Source of the DNA: Thalassia testudinum
Lineage: Eukaryota > Streptophyta > Magnoliopsida > Alismatales > Hydrocharitaceae
Assembly: GCA_037157565.1 (NCBI GenBank)
Contig: JAZHRO010000019.1
Span: forward strand, 64,664,501-64,728,500
Reading direction: 5' to 3'
Length of the DNA: 64,000 bases
Made by a program: the position numbers and the translations under genes. Positions 1-64,000 of this stretch are shown one piece after another. Numbering within the stretch: position 1 is the first letter of the stretch; the number at the start of each line of letters is the position of its first letter. The notes under the pieces were generated by a model. The model saw only the letters and a program-made list of their open reading frames with translations, ran no database searches and had not been told where the DNA came from.

Positions 1-235
1 CGTACATTTTCTTTCTATTTCACTAGAAAAATCTCACCATCTCACCCTTTCTTTCTCTTCCTCTCTCATCTTTACTTTTTTCATCTCTTTTCCTCTGGTA
101 TTCACCACTTTCCCCTTCTCACCTTTCATTCAACCCTTCTTTTCTCACCTCCCCTCCCCCCAAATTTCCGATCCACATCACGTCCCTAACTCCTCCTCCT
201 CCTCCCCTAGCCTCTCTCTCTGTCTCTCTCCACTC
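1..235. repeat. pyrimidine-rich low-complexity tract
   Basis: The plus strand is almost pure C and T for about 235 bases, with TTTCT and CTCTCTC runs. No reading frame or domain is recognisable. It could be the far end of the prefoldin locus (purine-rich in that gene's sense) or a decayed LTR leader. The window edge prevents a decision. Confidence 0.6.
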
Positions 236-735
236 TTTTCTTTGGTTAAAGGGGGTAACTATGGTATATGGTTATTGATCAACCATAGTTAATCTAATAT
301 ACCGTTACACACTAACAAAAGGGTTTATATGAAAACGGTGCAAGTTTATAAGGGTATAGATATAATAAAAGGATTTAGAGGGTTATAGATATAATTAAGA
401 ATGTTTGCATGGGCATAGATGTAAAAAATCCCTTAAACTAAATTAGATTGCCCTAGATATATATATGAAAGTACAAGAAAATGTTTCAACTATATTACGT
501 ATTTTGCTAGTCATTTTCTGAAATTGAGTTTCACAGCAACCGCACCACGTGAAAAAAAAAAACTATGGTTCTACTAACCACACCTAATACCAAACAAGTG
601 GCACTTTAAGGGCCTGTTTATTTATGCAACAAAGTAGGCTATGAATTTTGTGGCCAAGTGTTTTGTGGTCACAAGATTTCACCGACACCTAACCATATAT
701 AATCAAAATTGTTGCAGCTTGAACGCAATTGTCTA

Positions 736-1816
736 CATGGTTTAAAAAACGAGCCTCAAGGCAGTAGAGGCGTACGCCTCGAGGCGAGGCGGCCGAAAAT
801 AACCTCAAGGCAACAGCCTCGATCTGCAGGCATGAGGCGTGCACCTCACTTAGTCGAGGCGTAGCGAGGTGCAGCGAGGCGGTGAGGCAAGTTTGAGGAG
901 CATCATCGGTGGTGCAGCAACACCGTTAGTGGTCTAGGAGCACCGCACTACAGTTCAGCAATGCCGTTGGTGGTCCAGGAGTGCCACACTGCAGTCCAGC
1001 ACTGTCGTTGGTGGTCAATAGTCCCGCATATGTAGGGCGATGCGATGTGTACGGCCTCAAATCAATTTCATTTCACTGATTTGTGGTCATTTAGGTAGCT
1101 TTTATTGGTGTTTTAAATGTATTCAAAAGGATTTTGTGATTTTTTAAGTTTGACTATTGATGGATTTTGTTATTTAGGTGATTTGAATTTGTTAGTTTTT
1201 TTTATTTCTCAGCTTTAGATCATTTAGGTTGTTTAGTTACTTACTAATCTTTCGTAGATTACATTACATTACATCATTTACACGTTTGTAGTTATGTTTG
1301 AGTTAGGTCCTTTAGGAAGATATAGAGGATGAGGCTAGGATGAAGTATATGGATGACCCTTGGGATGATGCAACCAGCCCTAGTGACAACATTAAGGAGC
1401 TTGACAGTGTTCAAGGACGAGAAGACTAGAGTCTACAATGTATTTTAGTTCCTTTGAGTTTTTGATGTGGATGTCTCATGTACCTTCATTTTAATGTATG
1501 TTTTAACCTTTAAGTCCCCCAATGGTTTGAGAAGTTGATTTAATTTTTGCTTTTGTTATGGTTTCTAATCTTCTATATTATATAGATGTTTATCTTTTTA
1601 TTTAAATGTTATCTTTCGTTTAGTTTCACTCCTTCAATGTTGTGATAAAGAAAAATGTTATAAAAGTATGTTATTTACATTATTATTTCTTTATTAGTAC
1701 TTAACAAGCATATATCATATCATTTTTCTATGTTTTTTATGCAAATCCGGAGGCTTACGCCTCGCCTCAATGAAGGCAAACTACCTCGGTACAACCTTGC
1801 ATTTTTTAAAACCTTG
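736..1816. mobile_element. hAT-type element relic, non-autonomous
   Basis: The element begins CATGGTTTAAAAAA and ends TTTTTTAAAACCTTG, giving imperfect terminal inverted repeats of the form CAAGGTTTTAAAAAA. The flanking 8-mers are ATTGTCTA (728-735) and GCTGTCTA (1817-1824). They agree at six of eight positions, as expected for an old hAT 8-bp target duplication. Both subterminal regions are dense in GAGGC/GCCTC words, a common hAT arrangement in plants. A short open stretch at about 1319-1430 has an acidic tail (DDPWDDAT, SPSDN) and may be a remnant of a transposase C-terminus. No transposase core remains. Assignment to hAT rests on TIR style and TSD length, not on protein. Confidence 0.65.
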
Positions 1817-2748
1817 GCTGTCTAGCCACTACAAACTTGCATAACTCTCAGCAGCTAAACCACCAAATTGCAACCAAGTCGTCCAAACAACTGAACCCCA
1901 AGTGCAAGAAGTTTGCCAGAACCAATTTTCTCAATTTGTTATATGTGAATAACCCACAGAAGTTGTGCGACTAACGGAATTTTTTTTTCAAATTAAAGAA
2001 GGACCCACAAAATTGTTTTTGCATTACAATTTAGAAGCAAGAAAGGCCAAGGAACTAAACTCCTGTGGCACACACAAAACTGGTCACTCAACAAATCAAT
2101 AGGAACTCCCAACTTCCCATCACACTTCGAACATAACAATCCAATTCTAGACAGCATCACTCTAATTGTTGGAACTTTTCACTCACTTCCCTCTGTTTGA
2201 TATATACCTTTCTAGGAGCAGATATATTCTATCAGTCCTTATGGAACCAATATGTGAAGATTCGAGCGAGATTGCCATGGCAAAGAAGCAGATATGTTCT
2301 TGTTTTGGTATTCCCTCGTTTCCCCGCATTGGCTACATTTTGCTTTCTTGTCTAGCAGAAACTGATCAAGCTCGGTTTGATCTTCCAGAAGATGAAGCTG
2401 AATTGGTTGCAGGCTATAATGTACAGCATTCACAGGATCGCACATGCCCGCTCCACATCGCACCCTCCCACGCATGAAAAATCCCAACTTTCAGCCCTAA
2501 ACAGGTCAACTTCGCGGTGCTGATGCCACTAGAACCAACAAGAATCAAAAAAGCCACAATCTTTCTCCATCCACAACTGCCAAGATGCAGATGTTTCCCC
2601 TTCCTATGGTGATGAATCCAATAGCAATCGATGGAAAACAAAAGGAGAACCCTACAGCTATATGCGAATCATAACCGTAGGGGTGATATCAATTACCATC
2701 TATTATTCGAGCGAAAGATGGGAGCTCTGGATTCGGAAAGGGCGATAC

Positions 2749-2885
2749 CTTTCCTGGAAGAAGGCGAGGGCGGTGTTGACATCGAGATTGGACTGCGTTA
2801 GGTAGGTCTGGACGTCCTTCACGAACGATGCAGCGGGGATTCCCCTCCTCTCGGTGGGAGCAGAAGAGGAGGCAGAAGTCGCCAT
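2749..2885 (-). CDS. PFD3: prefoldin subunit 3, first coding exon (partial gene)
   Basis: Forty-five codons plus two bases read [15 protein letters not shown], then [14 protein letters not shown] and [13 protein letters not shown]. This is the N-terminus of plant prefoldin subunit 3 (VBP1-like): a short Ser-rich lead, the TERRGIPAA block, then the first coiled-coil helix. Prefoldin is a cytosolic hexamer that passes unfolded actin and tubulin to the CCT chaperonin. The start is the ATG at 2885 because the family begins right before the Ser-rich segment; the open frame upstream is not conserved. The exon ends at AG|GTATCG (donor at 2748), at the place where the family continues with LQQYK. No convincing second exon appears in the 2.7 kb downstream, so either the first intron is long (it would contain the hAT relic) or this is a gene fragment. 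Confidence 0.78.
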
Positions 2886-4575
2886 TAGAGGAAGAGAGAC
2901 CAGAGACGTGGCTTTGTTAGGGCTCTGGTGGAAGCGGGGGTTTTTACTTTTTAGATAACCAACCCGCCTTAGAAAGGGGAAAAGATACTCGGTTCTGTAC
3001 TTACATGTATGGTCATTAGCTGACAAGTTTGTTCAATGATTGTCAATTAGGAGTCCGGATAGATTTGAGGTTCAAAGTATTTTACAAGAAATAATATCTT
3101 TTGATAGTAGAAAGATGATAATAATGCATTATTTATACTTAACATATGGATGCTTTCCTACCTCTTTTGCTCCTCTCCCAATCCAAATCCTAGGGTATTG
3201 TCCCTTATAACTTGTAGCTTTAGGCTCTTAGATGGCCATAGAGGATCAATTAAGGACCCCCTTCCCTCCTCTATCTGCCCAATTCTCACCCCAACTCTCT
3301 ATCACCCTTGGGTAGAGACTCTCTAAGTAACCTTTTCGTCGTATTGGCCACTTCGCCCCCATGCTTGAGTTGACCTCCTTCCTGTCTCCTCAAGTCATTT
3401 CTTGTCCTTGGTTGTTGCTTGGCAATAGTGGTCAGGTTCCATGTTGAAGAGAAAGTATGCTAGGTGGGTTCTTGCTCTAAGAGATGTTGGGTAGCCAATT
3501 ATGCAGATCAAGGGATTACTACCAGGTGGATGGTTGGATTGCCAACTCTTTAAGTCTCCAGTTATAGGCTATTAAGGTGTGCAGGTATGCCCTATGGGTC
3601 ACTAATTCTTTGGATGGTTGAATCTTCAAGTAATGACGTTGCCAAAGAGATATGTGCCCACTCCCTTCATCATCAAGTTGTCTGACTCTTCATTGATTAC
3701 TCTAGGTTTGGTCGTTGGTTATTTTATTGACAACCAAGCCCCAAATAGGCTTCCCCTCACTTGGCTGGCATTCTTGGATGAGTGTCCTGTCTAATCTTGT
3801 GTTGAGCTTCTTGTTGATACTATATGAGGTGTTGAAGGCCATCCAAAGGATTCTCAAAGCTGTGATAACTTCCATTCATCATCCTTCTCACTTGGATATC
3901 TAAGTTTTCCTCAACAACTTCACTTTTAGATTACATTGTGATACCCTTTTATGCTTCATGGTTAGGAGGTCATTATGAACTACCATAGTTTTGCAAGGGG
4001 TGTCCTTTCTCCTCTTATCTCAACCACAACTGGATCTACATTGCCTTATCTTTGTCTAGCTTATTGAAGAAGGTCGACTATAAGGAAGTTTAAGATTGCT
4101 TCTTGCTTGACAGCAACTTTGCAATCTAAGCATTTAATTGGTGGTTTAAAGGAAGCTGCTTTCCAAGCTTAGCAGGGTTGACTTATGGTGGACACAAGGG
4201 TTGTTGATTTTGGCTTGCTTGGGTCTCACTCCTCACCCTCGTAGCTCCTTACCTCTTTGGGGATTACACTTGAATGTGGACTCCCACACCATTGAGTGGC
4301 TGACAAACTAATTTGAGCCTTGACTTGCTAGTACTCACTAGCTTGGATCATTGAGATCACTAAGGACATCTTCGATGGTACTGTTGTCATCTAAAGCATG
4401 AAGTAGCTTTTGTCTGCCACAATTACTTATTACTTGGATGCGTTTTTTTTCCTTTGCTATTTTCTTATTTCTTCTAATATATCTTAATTTTGGAGTTCCC
4501 CCAAAAATGGGTGTTATTATGTTACTTTCTATTATTTGTCTTTATTTTAGGCATCCTCCCCTTAACACCACACAA
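2886..4575. other. no recognisable gene; upstream region of the prefoldin exon
   Basis: The first 150 bases would be the promoter and 5' UTR of the prefoldin exon, but I see no clear TATA box. The rest (about 3050-4575) has mixed composition and only short accidental open frames, with no domain or terminal repeat that I recognise. It may be a heavily decayed transposable element. Confidence 0.5.
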
Positions 4576-4700
4576 ATCACTAGGAGAAGAGAAAGAGAAG
4601 AGAGAGGAGAAGAGAGAGACTACATGCATGGGAGGGCAAAGGGGAGACAAGCAATGCATGCATGGTGTGCAGGCAGTATGCATGTAAGAGAGAGATAAGT
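4576..4700 (+). repeat. purine-rich GA tract
   Basis: Repeated AGAGAGGA/GAGAGAGA words, interrupted by a TGCATG-rich stretch (about 4622-4685). It is a degenerate microsatellite immediately left of the large hAT element. The short frames across it are compositional artefacts. Confidence 0.6.
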
Positions 4701-5269
4701 AAGTGTAGCAACCTAGAGCACAAGCAAAGCTAGAGCTGTTAAAAAATTTTCAGATTCGATATTCGTTTAACTTTGATTCGTCAAAAATTCGATTTAGATT
4801 CGACTCGTAGATAAACGAATCAAACCTAAACTTAATTTTAGGTTTATTTCACTAAATAAATCAAACCTAAATAAAATAACTTCGTTTAGATTTAATTCGT
4901 TAAAAGTTTATTACTATATATATATATATTAGACCACAATCGTCACACGATCCATGGACTCCATGCCGTTGGGTAGTAGTTAACAATAGTGTTGATCAAT
5001 ACCAATAGCCACCACTATAATAATAACCATTATTATTATATATATTGGTATATATAATCGTTACCAACAGCCACTACTAGTTTTATGTAGAAAAACAATT
5101 CTTTCAGGCCAAAATCGAGGTCGTTTTCGATGCCCTCCACTTATCAAGAGCGGGGAAGTAAAGTCGGTAATTGGTGCCATTAACTGTTTTGTTCGTATCC
5201 TCAAATCCGACGAACACTTAAAAAAGAGTATTGATTTTCACTTATATCAACTATCACTCTTTTATGTAT

Positions 5270-5875
5270 AATACCACCGTTGCTGCCCCTCATTTCCCGC
5301 TCAGTGCGCCCACAATGCGTCACCGACGTCTCTTGGCCTTCCTAATCGGGAACTACCCAAATTGGCATGGCACCCTTCGTTCTTCCCATCCCAATTTCCC
5401 AGCAGGGCCAACACCTCCGGCCCCACACCCTCGTCCGGTCATCCTTGGTGGGTCGATGGCTGCTGCACGCTGTAAGCTTGCAAGGTTGCAACGCCAACGC
5501 TCACCTCACTACCTCAATGCCTCGTCCGGTCATCTCTAACGCTATCCAGTGCAACAGCGCCCGCCGCCCAGCGTGTCAGCGACGCGCTGACACTCCATCT
5601 CCGCCACTCCGAGTCCCTGGTCATCCCTTATGGAGCAAACGTTCCACCTCCACCCCCAACACAATCTCTTTCTCCTTCGTTCTCTCCCCCAACACCTCCA
5701 ATGCCCACCCCCTTCGATTGCTTCATCTTTTCTGATCATTCTCTGCCACTCTCTAGTGCAGCGCCCGTCGCCCAGCGATGCTCCATCTCTGCCTCTTTGG
5801 TCGCCCAACACCCAGCGCCCAACAAGCAACACTCGCTGGCTCCATCTCTCTGGTCGCTTCACTCTCCTGGACTTG
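5270..5875 (+). other. GC-rich leader inside the hAT element
   Basis: A sharp compositional island rich in CCC and CGCC within otherwise AT-rich DNA. It contains a diverged internal duplication: GTGCAACAGCGCCCGCCGCC near 5549 and GTGCAGCGCCCGTCGCC near 5756, both followed by CTCCATCTC. Small open frames here are Pro/Ser/His-rich and unlike any protein I know. It could be the 5' untranslated exon of the transposase gene or captured host DNA; the sequence alone does not decide. Confidence 0.5.
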
Positions 5876-6561
5876 ATAGAAATATATTATCTTGCATTTT
5901 CTATATTCTTGGCCCAAAAAATAATTCATCTACGTAAACATGGTTTTTTTTTTTTCATGAGATGACTCTATAGATTTGTAATAGTTTTCAAAATGTTGCT
6001 AACATTTACCCAATCCAACTATAGCTTAGATGCAGAGGTTCAAAACATTCAGGATAGACAACATAGTAAATTGGAGACATTAACACCATTCACCCCCATT
6101 GTTTTTTTTTTAATATTCTTTGTGATTATTAGTGTATTATATTTCGTTATTTCGTAGCATTTCTCTAATTTGATTTAGATGTTAAATATATAGCATGTCC
6201 TATGTATAATTAGTTAACATTTTTGACATGTGATCTATGAGAAGTAATTGTTCTTAGCATAAAAAGGGTCTTAGTGATGAGGTTTTGTTTATGAATTTTA
6301 TTTATGTCGAATGTATCTTGAATAAATTTGAAAATATGCTAATCAAATGTGCATTGCAATAAATCAATAATATAACATTTTCTTTTGCTAGTGTGTGGTT
6401 GTAATTTAGTGCATTTTCATTTTTCCTTATTTGCTGAATTTTTGTAATTTAGTGCATTTTCATTTTTCCCTATTTGATGGATTTTTATTTTTATTTTCTT
6501 TTGTTTTTACTTTAGTTAGCTATTGTCTCTAATTAGAATAATATGTTTTATTTGAATAGAT

Positions 6562-8637
6562 ATGTCAAGCATCTTGTTTTCACAAGAATCTCCATCTGCC
6601 GTTGATAAAGAGCTTGTACCTACAGAGGAAAATGAGTAGAATATTGTTGCTATGAATCTAATGGGCATGAAGATGGAGATGATAACATGGAAATGAATGA
6701 TGATGAGAATGTTGTAAAGTCATATGGGAAAAGATCAAGAAAAAAAACATCTTTTGTGTGGGTTTACTTTGAAGATGTTAAGGTTAAAGTTTTAATAAAT
6801 GGCAATGGAAGGGGTAGCATGAGCAAGGAAATAACAAAGATAGCTTTGAGATGATCATATAAGTGTTGTGGAAAACTATTGTTAAAGCCCTTTAGTGGAA
6901 CAATTACACACACAAAAGACACTTGTTAGAAAGATGCCCTTATTATAACAGAAATCAATCAAAGAAACAATACACACTTTCATTTGCTTCTAGTTCAAAA
7001 ATTGCGAATGGAGAGATATTTAGCTTTTCTATGAGTGGTGGCTATGATCAAAAAAAGGTTAGAGAAGCCCTTACAAAAATGATTCTTATGCATGAATATT
7101 CCTTTAAGATGGTCGAATATATTGGCTTAACATCTACTAAAAAATGCTCAATCCTAAATATGAGAAAGTGTTAAGAAATACCATTAAAAATGAATGCATG
7201 AAGATGCATGAATCCAAGAAGAAGTTGAAGAAAATACTCAAGTCTGTGGATTGCTTCTTCTTTACTTCTGATTGTTGAACATCCAATCAAACAATTGGAT
7301 ATATGTACTTGACTACGCACTGCATTGATTCTAATTGAAAATTACGTAATTGTATCATTAGCTTTTGTGATTTAGAGCCACTACATATTGGAGTTGTAAT
7401 CAATGATGCCATTGCTAAATGTATTCAACAGTGAGGAATTTAAGACAAAATTCAGACAATTACATTACATAATGCATCACGCAACACAGTTGTGGCTGAG
7501 TCTTTAAGGGCAAATTTTGAGTCAAGAAACAAACTTCATTTGAAAGGAAAGATTTTTCACATTCGATGTACTACTCATATCTTGAATTTAATGGTTCAAG
7601 ACAACCTTAAACGAATTTAAAATGCCATCAATTACATAAGAGAAAGTGTCAAGTACATAAAGAACTCTCCTCATTTGTTTAAATTTGGGCAAATTGCAAA
7701 ACAACTTGACATTTCCACATCCAATAGCTTGTGCATTGATTGCCCAACCAGATGGAATTTTACGTATTTAATGTTGAAACATGCTTTGACTTTTAAGCTT
7801 GCATTTAGCTAATATGCTCGTAGACATGCTAATTACAAGTGGCTCCCAACTTCCAATGAATGGATACATGTTGAAAAGGTTTATAAGTTCTTAGAAGTAT
7901 TTAATGATGTCACTATTATGTTTTTTAGGACAAAGCATCCAACAGTGAATTTATTCTTTCCAGATATGTATTGAGTAAGAAACTTGTTGAATGCCCAACT
8001 TGTATCAAATCAAGAGGATGTTTTTATGAGTGACATGGCCCCAGTAATGTGGGAGAAAATAGAGAAATATTGGCATGATTACAATTTAGTGCTAGCAATT
8101 GTAACAATCTTAGATCCACAAAATAAAATGGATTTTGTTGAGTTCACTTTTCCTTTGATTTATCCAGAACATGAGGTTGGACGTAATATTCAGATTGTGA
8201 GAGATGTGTTTCATGAGCTCTACCAATCTTATGTAAAAGAACTTACACGAAGCTTAAGTGGTTTGCCTCCATAACCTATTGATGTATCGAAGAAGTCAGG
8301 TTTGAAAGAAAGAGAAATGTTTGACAATGCTTGTTAGAAAAGATGCAAAGCATTTAAATAAGATATTACTATATAATTAGAAGAAGGTCTTTATATTGCT
8401 GAAGATGAGAATGATGAGCGTAACTTTGATGTTTTTGAATGGTGGAGGTTGAATTCTATCAAGTATCATTTCTTGTCCACGATGGCCCATGATATTTTGA
8501 GCATTCTCATCACTACCATGGCTTCAGAGTTGGCTTTCAGTGCTAGAGATCGTGTTTTGGATCCATATAGAGGTTCTTTACCTCCAAAAATTGTTAAAGC
8601 ATTAGTTTGTCAAGGAATTGGATTAGAGAAGGCATAA
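6562..8637 (+). pseudogene. hAT transposase pseudogene (BED zinc finger, RNase H-like core, dimerisation domain)
   Basis: Starts after a TTTGAATAG acceptor-like sequence at an ATG (6562). The N-terminal part (about 6740-6960) keeps a BED-finger pattern: KCCGK, then GTITH and ERCPY. The middle (7190-8270) is the RNase H-like core of the RICESLEEPER/Daysleeper branch: LHLKGKIFHIRCTTHILNL, then CPTRWN and YKFLEVFNDVT, then ILDPQNKMDF. The C-terminus (8430-8637) is the hAT dimerisation domain: FEWWRLNSIKYHFLSTMA, then SELAFSARDRVLDPYRGSL. Numerous in-frame stops (for example near 6850, 7278, 7435, 7810, 7972 and 8272) and frame changes make it non-functional. Length of about 690 codons fits the family. 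Confidence 0.9.
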
Positions 8638-10040
8638 AAGACATTTCTAATCCAATCATAAGTCTTTTCATTAAGTTTTGACCTTCTAAATAATCTAAGA
8701 GCTTCATCTTTGGATTGTTATTAAATTGTGAATTCAGATATTGTAGGGAGATTACTTAGAAGAAGAATTGCATAGTTTTTTTCCTGAGGAATTGGAATCT
8801 TCTATCTGAGGTACAATTTGATGTACTAAATTACAATCTATAAAAAAATTTGATCCCTTTCTCAATGTTTGACTTTCATTAATGATTTTGATATTGATAT
8901 TGTAGCTACATTATTTCATAGAAGAAGAGTTGTATGTTTCTTTTCTAGTGAATTGGAGTCTTTTATTTGAGGTATGATTTGATGTATTAAACCACAATCT
9001 ATAAACAATTGATTTTTCTTCTCTTAATATTTGACTTTCATAATGATTTCTTTTTTTTAGGCATTGAGATGGTGCAAATGCAATGATATGAGACTATATA
9101 GAAGTGCTTTGTTTTTCGATACTCTTTAATCTAATGTGATGTTAAGTAAACATTTGTGGGGTCCTTTCCTTTTGTGTGATCTTTTATCTAATACAATGTT
9201 ATACAAATCTTGCATTTATTAGTTGATTTAGAAACTTTTCAGTAGTCATGTGTCATGATTAGAACCATATAGTTATGGATATTATACAATTGTTTTTTTT
9301 TTGTTTAGAGTGAGACCATGTTCTAATATTCCTGTACTTTATTTATTGTTTAAAATTGTATAATATTTATTTGTTTTACAAGATATGAGTTAATGTTGCT
9401 AACAGTTTACTTTATCTATTGGATATCATTATAGTAGCTTTACAACTCCATACAAGATAAGATCTCTTCTTCCAAAATATATATAAAGGTATATGTTAAA
9501 TGTTTTGATTTTTCTTTAGTTTTCATCTTAAAATGTTCATGAAATATTTATGATTTTCCTTTTAGTTGCATATTTTATCAACAGTTGATGTGAAATTTTC
9601 AATAAGTTGCTGTCAGTTTAGCATACTCTGTCATTCATGATACATGCATTGACTTGTAAACTTTAGAGGTATTTTTTCTTATTTATATTTTTTCTTTCGA
9701 GAACCATGCATTGAAATGTTTACCATATAATTTGTATATTTTTAAATTTTCTACTCCATATTTTATTTTTTAAATTGTCATTTATCATGTTTACATTTAG
9801 AACAAAATATTATATTTTAAAAAAATCATTAACAAACCCTTAAACAAATCCTAGACGCATCAAACCTAAATTAACACCATTTCAAACTTTACACTTAAAT
9901 GAACCGTAAACGAATTAAATTGAACCTTCGATAACAAAAATGACTCGAATCGAACCTTACTCTTATTTTTCCTTACTGAACCCGAACATTGAAAAACTGT
10001 TATCGAACCGAATCGAACTATGTAGGTTCGCTCAGCTTTG
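8638..10040. other. AT-rich 3' part of the hAT element
   Basis: Very AT-rich, with a diverged direct repeat: a block at about 8748-8860 (ATTGTAGGGAGATTACTTAG, then a GGAATTGGAATC motif) and again at about 8900-9020. No coding potential. The last 200 bases hold repeated CGAACC/GAATCGAA words typical of hAT subterminal regions. Confidence 0.55.
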
Positions 10041-10057
10041 ATTTGTTTATGCCCCTA

Positions 10058-11560
10058 CCCACGAGTATATGAGATTATATCCTTGTAGGTGGCATTGCAC
10101 ACCACCCCACATGCGGTGCTTCCTCAAACAAATCCTGGCAATCCCTTGCCCTCCTCCCCGGTGATGGGCGAATAAGACTCTCATGTTATGGAGAGTTGAT
10201 TCCAAACAGGATCTGCGAACCCTTTGTGATCTTAGAATGACTCCTTGCTTCGATCCTTGAACCAACACCAATAGATCCTTCAAAAGGATCAAAAAAAGTT
10301 GTTGCAGTACTAGCTAGTCGACCAAAAATTATTTTCGATTGACTAGTTAGTGAAGGAGGTTGGGGGGGAGGGGTCTTAGACTTGCTCTTGTTCTTCCTAA
10401 TCCAAGCAGTTGGTTGACTGACAGGATGCCCAGTCAACATGCTACAACAGATATTGGTGGATTTGGCGACTATTGTTGGTGGATAGATTTAGGATTGATT
10501 AAGTGGGTTAAGGGTTTAACATTCAGAGATATTTATAGGGTTTCCAAGGTTAAACCTAATTAGATGGTAACCGGAGATCCAAGGGTTGGGATTTATTCCT
10601 ACTTTTTAGAAATTTACAAGATAAATCCTTAACTTTTGTTATGTTATTATTCGTCCACAAAAATTACTTAATTGAAATCCAACTGGATTCTTTACCTAAT
10701 CATATTAGGTACAATTAAATGCTAAATCAATTGTAATTTAACTCCTTAATTCACAATTGATTCCTTTATCAAGTAGGATACCATTTAAATTCTTATTGAT
10801 TTCATCACGTCAATAATGAAACTCTAGGTTTCATGAAAAAATTGGCACAATGCCCCCTTAAGTATTCCAAATATTCATGAATCCTTTATACATGGAAAAA
10901 AATATTATGCTGAGGTCTAATCCCATTAGATAGTTGTTAATATTCCAGATATTTTCTTGTATCATTGGGACAAGAACAAAGATCAGAACTTCTCTAAAAG
11001 ATCTATCTTCTATTCTTGCCTTGGGTTTGATCAGGACCCTGCAACCATATGTGGAATTAGTTATTCCCAATATACGCAGAGTGAGCTTATGCCTCTAATC
11101 TACTGCATACACCAATGCAACAGACTTGTATGATCCCTTCAACAGATCATGTGCCCCCTATCCTTTTCCACATACATCAGCTTTTCAATATTAAGACCAA
11201 GGTGGGTGCATCAATTTAATGGTCTGCTAAATAACATGTTTATGAATAAAAACACATATTTATCTCAAGTTCAAGGATATACTATACCTTCTCCATGATA
11301 GCATAGGAGAAAGACTTTCACTTTCTTTTATCTCATTAAGTTAACTCCTTAACCTAACCCATGTGACAATCTTCGAATCTCCATTAAAGAACATCAATTA
11401 GGCGACGACCTCTAGAGAAGGTTGCGATCTCAACTCAGACTAAAAACATATGATTGAATCATATGCTTCTTGATGTGTGTTGGATACATGAGAAAGGTTG
11501 CTTAAATCATAGTTGTAGTGTGACTTTCGTGCCCAACACAAATCAAATTTAGTTAACAAA
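10058..11560. other. unassigned, probably decayed LTR-type sequence
   Basis: No gene is recognisable. Around 10310-10440 there are repeated, partly palindromic words of the TAGTCGAC/TTGACTAG type (CTAGTCGACC, TTGACTGACAGG, CAGTCAAC), resembling the motif clusters of the LTRs further right. The remainder is AT-rich with many stops in all frames. Confidence 0.35.
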
Positions 11561-11569
11561 TATCAAATT

Positions 11570-13010
11570 AATTAAGTCTAATAGTTTAATGGTGAATTGA
11601 GATCTGATTCTTTCGTCTTCAGGGAAGTGATTTAGTACACTCTCACTTAGGTCATTCTCTTAATCTTTTTAAATTTTTTCTGACTTTTTCGTTTTGAGAT
11701 TTTTTTGGTCTTTTATTACTTTTTTTTTTTTGTCTTTTGAATAAGTAGGAAGGTAGAGAAATAATAGGAGAGCAATGAAATGAAAGTTCAACTTTTATTG
11801 CATTAACAAAAAGGAAAATTGCATAAGGAAATGAAAATACAATCAACAAGATGACATTGGATACACATGAAGGGGTAGGAAGCTCACGACATGGAGGACA
11901 ATGGTTGTTTGGGTTTAAGGAATTAAAAAGATAACAAGAAATACAAATGAATCAAGGCCTCTGAGTAAGGATTCCTAGGTTGATTTATACTAAATAAAAG
12001 AAAACATGAGAAAAAGTTTATTACATTCAACAAAAAGAAAAGAAGATGGTGAGATGGAGATGGCATGTGTGTAGGAGGTGAGTGAGATGATGGTGATCAT
12101 GTAGAGTGGTGGATGGTTAGCCACAAGGTGGTGTGGTGAAAGGAGCACAAAAATCAAGGAAATAAAAAGTACATGAAGAATGCTAGAAGAATAAAAGGAC
12201 ACTAATCTACTTGCATTGAAATAAAAAGAGCTACGCTACTAGGAAAGAAGAAAAAGGAGATGAGAAGGAAAGTCCCATGCCAGGAGATGGCTTGTAGGAT
12301 GGGTGGTAGCTAGATCATTAGTCCAAGGACCTACACCACCTCAACATTGCAGCAACATCGTGGAAGAGCACTCATGGCCGTCCACCATTGCCATGGAGGG
12401 GAGAGAAGTGGAGAGTGGAGAGGGTGGTGTTGGGTAGAGAATGGAGAGGAAGGGGGTGTTTTGGCTATGGAGGTAGGTTTTTATAGAGTTTAGGCTAAGG
12501 TATGGTGCACCTAGGGATGGATTTAGGCATAGGATAAGAGGCACAACTTAAGGCTTTTAGAGGCATCTAGCATACGTGCATGCTAAGGGTGGTGTTTGGA
12601 GTTTAATTGGGTATCCTAATGGTGGTTTAAGGAGGTGAAAAAAGGCTTGGTCATGAGTTAATAGGTTAGGAATTGAAGATTGGACGTCTAAAACTAAATC
12701 TAGATGACTTGAATGTCCAAATTGGAAGTCTTGGAAGTGTTTTGGAGGATCCAATTTGGAGGTTGGTCTGGTTTGGATGCCCAGAACATGTTTTGGACTT
12801 CCAATTTGTCTGCTTTGGACATCTAGAGAGTGTGTTGGACATCTAGACTAAGGTTGGGTGAGTTGCACGGGTTTTGGAATTGGGTTTTCAGTGTGTTGTA
12901 GGGTTTTGGATGTCTAGAATTGTTGTTGGACATCCAAAACCATGTTGGAAGTGTATATTGAGGTGTTTTGTGATGGGTTTTGGATCCTAGGTTCTAAGGG
13001 ATTAATGGGA
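11570..13010 (-). mobile_element. probable LTR (group G), minus orientation
   Basis: A TATA box (TATAAAA in the complement of about 12480-12490) faces left. Upstream of it, in that sense, lies a palindrome ladder (12683-12934). The left end carries an AGGGAAGTG block like the AGGGAGGC blocks near the 3' ends of LTRs D and E, suggesting an Athila/Tat-like relative. I could not identify exact termini or a target duplication, so both boundaries are approximate. Confidence 0.4.
12683..12934. repeat. palindrome ladder TTGGACGTCCAA type (group G)
   Basis: GACGTC-type hexamers begin at 12683 (GACGTC), 12776 (GATGCC), 12796 (GACTTC), 12818 (GACATC), 12838 (GACATC), 12909 (GATGTC) and 12929 (GACATC). 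Spacings within groups are 20, 22, 20 and again 20 bp. Flanks are TTG...CAA, so the ancestral unit was probably TTGGACGTCCAA. Most changes are C to T or G to A at the central CpG. Confidence 0.6.
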
Positions 13011-14672
13011 GATGATTAGGGACAAGACAGGTGATCTAAATGGGGGTTTAGATAGGGTCTTAGGTTGGGTTATGCGCATTTTGTGTACACAAGTGTGTAT
13101 ATTTGTGTGGAGATGTAGTGTGAACCTGTGTACTTGCATTAAGTGTGTGTGCACATGGATTGGAGTTATGGTGTGTGTGAATGTGATGTTAGACATGCAT
13201 TGGTTTGCCTTCTCTCTTCCTCTGTCTGGATCTTCTTGCTACTGTCTCCCTTTCATCTGTTGTGGGAATTGCTTGATGCAGTCTTCACATATCCGCCTAC
13301 ATTTTCATTTCAGCACAAATCTCGCTCCTCTCCTATGGGCCTGCATACATAAATTAACAATATTTGTAACATGTCCATAGAACTGGAGAAAATAGGTTAA
13401 AAATATACAAAAATGCATATGCGTGATATGCATAAAATACATGCTCTATTTACAATGTAAGCTAGGTATTTAGCCTAATCGAGTCATTTTAGGACTTGTG
13501 ATTGCTGTGTAATCAATGTGCTATCAGATGCTCTAAACTATTTAGATCTCTAAGTTAACACACATCAAGTTATTTAATCTAGCTAAGTACGTAACCCTAA
13601 TCGTACTAAGGGACTTACGTCATTTAACTGAAAAATAATCGAATTGTTTTATTTAGATAAAATGTAATCATATTACAAGAAACTTGAATGACTCTCTTAA
13701 GGCATAGAAATTCCAACACTGCTTGCTATTGAGATAAAGCCTCTAGCTCCAAAGGATGAGGTGAGGTTGATAATGGAGATGGTTGAGATGTCCACTTAAC
13801 CAATTCCTAGGTGAGGTAGTCCTATTGAAAGGCCTCTAGCTCTTGATGGACTACAAATTGTCGTCGAACAACCTACAAGGTGAGATGTGCCTTCATCTCC
13901 TTAATAGCCTCTTCTAAGGATGAGTGGAATCTAGCCCAGGATGAGGTAATCTTCTAGCAGTGCTCCTCGATATTAACATAAGGGATAGGAATTGAACCTT
14001 CTTCATCAACTCTATTCACATATTTGAGATAGCAATTCAAAGCTGGGAGTTGGTCCCCTCCAACCTCTCATTATTGGCCTTAAGATTTGACTCGACTATT
14101 ATAGGGCATTGCACCTCTCCTGAAGATCCTCAAGCCACCCACGAAGGTCATGAGCCCCCTCCTCTGCCTGCATTGGTAGCATAGCCTCTGCATCCACCTG
14201 ATCAACGAGTTGTTGCTCATGCAGTCAACCTCCTCTTGTGCTTACCCTCTTGACATGGGTGAGGATGGAGGCGACGTAAGGGGTGCACGAAAGAAGGTGC
14301 TAACTGATCTTCTCGAATTACACCAGTAGACAAGTGGAGTAACACATCAACCAAGGAAGATCAAAGGAATAGTGGACATAGATGGAATCTTACCCTATGG
14401 AGGATGCCCATGTATGTATGCTTATCTAATACCCTAAGGGCTTTGACATAGGATTGAGAGAACTCATAGGCCCAATTAAGGCCAACGTCAAGTAATTCCC
14501 TTCACACCTCTTTAGGAAATCCTTAAGGCTCATCCCCTTCATGGACGACTACAAGTTATAGGTTTGATTGTTTGAAGGGGAAGGCTCTCTCCCCTCCCAC
14601 TTTTGCATTGAGAGCTTGCAAGAGGGGGGACTCATCGCGACGACCAAGAGAAAGGATTAAACTACACTCTAC
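13011..14672. other. no recognisable gene
   Basis: 13011-13380 holds overlapping chance frames rich in GTGTGT and TGTGTA words. 13700-14660 reads like decayed minus-strand coding sequence rich in Leu, Glu and Arg, but with many stops and no domain I can name. It may belong with the Asn/Tyr-rich pseudogene to its right. Confidence 0.35.
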
Positions 14673-15432
14673 CTAGGGAGGAAGATGATTGAAGGCAGAA
14701 GGGAGGCCCTCATCACTATTTACTACTAATGTCAACCAAGGAACAAGATGTCCATGAGTGTCATGGATGACCTCCCCCTTGTGTACATCCACAACTTTAA
14801 GGGAAGGACAAGGAGAAGTTCCACCCCTAGTCTTCATCGTGTCCTTTGCAATGGAGTAGAAAGGAAGAGTTAATAAAAGGGAGTTCACATTTATATGGTG
14901 GGTTTGGATATATAGGATGAGATATGGACGAAGAGAAATGTGATTGATCATAATTTGACTCTCTATTTGCATATTGAGATTGAAAGTTATAGTAAGAATC
15001 ATTCAAATAATGAAGCTGATATCTAATCGAATTACTTGTGGAGAGATTGCCATAATGCAATCCATTCAAGATGGCTTGAATCATATACAACTTAAGTGAA
15101 TAAGTAATTGACTTGATCAACTATGGTTGTAGGAAGGTGTAGTTTGATTAAATTAATAATTGGAGCTTGAGTCAAAATTAGGGCCATTAATCCAACCTTA
15201 ATTTGATGAATCATAAGGGATATGTGGGTTGGGTGTCGACATTTGATAGCTTGGACTTAAATCAAAGTTAAAGCTTTTTGTAAGCATAGTTGAGAAAGAT
15301 CAAATGAATTTGGATGATCTCTTAGTAAGTTATTGTACCCATATGAATTCATCAAATTTGAATTATAAAGAGTGAATGATCCATAAGGTTTAGGTGAAGA
15401 GTCATTCACAAAAGTATTAATAGATGGGCAGT
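14673..15432 (-). pseudogene. decayed Asn/Tyr/Ser-rich coding sequence with internal repeat (left part)
   Basis: Minus-strand frames read as Asn-, Tyr- and Ser-rich protein (about 14827-15120: SSSISHPIYPNPPY; about 15260-15430: VNDSSPKPYGSFTLYNSN, then LMNSYGYNN and LRDHPNSF). The last block recurs in 18045-18180 on the other side of LTR A0 as VNDSSPKLYGSPTLYNSN, then LMNSYEY and SRDHPNP. The composition resembles the start of the reading frame in element E, but no family is recognised. Probably a dead ORF of a non-autonomous element; several stops and shifts. Confidence 0.45.
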
Positions 15433-17998
15433 TGTTATGATCCGATTCTCGAATTCCTACATAACTTGACACCAACTAGCCTAAACTAATCCCAAGACGT
15501 AATTGTCCAACGATAGCCAAAAGTAGGAAATAAACCACATTCACATATGTAATATAACTAGGTAGAATGAAAAATAAAATAGTAAAGGAAAGTAAAGCAA
15601 CTGTCTCAAAAGTAGTACATGCCACCACAACAGAAAATAAAAAGTAACAAGAACAGTAATTTTTAATTCCAATACTCACAACTATAGTAGTAACAAAAGA
15701 GTTGAAAAGAAAACTACTACGACTAGACTCGGCTGGGCTATGCTCCCTTTACAGCCGAAAACTTAGGCTGTTCAACTTTTGATCCTGAATAGGGTTACGA
15801 AAAGACGGAATCAGCGAACGGTAAATAAAATGGTGTTTACATTATTTATGTGCAAGTAAAGTAAAAACAATGAGATTTTATTCTCAATTTCATTTCTCAT
15901 TTATATATTTCTAATTCATCTATTTCACAAGGTATCCAAACATTTCTTGATCTTACTTGTTTCTCATGGAAACGATCTTGATTGCAGTCTTTTCCGTGGA
16001 GTAGTAGGTACACGTAGTGCTCTTCTAACCGAGAGTGTCCCTCGCAGTAGTCCTACATCCAGTCAACCACCTCGAGATCACTGTCGTGACAGTGGTAATT
16101 ACGACATGCGTGATAAGCGCACGGGTAATTACCCCGCATTGGTACGCGGTTAGTTGTTTCCATTAATAAGTACGCCTAAGGTACAACACGAAACAGTATA
16201 GAACCTTACCTTCTCATAACAGGGGTCTCGTCCCTCAGAACCAAACAGCGATCTCGCCCCTCCACAGTCCGCATACCCTCATCCGACTACTTTGGTTTGT
16301 CCAGTAGACCTAACAAAATCGATGTAGGTGGCTAGCTTAATCCGGACCCCGTAAGGTGGCTAGCTCCCTCTATACACTAGTAGCACGCTTCGATATCACG
16401 TACGCGAGAGCCAACATAAGTCGATGTAGAGTAGCCAATCCTAACCACGAGTCTCAACCTAAGGGCAACTAGCTCCTCTATACACTAAAAGGGACAATTG
16501 CTTTCCTTGATATTGGGTACACAAGGGCTAGCTCACTTCCCGTCTACATCCTATATTCCTTTTATACACAGGAGTTCTATTCCTAATTCCCCGTAAAGTT
16601 CATGTTCATACTCATCTCATTTATCTATATTCAGATCTCATGTTTTATAACTCGTTCCTCATCCATATACAGGAAGCTCGTGTTGTCACCATTCAATTCT
16701 CAATCATATACATGCAGCTTGTGATTTCACTATTTAATTTCTCATTCACATAAAAATAGCTTGTATTTTAACATACATAAGTAAACAGAGTAACTTAGCA
16801 TCAAACTCATACATTTCTACCTTATGGTTCATTCCATATTGTAGAGTTTCAATCAATTTAATATAAGCAATCATATTCTTATTCACATGTTAACAAATGA
16901 ATTAAACTATTCTACCGGATATCACAGAAGGAATGAGAGCTTGAACCGCAGATCTCGTCATCTCCGTAAGCTCCGAACACGCCACTGGCTAATAATCTAT
17001 AGCGATGATTAATTTACATCAGATGAGGTCAAAACAGAAGGTATTCAACATGAACATGTAGAGAAACTCGAGTGGAAAACAGTACTTTGTTTGCGAAAAT
17101 CTAATTCCATTTAGACCCTAAACGGGCCAAAAACACGATTACTGTCCAAAATCAGACGTCAGATCTCACCTTATGTTTCCTGCGATATCCTCAGACATCT
17201 GAATTCCTCTGCGACCATCTGAAAGCAGCTCCAGACATCGAACAAAGCTTCCGATAGTCTGGAAGTACTTTCGGACATCTGACGACGTGATCAGACGTCC
17301 AAAAATGCCTGAAAAAGTGCACCGCGCGTCTTCCCAAAGCCCTCACCTACATACGAAAACCTGCAGACCCATTAATGGCCAAACATCTCCTATGTTACAA
17401 TCTACATGACGAAAAGTAACGCAAGAAGATACGTGCCTCGTGCAATATTATACCTTCAGATGTCTAGCTTTAGTTTCGGACATCCTGGTACCTCTCCAAA
17501 TGTCTGGTCAATGCTCCAGACACTTGATATTAGAAAACTTTCAGTACCAGAACATTCTCCACAACACTCCTCTACTCGCAACGCCGCCTGTAGCGCACCG
17601 TAGCAACTTCAACAACTGCAGAGGGCTGGGAGGTTGCCTCCTCGAGCCCCTCCTCGTGCGCGTGCCCACCATCGGTCGCGCGAGCTCCGCCGAGCTCTCA
17701 AAGGTCCTTCGACCTTCACGCTTTTTCTCTCTCCATCTCTTTCGTCACTCTCGTTCTCCCTCACCACAGCCGCACAGGAAGGATGCTGGAGGTGGTTGGT
17801 GGTGAGCAGGTAAGGGTGGTGAGAAGGGAAGGTTTAAATAGAATGGGGTTAGGGTTTAAGGTGAGGGATGTGGAGAGAGAAGCTCTACGCACTGCCCGCA
17901 CCCAGAGTGCAAAGGAATGTACAAAAATTCCTACTTTTAGATATTCAGACTGAAACTCCAGATATCTTATCCAACTAAAAAGACAACGTATCATTTCA
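15433..17998 (-). mobile_element. solo LTR A0, about 2.57 kb
   Basis: Related along its length to LTRs A1-A3: it begins TGTTATGATCCGATTCTCG, contains the shared CTTGATTGCAGTCTTTTCC block (about 15970), and ends TCATTTCA. In its own sense it runs leftwards and ends in the ...GTTACA-like terminus of Tekay/Del-type LTRs. Candidate 5-bp duplications GCAGT (15428-15432) and GCAAC (17999-18003) agree at three positions, so it is probably old. A TATA-like TATTTAAA lies in the complement near 17835. A ladder of GACGTC-type sites begins at 17194, 17214, 17234, 17254, 17274 and 17294, exactly 20 bp apart. Confidence 0.65.
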
Positions 17999-18015
17999 GC
18001 AACATTCATATGACA

Positions 18016-18241
18016 AGTTTGGTTGAAGGTTTGCATATTAAGAATGACCTAATGGATTTGGATGATCTCTTGAAAAGTTAATGTACTCATATGAATTCAT
18101 CAAATTCGAATTATAAAGAGTAGGTGATCCATAAAGTTTAGGTGAAGAATCATTTACAACATTACTAATATATGGGTGGTGTTCAAAATGTGAGAGGAGA
18201 TGAAAGAGTAGGAAGAAAGTAGAGTGAAAGACAACAAACAA
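18016..18241 (-). pseudogene. decayed Asn/Tyr-rich coding sequence (right part, repeat copy)
   Basis: About 140 bases (18045-18180) match 15290-15432 in the same orientation at roughly 85% by eye, and both translate to the same protein block on the minus strand. With LTR A0 removed, the two copies would sit as a tandem repeat of about 49 residues. The LTR therefore inserted in or beside a coding tandem repeat; the copies are not target duplications of the LTR. Confidence 0.45.
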
Positions 18242-20790
18242 TCAAGTCCACCAACCTCAAAAGGGGGGAGAGAGTTTAGAGTTCAAAGTTTAAGTACAAT
18301 CATAAAAAAATGGGAACTAAATGCACAAGTCAGGCACCAAAAATTGATCATAAAATTTACTCATGAGAAAGAATGGTGTTGTGAGCAAAAACATAATTAT
18401 TTACAAAATTTCAAATTGTCTAAAATGAATAAGTATAAATGGGAGTTAGAGCCATCCCCAAGGAAATAAAATAATCTAAATTATTCATTCTTAACCTAAA
18501 CTATCTTTTTTTTGAGGTTTGGGGATGTGTTTTGATTTTTTTTTTGAGATTTTAGAATAGGAGATTAGAACTAATCCTAAATCTAGTACCAATCCTAAAC
18601 TAACAAAATAAAAATTACACAAAAAAATGATGAATCTAATTATTAAACTAGTGAGAATGAGAACAAAATCAAAATTTTACTAATGAAAAATAATGCTAAA
18701 AGTACAACTAACAAGAGAGTACAAAGAGAGCGAATGAACAATGGTAAAAATATCCTTAGATTCAGTTATAGGCCTATATGACAACTTTATGTTTATTATT
18801 ACATGAACAACAGTAAAAATATCCTCAGATTCAGTCTATTTACATCTATCCATTCACCATGTTTTGGATATGATTTGCGCTACGAAACTTAGATTCTTGC
18901 AAAAATCAAAGCTTAGGACGAGATGAGTTCGGTACCATTGACTTATTTTGGGTAAGGTTAACCTAGATTGAACTGAACATGCAAGTGTTCTTGCTCTAAG
19001 AGATGGTTTCACCTAACCCACACCCAGAGTATCGATGGATCCGATTATCACTCTCTCGTGAACTCAGATTTTGAGACATTACACAAAGCCTTTGAGCCCC
19101 CCCTTCAAATATGTCTAAGGGAACAAAACCTCTACCGTAAACTCGGTCAAACTATTGGTTACAAGAGGAGCTTGTTTCTGCCAGCATCTTATAAGATCGA
19201 AATCCTGGGACCCTTTTTCTCAGCTTCGATTCACTCACCTCAGAACAAAGCAGAATTCCAACACTCATCGTTAAATCGGCCCACTCCATTTGTAATTCTG
19301 AATTCAGAAAGTAGCCACTAAATTCCTATGGTTTCATCACATGGCAGCTGTTGTAAATTAATAAACTTAGCTTCAGGTTTTTGTCCCTTAAGATAGGGAT
19401 CCCAGCATGACTACTGCAACAATTTGTTTATTTAAAAAACACAAATATCTTCACGATGTCCTTCGAACACCATAGATAAAATCGATCTATTTCGACTTCG
19501 GAACCGGACAGGTAAATACATACGTGATAACTGAAGGCAGTGGAATGAACTAAGACTGGATGGAGATATCAACATTAGATGATCAGATATGGTCATGTCC
19601 ATACGGAAGTTAACTTAGCCACCCAAACACAATTTGCAATTCGTCCAATCCCCAATAGCTGTCGTTCCAACTCCAACTGATCAAACGAGAAAGAATTAAG
19701 AGAGATCACACGAACAACACAACAAACTAAAGCAGAAGACAAGGACGAACAACGTGTAGTCCCTCGGTAACACCACCGAAGCTCTGCAAGGAACGAGCAC
19801 GGGATGATCACCAAATGGAACCCACAAAGCGAGAGGCTTCGTGTTGATCTCCGCCAACGTGCATGAACAAACGCACGCCACGATTTAAAAAAAAATGCTA
19901 AACCTCTCTCGTGGAATACCACGCCACCCCAATCTCTCAAGGGGGAAGCGCCCGGCCTCTGGCGTTCTTGATCGACCACCCAAATATCTCAAAAACACCG
20001 AGCAATGCGTGAAAGCTTTTATAACGACAGTACTAAAACTGTCGGTAATTAGAAGTGAACGTAGAGAGAAAAAATACCAATAGCAATGTAAGTATGGAAC
20101 GATTGAGAAATCTAACATAATTGACCATCTCCGAGCAACCAAAGGAAGACGCATAAAAATACGAGCAGAGACTTAGGAAAAGTAATGACACCCATGAGAT
20201 TAGTAGTAATGGATGCTTAAGAATTTAAAAACAATAAAAAAATCGACGATAATTGATGACGGGGGGAACGAAGTCAGACAATGCTTTTCTGGAGCAAGTG
20301 CGTTTCTTTCACTTGGATAAACCTCAGAGCCCAGTGCATTTCATCACTCCAGAAATCACCAACGTAATTAGGAGGGAAAAAAGAAAAAACAAAATTTAGA
20401 AATCAAGAATAAAAGAGAACTAACTGTACTTTTTTTCGTTTTTCACGAGGTCCTCAGAGGATTTTTGCTTGCGAGTTGTTCATCAATCGTACTAAGCAAT
20501 CAGGTCTCAAAGATTTCATGGCATCACGGGACCAGAAAATTAACGGAAAAAAGAAAAGAAAAGGAAAGATGGATCGAATATGAGGTGGAAGCGTGTTATT
20601 TAGGAGAGCACATTCGCTGCACCTTTGGGATTTAGTGGAGAAGGTGAAGCGACTCAATTCCTCGCGATTGCTATTTGAGCCCCAACGAGAGATCGACTCG
20701 AAGAAACCCCCGAAGCTCCAATTTGAAGGGGAGGAAAGGGGTTTACGAAAGGGCTCGATTTGGAGACGAAGGGGATTCTGGGAGCGATTT
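18242..20790. other. no confirmed gene; possible transcribed region of a leftward gene
   Basis: If the 20.8-kb promoter is real, this would be its transcribed part. On the minus strand there are acceptor-like TCCTTGCAG (near 19790) and TTGTTGCAG (near 19420), but the frames between them match nothing I know. 18480-18900 is AT-rich with poly-T/poly-A runs. Confidence 0.3.
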
Positions 20791-20810
20791 GGGGGTCTAA
20801 GGTTTCTTAC

Positions 20811-20904
20811 CTCTGCAGCGGCGACGTAGGGATGATTGGGTTTGGCGAGGGTTGCGGGGGTCGTTTATATACAAGAGGGGGAGCAGACGGAGGGGTTAGG
20901 GTTT
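20811..20904 (-). promoter_or_regulatory. candidate promoter, leader exon and 5' splice site of an unidentified gene
   Basis: Read leftwards: a telo-box AAACCCTAA (complement of 20896-20904), then TATATAAA (complement of 20864-20871), then a short C-rich leader, then CTGCAGAG|GTAAG with the donor at 20806-20810. A pyrimidine-rich sequence follows. Telo-boxes near a TATA box and an intron right after a short leader are common in plant genes of the translation machinery. No coding exon downstream could be identified, so the gene is unnamed and could be non-coding or dead. Confidence 0.4.
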
Positions 20905-20939
20905 TGGGTTGGTTGTAGGGTCGCCACGCGGTTGGGTCG

Positions 20940-22555
20940 GGGTGACTTCGACACATCTAGATTAAATTTGTTTGTAAATGGGTTGGATTAGGTTTAGTTT
21001 ATTTATTAAATGAGTTTATATGTTTCAATTGGAACAAGATCTATCTACACTCATCAAATTTCATTTGATCTGTTTAATTCATTTGATATAAATGAATAAA
21101 CATAAGGATTAAATAGGTAGACATGGGATTTTCTTTTTTTGTTAATTAGGTTTATCGAGTTGAGCGATTCGTGGGGCTGTACTTGACTCATTTAATAAAT
21201 ATGTTAAATGGATTTAAACATGTTTAATGTAACCGGATGTGAATCTATTAATCGGGTCGGATTACACAGGTCTGATTTTTTTTTACAATCTTAGTTGGTT
21301 GTTTGAAGGTAAATGACTCCTAAGATATTCAAGAAATTACGCCTATTCCCCCATGAAATGAGTTCCTCAAGAACTCTTTATTTAGGTAAATTAGAGAGAA
21401 ATTAACTATCTACCACGAACCAATTCTCCAGGTAACATTGTGATTAAGATTGGAATCTACTACTCATGATTGTTCAACCATATCCAGTGGGCTATCGTGT
21501 TATATTTTGATGGAAGTGAAGGAAACTAAAAGCCCAAGGTTTCCTTGCTAATCGACACATCCAAGAGTGTTGATGGGATGTGGTTCTACTTACCATTTAG
21601 AATCCTGGGTCCAAACTTCACAAAATTGGCTGGTAAGTGTGTGAGTCACTTTTCCAATGTATAATAGAGTTGTACGTTTTAATGGTTCGAAAACCTTAAC
21701 TTGCATCTCATAATTGATTCGGTTAATCGCAAGCAAGTTGCGTCGATATGAGTGAAGGTTCCATGTGGGACCATAATGAGAGGTAAATGACTAGAATCTT
21801 GAAAAAAGATGACTCGTAGCCTAAGTTTGGTGTCTCAAACTCTACAAGTCACATAGACGTGTGGGAAAAGGGCCTAATGATATTTCTCCCCGGAGGCATT
21901 ACAATATATAAGAAGAGCACTCATGCACATGTTAAGCTATAATAGCAGAACAAATGCATAACAATGGCAAGTAAGGTGCAACTCTACTAGTAAAAATCCT
22001 TGATTTCGACAAGGTTGGAGGTTCCAACCTTATTCTGTACTTTAAACGAAACATTGATATATGGGTTTTGTTTATATTATCCAATTTAAATTTGACATGT
22101 GGATTTACAAGTTCTCAATAAAAAAAAAAAATCAATTGACATTCATGCTTGATCATTCGTTTTACCATGAATTTCAAAGGAGAAGCAGCCCACAAGGATA
22201 GGTGAGAGAGATAGAGGAAAGAAAGAAAGAAGTAACAACTTAAAACAATAGAATTCAAACTACATCTTCTTCCTCGAATACATCTCCTTGAAAAATCACA
22301 ATTTAGGTTTAGGAAACATAAAATGGAACTTCATCCATGGATATTATTGATTTTGAATGCCATATATTGTCAAGTGGTAAGGTGATAAATGATAACAACT
22401 AACATATGTTGTTTTCCATCTTACAAGAATTAGTTGAAGTGTTCAATAATAGAAGGGTAGGAATCAATTTATACACATATGTGGATAATGTACATTCCAC
22501 TTTTTCTCTTATGCTGCCTTAGCATGATGTAGATGTAGATGCATAAGTAATTAAG
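20940..22555. other. no recognisable gene, AT-rich
   Basis: 20950-21290 has repeated ATTAAAT/AATGGGTT/TCGGGTCGGATT words and could be a decayed hAT-derived short element. The rest shows no domain, terminal repeat or sustained frame. Confidence 0.35.
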
Positions 22556-22559
22556 AACC

Positions 22560-23570
22560 CTAGTTGTGGTTTTGATGATAACAACTCACTAAAATTGGAT
22601 TAAAATTGCTATTTTAGTTTGTGTGTATGCATGTGTGTATTGCCAAAACTGATATGAAGGCTTAAGTCAATTTAAAATGAGTTAAAGTCTCAAGAAGAGG
22701 CATTGGTGGAGAATGAAGTCAAGTTAAAGGTTAAAAGAGAAAGAAAGGTGTTTATGAACCTAGCTCAAATTCAAGGAAGCACGTAAAGTCAAAGGAAGGG
22801 ATTGAAGGGTCCTTTGAAATGCGATTCATGTAATTTAGTACCTTTGACTACAATTTTATCTTTTCTAATAGAAAATTGTGAGGAGAACCCCCATTACTAG
22901 GTGCATTTAGGCATAAATGAGGCCTTTCATGCATTGAGACTCTTAAGGCACGTACTTGGCATCTCATGGCAATTGGCATTACTTTTAGTGCATCAAACAT
23001 TAATAGGTCTATTCATGTGCCTTCCAGGGATTCTCAAACTTTGAATCTAAGGCAAGATGAGCTATTTAACATTGAATGTGTGCCATTAATGCCAAATGCC
23101 ATGAAATTTGCCTTTTAAAAAAGGCATTTGCTTGTTGGTTTGGCATAAGTGAGGACCTTTTCCCAGTTGTATTGGAACCTAAAAGAAGGGTTTACCCCCC
23201 TAAATACTCCTCTATGTAAGGATAACAACCCCAACTTCTTTCCATCGAGCATATTAAAACCAAAAGAGAGCTTTAGCATTCATCTGTAAGCATCCAACTG
23301 CTTTCATTATGCAAGCTAAGTTCTTCCATTTCATCATTACACAATCCTTGAGAGCTCTGAAACTCTCTCCTTCCTTTGTTGTGCTTCTCTTCAATTCAAA
23401 GGAGTACTTAAGCCACTAGCTAGTTCATTCATTCCATTCATTCATTCTAGTATTGGGGGCTTATCCATAGGGTTAATTGTGTACTTTTCTTGATTGAATC
23501 TATTTTTCTACTACTACATTTTGTATTTGAGGACCTAGGATGAGGGTTGCCATCTCTCCACAAGGGAGGG
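22560..23570 (+). mobile_element. decayed Ty1/copia-like LTR (F)
   Basis: Near its start it has GTTTTGATGATAACAAC, the hallmark also present in LTRs L1-L3 (TGTTTTGATGATAACAAAAC). It continues with a leader-like part rich in CTTCC/CATTC and ends roughly at ...TTCTACTACTACA. Exact ends and target duplication are not visible. The family relation to L is by this motif and overall layout only. Confidence 0.45.
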
Positions 23571-24489
23571 TTTGTCTTGGCTAGGCATCAAGAGGGTCTT
23601 GTTTATCAAGGATTAGGCTATCCCCAAAGTATCTTATGCTTAGTGATTTTGAAATTGACTTGAGGAAAAATCCAAGGGTAATTCTTCTTGAGAAGACATT
23701 TTTATCCTACATTACCTCATGTAAACTCCCAACATATCGACCTCAGGCTTTGGGCATCCTCAACCATTCCGTTGCAAAATCAGATATAGATTCTCATCTT
23801 AGCTGTAAGGACAAGTGGCTCTTTCCCTAAAAATAGTTCAAAAGAGGATTTCTATGATGTCTATTCCACTAATCAAACCTTTGATCCCACTCATTTGATT
23901 ATTTTAGGGCCTAAGTAATTATTTTTCCTGTTAAGAGGGTTTCCCCTATAAATTCTTATGTTATGGGTGCTTGTCATCCATCAATTTATATAGTGTATAC
24001 TCATTTAGATATTGCATTATTTTAAATGTTATTTATGTTGTGATTCTCACTATTTACCTATCCTCTCTAATGCTTTCAGTAACATGCTTTGTGCAAAAGC
24101 ACTATAACATCATTATTACAGCATTAGGCAGCTTCATAGTATTTGTACATAGTATTGATGTTTTACCTTTAATGTCATAGATAGTGTTTGGTTTGGATGG
24201 CTAACTAGATGGATGAAGATCTTCTATGACATTCTAGATTAGCAATCCCCGATGCTATTCATGTTGGTGGATCCTTTCATCCCATTTCCATTTGTGCTTG
24301 GACATTTATACCCAATGATAGCTCTGCTTCATCAATCTAACCCACTACTTACCTACATGTAAACTTTTTTAGCCCACTAATTATCTAATAACTTTTTTTT
24401 CGTTCTATAGAATGAGTCACAAAGGAGGTAGTTGGAACTTGTATACGGACCAAGGTTTATTGTTGTTACTTAGAAATTTGAACCCACTC
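23571..24489. other. no recognisable gene
   Basis: A 64-codon open frame (23636-23830) matches nothing I know. The remainder is AT-rich, probably internal sequence of the decayed copia-like element or the 3' end of the Ty3 element to the right. Confidence 0.3.
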
Positions 24490-25419
24490 CAAGACCTCAA
24501 AAGGTCCTACGAACCTTGACGCGAGCTTCCCCTGCACCCTAAAATTATTGTAAGCCCTTCATGAGTGAAACACAAAGGAAGACGTGATCTCCAACCTCAA
24601 ACTGTACCTCCCTACGCTTTCGATCAGTGTAGCTCTTCTTCCTGCTCTGGACAGTGTGGAGTTTCCTATGGATTAGCTCTATCACCTCTTGACTCTGGCG
24701 AATCAACCTAGGACCAACCTCCCACTTGGTCCCAACCTCGACCCAACTCAAAAGAGTTGTACACTTCCGCCCATATGACGCCTCATCCAGTGCCATGTCG
24801 ATACTCGAATGGTAGCCGTTGTTGTATGTAAACTCTGCCAAAGGCAAATGATCCTCCTAGGAGCCTCTCCAATCTAATACACATGCACGCAAAAGATCAT
24901 CTAGTGTTTGAATAGTGTGCTCTAACTGCCCATTGGTCTAAGGGTGGTAAGCAGCACTGAACCTCAAGTGAGCCCCCAAGGCCTACTGGAACTCTCCTCA
25001 GAACTCGGAAGTGAAACGGGTGTCTCCATTGGATATGATCTTGTAGGGAACTCCATGAAGGCGCACCACATCCCGAATGTAGCGTTTTGCCAATTGTGCT
25101 GGTCCAGAAGTGACTCGGATAGGCAAAAACCGCACCGTCTTCGTCAACCTATCCACTACGACCCAAATGGCATCGTGTCCCCACTGTGTAACTGGTAGCC
25201 CCACCACTAGGTCCATAGTAACACTCTCTCACTTCCACTCTGGCACAAAAAGTGGCTGTAATGGCCCTGCAGGCCTTTGGTCTCAGCCTTCACCTGCTGG
25301 CATACCAAGTACTGCTGCACAAACTCTCCAACATCCTTTTTCATCCCCCACCACCAAAAATCACGTCGCAGATCATGGTACATCTTGGTGTTCTCGGGAT
25401 GTATAGTGAACTTGGATTC
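24490..25419 (-). pseudogene. Ty3 (Tekay/Del-type) integrase pseudogene, 3' part
   Basis: From right to left: an HHCC zinc-binding region with HPENTKMYHDL and CQQVKA, then the integrase core with MDLVVGLPVTQWGHDAIWVV, VDRLTKTVRFLPIR and LHGVPYKIIS, then MPLAEFTYNNGYHSSI, YGRKC and FEVGDHVFLCVS. These match the chromovirus Tekay/Del integrase, which catalyses cDNA insertion. Several frame shifts and stops (for example a TGA after DFWWWG) inactivate it. The second catalytic Asp region reads SNGDTRFTS, where the family has SDRDPRFTS. The piece is separated from its upstream part (28142-28384) by solo LTR A1. Confidence 0.85.
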
Positions 25420-25424
25420 GTGTG
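25420..25424. repeat. target-site duplication GTGTG (left) of LTR A1
   Basis: Identical to 28137-28141; marks the insertion of A1 into the Ty3 integrase sequence. Confidence 0.9.
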
Positions 25425-25444
25425 TGTTATGAACGCGCGCTCCA

Positions 25445-25546
25445 GACGTCTTTTAAGACGTCTGGGAGGTGGCCCAGACGTCGGACAAGACGTCTGGAAT
25501 CACTTCCAGACGTCGGATAAGACGTCTGGGATCATTTACAGACGTC
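25445..25546. repeat. GACGTC ladder 1 of A1, alternating 12/20 bp
   Basis: Perfect GACGTC hexamers start at 25445, 25457, 25477, 25489, 25509, 25521 and 25541. The intervals are 12, 20, 12, 20, 12, 20. Most are embedded in CAGACGTCTG. The ladder sits right inside the LTR's 5' terminus (U3). Confidence 0.95.
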
Positions 25547-26012
25547 TGGAAATCGGTTATTTTGGCACGATTGTTTCGTCTGCACGCCTGAGCGCGCAGA
25601 CCTGCGGAAATACCCTCTCTCTCTTTTTCCCTCTCCCTCCTGCGCCCTCTGCGTGCTCTCTCTCTCCTCCTCGCGCGGCCTTAAAAGGCCACGCCCTCTC
25701 CCTCACTCCCGTCACCTCTGTCTCCTTCCTTTTCTCCTTCCAGCCAGTGCGCGAGAGCGAGCGTGAGGGTGAGCGGTGGCGGCGACAGCCGCGGCGGGTG
25801 CAGGAGGAGGTGCTGCGCGGGGGAGGAGGCGTCGGCCGTGAGGGCTCGAGCCTGCCGGGGCAGCGGGAGCCGGTCGGCGGGGGCGCAGCGGGTGCGGAGC
25901 GACGCGGGAGGCCTGTTGCAGCTCGAGCAGCAGGCGGAGCACTCGCAGCGCGGCCGGGCGTCGCGAGCGGAGGGCGAGTCGCGCCCTGGTTCTGGAAACT
26001 TTTCCAGAATCA

Positions 26013-26334
26013 GACGTCTGGGCTGATAGCCAGACGACGGGCACGACGTCTGAAAGGTGAGTTATTTTCTGTCTTCTTCCTTTTCTTCGACTGACCGTAC
26101 TGAGAGAGAGAGGAAATGGGTACACTCAGGTTCTGAGACTCGCATCCAACGCGAATCAGACGTCTGGCTGTAGTGACAGATGACGGGAACGACTTCTAGA
26201 CGTCCGGGGTGACCGTCGGACGTCTGGGAACTAGGCCAGATGCCCCTGCAGGCTTCTGGACGTCTGAGAGCCCACGCAGAGCAAGGTAATTCCTGATCCA
26301 CTTTTTAAGACGTCTGGAAGAAGTTCCAGACGTC
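26013..26334. repeat. GACGTC ladder 2 of A1
   Basis: Sites start at 26013, 26033 (GACGAC), 26045; 26159, 26179 (GATGAC), 26191 (GACTTC), 26199, 26219, 26239 (GATGCC), 26259; 26309, 26329. Unmarked ones are perfect GACGTC. Intervals within groups are 20 and 12, with one of 8. Confidence 0.9.
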
Positions 26335-26621
26335 TGATTTTGCACTGTTTCATCGTTTTCGACCCGTTTAGGGCCCGTTCAGGTTCCGTTTTCCGCGTTT
26401 CGAGTTGCGTTCTTTTCAGAATTACATCCTCTACCCGTCTACAGTAGCTGTACACTATTTTGAGACACTCCTTATGTTTGATCCTTGTGATAGGACCCCG
26501 TTTCGTTGCAGTCTCAGGGGTCGCGGAGGCACGCGGGATTCCCGACCACGCCCCCATTACTCCCGTTGTACCTGGTAGAGTGGCTTTAAGTATAATCTGT
26601 TAAATTATGAAACCATAAATA

Positions 26622-26765
26622 GAACCTAGGACATTGCATGAATCCTAGGAATGAGAAATAGATTGAATGGTAGCTTCCTAGGGTGTTGCATGAATCCTAG
26701 GGCTGGAAAACTAGATTGTATGATAGATCCTAGGATATGGCATGAATCGTAGGACGAGAAAACTA
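26622..26765 (+). repeat. three ~60-bp tandem units in A1
   Basis: Units of the form CCTAGG...GCATGAATCCTAGG, then an AAACTAGATTG-like part, recur at about 26625, 26680 and 26732. The mirrored copy in A2 is at about 33950-34090, so the repeat is part of the LTR family. Confidence 0.75.
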
Positions 26766-26997
26766 GTGGAATGTATGAATACTGCAGTCTTGAAAAATGT
26801 GGAAAGGAAATACTAGCTGCCTGTGAATTGAATTAACAGCTGCCTGTTATGAATAAATAAATGTGATTAAGAATATGGTTTGTAAGAACGTGAAACTGAA
26901 AAGTGAAACCTGGATGTTCTGAGTTAAAAGAGCTGGAACCCTACGGGGAATTAGGAGTAGAACTCCTGGAAAGTGAATGGAATAGAATTGGGGAAGT

Positions 26998-27215
26998 GAG
27001 CTGGCCCTTGAGTACGGAGTACCAAGGAGAGCGACTGTCCCCCCTATTTAGTGCAGAGCGGAGCCAGCCGCCCCAGGGACCCGGGGTTAGGACTGGCCAC
27101 TCTGTACCGACTTGCTGGCCCTCATGTACGTAGTACCGAGGAGAGCTACTAGTGTAGGGAGGTACTAGCTACCCCACGGGTCCCGGGGTTCTGCTAGCCT
27201 CCCACACCGACTTGT
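26998..27215 (+). repeat. diverged ~110-bp tandem duplication in A1
   Basis: GAGCTGGCCCTTGAGTACGG (26998) and TGCTGGCCCTCATGTACGTA (27112) start two units. Each continues with AGTACCRAGGAGAGC and ends near CCCGGGGTT and CACTCTGTACCGACTTG/CACACCGACTTG. Also present inverted in A2 (about 33500-33710), and recognisable in A0 and A3. Confidence 0.7.
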
Positions 27216-28136
27216 TAGGCCCACTAGGGCAAACCAGGGTAGTCAGGCGAGGGTGCGCGAACTGTGGAGGGGCAAGGCCCCTGTTTGGTTACTGTGGAGG
27301 GGTTGGACCCCTGTTACTGAGAGGGCTCTGCCCTGTACTGGTTTCGTGCTGTGCTTTGGGCGCACCCGTTAACGGAAACAACTGACCACATGCCAGTGCG
27401 GGTTAGCTACCTGTGCATTTATCGCGCGTGCCGTAGTGACCGTTACGCTTGTCCGTGACCTTGGGGTGGTTGACTGAGAGTAGGATCACCACGGGGGACT
27501 CTCCCGGCCAGGAGAGCACCACGTGCTACTTCTACTGTTCGGAAAAGACTGCAATCAAGATCGTTCCCACGAGGAACATTCGAGATCAAGTGAAGGATCT
27601 GAGAAATAGATAATTTGTGAAACAATAGAAAGGCGTAAATAAAGGAAGAAAGAAATTAAAATAGCTACTGTACACTTTACTGTTTCTTTAGTTTAGCTGC
27701 CACTCTACTCAGCGTTTTTCTGACGTGTTACACTCGTTACCTTTTAGGACCAGGTGTTGAGCAGCCAGGGTCAGCGGCTGCAGAGGACGCTGGGCCGAGT
27801 AGGGTCCAGTAGAGTTACCACTGTTCTCTTGTACCTCTTTTTGGTTCCACAGTAGTGAGTAGTTCTTGTTTCCGCTGTACTTTTCTTTACCTGCAGTTCA
27901 TATTATGTTATGAATGTTGTTCTACTGTTGTGGTGGTATATACTATTGTGGTGGTATATACTGTAGTGGTTTCTTTCCTTACTGCTGTATTTCTTTACTG
28001 TTAGTTATATTCATGCTGAATGTGGTTTATTTTACTGCTCTTTTGGTTACTTCCTCGTTGGACGACTAGGTCTTGGGATTAGTCGAGTCGGTCCGGTTCT
28101 CGTGTCTCGTAGGGACTTGGAAATCAGGTCGTTACA

Positions 28137-28141
28137 GTGTG
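28137..28141. repeat. target-site duplication GTGTG (right) of LTR A1
   Basis: Perfect copy of 25420-25424. Confidence 0.9.
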
Positions 28142-28384
28142 CCTCTGCCAAAAGCTCTCTCAACAACTCCTCATCCCTAGGGATGCATAATCGCCCCCTC
28201 ATGCGTAGGTTCTCATCAGTGAAGGTGAAGTCTTCTGGGTCTCTTGTCACTACCCTGTCTCGTAACGTCTGTAGACATGAATTAGTCATTTGCCCAGCAA
28301 TGATGTGGTCTGAGAGCTCGAGTCGTGCCTGTCTCATCACTATCACTTTCCCACAGTGTTCATGTGGCTCCTGAGGTCGCCAAC
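28142..28384 (-). pseudogene. Ty3 (Tekay/Del-type) pol pseudogene, upstream part
   Basis: Minus-strand reading includes VRDP/VTRDPEDFTF, then MRGRLCIPRDEELLRELLAE and AHC, the linker between RNase H and the integrase zinc finger of Tekay/Del elements. Its frame leads into the HHCC region found beyond A1 (25419 leftwards). The right end is cut at 28384 by LTR B2. No reverse transcriptase remains in the window for this element. Confidence 0.8.
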
Positions 28385-31104
28385 TGATGAGAGACTCATC
28401 ATGGCTCATAATTATCACTAATTATCTAGTTTCCCTAGTTAACTAACTAAGAATACATTAAGTACAATGTTAATTATTCTATACGGGTAAAAACACCAAG
28501 GACTTGCAAAATAAGTTAAAAATACAAAATTAAATATCAATTAATCCTAATAATAATTTAATTAATAATTTTGACTCAAAATAATAATAATAATTGGTTA
28601 TATAAAAAGTATTTTATTTAACTTAATTAATATTATGACCTAAGTATGTAATTAACTTAATTAAACTAATCATTTAAATAAATATAGCTAAAAAGGGTAA
28701 AAATGTAATTTCAAGGCATAAATATAATGTTTACCTAATTTATAATAATATATAAAAATTTAAAAAATAAATAAATTAAAATAAGCCTTAAAAGTCAATG
28801 TTTACGTTTAGGTCCTTAATTTCTATTACAAACGAGTCTTTTTTATTTTCAATCTGATCCTTTTTATTACATTTATACCCTTGCCTTCATCTTCTTCCCC
28901 GTCTTCATCTTCTTCGCTTCGGATGGTTGAGGACGGCCGGTTTCCAGACCTCCCGATCACCGACTATCCTATGACAGAAGACCTTTGCCATTGCCGCCCA
29001 GCTTGTGCTTACCATCTCCTCCCCATCCGACGGCCCGGATTGTCCTCTAATCCTATTTAGACTAGGCATTTAACCTCACGACGTCAAAGACAACGCCAGT
29101 GAGTACAATGAACCTAGACTTGTTTTCGTCCAGATTCAACCTCCCTGATCTCCAGCTCCACCTATAAATAACTCCTTTGACCTCCAATCGAGGTTAATGA
29201 ACCCCTACACTCTTCTCCTACCGCGGTCGTCAATAGGCTATTCGTCTCCTTCCTCCAGTGACCTCAACCTTCCACCTTTGGTCTTCTTCGAGGAGCTTGA
29301 CCTTTCGCTCTTCTCCCCCATACTTCACCGTGTCAACGAATGGAGTTGCGCTGTCATCCACCTCATTTTCATGTCACACTCCTTTGTCGCTAGAGCTTTG
29401 GTCTCCCCCTCTATTTCTTCCTCCGTCACGAGCCATTGATGGATCTTTTCTGATCTCCTTTCATCCAGGTAATGGTAGAGTAGCTTATATTTAGTTTACC
29501 TTAGATCAAGCTAGTTAGTTTGGTAATTAGAGTAATGTTTAGCTTAGTTTCAATATCGTCTTCCACAGCTCCAGCGAGCCAATTCCGACTCGCCGAGCCT
29601 TCCTTCACTAATGAAATCAAAAAATCATCTTCTTCATCTCTCCATGAATCCATTCCACTTCTTTTCCTCTAAATTTGATCACTTAATATGCCTAATCCAC
29701 ACACCTTCGCTAGATTTTCTTCGTTGTTCATGGCGGAGGAATTTGAGCTTAATTCACACCCAATTAGGGCCCTCCACCACCATAGCATCACACAAGGGCC
29801 CTGATCCCACCTCTAATTATCTCTATTACCACCTATACTTAAAATGCCTAATTTCCTTCAACCCTTTGAGCTCGCTGCCAATGGTGGCTCAGAAGGAGTA
29901 TCTTCACCTAATTCCCTACACGCACACCATCGCATCACCTTCCTAAGCATTTCCCCTCACTAAATTGAGTGAGAGAGTAGCTCTTAAGTTCAGGCATACT
30001 CAAGATTCATTCATTCTACATTCATGGATAATTCAGATTCATGATCAACTATTGTGTTAATTAAGGACTTCTTGAGGTTCTTGAGGTTCCTTATGTCCTC
30101 AAGAATTGATTAAGATCCTTTTTGAAGCATTTCATGGATATTTTATCTTCATTAGCCAAAATCAATGTTCACCAGTGCTCCGGCAAGTCGAATTCGAACC
30201 TCAGCCTTCGAAACATTTTAAGAAGCTCCAATCTGACTTATAATAATCAAAGGATTAAATTCTACTCGTTGGATTTATGATTTGATGGATGTGTACTTAG
30301 TTTGATCTTCATCTTCTCCAACTCCGATGGAGTTGGAGAGGCACACCTGTTGAGAGTTAGGGCTTAGAATTAGGATCTAAAGCTTGTGCAGGCCTTACAG
30401 ATCTTATGCTAACCTTCACTTAGGTCTTGCAACCTCTATTCTGATCTGTCAAACACACCACCATTGGATCTGAGGAGATGAAGCCTGTTAGCACCAATAG
30501 AGTGTTCAAAACATGATTTTGAGGTGTTGAGTAGATTCCTTAGGTCAATTTGAGTTTAATTAGATCTTCAATTTGATTAGAGATGCTTTAAATTAGAAAG
30601 TCAATCTTCAAGCTCAATTAGTCAACTCTGAATCGATTTCGAGGATTTAGGAGTTGAAACTCTGGATTAAGCAATAAGTTGAGTTCGTAAGATTAATGCA
30701 GAATATTTGGAATTGATTTGATTAAGTTTTATTGAGATTTAAGATAGTTTTTATCTTCTGTCTAGTTTGGGTTGTTTCTGGAACCCAAAACTTTCATAAT
30801 CTTTTTGTTGAGATTTTGTTTCAAATTTATGCCTAGATTTGTTCCATTAGATTTCTTAAATTGATCTAGATTGCTAGATGGGATCCTTATCTTTCTGTTA
30901 GACTGATTTATGCTTGAATCCGAGTTTTGAGCTTCAAGTTTGAAGCTCACAAACTTTTGGAGTATTCCTAAGCCTTCACTGACCTCTATTCCTTTTCAAT
31001 ACTCTGCGGAATGCTTTGATAAGCATTCCTGTATGCTCAATTAAGAGAGTCGGGTTCTCTTTCAAGTCAAAAGACTTGAATTTCTTCATTTACAACACAT
31101 TTCA
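28385..31104 (+). mobile_element. LTR B2 (Athila/Tat-like), about 2.7 kb
   Basis: Starts TGATGAGAGACTCATCATG, the same terminal design as B1 (TGATGAGAGCCTCATCATG). Layout parallels B1: AT-rich first third, a GGTCCTTAATTTC/GGTCCCT block, then a TATA box (TATAAATA, 29163) with a C-rich leader. Length fits the 2.82 kb of B1. The 3' end (near TTTACAACA, about 31098) and the target duplication are uncertain. Open frames at 29197-29946 are leader artefacts without known domains. Confidence 0.55.
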
Positions 31105-31973
31105 TGAAATGACCCGATGCCTGTTTAGGGTGTTTAAGACGTCTAGACTAACCGTCAAACGTCTGTCCGGATGTCTGGGTGAAGGGCCAGACGTCTGAAA
31201 GTGGGAAAATATTGTATGTTCTTTGCGCTCTGCGTGCAGGCGGCAAGCAGAGCTTCTCTCTCTCCTCCACACCCCTTACCCCTAAACCCTAATCCCCTTC
31301 TATTTAAACGCCCATTTCCCCTCACCCACGCCACTCTCCACCAGCCACCACCACCTCCAGCTGTCATCCTTGTGTAGCCATGGCGAGGGTTAGGAGGGAG
31401 AGCGAGAGAGAGATAGGGTGAGTGAGGGAGAACGAGAGGGAGAGAGAGGAAGGAAGAACGTGAAGGGAGGTTCGAGGCCGAAGGAGCTCGGCGGAGCTCG
31501 TGCGGGAGTTCGGAGTAGCTTGAGTGAGCGACGGCGGCCACACACGCGAGGAGGAGGGGCTCGGGGAGGCGACCTCCCAGCCCTCTACAGCTGCTGAGGC
31601 TGCTGCGACGTGCTGCAGGCAACACTGTAAGGAAGGCAGCGTCGCGGAGGAGGTTCTGGTACTGGAAAATTTCCAATATCAGACATCTGGAGGGTCGACC
31701 AGACGTCTGTAGAGGCAACAGGACGTTCGGAGCTGAAGCCGGACGTCTGGAAGCATATTATCGCACGAAGGTACATGTTTCCTGCACTACTTTCCGCCAT
31801 GCAGACCGTAGCGTAGGGTGGTTTGACTGAAAATGGGTCTACGTCTTCATATGTAGCTGCAGGGCGTTGGAAAGGCGTGCGATGTGCCTTTCCAAGCACT
31901 TTTGGATGTCTGACCATTTCGCCGGACGTCCGACGACACTTCCAGACGACTGGAAGGAAGGTCAGACAGCTAG

Positions 31974-31978
31974 AACTC
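31974..31978. repeat. target-site duplication AACTC (left) of LTR B1
   Basis: Matches 37518-37522 exactly and restores the continuity of A' when B1 is removed. Confidence 0.9.
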
Positions 31979-34371
31979 TGATGAGAGCCTCATCATGAGC
32001 CATAACTAGCTCATTTTGATCCACTAAAGAGAATAAAAGCTCCTACATAACTTAGAGGAGGGCTTAATTGGAGGAATAAGTGTTCTGAGAAGAAAATATG
32101 AAATAAAGGTTAAAACTGCAATTTTACCATTGCAGTACATAAATGGGATTTATAAGAGGCAAAACATAGGTTAAATGGTCTGAATAAGAGAAAAAGTGGG
32201 TTGGTTCAATCAGAAATGGGTTTATGTGTAAACTAGGAATTAAATGACATCTTGTAACCCTAAAACAGACCCGCTTAATTCAACAGGGTTCCGGTTAGGA
32301 TAAAAATCAAGTAAACCCTCTAAAAATCATGGAAAAATATCTCCTAGGGTTTAGAACATTTAATTTGGCCTTTGGAACCTAGTTTGACCTAGATTAGGAT
32401 CCTAGCTCATCAATTGACCTAATTTGGGTTTTCATGCAAAATGTCCAGTTAAACGTGGTCAAACCTAAAATCCAACTTTACCATTGGATTCCTTAGGTGC
32501 AAATTAGGTTTGTACCAAAATTTGGACTTAAGGGGAGGTCATCTTGACCTACTTTGCAAATGAGTACACCTAATTACATTTTGATCTCTGTAACGACCCG
32601 ATTCCCGAGTCCCTACGAGACACGAGAACCGGACCGACTTGACTAATCCCAAGACCTGGTCGTCCAACGAGGAAGTAACCAAAAGAGCACTAAAATAAAT
32701 CACATTCAACATGAATATAACTAACAGTAAGAAAATACAGCAGTAAGGAAAGAAACTACTACATTATGTACCACCACAACAGTAGAACAACATTCATAAC
32801 ATAATATGGAACTGCAGGTAAAGAAAAGTACAGCGGAAACAAGAACTACTCACTACAGTGGAACCAAAAAGAGGTACAAGAGAACAGTGGTAACTCTACT
32901 GGACCCTACTCGGCCCAACGTCCTCTGCAGCCGCTGACCCTGGCTGCTCCACACCTGGTCCTGAAAGGTAACGAGTGTAACACGTCAGCAAAACGCTGAG
33001 TAGAGTGGCAACTAAAACTAAAGAAAATAGTAGGGTGTACAGTAGCTGTTATGTTCTGTTACTTTATTTACGTCTTTCAATTTTCTCACGATTTCATTTA
33101 TTTCTCAGATCCTTTACTTGATCTCGAATGTTCCTCGTGGGAACGATCTTGATTGCAGTCTTTTCCAAGAAGTAGAAGTAGCACGTGGTGCTCTCCTGGC
33201 CGGGAGAGTCCCCCGTGGTGATCCTACTCTCAGTCAACCACCCCAAGGTCACGGACAGACGTAACGGTGACTACGGCACGTGCGATAAACGCACAGGTAG
33301 CTAACCCACACTGGCACGCGGTCAGTCGGTTCCGTTAACGGGTGCGCCCAAAGCACAGCACGGAACCAGTCCAGGGAAGAGCCCTCTCAGTAACAGGGGT
33401 CCGACCCCTCCACAGTAACCAAACAGGGGCCTTGCCCCTCCAAAGTCCGCGCACCCTCGCCTGACTACCCTGGTTTGCCCCAGTGGGCCTAACAAGTCAG
33501 TGTAGGAGGCTAGCAGAACCCCGAAGTCCGTGGGGTAGCTAGTACCTCCCTACACTAGTAGCTCTCCTCGGTACTGCGTACACGAGGGCCAGCAAGTCGG
33601 TACAGAGTGGCCAGTCCTAACCTCGGGTCCCGGGGGCGGCTAGCTCCGCTCTGCACTAAACAGGGGGACAGTCGCTCTCCTTGGTACTCCGTACTCAAGG
33701 GCCAGCTCACTTCCCCAATTCTATTCCATTCACTTTCCAGGAGTTCTACTCCTAATTCCCCGTAGGGTTCCAGCTCTTTAACTCAGCGCATTCCGGTTTC
33801 ACCTTTCCAGTTTCACGTTCATACATCCCATATTCTTACTCATGTTCATTTATTCATAACAGGCAGCTGTTTAAACGAATTTACAGGCAGCTATTATTTC
33901 CTTTCCACATTTTCCAAGACTGCAGTATTCATATATTCCACTAGTTTTCCCGTCCTAGGATTCATGCCGTATCCTAGGATCTATCATATAATCTAGTTTT
34001 CCAGCCCTAGGATTCATGCAACACCTAGGATCTATCATTCAATCTATTTCTCATTCCTAGGATTCATGCAATGTCCTAGGTTCTATTTATGGTTCCATAA
34101 TTTAATAGATTATACTTAAAAGCCACTCTACCGGTTACAACAGGCGAACTGGGGGCGTGGTCGGGAATCCCGCGTGCCTCCGCAACCCCCGGGACTGCAA
34201 CGGAACGAGGTCCTATCATAAGAATCAAACACAAGGAGTGTCTCAAAATAGTGTATAGCTACTGTAGACGGGTAGAGGATTTAATTCCGAAAAGGGCGGA
34301 ACTCGAAACGCGGAAAACGGAACTCGAACGGGCCCTAAACGGGTCGAAAACGACGAAACAGTGCAAAATCA

Positions 34372-34720
34372 GACGTCTGGAACTTCTTCCAGACGTCTTA
34401 AAAAGTGGATCAGGAATTACCTTGCTCTGCGTGGGCTCTCAGACGTCCAAAAGCCTGCGGGGGCGTCTGGCCTAGTTCCCAGACGTCCGATGGTCACCCC
34501 GGACGTCTGAATGTCGCTCCCGTCGTCTGGTACTACAGCCAGACGTCTGATTCGCGTTGGATGGCGAATCACCGAACCTGCGCGTACCCATCTCTCTCTC
34601 TCAGTACGGTCAGTCGAAAGGAAGAAAGAAAGACGGAAAAACTCACCTTTCAGACGTCTGGACAGTCTTCCAGACGTCTCCCTCGCCGTCTGGCTATAAG
34701 CCCAGACGTCTGATTCTGGA
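34372..34720. repeat. GACGTC ladder of A2 (mirror of A1 ladder 2)
   Basis: Many CAGACGTCTG copies, the first two 20 bp apart (CAGACGTCTGGAACTT then TTCCAGACGTCT). Same arrangement as A1 26013-26334 in reverse. Confidence 0.85.
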
Positions 34721-35176
34721 AAAGTTTCCAGAACCAGGGCGCGACTCGCCCTCCGCTCGCGACGCCCGGCCGCGCCGCGCCTCGTGCACCTGCTGCTCGA
34801 GCCGCAGCAGTCCGCCCCCGTGTCGCTCCGCGCCCGCTGCGCCCCCCGCCGGCCGGCCTTAGCAGCCTCGGCGAGTTCGCCCTCACGGCCGAGTGCCTCT
34901 CCCACGCGCAGCACCTCCTCCCACGCTCACCGCGGGTGTCGCTGCCGCTGCACCCTCGCGCTCGCTCTCGCGCACTGGCTGGAAGGAGAAGAGGAAGGAG
35001 ACGGAGGTGACGGGAGTGAGGGAGAGGGCGTGGCCTTTTAAGGCCGCGCGAGGAGGAGAGAGAGAGCGCGATAGAGGGCGTAGGAGGGAGAGGGAAAAAG
35101 AGAGAGAGGGAATTTCCGCAGGTCTGCGCGCTCAGGCGCGTAGACAAAACAATCGTGGCAAAATAACCGATTTCCA

Positions 35177-35278
35177 AACATCTGGAAATGATCCCAGATG
35201 TCTGGTCCGACGTCTGGAGGTGATTCCAGACGTCTGGTCCGACGTCTGGGCCACCTCCCAGACGTCTTAAAAGACGTC
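35177..35278. repeat. GACGTC ladder of A2 (mirror of A1 ladder 1)
   Basis: Sites start at 35177 (AACATC), 35197 (GATGTC), 35209, 35229, 35241, 35261 and 35273. Intervals are 20, 12, 20, 12, 20, 12. The phase is identical to A1, and the two non-perfect sites differ by transitions. Confidence 0.92.
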
Positions 35279-36852
35279 TGGAGCGCGCGTTCATAACAGT
35301 CCCTATCTTTTGAAAGCCATTACCTAAACCCCCCTAACTTCCTCGCCACTCTTACAAGCAGGTCCCTCCGCCATTATTGGGGAGAGATCCTACTCTGGCG
35401 AGGAATAGAGAGGGAATACTCTCTGATTCCTCAGAGATCCCCTCCCAGATTTGGAAGGGAGATTCCCTGAGGAATTCCCTTCCATCTGAACTCAATCCTG
35501 ATCCCAGATTTGCACCCAATCTCTCGTGCGAACGCACGAGAGATTTGGGTCTCTTAACTACCTTCCATCTCTGGCGAGACGTCGGTGGCAGAAGGCTTGC
35601 CCTCCACGCACCAAAAGCTCAGCCAGCACCTATAAATTAACCCCCAACTCCGGTCACACCTCCTCAGCTCGACTTGGCCGAAATTCTACCACAATTTCCT
35701 CTTCTTCTCCTCCGGCCAAGGGGTCCAGCGAGCTCTGACGAGCCCCCCTTCTCTTCCTCGTCGCTCTGCCACAAAACCAGTGGCAGAGCCGTCCTCCTCA
35801 TCCTCCTCCGCGTCGTGCAACACCCGCGCTAGCCGCCCTAGCCCCGTCGTCGCCGTCGTGTTCCTCCACTGGATGCTTTCTTCTCTGACGACAGCAGGTA
35901 CTGCCGGTCGCCTTCTCACCCCCTTCGTCCCTTTAGTTAGGTTAGAACTGCTCTTCTCTATCCCCTCTTTCATTTCCCTCATCTTATTTCATCAAACGCT
36001 CCTTGACCGCCGCTGTCCACCACCATCTTCATCTTCGGCCACCCTCCGGCGAGACGCTCCCAACACTCCGCAGCCCCACATGCCTTGCCGACCACCGCAT
36101 AACCTCCGCCTCACTTCACTGAATATCCTCTGCTCATCCACAGACCCTCTACACCGCCACAACAGCCCCCCGACCAAACCCATCCGGCCGGCCACAGGGC
36201 AACCTAGGCACACATGCCTAGGCCACCCCGCAGCCTGCCACCTAGCACCTCACCTTCGCCATGACACGACGAAGGTGCTCCTGTGGTCTGATTAAGCCGC
36301 AAGGCTCTTTTTGTGTCAGGCAAGTTTCATGCTCCAGCCGCCATTAACGGTGACTCGAGGAAGCTGCACGCTTGCTTCAGGCTGCAATGCTCCAGGAGCC
36401 CAGGTCCAACTAACTCGGGGAGGCCTCGCGAAGTCATTTGTCCTAGTAAGTGGCGCCGTGAAGCCTGCAATGCTGCAATTGGAGAACGCTCTCCTGCGGG
36501 CGCGCGCCAAAGAATGATGGAACAATAGTCCCACCTCGGTAAGCTGTAGGGTGCTGGAGTGGGTTAAATTGATTTTATGCTATGCGCTTGTTGCCTCCGA
36601 TTACACTTGGGGTGAGGTCCCTCACTTATACTTACCACCTCGTCCGTGAGCTCACCACACGAATCTGGCGACTCGACCCGACACCCTCCTGAGCACTCCT
36701 CGCGCACCACACCCACGCCGGTGAGCCTGGACCCAGGCGCGCGACCCGACCTGTTTACGTGGCTCTGGGAGAGCGTGCTGAAGAGTGATATACAGAGAGA
36801 GCGAGAGATGCGGGTGTGGGTAGAGGGATAGGTTTTTCTCCTCTTTAGTTTG

Positions 36853-37236
36853 TGTAGGGAAGGCAGAAGGGAGAAGCGAAGCTGACACTTAGCCGCTACC
36901 AGCAAAGGAAAAGAAGAAGGAAGGAAGCCATCGTAGAGGAAAAAGAGAAAGGCAAGGCAGAGGGAAGAGGCGAAGAAAAAAAAGAGAAGAGGAACTGAAG
37001 AAGGAAGAAGAAATAAAGAAAGGGAAAGACAAGCAGAATAAGAAGAGAAGCTGAAGGTAAGGGAAACAGAACCAAGGAAGGAAGAAGAAAAAGAGAAAGC
37101 AGAGCCTAAGAGAAGAAGACCCGCAGAGAAAAGAAGGAGAAAGATACTGCAGGAGAAGAAAGAAGCAAGGCAACTGCAGAGAAGAAAGAAGAAGCACAAA
37201 GAAGAAAGGAAGAAAATCAGAAGAAGAAAAACAAGG
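36853..37236 (+). repeat. long purine tract in LTR B1
   Basis: About 380 bases almost entirely of GAA, AAG and GGA words on the plus strand, between the leader and the 3' end of B1. The 250- and 143-codon Ser/Phe/Leu-rich frames on the minus strand are products of this composition, not genes. Confidence 0.85.
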
Positions 37237-37517
37237 GAAACATCTTTTAAGATGTCTGATCCTATGATCAGACGTCCAAATTCCTTCTTTTTGCCACAAT
37301 TGACTTTTAAACTCATGCATTTATATATTTTGAATTAAGTTTTGAGTAATTAAGTGCTCAATTACATTCTTGAGATTAGTAATAAATTCCAATTGCTCCT
37401 TGTGTTCGACCTCGGATACTTAGGTTTTCGAGTAATAAATTTTTATTTATTGACAACGCTTGATCACCTATACTACGACGTAACTAACTATTAAAACACG
37501 ATCTAGCCGCGTCAACA

Positions 37518-37522
37518 AACTC
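37518..37522. repeat. target-site duplication AACTC (right) of LTR B1
   Basis: Perfect copy of 31974-31978. Confidence 0.9.
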
Positions 37523-38285
37523 TCCTCAGGCTATTGCAGAGGAGTATGGACGTCTGAGGCAACAGCAGGAAGTGAGAGGTAAGATCTGATGTCTTTTAAG
37601 ACGTTTGGGACTAGTCCTAGATGTCTGATTTTGGATAGTAACCGTATTTTTGGCCTGTTCAGGGCCCAAACGAAATCGGATTTCCGCAAATGAAGTACCG
37701 TTGTTTTCCACTCAAGTTTCTCTACGTATTCATGTTGAGTACCTACTGTTTTGAGCTCGTCTGATGTAAATTAGTTGCTGGTACAGGTTACCAGCCAGTG
37801 GCATGTTCGGGGCCCGTGGAGACGACAAGATCTGCGGTGCGGACCCCCATTCCTCTCGTAATACCTGGTAGAGTGGTTTAATTCATTTATTAAGATGTAA
37901 ATAAAAAATATCCTTGATTAGATTAAATTGATTGAAACTCTAGGATGTGGAATAAACCCTAGGGTTAAAATGTATGAGCCTGATGTTGAGCTATACTACT
38001 CACTTGAGATGCATGTTTAACTAAATTGCTAGTAATGTGTATTAGTTGATTTATGAGTTTCCTTGTCTGATATGAAAACACGAGTTGCCTACCATGTAAT
38101 GGAAAAATGGAGAGTTGAATAATATGATCCGGATATTGATAAATGAGATGAATATGAGCATGAACCCTATGGGAAATTAGGAGTAGAACTCCTGTGTATG
38201 AATGGAATCTGGTATGTAGACGAAAAGTGAGCTGGCCCTTGTGTATATGATACCAAGGAGAGCAATTATCCCTTTTAGTGCAGAG

Positions 38286-38470
38286 GTTGTGTGGGAGCGT
38301 TTGTCCCGCACGCTGTGCGTGCCTATTGGTGCACATATGCATCCGAGGGTGAGCGTGGGCCTATGTGGGCCTGATTTGGGCCTAAATAAATGTGACTTAG
38401 TGCTACTGAACCAACCCCGTTGGGGACACTGATCCTGCGAAAAGGTAGCATAAAAAAATCCAAATCATCT
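38286..38470. other. short spacer between A' and A3
   Basis: 185 bases not matching other LTRs, GC-richer than its neighbours, containing GCACGCTGTGCGTGC (a partial inverted repeat) and GGGCCTATGTGGGCCTGATT repeats. Origin unknown; possibly what remains of the locus into which both A-type elements inserted. Confidence 0.4.
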
Positions 38471-39608
38471 TGTTACAACTCGATTTCTAGATCCCTACAG
38501 AATCCGAGACCGGCTTGCCTCGACTAATCCCAAGACCTAGTCATCCAGCGAGAAATAACCAAAAATAGGAAATAAACCACATTCACAAATGTAATATAAC
38601 TAAGCATAAGGAAAAATGAGACGTAAAGGAACAATAGAGCTAAAAGTCTCAATAAAGTAATACATGCCATCACAACAACACAACGGAAAAGAAGATAGAA
38701 AGTAACAAGGTAAAAATAGATGTCTATTACTCACTACAACAGTAGAAATAAATGGGCTGGAAGGAAAATACTACAGCTGAACTTGGTTGGGCCCAGCATT
38801 TTCTGCAGCCAGAAACTCAGGTTGTTCAACTCCTGGTCCTGAACAAGGTTACGAAAAGACAGAGTCAGCGAACGCTGAGTAGAGTGGTGTTTACATTAGT
38901 TATGTACATGTAAGGTAAAATAAGTAATCAGGTTTTATTCTCATTTCTATTTATCTCATTTATGTATTTCTGGTTCATTTATTTCACAAAGGATCCAAGT
39001 ATTTCTTGATCATGCTTGTTCCTTATGGGAACGATCTTGATTGCAGTCTTTTCCGTGGAGTAGAAGGTACACGTGGTGCTCTCCTAGCCGGGAGAGTCCC
39101 CCGCGGTAGTCCTACACCTAGTCAACCACCCCAAGGTCACTATCGCAACGTAGCGGTGACTATGACGCGTGATAAGCGCATGGGTAGCTACCCCGCCTGG
39201 CATGCAATCAGTCGTTTCTGCTAGTGGGTACGCCTAAAGTATAGCACGGAACAGTATAGGGCCTTGCCCTCTTAGAACAGGGGTCTCTCCCCTCAAAACC
39301 AAACAGGAGTCTCGCCCCTCTACAGTTTGCGTACCCTCGTTCGACTACCCCGGTTGGCCCAGAGGGCCTAAAAGTCTGTGTAGGTTGGCTAATCTTAACC
39401 TCGGGCCCCGTGAGGTGGCTAGCTCCCTCCCTACACTAGTAGCACACCTCGGTACTACGTACGCGAGGGTCAAACAGGAATCGGTGTAGAGTGACCAGTC
39501 CTATCCCGGGGTCTCAACCCAAGGGGTGGCTGGCTCCCCTTCTACACTAAAAGGGATAGTTACTCTCCTTGGTACCGTGTACACAAGGGCCAGCTCACTT
39601 CTCGTTTA

Positions 39609-40904
39609 CATATTGTAGGATCTAAAATATGGAATATATGGCTATGCGCACAAACACTCAAGAACAATATTAGTAATAACAAGAAAGATTTGCACAATCA
39701 ATTCAAACCACAAAAGGATACAAAATGTATAGTGGTTCCCCTCCCTTGGGTACTCCACTACCTAAGCCTCCCAGCTTAGGGTTTTTAACCTGATTCTCTC
39801 AACCCCGAGAGAATCAATTTACTAAATCGAGGTAATTAACGGGTTACCTCAACCCAAGTACAATAACGGGTTTGATACAACCCAACGAGCAACAAGCTCA
39901 AAATATAAATAAGAACTTGTGTAAGAGAGAGAACTCTTACAACATGAATTCCTACGCCTCTCAACAATAATTAAAATAATATTACCAATTTGAGAGCTTA
40001 GGATAGATGTGAATCGCTTCGTAGATGCGTGAGAAAAACACGTCGTTGAGCTTGTAAGAATGTAGAGAGAGTGAATGGCAAGCTTCTTCTTTTTCTCTTG
40101 AAAATATGGTGGAAATTTGAAATATTGCTCTAGAAATTTTTCTTCTCTTTTCTTATATGCAAACTAAGGGTCCAAGGGTTTATTTATAGAGTTATGACCT
40201 TAGTGGGTCGTCTAGTAGACGTTGGGGTTTAAATCCCAATGTTCATATAGCAAAAATTAATTTTCTAGCCATTCAGTTTTGAGCCAATGCCTACCTGGTA
40301 CCGGTACTAAAGTGTGGGTATTGGTACTCATTGCTTCCAGATTTGAGTTTCAAACTCTTAACACAAATCTGTAACTCACTTGTATCGGTACTCTTGGTTA
40401 GTACCGATACTCATTACCTCCAGTACCGGTACTGATCATGAGTATCGGTACTCACAGGGTACAGGTTTGTTTCTTTAAAAAACCCAAACCTGTAACTCAC
40501 ATGTACTGGTACTAAACTTTAGTACCGATACTTGTGGGCTAACAAGTACCTTTTTTAAGTGATTTAATCAATTACTCTTTGAAAATGATCGCAATATTAA
40601 TCCTAATTTATCTCTAATTATTTTTACGATCTAAGTTATATTCCTTTGTTAAGAGGTATATACAATCTATAAATAAAAAATCTAAACTAGAAACACTAAA
40701 GGTCGAAGATGATCTTCTCCTCCTCAATTCTTCCTTGTCATCTTGCCTCCTTCTAATCATGATCTTCTCCTTTTCATCAAGCCTCCATCATTTCCTGTTT
40801 GCCTTGATCTTCACCTAAATCTGAAAGAACTCAATTGCAAACATTAATCCATAATAATTTTGTTAACACCAAAACAAGATGTGGAAAAAGGTTCCAACAC
40901 ATAC
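39609..40904 (-). mobile_element. solo LTR S (copia-like) with target duplications
   Basis: The LTR proper is 39614-40899. On the minus strand it begins TGTTGGAACCTTTTTCC and soon has TTGTTTTGGTGTTAACAAAA, a copia (SIRE-like) hallmark; it ends TAGATCCTACA. Flanks CATAT (39609-39613) and CATAC (40900-40904) differ by one transition. Removing it rejoins A3 at TTTACAT...AGATTCCTTT. It contains a GTACCGGTAC palindrome array. Confidence 0.85.
40298..40531. repeat. GTACCGGTAC palindrome ladder in LTR S
   Basis: Ten-base sites start at 40298 (GTACCGGTAC), 40318 (GTATTGGTAC), 40382 (GTATCGGTAC), 40401 (GTACCGATAC), 40423 (GTACCGGTAC), 40442 (GTATCGGTAC), 40503 (GTACTGGTAC) and 40522 (GTACCGATAC). 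Intervals within groups: 20; 19, 22, 19; 19. The middle quartet mirrors the 20-22-20 quartets of LTR L although the palindrome differs. Confidence 0.92.
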
Positions 40905-42446
40905 CAGATTCCTTTCATACACAGGAGTTCTACTCCTAATTCCTCATAGGGTTCATGCTCATATTCATCTCATTTATCAATATTCGGATCATATTATTCA
41001 ACTCTCCATTTTTCCATTACATAGCAGGCAACTCGTATTTTCATATTTGACAAGGCAACTCATAAATCAACTAATACACATTGCTAGTAATTTAGTTAAA
41101 CATGCATCTCAAGTGAATAGTATAGCTCAACATCAAGCTTATAAATTTCTACCCTAGGGTTCATTCCACATCCTAGAGTTTCAATCAATTTAATCTAAGC
41201 AAGTATATTCTTTATTTACATTTTAACAAATGAATTAAACTATACTGGGTATCAAGGGTGGCATGCGGGCCTGCACCGTAGATCTCGTCGTCTCCGCGGG
41301 CCCCGAACATGCCATCGGCTGGTAACCTGTACAAGCGACTAATTTACATCAGACGAGCTCAAAACAGTAGATACTCAACATGAACACGTAGAGAAACTTG
41401 AGTGGAAAACAACGGTACTTCATTTGCGAAAATCTGATTCCGTTTGGGCCCTGAACGGGCCAAAAATACGATTACTGTCCAAAATCAAACGTCTGGGACT
41501 AGTCCCAGACATCTTAAAGGACGTCAGATCTTTCCTCTTACTTCCTACGGCTGCTTCAGATGTCTAGACTCATCTGCAACAGTCTGAGGAGAGTTCTAGT
41601 CGTCTGACCTTCCTTCTAGTCGTCTGGAAGTGTCGTCGGACGTCCGGTGAAATGGTCAAACATCCAAAAGTGCCTAGAAAGGCGCATCGCATGCCTTTCC
41701 AACTCCCTACAGCTACGTATGAAGACGCAGACCCATTTTCAGCCAAACCACCCAGCACTACGGTTTGCATGGCGGAAAGTAGGGTAGGAAACACGTACCT
41801 TCACGCGATAATATGCTTCTAGGCGTCCAGCTTCAGCTCCGAACGTCCTGTTGCCTTTACAGATGTTTGGTTGACCCTCCAGACGTCTGATACTGGAAAT
41901 TTTCTAGTACCATAACCTCCTCCGCGACGCTGCCTTCCTCGCAGTGCCACCTGCAACACACTGCAGCAGCCTCAGCAGCTGCAGAGGGCCGGGTGGTCGC
42001 CTCCCTGAGCCCCTCCTCCTCGCGTGTGTGCTCGCTGCAGCTCGCGCGAGCTTCGCCGAGCTCCTTCGGCCATGAACCTCCCTTCACGTTCTTCCTTCCT
42101 CTCTCTCCCTCTTGTTCTCCCTCCCTCACCCTTCCTCTTTCTCGCTCTCCATCCTAACCCTCGTCGCGGTTGCATAGGGACGATGGCTGGAGGTGGTTGT
42201 GGCTGGTGGAGAGTGGCGTGGGTGAGGGGAAATGGGCATTTAAATAGAAGGGGATTAGGGTTTAGGGGTAAGGGGTGTGGAGGAGAGAGAGAAGCTCTGC
42301 GCACCGATCGTGCGTCGAGCATAAAGAACGTACGATATTTTCCCACTTTCAGACGTCTGGCCCTTCACCCTGACGTCCAGACAGACGTCTGACGGTTAGT
42401 CCAGATGTCTTAAACACCCCAAACAGGCACCGGGTCATTTCATTCA

Positions 42447-42612
42447 GCATGGCATCAGTGCCATGTCCCTCCTACGAATCCTTCGATCAATTATGATCTA
42501 AAGTTTAAATTGATTTTAAAATTGGAAACTAGATGCCAATAGCTTTTCAGCGAGCTTTTGTTTGCTCTATTTGGTCCATGGAGTCACTCGGAGTCATTCC
42601 TTGAAGATCTGC
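42447..42612. other. short spacer between A3 and B3
   Basis: 166 bases with no recognised feature; may be flanking DNA of both insertions. Confidence 0.4.
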
Positions 42613-44794
42613 TGATGGGAACACCATCATAGGCCTTATTTGGGCACTTTTAGTCAGGTTTGAAAGATAAATGCTCCTACATAACCATCTGAGGGTTATA
42701 ACTCCACTTCAGGCTATTTTGAGAAGAGAGTAGGAACTAGGGTTAAATCTGTAATTTTAACAGTATATTATGAACACAGGATAACCAAGGGATTTGCTAG
42801 GGTTGAAATAAAGGTTAAATGAACATTAAAGATCAATAAGTGGATCCTTACAGACAAAAATGAGGTTTTACGCATTTCGAGAACCAATACAGCACCCAAA
42901 ACTCTAATTTCAGACCTGCTTAAATTATTGAGGTTCTGGTCAGGATAAAATTTATCTAAATCTCCTAAAATTTAGAGAAAAATATTCCATGAGGTTTGGT
43001 ATCCTTGATTTGTCCTTTGGAACCTATTTTCACCTTAAATAGAATCACAAACGCAGTTCTGCCCTAATTTGGATTTTTGAGTAAATTGCCTAGTCAAACT
43101 TGGTCAAATTGAAATCTAACTTCACCATCAGATTCATTGGGTCCAAATGAGGTTTGTGCCTAAATTTGGGCCTAAGAAGAGTTCATCTTGACATAATTTG
43201 CATTTTAGTCTATTTAAACTTTATTTTTTACACTTAAGCCCCTAGCTTTCAAAATCTTTGCATTTAGCCCCCTAACTTCTCATCATTTTTTTTCAAAAAG
43301 GTCCCTACTGCCATTAAAAGTGTGAACCCATAAATGTCGACTTTCAATCAAGGATTCCTCCCTGATTTCTCAATCAAATTCTTCCAAAATTGGAAGGAAT
43401 GATCTTGAAAGAATTCTCTATCACCTAAACCTTGTCTTGGGCTCCAATTCTTCTCGAGAAGCTCGTGCGAACTCTTGGATTTTAGGGATCTCTTTCCCTA
43501 GAATTGTAAGCTCCTTAAGCTTGTTTCCAAGCTTAGAAGCTTGCCTGAAGCCTTTAGAAGGACCTTCATTGCATTACCTAGCTCCTTGGCGAGTTCTAGG
43601 CCCAGAAATCCTCCATCTTCCCTACCTTCGACCTACTCCAAAGACCGCTCTGGCGACCTTCTCCCTCCAATCTCCTCACTTTCTGCCACATAATATAGGA
43701 AGCAGGTCCACCTTCCTCAGCTTCGTATGCGTCTCACCATACCTGCGAGAAGCTCCTTCCCCCTTCAGGCATCGCTGTTCTTCCTCCTGGAGCATCCCTT
43801 CATCTCCAGCACCGACCAATCATAGTTGGTGCCACCTCTGCATCTCCTTCATTAGCATCCACTCCAGTTCGACTCCTCATCTCCTCTTAACCCAATTCAC
43901 ACACTCAACACACACATTAGCACACTCACACACTTGCACCACTGTCATCTTCCACATCTCCGGCATACCACCGACGACCTTGTGAAATCGCCACACCACA
44001 CCAAACCGCTCACTTCCGGTCTCAAAAGCTCCATCGTGTCCTCACGACCAAAACCCCTCAAGTAATTGAAAGGATTGGCCTTTCAAACTCCCCACCGAAC
44101 ACACACACCTCCGCACCACGTTCCCGAGGTCGCCAGACCTCCACACTCATCCGCATGCAACGCCACGACCACCATTGGTGCAAGGGCACCACGATCTTTT
44201 ATTTTGATGATAACAAAACACTTGTTATTTAACATTTGCTTTTGAGTTCAAGATTTTAAGACAATTGCAAATGGATACAAGTGTAAAGACGAAGTTCGAG
44301 CTCACATCCGTGGCAGATTGAAGGAGCTTGACAAGGGAGGAGCTTCGCGAGGAGTGATAGCTTGAAGAAGGCGTGAAGACAAGAATAGGATAGATTTCGT
44401 TTTATCTTGTTCTATGTATCTTTCTTTTGTTGCTCTTTATTCTTTCTTTCTTAGATTCATGTTAAAGAGCCTCAAAGTACCCTTACAGTAGCCTAGGAAC
44501 ATTTGTACAACCTTAGGATACTTAGGTTTTCCTTAGAGAACTTAGAAAACTTAAATAGGCTTCAGACAACCTTATCAGATGTCTGATCTGATAATCAGAT
44601 GCCAGATAGTGAACTTTAAGACGTCTGAATGTTGAATCAGACGTCCAATCATTTAGGGCTGGTCTTAGAACCTTCTGTCTGCTGATTTCAGACGACCGAC
44701 CCTTAGTTTAGACATCTAAGTAGATGTCTGATGAATTGGCCAGACTTCCAATTAGTGGAACATTGCCTTAAGAATATGTTCGTTGAGAAATGAC

Positions 44795-44799
44795 CTTTA
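44795..44799. repeat. target-site duplication CTTTA (left) of LTR L2
   Basis: Identical to 46528-46532. Confidence 0.88.
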
Positions 44800-46527
44800 T
44801 GTAATTGCCTACTTGGAGGGGGTGAGATGTGCGTGATGTAAAAAATGCAGAATAGAAAGATAACAATCTCACAAAATTAGTAATCACACAATGTACATAA
44901 TTATTTTTAGGTGGAAACCCAAACCGGGTGAAAATCACTACCTAACCCTCTCGAGTTAGGATTTCCCGATCGATCTAATCGATTAAATCCACTATACGAA
45001 CTACTTAAACGAGGGTAGTTCAACCTCAATTACAACCACGCTACAAGTACGAGGGTAGCGTTCCTCAACCCCTCCTCTTCACAAGGAGGATTTTGTCCCT
45101 CGATGGAGATGAGAATTCTCAAAGCGAATACTCAAACCAAAGAACAATAAAAGTACAACAATCCTATAGAGCCACAAATATTAAAACCTAGCTTCTATAG
45201 GAGTTAGGAAATTTTCCTTTGGTGGAAGTGCGTCGATGTGACGTGGGTGCGTGAACCATACAACGACTCTTTGTCGCTCTCTTAATCGCGGAGGGAGAGC
45301 TGGTGCGCAAATTGGATGAGGCTCTCAGATGTGGAACTAGCCTTTGAGAGCAAGTGCTTCTTCTACTTCAATTTGACACAAAATGAGTGGAAATATTCTT
45401 GCAAGGTGTTTCTTGGTGTATATTACAAGGCAAGGGGTTTTCCTCTATTTATAGAGGGCCTAGGAAGGCTTTGGAAGGCCTTGGAAGGCTTCCATAGTTC
45501 CATAGCCGTTGGGTGTAAATTCAAGGCAAATCAAGTCAGATCAGGATCAATCATGACTCTGACAGGGTTATCAGACGTCTGGTCCGGGTATCAGATGTTA
45601 GGGAAATCTGTTTAAGACGTCTGGGAACTAATTCAGATGTTTGATTCTAAGCGGGTTTTCTTCCTGACTTGAATCAGACCTAAAAAGGGTTCTAGTGTAT
45701 GGCCATCAGACGACATATAGGACATCTAGCACTAGGTCTGGACGTCTGGAAACCTATTTGTTCTGCGGAAATGGATTCCCAAGGAAGGTAACGGCTATAA
45801 AATCTCTTAAAGGAGATTTTGGGTCAGTCGAGGCAATATGGTCTGATATCAGATGTGTGGGGTCCTCTACGGACGTCTGATATAAGGCTAACGGTCATTT
45901 CCGCAACGTTTACACAGGTAGCCAACGTTCCATTTTTAAATTGGATGTCTGGCAAAGGCATCAGACGTCTCTTAAGATGTCTGGACTACGGTCTGGGTGA
46001 CTGATTCTAACAGATAGAACCTATTAAGTCTAGCCTAAATGTTTTGGATGTCTGATCAAATAGTCAGATGTCTTAAAAGTCACTATCAGACGTCTGATTT
46101 CCAGATTGGACGCCTGATAAGGCTGTCTGAACCCTATTTTGGTTTTCTAAGCTCTCTACAGAAAACCTAAGTATCCTAGAATTTGTGCAAGTGTTCCTAG
46201 GACTACTGTTAGGATACTTTGAGGCTCTTTAACAAGAATCTAAGAAAGAAATAAAGAGCGAAACAGAAAAACAAAATTACATAGAACAAGATAAAAGGAA
46301 GTATATCATATTCTTCATCTCCTTCCTTCTTTAAGCTTTCGCTCCTCGCGAAACTCCTCCGCCTCTGTCCAACTCCTCCAATCTTCCATGGATGCGAGCT
46401 CGAACTTCGTCTAAGCACCTGTCTCCATTTGCAATTTGACTTGAAAACTAGGACTCGAAAATAAATGTTAAAAGACACGTGTTTTGTTATCATTGAAATA
46501 AACGATCGTGGTGCTCTAGCACCAACA
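44800..46527 (-). mobile_element. solo LTR L2 (copia-like), 1728 bp
   Basis: Read on the minus strand it begins TGTTGGTGCTAGAGCACCACG and ends CAAGTAGGCAATTACA; on the plus strand TGTAATTGCC ... CACCAACA. Perfect CTTTA duplications at 44795-44799 and 46528-46532. No internal domain. Ladder sites include the quartets 45574/45594/45616/45636 and 46047/46067/46089/46109 (20, 22, 20 each) and the triplet 45709/45721/45741 (12, 20). TATA box in the complement of about 45443-45452. Confidence 0.92.
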
Positions 46528-46532
46528 CTTTA
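46528..46532. repeat. target-site duplication CTTTA (right) of LTR L2
   Basis: Perfect copy of 44795-44799. Confidence 0.88.
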
Positions 46533-47684
46533 GGCTTATATCAGATGTCCGTAGACGACCTCAGACGTTTGATAAATAGACGTTGAGTGTCGTTTGATGC
46601 CAAATCGCTTTTGTTAAGATTTCTAGCCGTTAAGCACTCTTGGGAATTAGTTCTCACAGAGTTATTAGTTTCCAGATGTCCGGGTCATGTGCCAGACGAC
46701 CAACTTATCGTTTGATCACTTTGACTTAAAACCCTGTTTAGGTCTGATGCAAGTCAGGAAGGAAACCCGTCTATAATTAGACATCTGATTTAGTTTCCAG
46801 ATGTCTTATACATGACTTCCGGACGTTTGATCTTTTTCCCAGACGTCTGATGATCCTGTCAGAATCATTAATGATTCTGATTGCAACTTGATTTACCTTA
46901 TGATGATCCCCAATGGCTACCTAAGGCTTCCAAAGCCTTCCTAGGCCTTCCTAAGCATTCTATAAATAGGAGAGTACCCTTTCCTTGTAAAGACACACCA
47001 AGGAACACCTAGAGAAACTACTTTCCACTGTATTGTGTCCAATTGATCATTAGAAGAGTTGTTGCTCTCCAAGCCTTAGTTCTACATCAAGAGAGCATCA
47101 TCCAGCTGAGCACCCTCTCTCCCTCCGCGATTACAAGAGCGACGAAGTGCCGCCATATGGTTCACGCATCCGTGTCAAGCCGACGCACTTCCAGCAAAGG
47201 GAAATAGTCTTTACCTATAGTAGCTAGGTTTATCTTTGTGGCTCTATAGGTCTTGTTTGTAATTTATCTTTGTTATTGTGTTGAGTATTCACCTTGCGAA
47301 TTCCTGTCACCATCGAGGGACAAAATACTCATGAAGAGAAGGGGTTTGAGGAACACTACCCTCGTACTTGTAGCGTGGTTGTATTGAGGTCGAACTACCC
47401 TCGTTAAAGTAGTTCTTTAGTGGATTTGATTGACTCGATCGATCGGGAAATCCTAACTCGAGAGGGTTAGGTGGTGGTTTTCCTGGTTTGGGTTTCCACC
47501 TAAAAATACTTGTGCAAATTGTGTGATTTCTTTTTTTGTGAGATTGTTTATTTTATTTCGCTTATTTTTCGCATCATGCAAATCTCAACCCCACCGTAGA
47601 GAATCTTCACATCACGTTCGCCACATCCGCACGATCCTCCCGAGCATTTTTGACGTGTTTGAGAGGCCGTCATCTTCTTTTTAG

Positions 47685-47689
47685 GTCAT
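47685..47689. repeat. target-site duplication GTCAT (left) of LTR C
   Basis: Identical to 51674-51678. Confidence 0.88.
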
Positions 47690-47942
47690 TGATAAACGCC
47701 AGTTTATCATCATTCTTATGCACTAAAACAAACCTAGCTCTTAGGATTTTACTCCGCAAATGGGTTTTTGGGCTGCATTTAGGCATTAACTAGGTTAGGC
47801 ATGCATTGCATTTTCTTTTGTTGTTTTAATGTGTTTTTGTGAGTGTTAGGGATGAATAGATATACAGATCCCTAAAACCCTAGCACTCAAGAAGGTAATT
47901 GGTGAAGAAGGAGCTCAGACTAACTGGAACTCAACTTGATCC

Positions 47943-48660
47943 AGCTCACCACAGTTGGAACCTAACTCACGTGGACTAGGGTTAGCTCATCCCAGCTCCA
48001 TTTAGCTAATCTTAGCTGAATGGCAGCTCAAGAGAGCTCATCTTAGCTCACCCTAGCTCAGGTCAGCTTAGATCTAGCTCAACTTAGCTGAGTCTAGCTC
48101 ATCTCAGCTCCCACTAGTCCATAGGAAGCTCTAGCTAGCTCAGCTGAGTTGACTGAAGTTCACCCCAGCTCAAATCCAGCTACATCCAGCTCCACTTAAC
48201 TCCAGCTAGCTGAAGAAGAACTTATCCCAGCTCAGGAAGTTCAAGTTCAGCTCCCGGGGACCCAGCTTAGCTCAAGCTAATTGAGCTAAGCTACCTTAGC
48301 TGTCTCAACCAGCTCAATCCTCCCCGGGAGCACTAGACCCAGCTTAACTCAGCTCCATTCAACAGAAGCCAGCGCACTTTAGATTGGCTTAGTAGCTAGC
48401 AAAGAACTAACAAGCTAAGCAAGCTAGAGTAGCCCCATGTTGACCTCTTCAGCAGCTGCCTGCTCCACTTCAGCTCCAGATTCTTCAGAACCAGCTCCTC
48501 CCTCCAAACCCTAGCTCCAACACCTCCTCCTCTACTCCTCCATTAGCTAAGCTAGCTTAGCTTAGCTTAGCTATGCTCCAACTTCCTTTGCTTGTACCAC
48601 CCAAAACCCTACCTAACAACTCCACCAACTAGCTCCACCTAAGCTCCACATAAGCTAAAC
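47943..48660. repeat. AGCT array with 10-bp period in LTR C
   Basis: AGCT starts at 47984, 47994, 48004, 48014, 48025, 48035, 48045, 48055, 48065, 48076, 48086, 48096 and 48106: thirteen in 123 bases at intervals of 10 or 11. The unit is roughly AGCTCATCTT with variable last bases. Looser AGCT clusters continue to about 48660 (for example TAGCTTAGCTTAGCTTAGCT near 48550). Confidence 0.95.
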
Positions 48661-48664
48661 CTAC

Positions 48665-48913
48665 TTGGCGCCAACCTAGCCTACCCACCACCTCCAAAAG
48701 ACACCTAAAAGTGGCGCCAAAACCACCCTAACTACCCCCTTGTTGGCGCCACTTTTCCCTCCAAAAATCCCCTTCATCTCCACCACACATCTCCCCTTAA
48801 ACCCATCTCCACTATCCACCTCACCTACTTTCTAGAAGCCCCATGTTGGTGCTAAATATAGGTGCCCTTTCGCCACCATAACCACCCCATGGCACCCCTT
48901 GGGTTGGCGCCAA
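48665..48913. promoter_or_regulatory. four E2F-like TTGGCGCC palindromes in LTR C
   Basis: TTGGCGCCAA at 48665-48674; TGGCGCCA at 48712-48719 (TTGGCGCC on the minus strand); TTGGCGCC at 48743-48750; TTGGCGCCAA at 48904-48913. They fit the E2F consensus TTSSCGSS and lie 100-350 bases upstream of the TATA box of this LTR. A decayed copy, TTGGTGCTAA, is at about 48846. Binding is inferred from the motif only. Confidence 0.7.
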
Positions 48914-49010
48914 TTACCCTTAGCCATAGGATCCCCAACCACCTCCATCTTCCCATCTTAGCCCTCCATTTCAAGAGTCACCTTAACCTCCCATCCTACC
49001 CTATAAAAAG

Positions 49011-49020
49011 ACAACTACCC
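49011..49020 (+). promoter_or_regulatory. TATA box of LTR C
   Basis: CTATAAAAAG, preceded by a C-rich stretch and followed by a leader with CACCACC, the usual LTR promoter layout. Confidence 0.7.
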
Positions 49021-49878
49021 ACCACCATTCAAACCATCCTTGGCTAGCAAATTCAATCTCATATTCTACCTAGAGGCCCACGCCCAAGAGAGAAGAAGAA
49101 GAAGATTAAGGGGATATTCTGTCCCCTTGGTGCCTTCCCCTCTTCCCTTCTCTCTTGTGCCCACGCCAGCCAAAGGAGAAGCCAGGCAAGGAAGATCTTT
49201 GGAGGAGATCTTGAAGGTGGTCCATGCCACCTTGGAGGAGCTTTTGAGGGTGGTGCATGCCCACCCCTTGGAGGAGAGCATTGAAGGTGGTAGCATCCAC
49301 CTTGGAGGAGCTCTCAAGGAAGGAGAAGAAGGAGGCCATCTTTTCAAGCCAAGGAGCAGCTAGGCTTGGAGCAAGAAGACTACCTTCTTCACCAAATTTT
49401 GCAGGAGGATTTGTGTTCTTTTATTGCTTTTAGAATTTTTTATTTCTAGTAGAAGCATTCCTCTACTTGTCTTGGAAAAGAACACAAATTCTAGATAATC
49501 AAATTGCCTTCTTTTTAATTTCCTATTGCAATTGTTACTATTGTTCTAGCACTTATTCTACTTCCACTCCTTAATTACTCTAGGCCTCCACTTGCCTAGA
49601 GTGAGCATAGGTAGTGGACAATTTAATCTCTTAAGTTTCAGCTTAGCATTTTAGGTGTTAGCACTTTTTCGTCACAATTTGCACTTTGCCCGTATTATTT
49701 CAAAACACAAAAATATATATATATATATATATTTAACATACCAAAAAGAAAGTTGAGATCTATTTTTAGCAAGAGAATTGAATTGCAATTTTTACCTCCT
49801 TAGACGACCCTAGATATTCCCCTATCTAGGATATAAATTTAAAAGCGTATGTGAATTTGCGTGTTACAACGACATCAA

Positions 49879-49883
49879 AAACC
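49879..49883. repeat. target-site duplication AAACC (left) of LTR L3
   Basis: Identical to 51637-51641. Confidence 0.88.
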
Positions 49884-50292
49884 TGTTGGTGCTAGAGCAC
49901 CACGATCATTTGTTTTGATGATAACAAAACACGTGTTATTTAACATTTGCAATTTGAGTCCTAGATCTCAGGTCAATTGCAAATGTGGACGTGTTTAGAC
50001 GGAGTTCAAGCTCGCATCCAGGACGGATTGGAGGAGCTTGACGGAAAACAGAGGAGGTTCGCGTGGAGCGACAGATTGAAGATAGAAGACAAGAAGAATA
50101 GGATAGATTCTTTTTAACCATTTCATGTACTTTTATCTTTATTTTTCTTGCTCTTTATTTTCCTTAGAAATTATGTTAAAGAGCCTCAAAGAACCCTAAC
50201 AGTAGTCCTAGGAACACCGGCACAACCCTAGGATACTTAGGTTTTCTGTAGAATAGTTAGAAAACCAATATAGGGTTCAAACAGAATTTACA

Positions 50293-50830
50293 GACGTCTA
50301 ATTCCCAAATCAGACGTCTGATAAAGCATTTTAAGACGTCTGACTGTTGTTTCAGACGTCTGATAACTGTTAGGCTGGACATAGTTAGTTCTGTCTGATG
50401 AAATCAGACGTCCAGACCTTAGACCAGACGTCTTAGAAGACGTCTGATGAATTTGCCAGACGTCCAATTAGTGGACCGTTGGCTGGCTTCGCAAACAGTC
50501 AAGAATATGACCGTTAGAGCCTTATCAGACGTCCATAGGACTTTACAGACGTCTGATAAATGACCATTTTTCCTTGGCTGACCCAAAATCTCTTCTCAGA
50601 GATTTTCTAGCCGTTGCAACGTTTGGAAATCAATTCCCACAGTAAAAGTAGGTTTCCAGACGTCCATACTTAGTTCCAGACGTCCTGTATGTCGTCTGAT
50701 GGACTTACACAAAAACCCTGTTTAGATCTGATCCAAGTCAGGGAGAGACCCGCCCAAAATCAGACGTCTGACCGTTTAATCAGACGTCTTAAAGTGAACT
50801 TCCAGACGTCTGATGCTAGAATTAGACGTC
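50293..50830. repeat. GACGTC ladder of LTR L3
   Basis: Perfect GACGTC starts at 50293, 50313, 50335, 50355; 50407, 50427, 50439, 50459; 50528, 50548; 50659, 50679; 50763, 50783, 50805, 50825, plus GTCGTC at 50691. Intervals within groups: 20, 22, 20; 20, 12, 20; 20; 20, 12; 20, 22, 20. All lie upstream of the TATA box at 50944. Confidence 0.95.
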
Positions 50831-50943
50831 TGATAAGCCTGTCAGAACAATGATTGTTCCTGATTTCGGGCTGATTCACTTGGGCTTTGTACCCAACGGC
50901 TATGGAAGCCTTTCCAAGCCTTCCAAAGACTTCCTAAGGCCTC

Positions 50944-50951
50944 TATAAATA
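50944..50951 (+). promoter_or_regulatory. TATA box of LTR L3
   Basis: TATAAATA inside CCTCTATAAATAGAGG, which is itself an inverted repeat. Equivalent boxes are at 46971 (L1) and in the complement near 45443 (L2). Confidence 0.75.
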
Positions 50952-51636
50952 GAGGGGAGCCTTTGACACAAAATACACAAGAAGAAAAACACAAGAAACA
51001 CACCTAGAGAGACATATACACACTAAGACACACACCTTGCAATACACTTTCAAACCTTTTGTGTCCAAAGAAAAGACTCTCTTGCTCTCCAAGCTCAAGC
51101 TCCATTTTCTTGAGAGCATTCAACCGTTGCGCACCCGCTCTCCCAGCGTTGTTAACGAGAGCGACGTAGCGCCATCGCGTGGCACACGCACCGCGTCATC
51201 GTCGACGCACTCCTTGCAAAGGGGAGTTTCCTATTTCCTATAGAAGCTAGGTTTAATTTTGTTGGCTCTATAGGCCTGTTGTTTTATTTTATCTTTGTAT
51301 TTTGGTTGGGTATTCGCTTTGCGAATTCCCGTCTCCTTCGTGGGACAAAATCCTTCTCGTGGAGAGAAGGGGTTGAGGAACGCTACCCTCGTACTTGTAG
51401 CGTGGTTGTACTGAGGTTGAATCACCCTCGTTTTAAAGTGATTCGTTTAGTGGATTTTGATCAACTTGGTTGATCGGAAAATCCTAACTCGAGAGGGTTA
51501 GGTGGTGGTTTTCACCCGGTTTGGGTTTCCACCTAAAAATACCTGTGTACATTTTGTGATTGATTTTTGTGAGATTGCTTTATATTTTATTTCCGCATAT
51601 TATTACGTCACCCCTCCTAGTAGGGAAGAAATTTCA

Positions 51637-51641
51637 AAACC
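51637..51641. repeat. target-site duplication AAACC (right) of LTR L3
   Basis: Perfect copy of 49879-49883. Confidence 0.88.
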
Positions 51642-51673
51642 CGCCTTTACAAATCACGCGACTTTTTGCATCA

Positions 51674-51678
51674 GTCAT
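51674..51678. repeat. target-site duplication GTCAT (right) of LTR C
   Basis: Perfect copy of 47685-47689, found beyond the L3 insert. Confidence 0.88.
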
Positions 51679-52701
51679 CGTCGGAGCACCACCGCCGCCC
51701 CCGACTTCTCCAACCTCAACTGCAATTCTCTAGCATCACCGCAAATCCATCTTCAAGTGCTGCGGACGACTCCCAGGTGCTCTTCCAGGACCACAATTGG
51801 ACACCGCAGCCACGCCTTCGCCTCCAATTCGAAGACCTCGTTGACTGCTACTTTGGTGCGAAGAAGATGTGGGAAAATAGTCTCACGTCGTAGAAGACAG
51901 GCGCCCTGACAACAAATAAAGGTGTTTTGTGACTCTACCTATTTGCCTTTGAACACTGGGGTTAGGTCCCTACCCCACGCCGCACCTCACACCTCGTCCA
52001 CGCCCTTGCTCGTGCACACACCACGTAGGTCTGGGTGTGGATCCATTCACCCACTTGTCGGGTCTGGTCTGATTCTGAGCCTGGGTCTGAGAGAGAAGAT
52101 TTGAGAGAAAGGGGTGAGGGTTTTGCTCTTGTGCCCTTAACGTGGGGAAGACGCGTATGTTTAAAAGGGTCGTTATAGCTTGCGCTTGCAACGTCGATTT
52201 TAAATGAAGAAACGGGCGTGAGTTCGAGTGTCGATCTCAGGGAGGCGTGAAAATCAAATTTTTCTTGTTACTTAATGTCACGAAAATGACGGGTTTTTTC
52301 TTGCGAGAAGACGTGGGTGAAAAGCGAATGAGAGAGAGAGAATATGGTTAGAATCTTTCATTCACAACATGCAACTTAAACATAAAAGAGGGCAAGGAAC
52401 TAGATAGGAAATAACTTCATTTGACATGCAACTTTGGTTTTACATTTACAACACTAGGTAAATGCTTAAACACAAGTAAAGTAATGCTTAAGATAAAGAG
52501 GGAAAGAGAGAGAGAAGACGGCGAGGCGGCCATGGCGGTGGAGAGGGGCTCCGTCGACGGCTTGTCGGCTTCGGTGATTACAAAGAGAGCTAATGGTGGC
52601 TAGGAGTGGGGTAGAGCACTTGCAAGTGAATTCAATGCCATTCCATGAGTGGTTGGATGGAGTTTATATAGGTAAAATGGTTTTCTAATTTAAGTATGGG
52701 T

Positions 52702-52728
52702 TTTAGCGACGTCCAGGACGTCGCTAAA
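52702..52728. repeat. perfect 13-bp inverted repeat with two GACGTC cores
   Basis: TTTAGCGACGTCC (52702-52714), one A, GGACGTCGCTAAA (52716-52728). It lies 32 bases upstream, in LTR D's sense, of the TATA-like TATATAAA. The two GACGTC cores start 9 bp apart. Confidence 0.92.
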
Positions 52729-53121
52729 CCTATACCAAATCCGTCGGTGTAGCTCCCTTTGCCCACCGGTCATCAGTGCGCTCTGTACTTCCTCTGTGCA
52801 ATCCACGCGCGCGCATTGTGAGCAGTTCGATCAAAGATTGGACGGCTGAGATCTTGTGAAGGGTGAGCTCGCGGATTGCTGCTGAGGCGCGCGCTTCTAC
52901 CCCGTCATTGCACGCGTGAGCGTCTGCGCGCATTCGTTGCGCCGCGCGGTTCGATCTTTGCCGTTCACTGCTGATTGGGCAGCTCAATTTTCCTGCAGCA
53001 CGCATTCGCCTTCCATCTGGTGCGCAGCGTGGTTCGATCCCCCGTCGGATGCATGGGTGGAGAGCGGTCGACCACTGTGCTGTCGCAGTGGTTTGTCGCG
53101 GAGAGGGTGGGTGTGCGGGTG

Positions 53122-53159
53122 GCTCTCAGCCGTTCTATCGAAGATTGACGGCTGAGAGC
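53122..53159. repeat. 12-bp stem-loop in LTR D
   Basis: GCTCTCAGCCGT (53122-53133), a 14-base loop, ACGGCTGAGAGC (53148-53159). A related single arm (GATTGGACGGCTGAGA) is at about 52837-52853. Confidence 0.85.
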
Positions 53160-53543
53160 TATCCTTTGGGTGAAGGCAAAAACGGGCGGTGGTGTGGGTG
53201 CGACGAGCGGGTGCCACGTGGCGTGCTGTAGGCAGTGTATCATCATATCAACGGTTAAAACTTCTTGGGCCCATTGCAGGAGCTCCGGATGTCGGATTTG
53301 GCCGATTTCGAGTTCGTTGGACTCCGTTTGTCGCTCTGAATCCATCCGTGTGGTCCGATTGCTCATCTGAGGCCTGTTTTGACATGTTCTTGTACACATG
53401 GTCGTTAATAATGCATTATAAGCAATCTTGATGTGCAATGCATGCGATGCTCCTATTCCTATTTATGATGTATGCATTGTGCATTTTACCTTTAAGACCA
53501 TCCCCTTTTGGAAGAGTTAGCATTGTACAATGCAGTGTTATCA

Positions 53544-53580
53544 TAGCCCCATGCTTACACCTTGCTAGTCCCTAGCAAGG
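53544..53580 (-). promoter_or_regulatory. polypurine tract and adjoining hairpin of element D
   Basis: The complement of 53544-53557 reads TAAGCATGGGGCTA directly before the LTR start TGATAAC, the place of the plus-strand primer. Just inside is CCTTGCTAG-TCC-CTAGCAAGG (53560-53580), a 9-bp hairpin. Element E has the same hairpin core (57374-57392) at its own polypurine tract. Confidence 0.7.
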
Positions 53581-54918
53581 TTTATTCTAGCCATTATTTT
53601 CGATCAGAATTTAGGAAGTAATTACTTGGACACTTCGTCACTTGTCAATAGGAGGAAATATACTAAGATCCTAATATACAAAGACTAAGCAGCACCCAGG
53701 TGTTTGCCAAAATATGAATCGTCTGAATCCTTGCTTTAATGCATGTATGTATATATATATATGTGCTTATTTTTAGATTTTTGGAGTTAAAAGTGTGTTG
53801 GTAACTTTTTACGGCTACCCAACCCACCAAAAACTCGGAGAAAACTCTAAGTGCTAAGCATCTTGGTGTGAGGATCGTGATAGAGTCACTCAACGGTAAT
53901 TTAGACAGACTTTGAGTTTCTATGCCCCTAGTTGATCGGAAGAGGAAGTGTTTTGCCTGAAGGTGTATTTGTTCGATCGGTAGCTTTCTCCCTACGTTTG
54001 TTTTACTTGAGGTCAACACAAGGATTTTTTTCTAGTGTATATCTCCCTGGCTTTCCCTACTTCCCCGCTTCTTCCTTAAGTGTTTTGGTTCTTTTTTTTG
54101 TACATTTACTTAGCTGGGCTCTGGACAACCGACCAATGGGTTGTTACCCACGATCACTTGCCAGCCATACTCGTGCGGTGAAGTGTGGTTTATTTTGTTC
54201 TCTTTTTCTTCTTTTTCTTCTTTTTTGGGTAGGTGGCTTCCCTGATCTCAAATTTACCTAGAGGCAATAAAGAGGAGGTGGTCCCGTGGTTAGGCTCTGG
54301 ACAACCTGCCAATAGCTTGTTACCCACTACAATTTGCCAGCCATACCACTCTAGAAAGTTCATTAGCTACCCAATCTCTATCAGAATCTCCGAGGAGTGA
54401 GTCTGTGCAAAAATGTGTGCAAATGCTTAGACTAAAAGTCCTTCTGAGTTAGAGGGTGAGTTGATAAGTTGTATACTTGTCACCTTATTTTATTAGTGGA
54501 TTAGAGTAGATTAAGGTTGCAAGGATTTGAAGCTAAATCCATATTCGAACGGACAATAGGACTGATTAAGCCTGAAGGCCTGAAAAGTCTAAGTGTTCAA
54601 GTTCTTTTCGTTTTATTTCTCATTATTGACAAATTTTTAATGCCTAAGTTTTTCTTCCTAAATTCAATTTCTTTTTCTTTTTTCTTTTTTTAGTTTTATT
54701 TTATTCTATTCAGATCGATTAAATAAGCTCAGAATCATGCAATTTACCACCCCCCCAAGCTTAAGTTAGACAATGTCCTCATTAACAAATACATGGATGC
54801 AACAGGGGTTCGAAAAGATATTACCTGAGTGAAGTAGAATACCTGATCAGTCTGAATCTTCTGGGTTGCCTCCCAGGAAGCGCTGAGTTTAATACCTCCA
54901 GTTGGGCGGTGCTTTGTG
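53581..54918 (-). other. 3' untranslated spacer of element D
   Basis: No coding domain. Contains a 60-bp direct repeat: GGCTCTGGACAACCGACCAA (54116) and GGCTCTGGACAACCTGCCAA (54293), each followed by TTGTTACCCAC and TTGCCAGCCATAC. Near the integrase end there are a second purine tract (complement of 54745-54757) and GGTTGCCTCCCAGGAAGCGC, the latter also present in E (58891), showing D and E share this spacer. Confidence 0.65.
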
Positions 54919-55895
54919 TCATCCCTCAATGAGGGTGACAATCTCTTTTGGAGGAACCTGGGCCAGGAAGTGTTTCAATCTTTGGCCACTGACTGTGAAA
55001 GTGTGCCCAGTATTCGGATCAGCGATTTCAACTGCCCCATTGGAGTGGGGCTTGACTACCCTAAATGGTCCTGTCCACTTGGACTTGAGCTTCCCTGGAA
55101 AGAGTTTCAAACGGGCATCAAAAAACCAAACTTGCTGGTTAGGCTCAAGGGTCTTTCTATGGATGAGTCAGTCATGGACGACTTTCATTTTCTCCTTATA
55201 TAGCCGACTATTCTCAAAGGCGTCCCAACGAATTTCTTCAAGCTGAGAGAGTTGGAGTGCCCTCTGCGCACCAGCTAAGTGGGAATCCATGTTACACTGC
55301 TTGACGACCCAGTAAGCCCAGTGTTCCAACTCGACAGGAAGGTGGCAGGCTTTGCCAAAGACTAGGCGATAAGGCAACATGCCTATCGGGGTCTTGAAAG
55401 CTGTCCGATATGCCCACAAGGCATCATCTAATCGTGCAGACCAATCCTTCTTGTCAGGTCTCACAGTCTTCTGTAGAATATTCTTAATTTGCCTGTTTGA
55501 GACCTCTGTCTGTCCATTTGTTTGAGGATGATATGGGGTAGCAATGCAGTGGTTAACCCCATATTTTTTGAGCCAGGCACGGAATTTGGTGTGAATAAAA
55601 TGACTTCCACCATCACTGATCATGGCCTTTGGTATTCCAAATTGAGAAAAGATGTTCTGCTTAACAAAGTCCATGATAACCTTATGATCGCATCGGCGAG
55701 TGGCGACGGCTTCAATCCATTTAGAGACATAGTCTACCGAGACTAGGATGTACTCAAAGACGGTGGATGGTGGGAAGGGGCCCATAAAATCAATACCCCA
55801 AACGTCGAAGATCTCGACAATCAAAATGGGCTGGAGGGGCATCATGTCTCTCTAGGTCATGGTCCCCAGAGTCTGGCAGCGAGAGCATGTCTTTG
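54919..55895 (-). pseudogene. integrase of element D (Athila/Tat type)
   Basis: Starts with the end of the zinc finger (KTCSRCQ) beside the E insertion, then a stop within the linker (TAG, about 55853), then an uninterrupted core: [38 protein letters not shown], then [19 protein letters not shown] and [13 protein letters not shown], then [18 protein letters not shown]. The DD(35)E residues fall at GIDF, SDGG and NGQTE. The C-terminal FPGKLKSKWTGPF, VEIADP and VSGQRLKHFL end at 54919. Frames shift between about 55110 and 55168. Well preserved but broken. Confidence 0.9.
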
Positions 55896-55900
55896 CAAAG
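55896..55900. repeat. target-site duplication CAAAG (left) of element E
   Basis: Identical to 62789-62793. Confidence 0.92.
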
Positions 55901-57354
55901 TGACAAGTCGATTTTCCTCTTTCGATTGAGTTTCACAAATGAAATAACGCGTTGTAGTATTTAAGTGGTGGAAAAATCGACTAATCAACAATAAAAATAA
56001 CCACTCACAGAAGAGCGGGTCGTGTCCACAGGGAGGCAATTATGCAATAAACTCTCAATTATTTCGTATTCTTTCGGTCAAGTGCGAAATCCCTAGTCAA
56101 ATCCAACATAAAATGCGATGGAAAGAAGATTCACAATAACTCAAAAATGTAACGGTATATGTGTAATTTTTCCTCACTGAAATCTTCAATAAATATACGA
56201 TGATTTTATGAAATTTTCAATTGACATATACTAGAGAAAATTTGTGCATATGTTAATCTCAAAACCAATCTTGAAACAGGTGAATATCAGTAACGTGAAA
56301 TTATCAGAAAGCATGAGTGTGCATTCGAAATTTTGCCACAATAAAATAATCATAAATGAAAATTAATTTCTGGTGGCAATGGCATTACATGTAATTTCTA
56401 ATCAACTTGAAAACAGAGGATTTGTTGCCGCGGCTTGTGCGCACAGGAGGGGGAGAGACGGACGTCGAGGCTGCTGCTGAAGATCACCCCGCTCAGGCTG
56501 CACCCGATGGTGGTGACGGCACGGCTGATGGCAGCCTGTGGTGGCTGCAAGAAGGAGAAGAAGGTGGCAGGCAGTGGTTCTGCATGGCCTGGTAGGGGCG
56601 CAGGTGGGGTGAGGTGCCTGCACTGCGGTGAGGGCGGGCAAGCTAAGCCGCTGGAGGGAGCCTGCAGGGCTGCGCGGAGGTTCTGCAGTGCCTGCTAGGG
56701 CGCGCCAGGCGGTCTGCAGAGAGGAGCGCCAGGCGCTGGAGAGATGCTGGCTGAGGTGGGCGCTGGTGCGGTTTCGCCTGTGATGGAGAAGGTGCCTGCG
56801 GGGGGGGCGCTATGCGGGTGCGGCAGATGCAGGATTGGGCGCTGGCTGGAGACACGGTGGTTCACAGTGCACATGCTGGAGAAGGTGCCTACGGGGGGAC
56901 TTGGTGCACAGTGCACACGGTGGTTCACAGGGTCCGCCCTCTCCACGGTGGAGAAGGTGGAGATCCCCGCCAGAGCGAGGAAGAAGATCTCCCCCCACCT
57001 ATGCTCCTCCTCCTCTTAACTCCTCTCTTCCGCGTTACAAGGGATTTTCAAAATCCCCTTGCTATTTTTGGCCAGCGGTTGTTGAGGGTGGCCGGAGGAT
57101 GGGGAAAAACATATGCCATTGGTTGTTTGTTGGGGAAATTCATTCCCCAACTCCTTGTTCTTTCTAAATATCATTCCTGCACATAAAAACAACAAAATCA
57201 TTACATATTAAGTTATAGAATGTTATAAAATAGATGTAAACTTAAATCATGACGCATACAAATATTCTATAAGTTAATGTAGTTATTAATAAACCTAAAA
57301 GGTAAGATTAAAGTTACTTAGACATAATACTAGTCCATTAAAATGGACTCATCA
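55901..57354 (-). repeat. 3' LTR of element E, 1454 bp
   Basis: On the minus strand starts TGATGAGTCCATTTTAATGG and ends GAAAATCGACTTGTCA. Contains a GC-rich middle (about 56420-56950) that is absent from the 5' LTR. Duplicated GAGAAGGTGCCT(G/A)CGGGGG motifs at about 56786 and 56879 and repeated GTGCACAGTGCAC words mark the edge of that segment. Overlapping frames on both strands in the GC-rich part are not genes. Confidence 0.88.
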
Positions 57355-57392
57355 AATACCCCCATGCCTAAGATTTGCTAGTCCCTAGCAAA
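57355..57392 (-). promoter_or_regulatory. polypurine tract and hairpin of element E
   Basis: The complement of 57355-57366 (GCATGGGGGTATT-like) abuts the LTR start TGATGAG. The hairpin TTTGCTAG-TCC-CTAGCAAA (57374-57392) matches the hairpin of D in core sequence. Confidence 0.72.
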
Positions 57393-59278
57393 AATGAAAA
57401 ATAATAGAAGTAATCAGAAGATCTCTTCTTTTCTTATTTCAAAACTTTAGAGATCTAGACAAATGTGACGTGATAATAGCCTAAGTAACGGATCCAAGTG
57501 AAAAAGCCAATTCGCATTGGGAGTTCATACTTCACTCTTGGCAAATATTTATGTCAGGATAGGCAACTACTTCCCTTGGGGATAAAGTAGAAGATAATCT
57601 ATAATTTGACCCCAGCTTTTGGCTTAGGTAGGAGATATCGAGTAGAATGGATTTGTATTTGGTGGCACACACTCCTCTGGTGTTACATGTAGTTTAGTAC
57701 TACAGACTCTAGATTAATAGACTATTAGACAAGTCAACTCTGAGGGAGGCTAAACAACAGTGCTCTCTTGATGTTCCCGGGTGATCATTCTTTTCGTTCT
57801 TTTCTTTCTGAGATCACAACTCTCGCCAGACTTAGTAATTGTACCCCCTGTTTGGTGACCTCACATGGCATCCACACGTCAATTAAAGTCCCAATAACTC
57901 TACAACTAAGTTAGAGTCCTCAACCAGAATTCAGGCGATCAGAAATACTAAAAGGTAGGTATGGGTCATATTTGGTGGAACGCGACAGGTGTTCTATTGC
58001 CTCAGAAACAATGTTACATTATAAACTTTGACTTTCTTTTTTTTTATATATATAATTGTTTCTTCTTTTTATTTTTCATTTTCTCTTTTTCTCTTTTTTT
58101 TTTTAATGAATATAATACGACATAGACTTTTGTTTATGAGGCATTATTAGGGATGATGATAGTCAAGAGGATATCGTGTAGCTTATTTGGTGGAAGTGCC
58201 TATTCTCGACACCGGGAAGGAATGGATAGGACGTGCATATTTCTAACCTTTGACACTATTACCCTCCTTCAGCCAAGGATTTTATGAAGGACGGTCGTAA
58301 CCATCCACCATAGTCATAGCTTTATTAAGACTCCATCTCTGTGTATCTGCCTTATTTAGTGACTCTCAGGAGTTCACACAAAGTACGCACACAGGAACAG
58401 AGAGTGAAAACTATGCCTAACTCTGAAGTATCATCATCTAATTATCCAAAACTTAAGAGTCCTTGCACTAGACTTAGCGCACCAGTAGTCTCTCTACTTT
58501 CTTCTCACAAATATGAGGTGGATCTACTAGAAAATAGTATGCCTGACTCCCTATGAACTATCCAAGGGTTCAGAAGACTACAAATGCTTATTGGTTTTCC
58601 TCAATGATCCATTACCAAGTCTACGTGTACATGAAATAAATGTACTGGATTCTAAACTTAAGAAATAATTCGGGAAGAAAAACCTCCAATGACAAAGGTA
58701 TTTTGCTAGGGACTAACCCAATCAGCTCAAGAAAAGAGGAATTTTTTTTTATATGCTAACCTAAATGCATGAATACTTCCTAAAATGCAAATGCACCCCC
58801 CATGCCTAAATCCTACAATGTCCCCATTGTAAAATTAAAATAGGAGAAAGAAAAAACATCACCTGACAACAGTGTTATTCTGACCGCTGGGTTGCCTCCC
58901 AACAAGCGCTGCATTTTCTGTCACCAGCCAGATTTAGAAGGAACCTATAAGTCTGGTTCCAAACAGACAAAGTTAGGCCCTAAAAATATGCGTAACAGTG
59001 CAGGCCTAGAAAATAGGAGCCACGGATGTTGGCAAGCTGATGATGCAACGTAATACCAAATGCTCGCCAGAAGATATGAAAGCGAAGAACCTCGTTGGCT
59101 ACCTTGGGAGGTCTAGGAATAATAAACGGAATATGAAAAGGAACCTCCCGAAACGGAATAAGTGGAGGATAACACGGATCCTTCAGAGCAGGACGGGTTT
59201 TAAAAGATATACACATTATTAGTTCAAACCCTTGAATGGTGAGAGTAAAAGTACAAGCATCAATCCACACTCACCATT
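57393..59278 (-). other. 3' spacer of element E
   Basis: No domain recognised. Contains GGTTGCCTCCCAACAAGCGC (58891), shared with D at 54863. AT-rich, with a poly-T tract near 58035-58110. Short frames (58341-58556, 58980-59270) lack recognisable content. Confidence 0.6.
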
Positions 59279-60906
59279 CTACCCGAGGATGTACTGGCCT
59301 GATATGTTCTCTAGAAACAATGACATGAGCAGAGATCTGAGCCAAGGATCGGTTAGGGAGTATAAGGGTTGTTTGTAGTGTTGGAAGGTAATGGTTAAGT
59401 CCAATGAGGGCTTAGTCGGTGTTAGGTCTAATTCCAAGAATGATTCAGATTGTGTATACTCCCTAACAGTTGTAGACAATAGGTTACCCTGCCTACCATT
59501 AATGATCGGAGTCATATTTGAATCAAGGGTAAACTCCCAATTACAACTCTTTGATGGCAATGTCAAAATGTCAGAATCATTATTATTCAGCTCATCCCCC
59601 GATTCGTTTGGTTCACTCAAATTTTTATCGGGGTGTATATGTGATTTATTAATGAAGACAGGAGTTGGATCAGTATCCTTAATTATTCCTAAAGGAAGAT
59701 CAGTTTTAATATTTTGGAGCAAGCCTATATCATTGAATTCGTCATTCTTCTCAGGGTATAAATCCTCAATTGACGTGTTTTGTTTCTGAGAGTCTCTCAT
59801 AGACTTCTCATTATTTTGTTTGTCCTCTAATATCAACTCCTGCTTTAATGGAGGATGACTCTCAAAAGAAAGGAGGAATCTGGATTTCACCATATGGTTT
59901 ATATCCTTTGGAGGTAAATCCTCAAATGATAAATAATTCCCCTGTGATTCACTCCAGATTTTTAGTTCAGGTTCCTCTATTGGGGCATCCCCATCTTCTG
60001 AAATAAACTCTTCATATCCCTGAGACCAAAATTGATCTAATTCATCCTCCATTCCCTTATGGTCACCTTCATTGGGTGCATTTAAATCAGGATGCTGAAT
60101 GGTAGGTGTTGACTCCCTAAGTGGAGGGTCAGGAGTAGGCTCACTAAAGGTAAAATGGGATTCCACCAAATAATCAATAGGGGAAGTGATAGGAATAATG
60201 CGACCTTGACCCGGGTTGGTAGGGGTAAGGAGAATACTGTCATTGGGGTCAAGGTCCTCAAGAGGTACCATCTTTCCTTGCTTTTGACTCCAATAAAGCT
60301 TGGGTGGATAATCACTATGATCGTTGTCCTCTAGTGGCTATGTCTCATTGGGAGAGTCTAAGTGATAGCTACATAAAATTGGATCCCTATTGTCAATGGT
60401 TTCCTCAGAATTATTTTCATGATCATGGTCGTATGGGTAGAGATCAGAATTATTGGGAAGCATGTAGCTAAGCTATCTTATTTCTTCATTTAACTGTTGA
60501 ATATTCCTCAACATCTCTCCCATTGATTCCATCATTTCCTTTTGCTATTTTTGCATTTCTATCATTAAAGAGGAGAGCTACTATTATCAGGTTGGGGAGG
60601 ATAGTCAATTTCAGGCTCTAGTTGCTTAGGGGTATCGGTCCAACCTCGATACGGAAAATCATGAAGGGTGGGAGGGTTGGGTGTTTGCATGGAAGTAGGG
60701 ATTTCAGGGTTGGGAAATCCCGCTCCTAGGCTCTACTCAAAAGTGGGAGTTATCAAGCCAGTACTCCCAGGATAAGAATAAGAATGATCTCATGAATTGT
60801 CAATGTACCCATCAAAGGATGGATACGCTTGGAACATGGGATTCTGATTAAAAGATGGGAAGTATAGACTCTGATAATCTAGATAATAGGAGTAAGGGTA
60901 ATCCAT
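59279..60906 (-). pseudogene. single reading frame of element E, unknown protein, decayed
   Basis: Begins at an ATG (60906) with MDYPYSYYLDYQSLYFPSF, a Tyr/Pro/Phe-rich lead. It is then interrupted by about five stops (mostly TAG) and one frame shift near 60570, and continues as a clean 330-codon stretch from 60271 to 59279. The clean part is acidic and Pro/Ser/Asp-rich, with three similar words (VPLEDLDP, LSFEDLPP, TSIEDLYP) and a hydrophobic tail (SLTDPWLRSLLMSLFLENIS). A coiled-coil-like bit (MMESMGEMLRNIQQLNEEIR) lies near 60500. No CCHC knuckle, protease, polymerase or integrase motif. I do not recognise the family; it occupies the place of gag-pol in a non-autonomous element. Confidence 0.6.
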
Positions 60907-62125
60907 TTCTTTAAGCAAAATAATTTTAACTCTCTTAGGATTTAGCAGAATTCAGAATACAAGCAGAAACTTCATAGAGAGTTCTACTGTCAAAGCAAAC
61001 GCAAATTCAGTGGGATCTTATTTTTAGTAGATTGTAGGTCTTAGAATTAAATGTTCAATTGGTGGCTAAACAAGTTTTGCAAAAAATTACGCTTCCTAGG
61101 CCAACCTTCACTGGTGCCTATAACCTACTCGTAAGGGACGGAAGTCTCGAATCGAGCCCACACACGAGGAATCGAAGTAACTTGGTGGATAGGCTTATTG
61201 ATTTCCGGCTAACTTCCCTTGTGGTGCAAAAGAGGAGAGGCAGAATTTATCTAGTGACCTTATGTGTGAGGTGCACAGTGTCTCAAGTGTGCAAACATAC
61301 CATCGTGTTTTGATTTTTGAAATTTCGCAAACAGGATCCTTTTGCACATAATTTTCAGTCACAGATTTTAAGGTCCAACCTCTTAGCAGTCCCAATTTTT
61401 AAAGTGACCACTGAATTAATTTGATTCAAGCACTTTAGTGGTCTTAGATTTAGGTTCAATGCATATGCATGACAGGTAATTGATGCTCAAGAGAAGACGT
61501 TCCTTACTCCAGCTTTCTTCATGCAATGTATGCAATGCAGTAAAAATAAACTAAATGCTGCTCATTCAGTCCTAGATGGTCGTCCTATAGATATGCAGCT
61601 TCTAGTAGGTAATTCAACTTTTTTTTTCAATAATAACAATAAACAAACAGACCTAATCACTAACTAATCGAAATGCAGTTCAAACAATGCAAATAATCCT
61701 ATAGTCTAAATAAATGGGAACACGCTCCCGAAAATACGCTCTCGCATACAAGAGCGATAAGAAATAAAGTGGCACTGGGAACACGTTCCCAAAAATACTT
61801 GACAAGGGTCCAAAAGATAGAAATTAAATTCTAATGTCTATCTAAACTAAATCTAAGATCTACTGACTAAATCAGAAATAGACTTCTCTGTAAGCCTATG
61901 TGCGTGGGATCAAGGCCCACGTGTTCTTGTTTCTGGCCTCCAGGTGGCGTCAAGGTCCACCAAAAAGATCGTCTCCACCGTGCGCGTCGTTTAGGTTCAA
62001 TGTCGTCACTCTGCTGCGCCTCTCGCCGTGTTAGATTCCTCGCATAATAAAAAAAATGATCAGAGGATTGCGCAACTCAGAATATTCAAAAAAAATAATA
62101 ATGTGAATCTATTGCGTCTGTTGCC
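60907..62125 (-). other. 5' untranslated leader of element E
   Basis: About 1.2 kb between primer site and reading frame. No domain recognised; AT-rich with TTTTTTTTTC runs near 61618. A long leader is usual in Athila/Tat relatives. Confidence 0.55.
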
Positions 62126-62143
62126 TCCCCGGCAACGGCGCCA
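62126..62143 (-). promoter_or_regulatory. tRNA-Asp primer-binding site of element E
   Basis: The plus strand TCCCCGGCAACGGCGCCA equals the 3' end of plant tRNA-Asp including CCA, so on the element's sense strand it is TGGCGCCGTTGCCGGGGA. Three bases separate it from the 5' LTR. Priming by tRNA-Asp is known for Tat/Athila-type elements. It is not a tRNA gene. Confidence 0.9.
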
Positions 62144-62146
62144 ATT

Positions 62147-62788
62147 TGACGGAGCGATTTTCCGCTTTCGATTGAGTTTCGCAAATGAAATAACGCGTTG
62201 TAGTATTTAAGTGGTGGAAAAATCGACTAATCAACAATAAAAATAACCACTCACAGAAGAGCGGGTCGTGTCCACAGTGAAGCAATTATGCAATAAACTC
62301 TAGATTATTTCATATTCTTTCGGTCCCCTTGCTCTTAGTGCACAGTGCACATGGTGGTTCACAGGGTTCGCCCTCTCCACGGTGGAGAAGGTGGAGATCC
62401 CTGCCAGAGCGAGGAAGAAGAAGATCTCCCCCCATCTGTGCTCCTCCTCTTAACTCCTCTCTTCTGCGCTACAAGGGATTTTCAAAATCCCCTTGCTATT
62501 TTTGGCCGACGGCTGTTGAGGGTGGCCAGAGGATGGGGAGAAACATATGCTGCCGGTTGTTTGTTGGGGAAATTTATTCCCCAACTCTTTGTTCTTTCTA
62601 AATATCATTCCTGCAAATAAAAACAATAAAATCATTACATATTAAGTTATAGAATGTTATAAAATAGATGTAAACTTAAATCATGATGCATACAAATATT
62701 CTATAACTTAATGTAGTTATTAACAAACCTAAAAGGTAAGATTAAAGTTACTTAGACGTAATATTAGTCCATTAAAATGTACTCATCA
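62147..62788 (-). repeat. 5' LTR of element E, 642 bp, internally shortened
   Basis: Ends match the 3' LTR closely (GATTTTCCGCTTTCGATTGAG at the left, AAAATGTACTCATCA at the right). About 812 bases, corresponding to roughly 56081-56900, are missing at the junction CTTTCGGTC|CCCTTGCTC (about 62325). Flanked on the right by CAAAG. Confidence 0.9.
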
Positions 62789-62793
62789 CAAAG
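62789..62793. repeat. target-site duplication CAAAG (right) of element E
   Basis: Perfect copy of 55896-55900. Confidence 0.92.
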
Positions 62794-64000
62794 CTGTGTG
62801 CATCCTTGAATAATGAAGGCCAATAAAATTCGGATTGCAACACTTTTGCAGCCATTTTCTTTCCTGAGAAGTGGCCACCACAAGCTCGGTCGTGACAAAA
62901 AGATAACACACTTTGAACTTTGTCATCAGGGATACACCTCCTGATAATCTGGTTGGCATAGAGGCGAATCAGCATGGGATCATCCCAGAAATAATGCTTG
63001 GCCTCAGCCAGGAACCTGTCCCGTTGCTGTCTGGACCAGCTGTGCTGGGTCTGTCCTACAACCAGGTAGTTGACATAGTCAGCATACCAAGGCAGTTTCT
63101 TGTCTTGCACAGCCAAAATGTGTTCATCGGGAAAGGTATCGGATAAAGGCAGGGAGGGCCCAATGTGGTTTGGGTGGAGTCTAGATAGGTGGTCGGCCAC
63201 TACATTCTTTGATCCGGCTTTGTTGCGGATTTCCAGGTCAAATTCTTATAAGAGCAGGATGCATTTGATGAGCCTGGGCTTAGCGTCTTTCTTGGCCACC
63301 AAATGCTGGATGGCCGAATGGTCTGTATAAATGGTCACGTGGGATCCCAGAAGGTAAGATTGGAATTTTTTTAGTCCAAAAACTACGACGAGCAGTTCTT
63401 TCTCTGTGACCGTATAATTTCGTTGGGCCTCGTCCAACGTCTTGCTCGCGTAGTAGATCACTACGGGTTTCTTATCTTGTTTCTGTCCTAGACAGTGCCT
63501 ATGGCAAAGTCTGATGCATCACACATGATCTCAAAGTCCTGGGACCAATCCAGGGGCTGAAGTACAGGTGCTGTGGAAATTGAGTCCCAGAGGGTGTGGT
63601 GAGCCTTGATGCAATCAGAGGTCATGTGGAATAAGGCGTCGTTGGCCAGAAGGTCGGTTAAAGGTTTGGAAGGCTTGGAGAAGTCTTTGATGAACCTTCG
63701 ATAGAAGCCAACATGTCCCAGGAATGAACTGATCTGCCAGACCTAGCTAGGCAGAGGAAGTTTGGAAATCAACTCAACTTTAGCCCGATCCACCTCAATG
63801 CCCCTATGTGATACGATGTGACCGAGGACGATTCCTTCTTGAACCATAAAATGGCTCTTTTCCCAACTTAACACCAAATTAACCTTGATACATTGTTTCA
63901 GGATTTTCTCCAAGTTGCTCAAACAGTGGTCGGATGAATTTCCAAATATAAAGAAATCATCCATAAAGACCTCTAGGTATTCACCCACCATTTCTGAAAA
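62794..64000 (-). pseudogene. reverse transcriptase-RNase H region of element D (partial)
   Basis: From the right edge leftwards: FMDDFFIFGNS (catalytic YMDD-type box), then NLVLSWEKSHFMVQEGIVLG and GIEVDRAKVELISKLP (end of reverse transcriptase). After a decayed connection comes RNase H with IYYASKTLDEAQRNYTVTEK, ELLVVVFGLKKF, YTDHSAIQHLVAKKDAKPRL, then EIRNKAGSKNVVADHLSRL. Then the integrase N-terminal region with YFWDDPMLIRLYANQIIRRC, IPDD and HDRACGGHFSGKKMAAKVLQ. A TAA sits at about 63248 where the family has CAA (Gln), and a frame change lies between about 63461 and 63743. The frame meets the integrase part across element E in phase. Confidence 0.9.

Follow-up and report, generated by a model that had tools for sequence, protein, structure and literature searches.

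Rows of 10-bp palindromes lie near the promoter in several plant LTRs of the 64-kb window (the whole stretch of DNA analysed here), and the distances between them are almost fixed. The LTRs are solo or broken, and no full-length copy and no intact internal region was identified in the window.

LTR families that carry the arrays

Three LTRs with the palindromic word CAGACGTCTG can be grouped as one family, L. The first of them, L1 (forward strand), is split into a part at 44175–44768, with a quartet of sites at 44576–44647, and a part at 46533–47600, which contains an array (46542–46849) and the TATA box. Nested in it is L2 (44799–46527, reverse strand), a solo LTR with the TSD CTTTA and arrays at 45572–46096. 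The best-kept array, with 16 sites at 50291–50832, belongs to L3 (49884–51611, forward strand), which has CTATAAATAG at LTR position 1060. A copia-like solo LTR, S (39614–40899, reverse strand, CATAT/CATAC flanks), carries an array of the GTACCGGTAC type at 40298–40531 and is related to L outside the array (z of 5.2, 7.7 and 9.4). The distance from the TATA box to the nearest site is 118–127 bp in L1, L2, L3 and S (118 bp in S).

A second family, A, unites by sequence comparison the LTRs A0 to A3 and a decayed LTR at 15432–17960 (forward strand) that has 10 sites in 17153–17628, some of them at steps of 20 or 40 bp. A1 (25425–28137, reverse strand) is a solo LTR of 2713 bp with the TSD GTGTG and arrays at 25443–25548 and 26011–26336; its strand was inferred from the consensus of the LTR ends and from a TATA-like box. 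A2 (32588–35298, forward strand) is 90% identical to A1 and has arrays at 34370–34712 and 35175–35280. A0 (reverse strand) consists of a promoter-side part that carries the array (31095–31985) and the rest of the LTR (37518–38290), parted from it by later insertions. A3 (38468–42449, forward strand, ends approximate), with arrays at 41486–41889 and 42350–42411, is broken by S (about 39614–40899). The LTR ends are of the TGTAACGACCCGA type, which we take to be that of Tekay-like Ty3/gypsy elements. Family A thus probably represents Ty3/gypsy LTRs that use the word and spacing of L while seemingly unrelated to it. No coding domain adjoining a family A LTR was found with Pfam in the broken ORFs after A3 (30 of the 37 pieces scanned), which gave a single sub-threshold match, and two ORFs, the one spanning the A1 array and the one following A3, had no relative in protein searches. 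A tRNA-like PBS after A3 (42450) was weak, lay inside a small inverted repeat and was set aside.

Two further arrays stand apart. Group G (12774–12936), whose host element was not identified, has the spacing 20-22-20-71-20, and B1 (37237–37278) is an isolated 12/20 triplet in an unidentified insertion. With the words masked, the highest z in 28 comparisons of these two with L, S and A was 2.8, so that neither the 12.7-kb array nor B1 could be placed. The inverted array-bearing arms had suggested subterminal repeats of a CACTA/En-Spm element, but the expected CACTA end was not found and the arms are LTRs in opposite orientation.

The original prediction had assigned the arrays to several unrelated LTR families with no other similarity. 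The groupings above, including the kinship of S with L, contradict the absence of other similarity, and reduce the number of lineages to two (A, and L with S) plus the two unplaced pieces. These two lineages, as predicted, have no detectable kinship with each other: when up to 1100 bp from the array-bearing side of A were compared with L and S with the words masked, z was ≤ 2.7 in 23 of 24 comparisons, and the single higher value (4.8, A3 reverse against L1) was not repeated by L2 or L3.

Spacing and conservation of the sites

In the window, 69 of the 70 pairs of CAGACGTCTG-like sites at a distance of ≤ 30 bp show a step of 12, 20 or 22 bp, and steps of 19 and 21 bp are empty classes for this word; with the core required and the arms free, 47 of 48 pairs fall into the same three classes. 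A de novo check, suggested along with the original prediction and run here on the window, recovered the same two words: when all 1024 ten-base palindromes were ranked by such spacing, CAGACGTCTG came first and GTACCGGTAC second (the best 40 of 1024 were listed).

The predicted patterns were all present; positions below are 10-mer starts, whereas the original prediction had given the inner hexamer, 2 bp further inside, except in S, where the two coincide. Quartets with 20-22-20 spacing occur in L1 (44576/44596/44618/44638), L2 (45572/45592/45614/45634), L3 (50291/50311/50333/50353 and 50761/50781/50803/50823) and group G (12774/12794/12816/12836, followed by a 20-bp pair at 12907/12927), where the word, TGGACGTCCA, is imperfect in all copies. 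A second quartet in L2 (46045/46065/46087) ends in a weaker fourth site with three mismatches (46107). The quartet of S (40382/40401/40423/40442), built on the other palindrome, follows a 19-22-19 rule, with additional pairs at 40298/40318 (20 bp) and 40503/40522 (19 bp). Steps of 12 and 20 bp alternate in A1 (25443–25539), A2 (35175–35271) and L3 (50425–50457) and form the triplet of B1 (37237/37249/37269, the first site degraded), and ladders of 20 bp are found in A0 (31903–31963) and A3 (41597–41637).

This arrangement is far from chance. The 27-mer AGACGTCTG-N10-CAGACGTC had 78 matches with ≤ 2 mismatches, both strands counted, versus none in each of 100 shuffles, and replacing N10 with N8 left no match in the window. 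When sites were jittered by ≤ 10 bp in 5000 rounds, the observed count was never reached in five of six LTRs, and in A3 P was 0.0002. Elsewhere, megablast against a plasmid collection found nothing, nor did a scan of viral contigs at the correct spacing (N10); a decoy scan of viral and genome contigs at N8 (an 18-bp step) returned 2 and 34 stretches, respectively, none with a phased array. Within the 20-bp pairs, inner arms are intact in 47 of 66 cases and outer arms in 25 of 66 (Fisher 2e-4, related copies included). Site distances fit a period of 10.0–10.5 bp with a vector length of 0.69–0.72, a figure obtained without a control run. At 10.5 bp per turn, plain 20-bp ladders drift away from one face of the helix, against a same-face view.

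In the L family, the predicted selection for geometry has support. When words were marked on one copy and compared between the other two, they were more alike than the spacers (0.781 vs 0.659, 0.833 vs 0.652 and 0.846 vs 0.722); rotating the mask reached such a difference in 12 of 547, 2 of 527 and 7 of 547 cases. The 20-bp units of L had no indels in six comparisons, against 2.3–5.2 expected in each, although the fair expectation is about half of that because the units were selected for being intact in one copy and gaps may have been shifted by the aligner. The empty spacing classes of the array-bearing LTRs also suggest such selection. In A0, A3 and group G, words are not conserved above spacers (0.673 vs 0.705 and 0.695 vs 0.673; 0.850 vs 0.884 between A0 and A3) and one indel falls inside a unit in three of six comparisons.

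Sirevirus boxes and other known arrays

The original prediction had suggested that the arrays may be an undescribed class. A 2010 study of Sireviruses, however, had already reported such boxes, palindromic repeated motifs (RMs) that form a cluster upstream of a TATA box in the middle of the LTR (PMC2829016). There, 11 of the 13 listed elements have eight or more RMs per LTR, the word varies by element, all words except that of Tnd-1 share a CGG-CCG core, and the RMs are called Sirevirus specific, as against other copia elements (PMC2829016). The L and S arrays resemble these boxes in their dyad-symmetric words, in clustering on the promoter side and in the change of word between elements. Phased sites number 13 in L1, 12 in L2 and 16 in L3, and S has 8 sites, in line with the RM counts. 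RMs lie mostly in the upper half of the LTR and begin 200–400 bp into it (PMC2829016). All eight sites of S are in this half and start at 369, within the range; in L1, L2 and L3, 9 of 13, 8 of 12 and 12 of 16 sites are in the upper half, and the arrays start at 402, 433 and 408, marginally beyond that range, which we counted as agreement. The TATA box follows the array near the middle of the LTR, at 1022–1075 of 1662–1734 in L (about 0.61–0.62) and at 711 of 1286 in S. The poly-C integrase signal, looked for ∼ 21 bp from the LTR end, may be represented in L2 by CACCCCCTCC ∼ 15 bp before the 3' end, and none was seen in S. The CGG-CCG core is absent from the word of L and A, and the S word has CCGG in its place; since Tnd-1 also lacks the core, it is not a strict requirement for a Sirevirus. 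A CpG island over the array is a further Sirevirus feature; here, CpG observed/expected ratios are somewhat higher in the L and S arrays (0.64–0.92) than outside them (0.55–0.84), but the GC content is only 0.40–0.44. On LTR features only, and with the core missing, we consider L and S most likely to be LTRs of Sireviruses and their arrays to be RM boxes like those published.

Family A fails this placement test, an outcome that depends on its inferred orientation: its arrays lie at 1783–2695, its TATA-like box at ∼ 2450 of 2713, and an extra set of arrays is found downstream of that box, in contrast to L and S. The use of the word by this family, non-Sirevirus-like by its LTR, differs from the Sirevirus specificity of the RMs. 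Fixed spacing, a word common to such an LTR and a swap of word with the geometry nearly kept look new in comparison with the available parts of the Sirevirus description, which name neither a spacing or layout rule nor a reader protein. Among titles, literature searches with the words found no plant-LTR paper, and the records returned by topic searches held no such spacing rule. The core of GTCGGACGTCCGAC, the word of the Sirevirus Usier, is GGACGTCC, which is also present here at 31923 and 41637.

The LTR promoters of Tnt1 and Tto1 likewise contain repeated short cis boxes, located in U3; to our knowledge, these are present in few copies, and we know of no phased palindrome ladder among them. 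PMC2829016 mentions that box I of Tnt1 is symmetrical. The palindrome of the maize Sireviruses Ji, Opie and Giepum is a different word, CACCGGACNNNGTCCGGTG, and has been reported in both Copia elements and Helitrons, a precedent for sharing across superfamilies (PMC10760457). The VANC targets of Arabidopsis VANDAL elements are, as here, arrays of short non-coding motifs that change between relatives, but they belong to DNA transposons, have the motifs YAGTATTAY and AGTTGTCC/AGTTGTAC, and are given no fixed spacing in the available text (PMC5735166; PMC10398659).

Possible readers and origins of the arrays

We favour, with some confidence, the view that the arrays are promoter-linked cis-regulatory elements that serve as a same-face platform for a dimeric protein, probably encoded by the host. 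Each 10-bp palindrome would be the site of one dimer, and the working unit would be a pair of palindromes that, at 20 bp from each other, lie on almost one face of the helix, with the greatest weight on the half-sites that point inward. Links of 12 or 22 bp would chain the units into a repeat of 32 or 42 bp, i.e. near three or four helical turns, and cooperative binding by many dimers might open up the LTR promoter close by, switch it on or relieve its silencing. A host factor is the more likely reader because A and L share the word, whereas S, which is kin to L, differs. Counted against a platform are the unconserved words of A0, A3 and group G, the traces of duplication in A and the A arrays downstream of the TATA-like box.

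Transcribed palindromes could instead form hairpins for small RNAs, RNA packaging or dimerisation, which we consider unlikely. Palindrome-rich LTR regions of maize Sireviruses are reported small-RNA hot spots (PMC5311732; PMC10760457), and here the L3 array stretch and the downstream array of A2 fold with z of −8.3 and −7.9, versus −1.8 for one L3 control stretch, but palindrome arrays fold well by nature and such scores are expected under every model. Inner arms covary (27 of 33 pairable vs 23.6 in shuffles, 0.003, inflated by related copies), whereas the outer arms, which would also be paired in a hairpin, do not (10 of 33 vs 11.4); hairpins, moreover, need no fixed 10-bp spacers, yet steps of 19 and 21 bp are empty for CAGACGTCTG. 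It is rather improbable that the elements themselves encode the reader, as a VANC-like anti-silencing protein, with A parasitising or sharing the protein of L. Such a protein would be a special case of the platform, conflicting with it only over host origin. The change of word between L and S with the geometry nearly kept would suit it, and VANC6 motifs are also present in AT9TSD1, which is unrelated to VANDAL, a precedent for sharing. However, VANC proteins have been described from VANDAL elements, the available text of PMC5735166 and PMC10398659 does not mention spacing, nor that of PMC10398659 palindromes, and the selected ORFs contained no candidate gene and no such Pfam domain, an absence made weak by the solo and broken state of the LTRs.

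The spacing might also be only a trace, devoid of present function, left when one ancestral unit was duplicated in tandem and in inverted orientation. A1 and A2 contain 32-bp tandem repeats, and the spacers within one LTR are alike in A1 (0.457), A2 (0.454) and A0 (0.447) beyond shuffled ones (0.32–0.34), so that duplication made part of those arrays; in A3 the value is 0.370 versus 0.329. The two L quartets resemble each other in direct and inverted order, and the lack of word conservation in A0, A3 and group G would fit as well. Nevertheless, duplication as the whole explanation is improbable: the spacers inside one L LTR show no likeness beyond shuffled ones, yet words and lengths persist, the L units are free of indels, and A and L have equal steps with no other likeness. 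Least probable of all is the transfer of an array unit between A and L by recombination. The predicted spread of a cassette finds little support in the masked comparisons, all but the A3–L1 pair lacking similarity, and the order of links differs between A and L, although the TTTAAGACGTCTG-type flank common to A, L and B1 leaves transfer of a single unit conceivable.

A more specific form of the platform view holds that two unrelated lineages share the word and the 12/20/22 grammar through one dimeric reader, and that S swapped the word while keeping nearly the same geometry (19-22-19). We regard this as possible but doubtful. If true, the geometry would reflect the fixed form of the protein assembly, with the word as its changeable address, a two-level code through which retrotransposons could share a common activator or anti-silencer, hijack it or leave it, and the common word would show how they converge on, or steal, one regulator. 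Since the spacing grammar is strict, the reader would probably be a dimer that works in neighbouring pairs and could thus be sought with a defined bait.

Spacing and architecture of the palindrome sites

Allowing up to two mismatches to CAGACGTCTG and leaving CpG decay uncharged, we found 137 sites in the 64-kb window, on which all results here are based. Of these sites, 121 lie inside array-bearing elements or the insertion harbouring B1 (an isolated 12/20 triplet at 37237..37278); the remaining 16 are dispersed over the other 42.4 kb. Within elements, site pairs up to 30 bp apart are spaced by 8 (one pair), 12 (12), 20 (50) or 22 bp (seven), with none at 9-11, 13-19, 21 or 23-30 bp at this threshold, and longer distances are mostly sums of the 12, 20 and 22 steps (32, 40, 42, 52, 60, 62, 64). 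A core-only search (GACGTC or its CpG-decayed form, arms free) gave 120 sites, with spacings of 9 (1), 12 (11), 20 (33) and 22 bp (3). The best single period of the site distances, an uncontrolled estimate, is 10.2 bp (vector length 0.716; 0.694 at 10.5). When all 1024 ten-base palindromes were ranked with one mismatch allowed, CAGACGTCTG came first (62 pairs, 14 at 20 bp) and GTACCGGTAC second (eight pairs, three at 19 bp), followed, among the 40 best of the 1024, by a CAGACGTCTG variant and AT-rich repeats. De novo search recovered 102 pairs of similar palindromes; 15 shuffles averaged 8.5.

The inward arms (TG..CA) of 20-bp pairs are intact in 47 of 66 cases and the outward arms in 25 of 66. 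The 12-bp pairs have the opposite pattern (outer arms 19/22, inner 3/22) because their inner arms are the outer arms of neighbouring pairs. This makes the 20-bp pair the unit, with the 12- and 22-bp steps as links. The base adjoining the inner arm is G in 9/10 of A1/A2 and 4/7 of A0/A3/G, and A in 8/13 of L.

LTR families and array position

Self-comparison places A0, A1, A2, A3 and the decayed LTR at 15.4-18.0 kb in a single family: A1 and A2 are 90% identical over 2.7 kb, A0 and A3 87-90%, the decayed LTR and A3 69-77%, and A1/A2 and the others 72-77% in LTR parts outside the main arrays. The copia-like L1, L2 and L3 share 72-76% identity, L2 being nested in L1 with target duplication CTTTA. 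The copia-like solo LTR S, which interrupts A3, resembles L1 and L3 over ~50 bp starting ~25 bp inside the LTR (74-75%, E 0.007-0.008; no match to this segment was listed for L2) and, with words masked, L1, L2 and L3 over ~200 bp near the 3' end (z 5.2, 7.7, 9.4). The 12.7-kb array G (12774..12936) and B1 are unplaced, with a top z of 2.8 in 28 masked comparisons.

The L sites span ~650 to 120 bp upstream of a TATA box (CTATAAATAG, LTR position 1022-1075), and those of S 342 to 118 bp upstream of its own (position 711). Family A has a TATA-like box, on weaker evidence than those of L and S, near 2450-2485 of ~2700 (TTTAAATAG in A0/A3, CCTTTTAAGG in A1/A2); one set of sites lies 753 to 332 bp upstream of it and another, close to the LTR end, 111 to 237 bp downstream, a layout similar in both subfamilies.

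Possible readers of the arrays

We favour the view that the arrays are a platform on which a dimeric DNA-binding protein would act in pairs spaced two helical turns apart. This reader would probably be a host protein, because A and L have a common word whereas the kin L and S do not. A VANC-like, element-encoded anti-silencing reader is improbable, slightly more so than action of the arrays as RNA, which we also consider unlikely. In favour of an RNA role, maize Sirevirus palindromes have been linked to small RNA in passages of two studies (PMC5311732, PMC10760457), and here the inner arms covary slightly (27/33 vs 23.6, related copies included). Against it, the outer arms lack the covariation needed for an RNA stem (10/33 vs 11.4).

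A plain duplication history is less probable again, and transfer of the unit between A and L the least probable. These four alternatives are not all mutually exclusive, and their odds need not total one.

As for selection, words picked on one L copy and compared between the other two are more alike than spacers (125/160 vs 230/349, 100/120 vs 240/368, 110/130 vs 296/410), and L 20-bp units have no indels in each of six comparisons against 2.3-5.2 expected, although selecting units for being intact in one copy lowers the fair expectation by about half. In A0/A3/G, words are no better conserved than spacers, and three of six comparisons have one indel inside a unit (expected 0.5-1.9); A1 and A2 are too close to discriminate (words 0.931, spacers 0.895; no unit indel vs 1.6-1.8 expected). 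Changes at L motif CpGs over ordered copy pairs (36 decays, 2 other, 32 kept) are near-exclusively deamination, as expected of silenced copies. 

With words masked, the array side of A1, A0 and A3 (≤1100 bp, 20 shuffles each) showed no likeness to L or S of the kind seen between S and L, z being ≤2.7 in 23 of 24 comparisons; the lone exception, A3 reverse against L1 (z 4.8), was absent with L2 and L3.

As described in PMC2829016, Sireviruses carry element-specific palindromic repeated motifs upstream of a mid-LTR TATA box, termed Sirevirus specific and of unknown reader. L and S resemble such LTRs in copy number, TATA box and position (L marginally), but their words lack the CGG-CCG core. In the literature compared, partial and without the main 2016 study, we found no description of strict spacing, of one word common to L and the seemingly unrelated family A, or of the L-to-S word change with near-constant geometry.

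Coding remnants and other repeats

The window appears to be made of nested transposable elements of plant type. Its longest stop-to-stop ORF (352 aa, 59279-60337, minus strand) has three metagenome relatives (67-87% identity) and matched no Pfam family. The Pfam scan, covering 50 of 102 listed ORFs of at least 90 aa, gave few matches. Near 55 and 63 kb these are pieces of retrotransposon RNase H and integrase (55168-63518, minus); the others are a hAT fragment near 8 kb, a below-threshold match at 43.3 kb and an NADH dehydrogenase-like ORF fragment (2166-2477, plus; PF00146, E 2e-7) that is perhaps an organelle DNA insertion. Self-comparison showed segments at 56 and 62 kb to be repeated, and an exact TGGCGCCGTTGCC, which we take to be a primer-site form, lies at 62143 (minus). 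Four TTGGCGCCAA-like palindromes at 48665, 48711, 48743 and 48904, spaced by 46, 32 and 161 bp in a stretch assigned to no element, are possibly another small array. A 51-52-bp tandem repeat with ATCCTAGGAT occurs in A1 (26619-26773) and A2 (33941-34086), apart from the GACGTC arrays.
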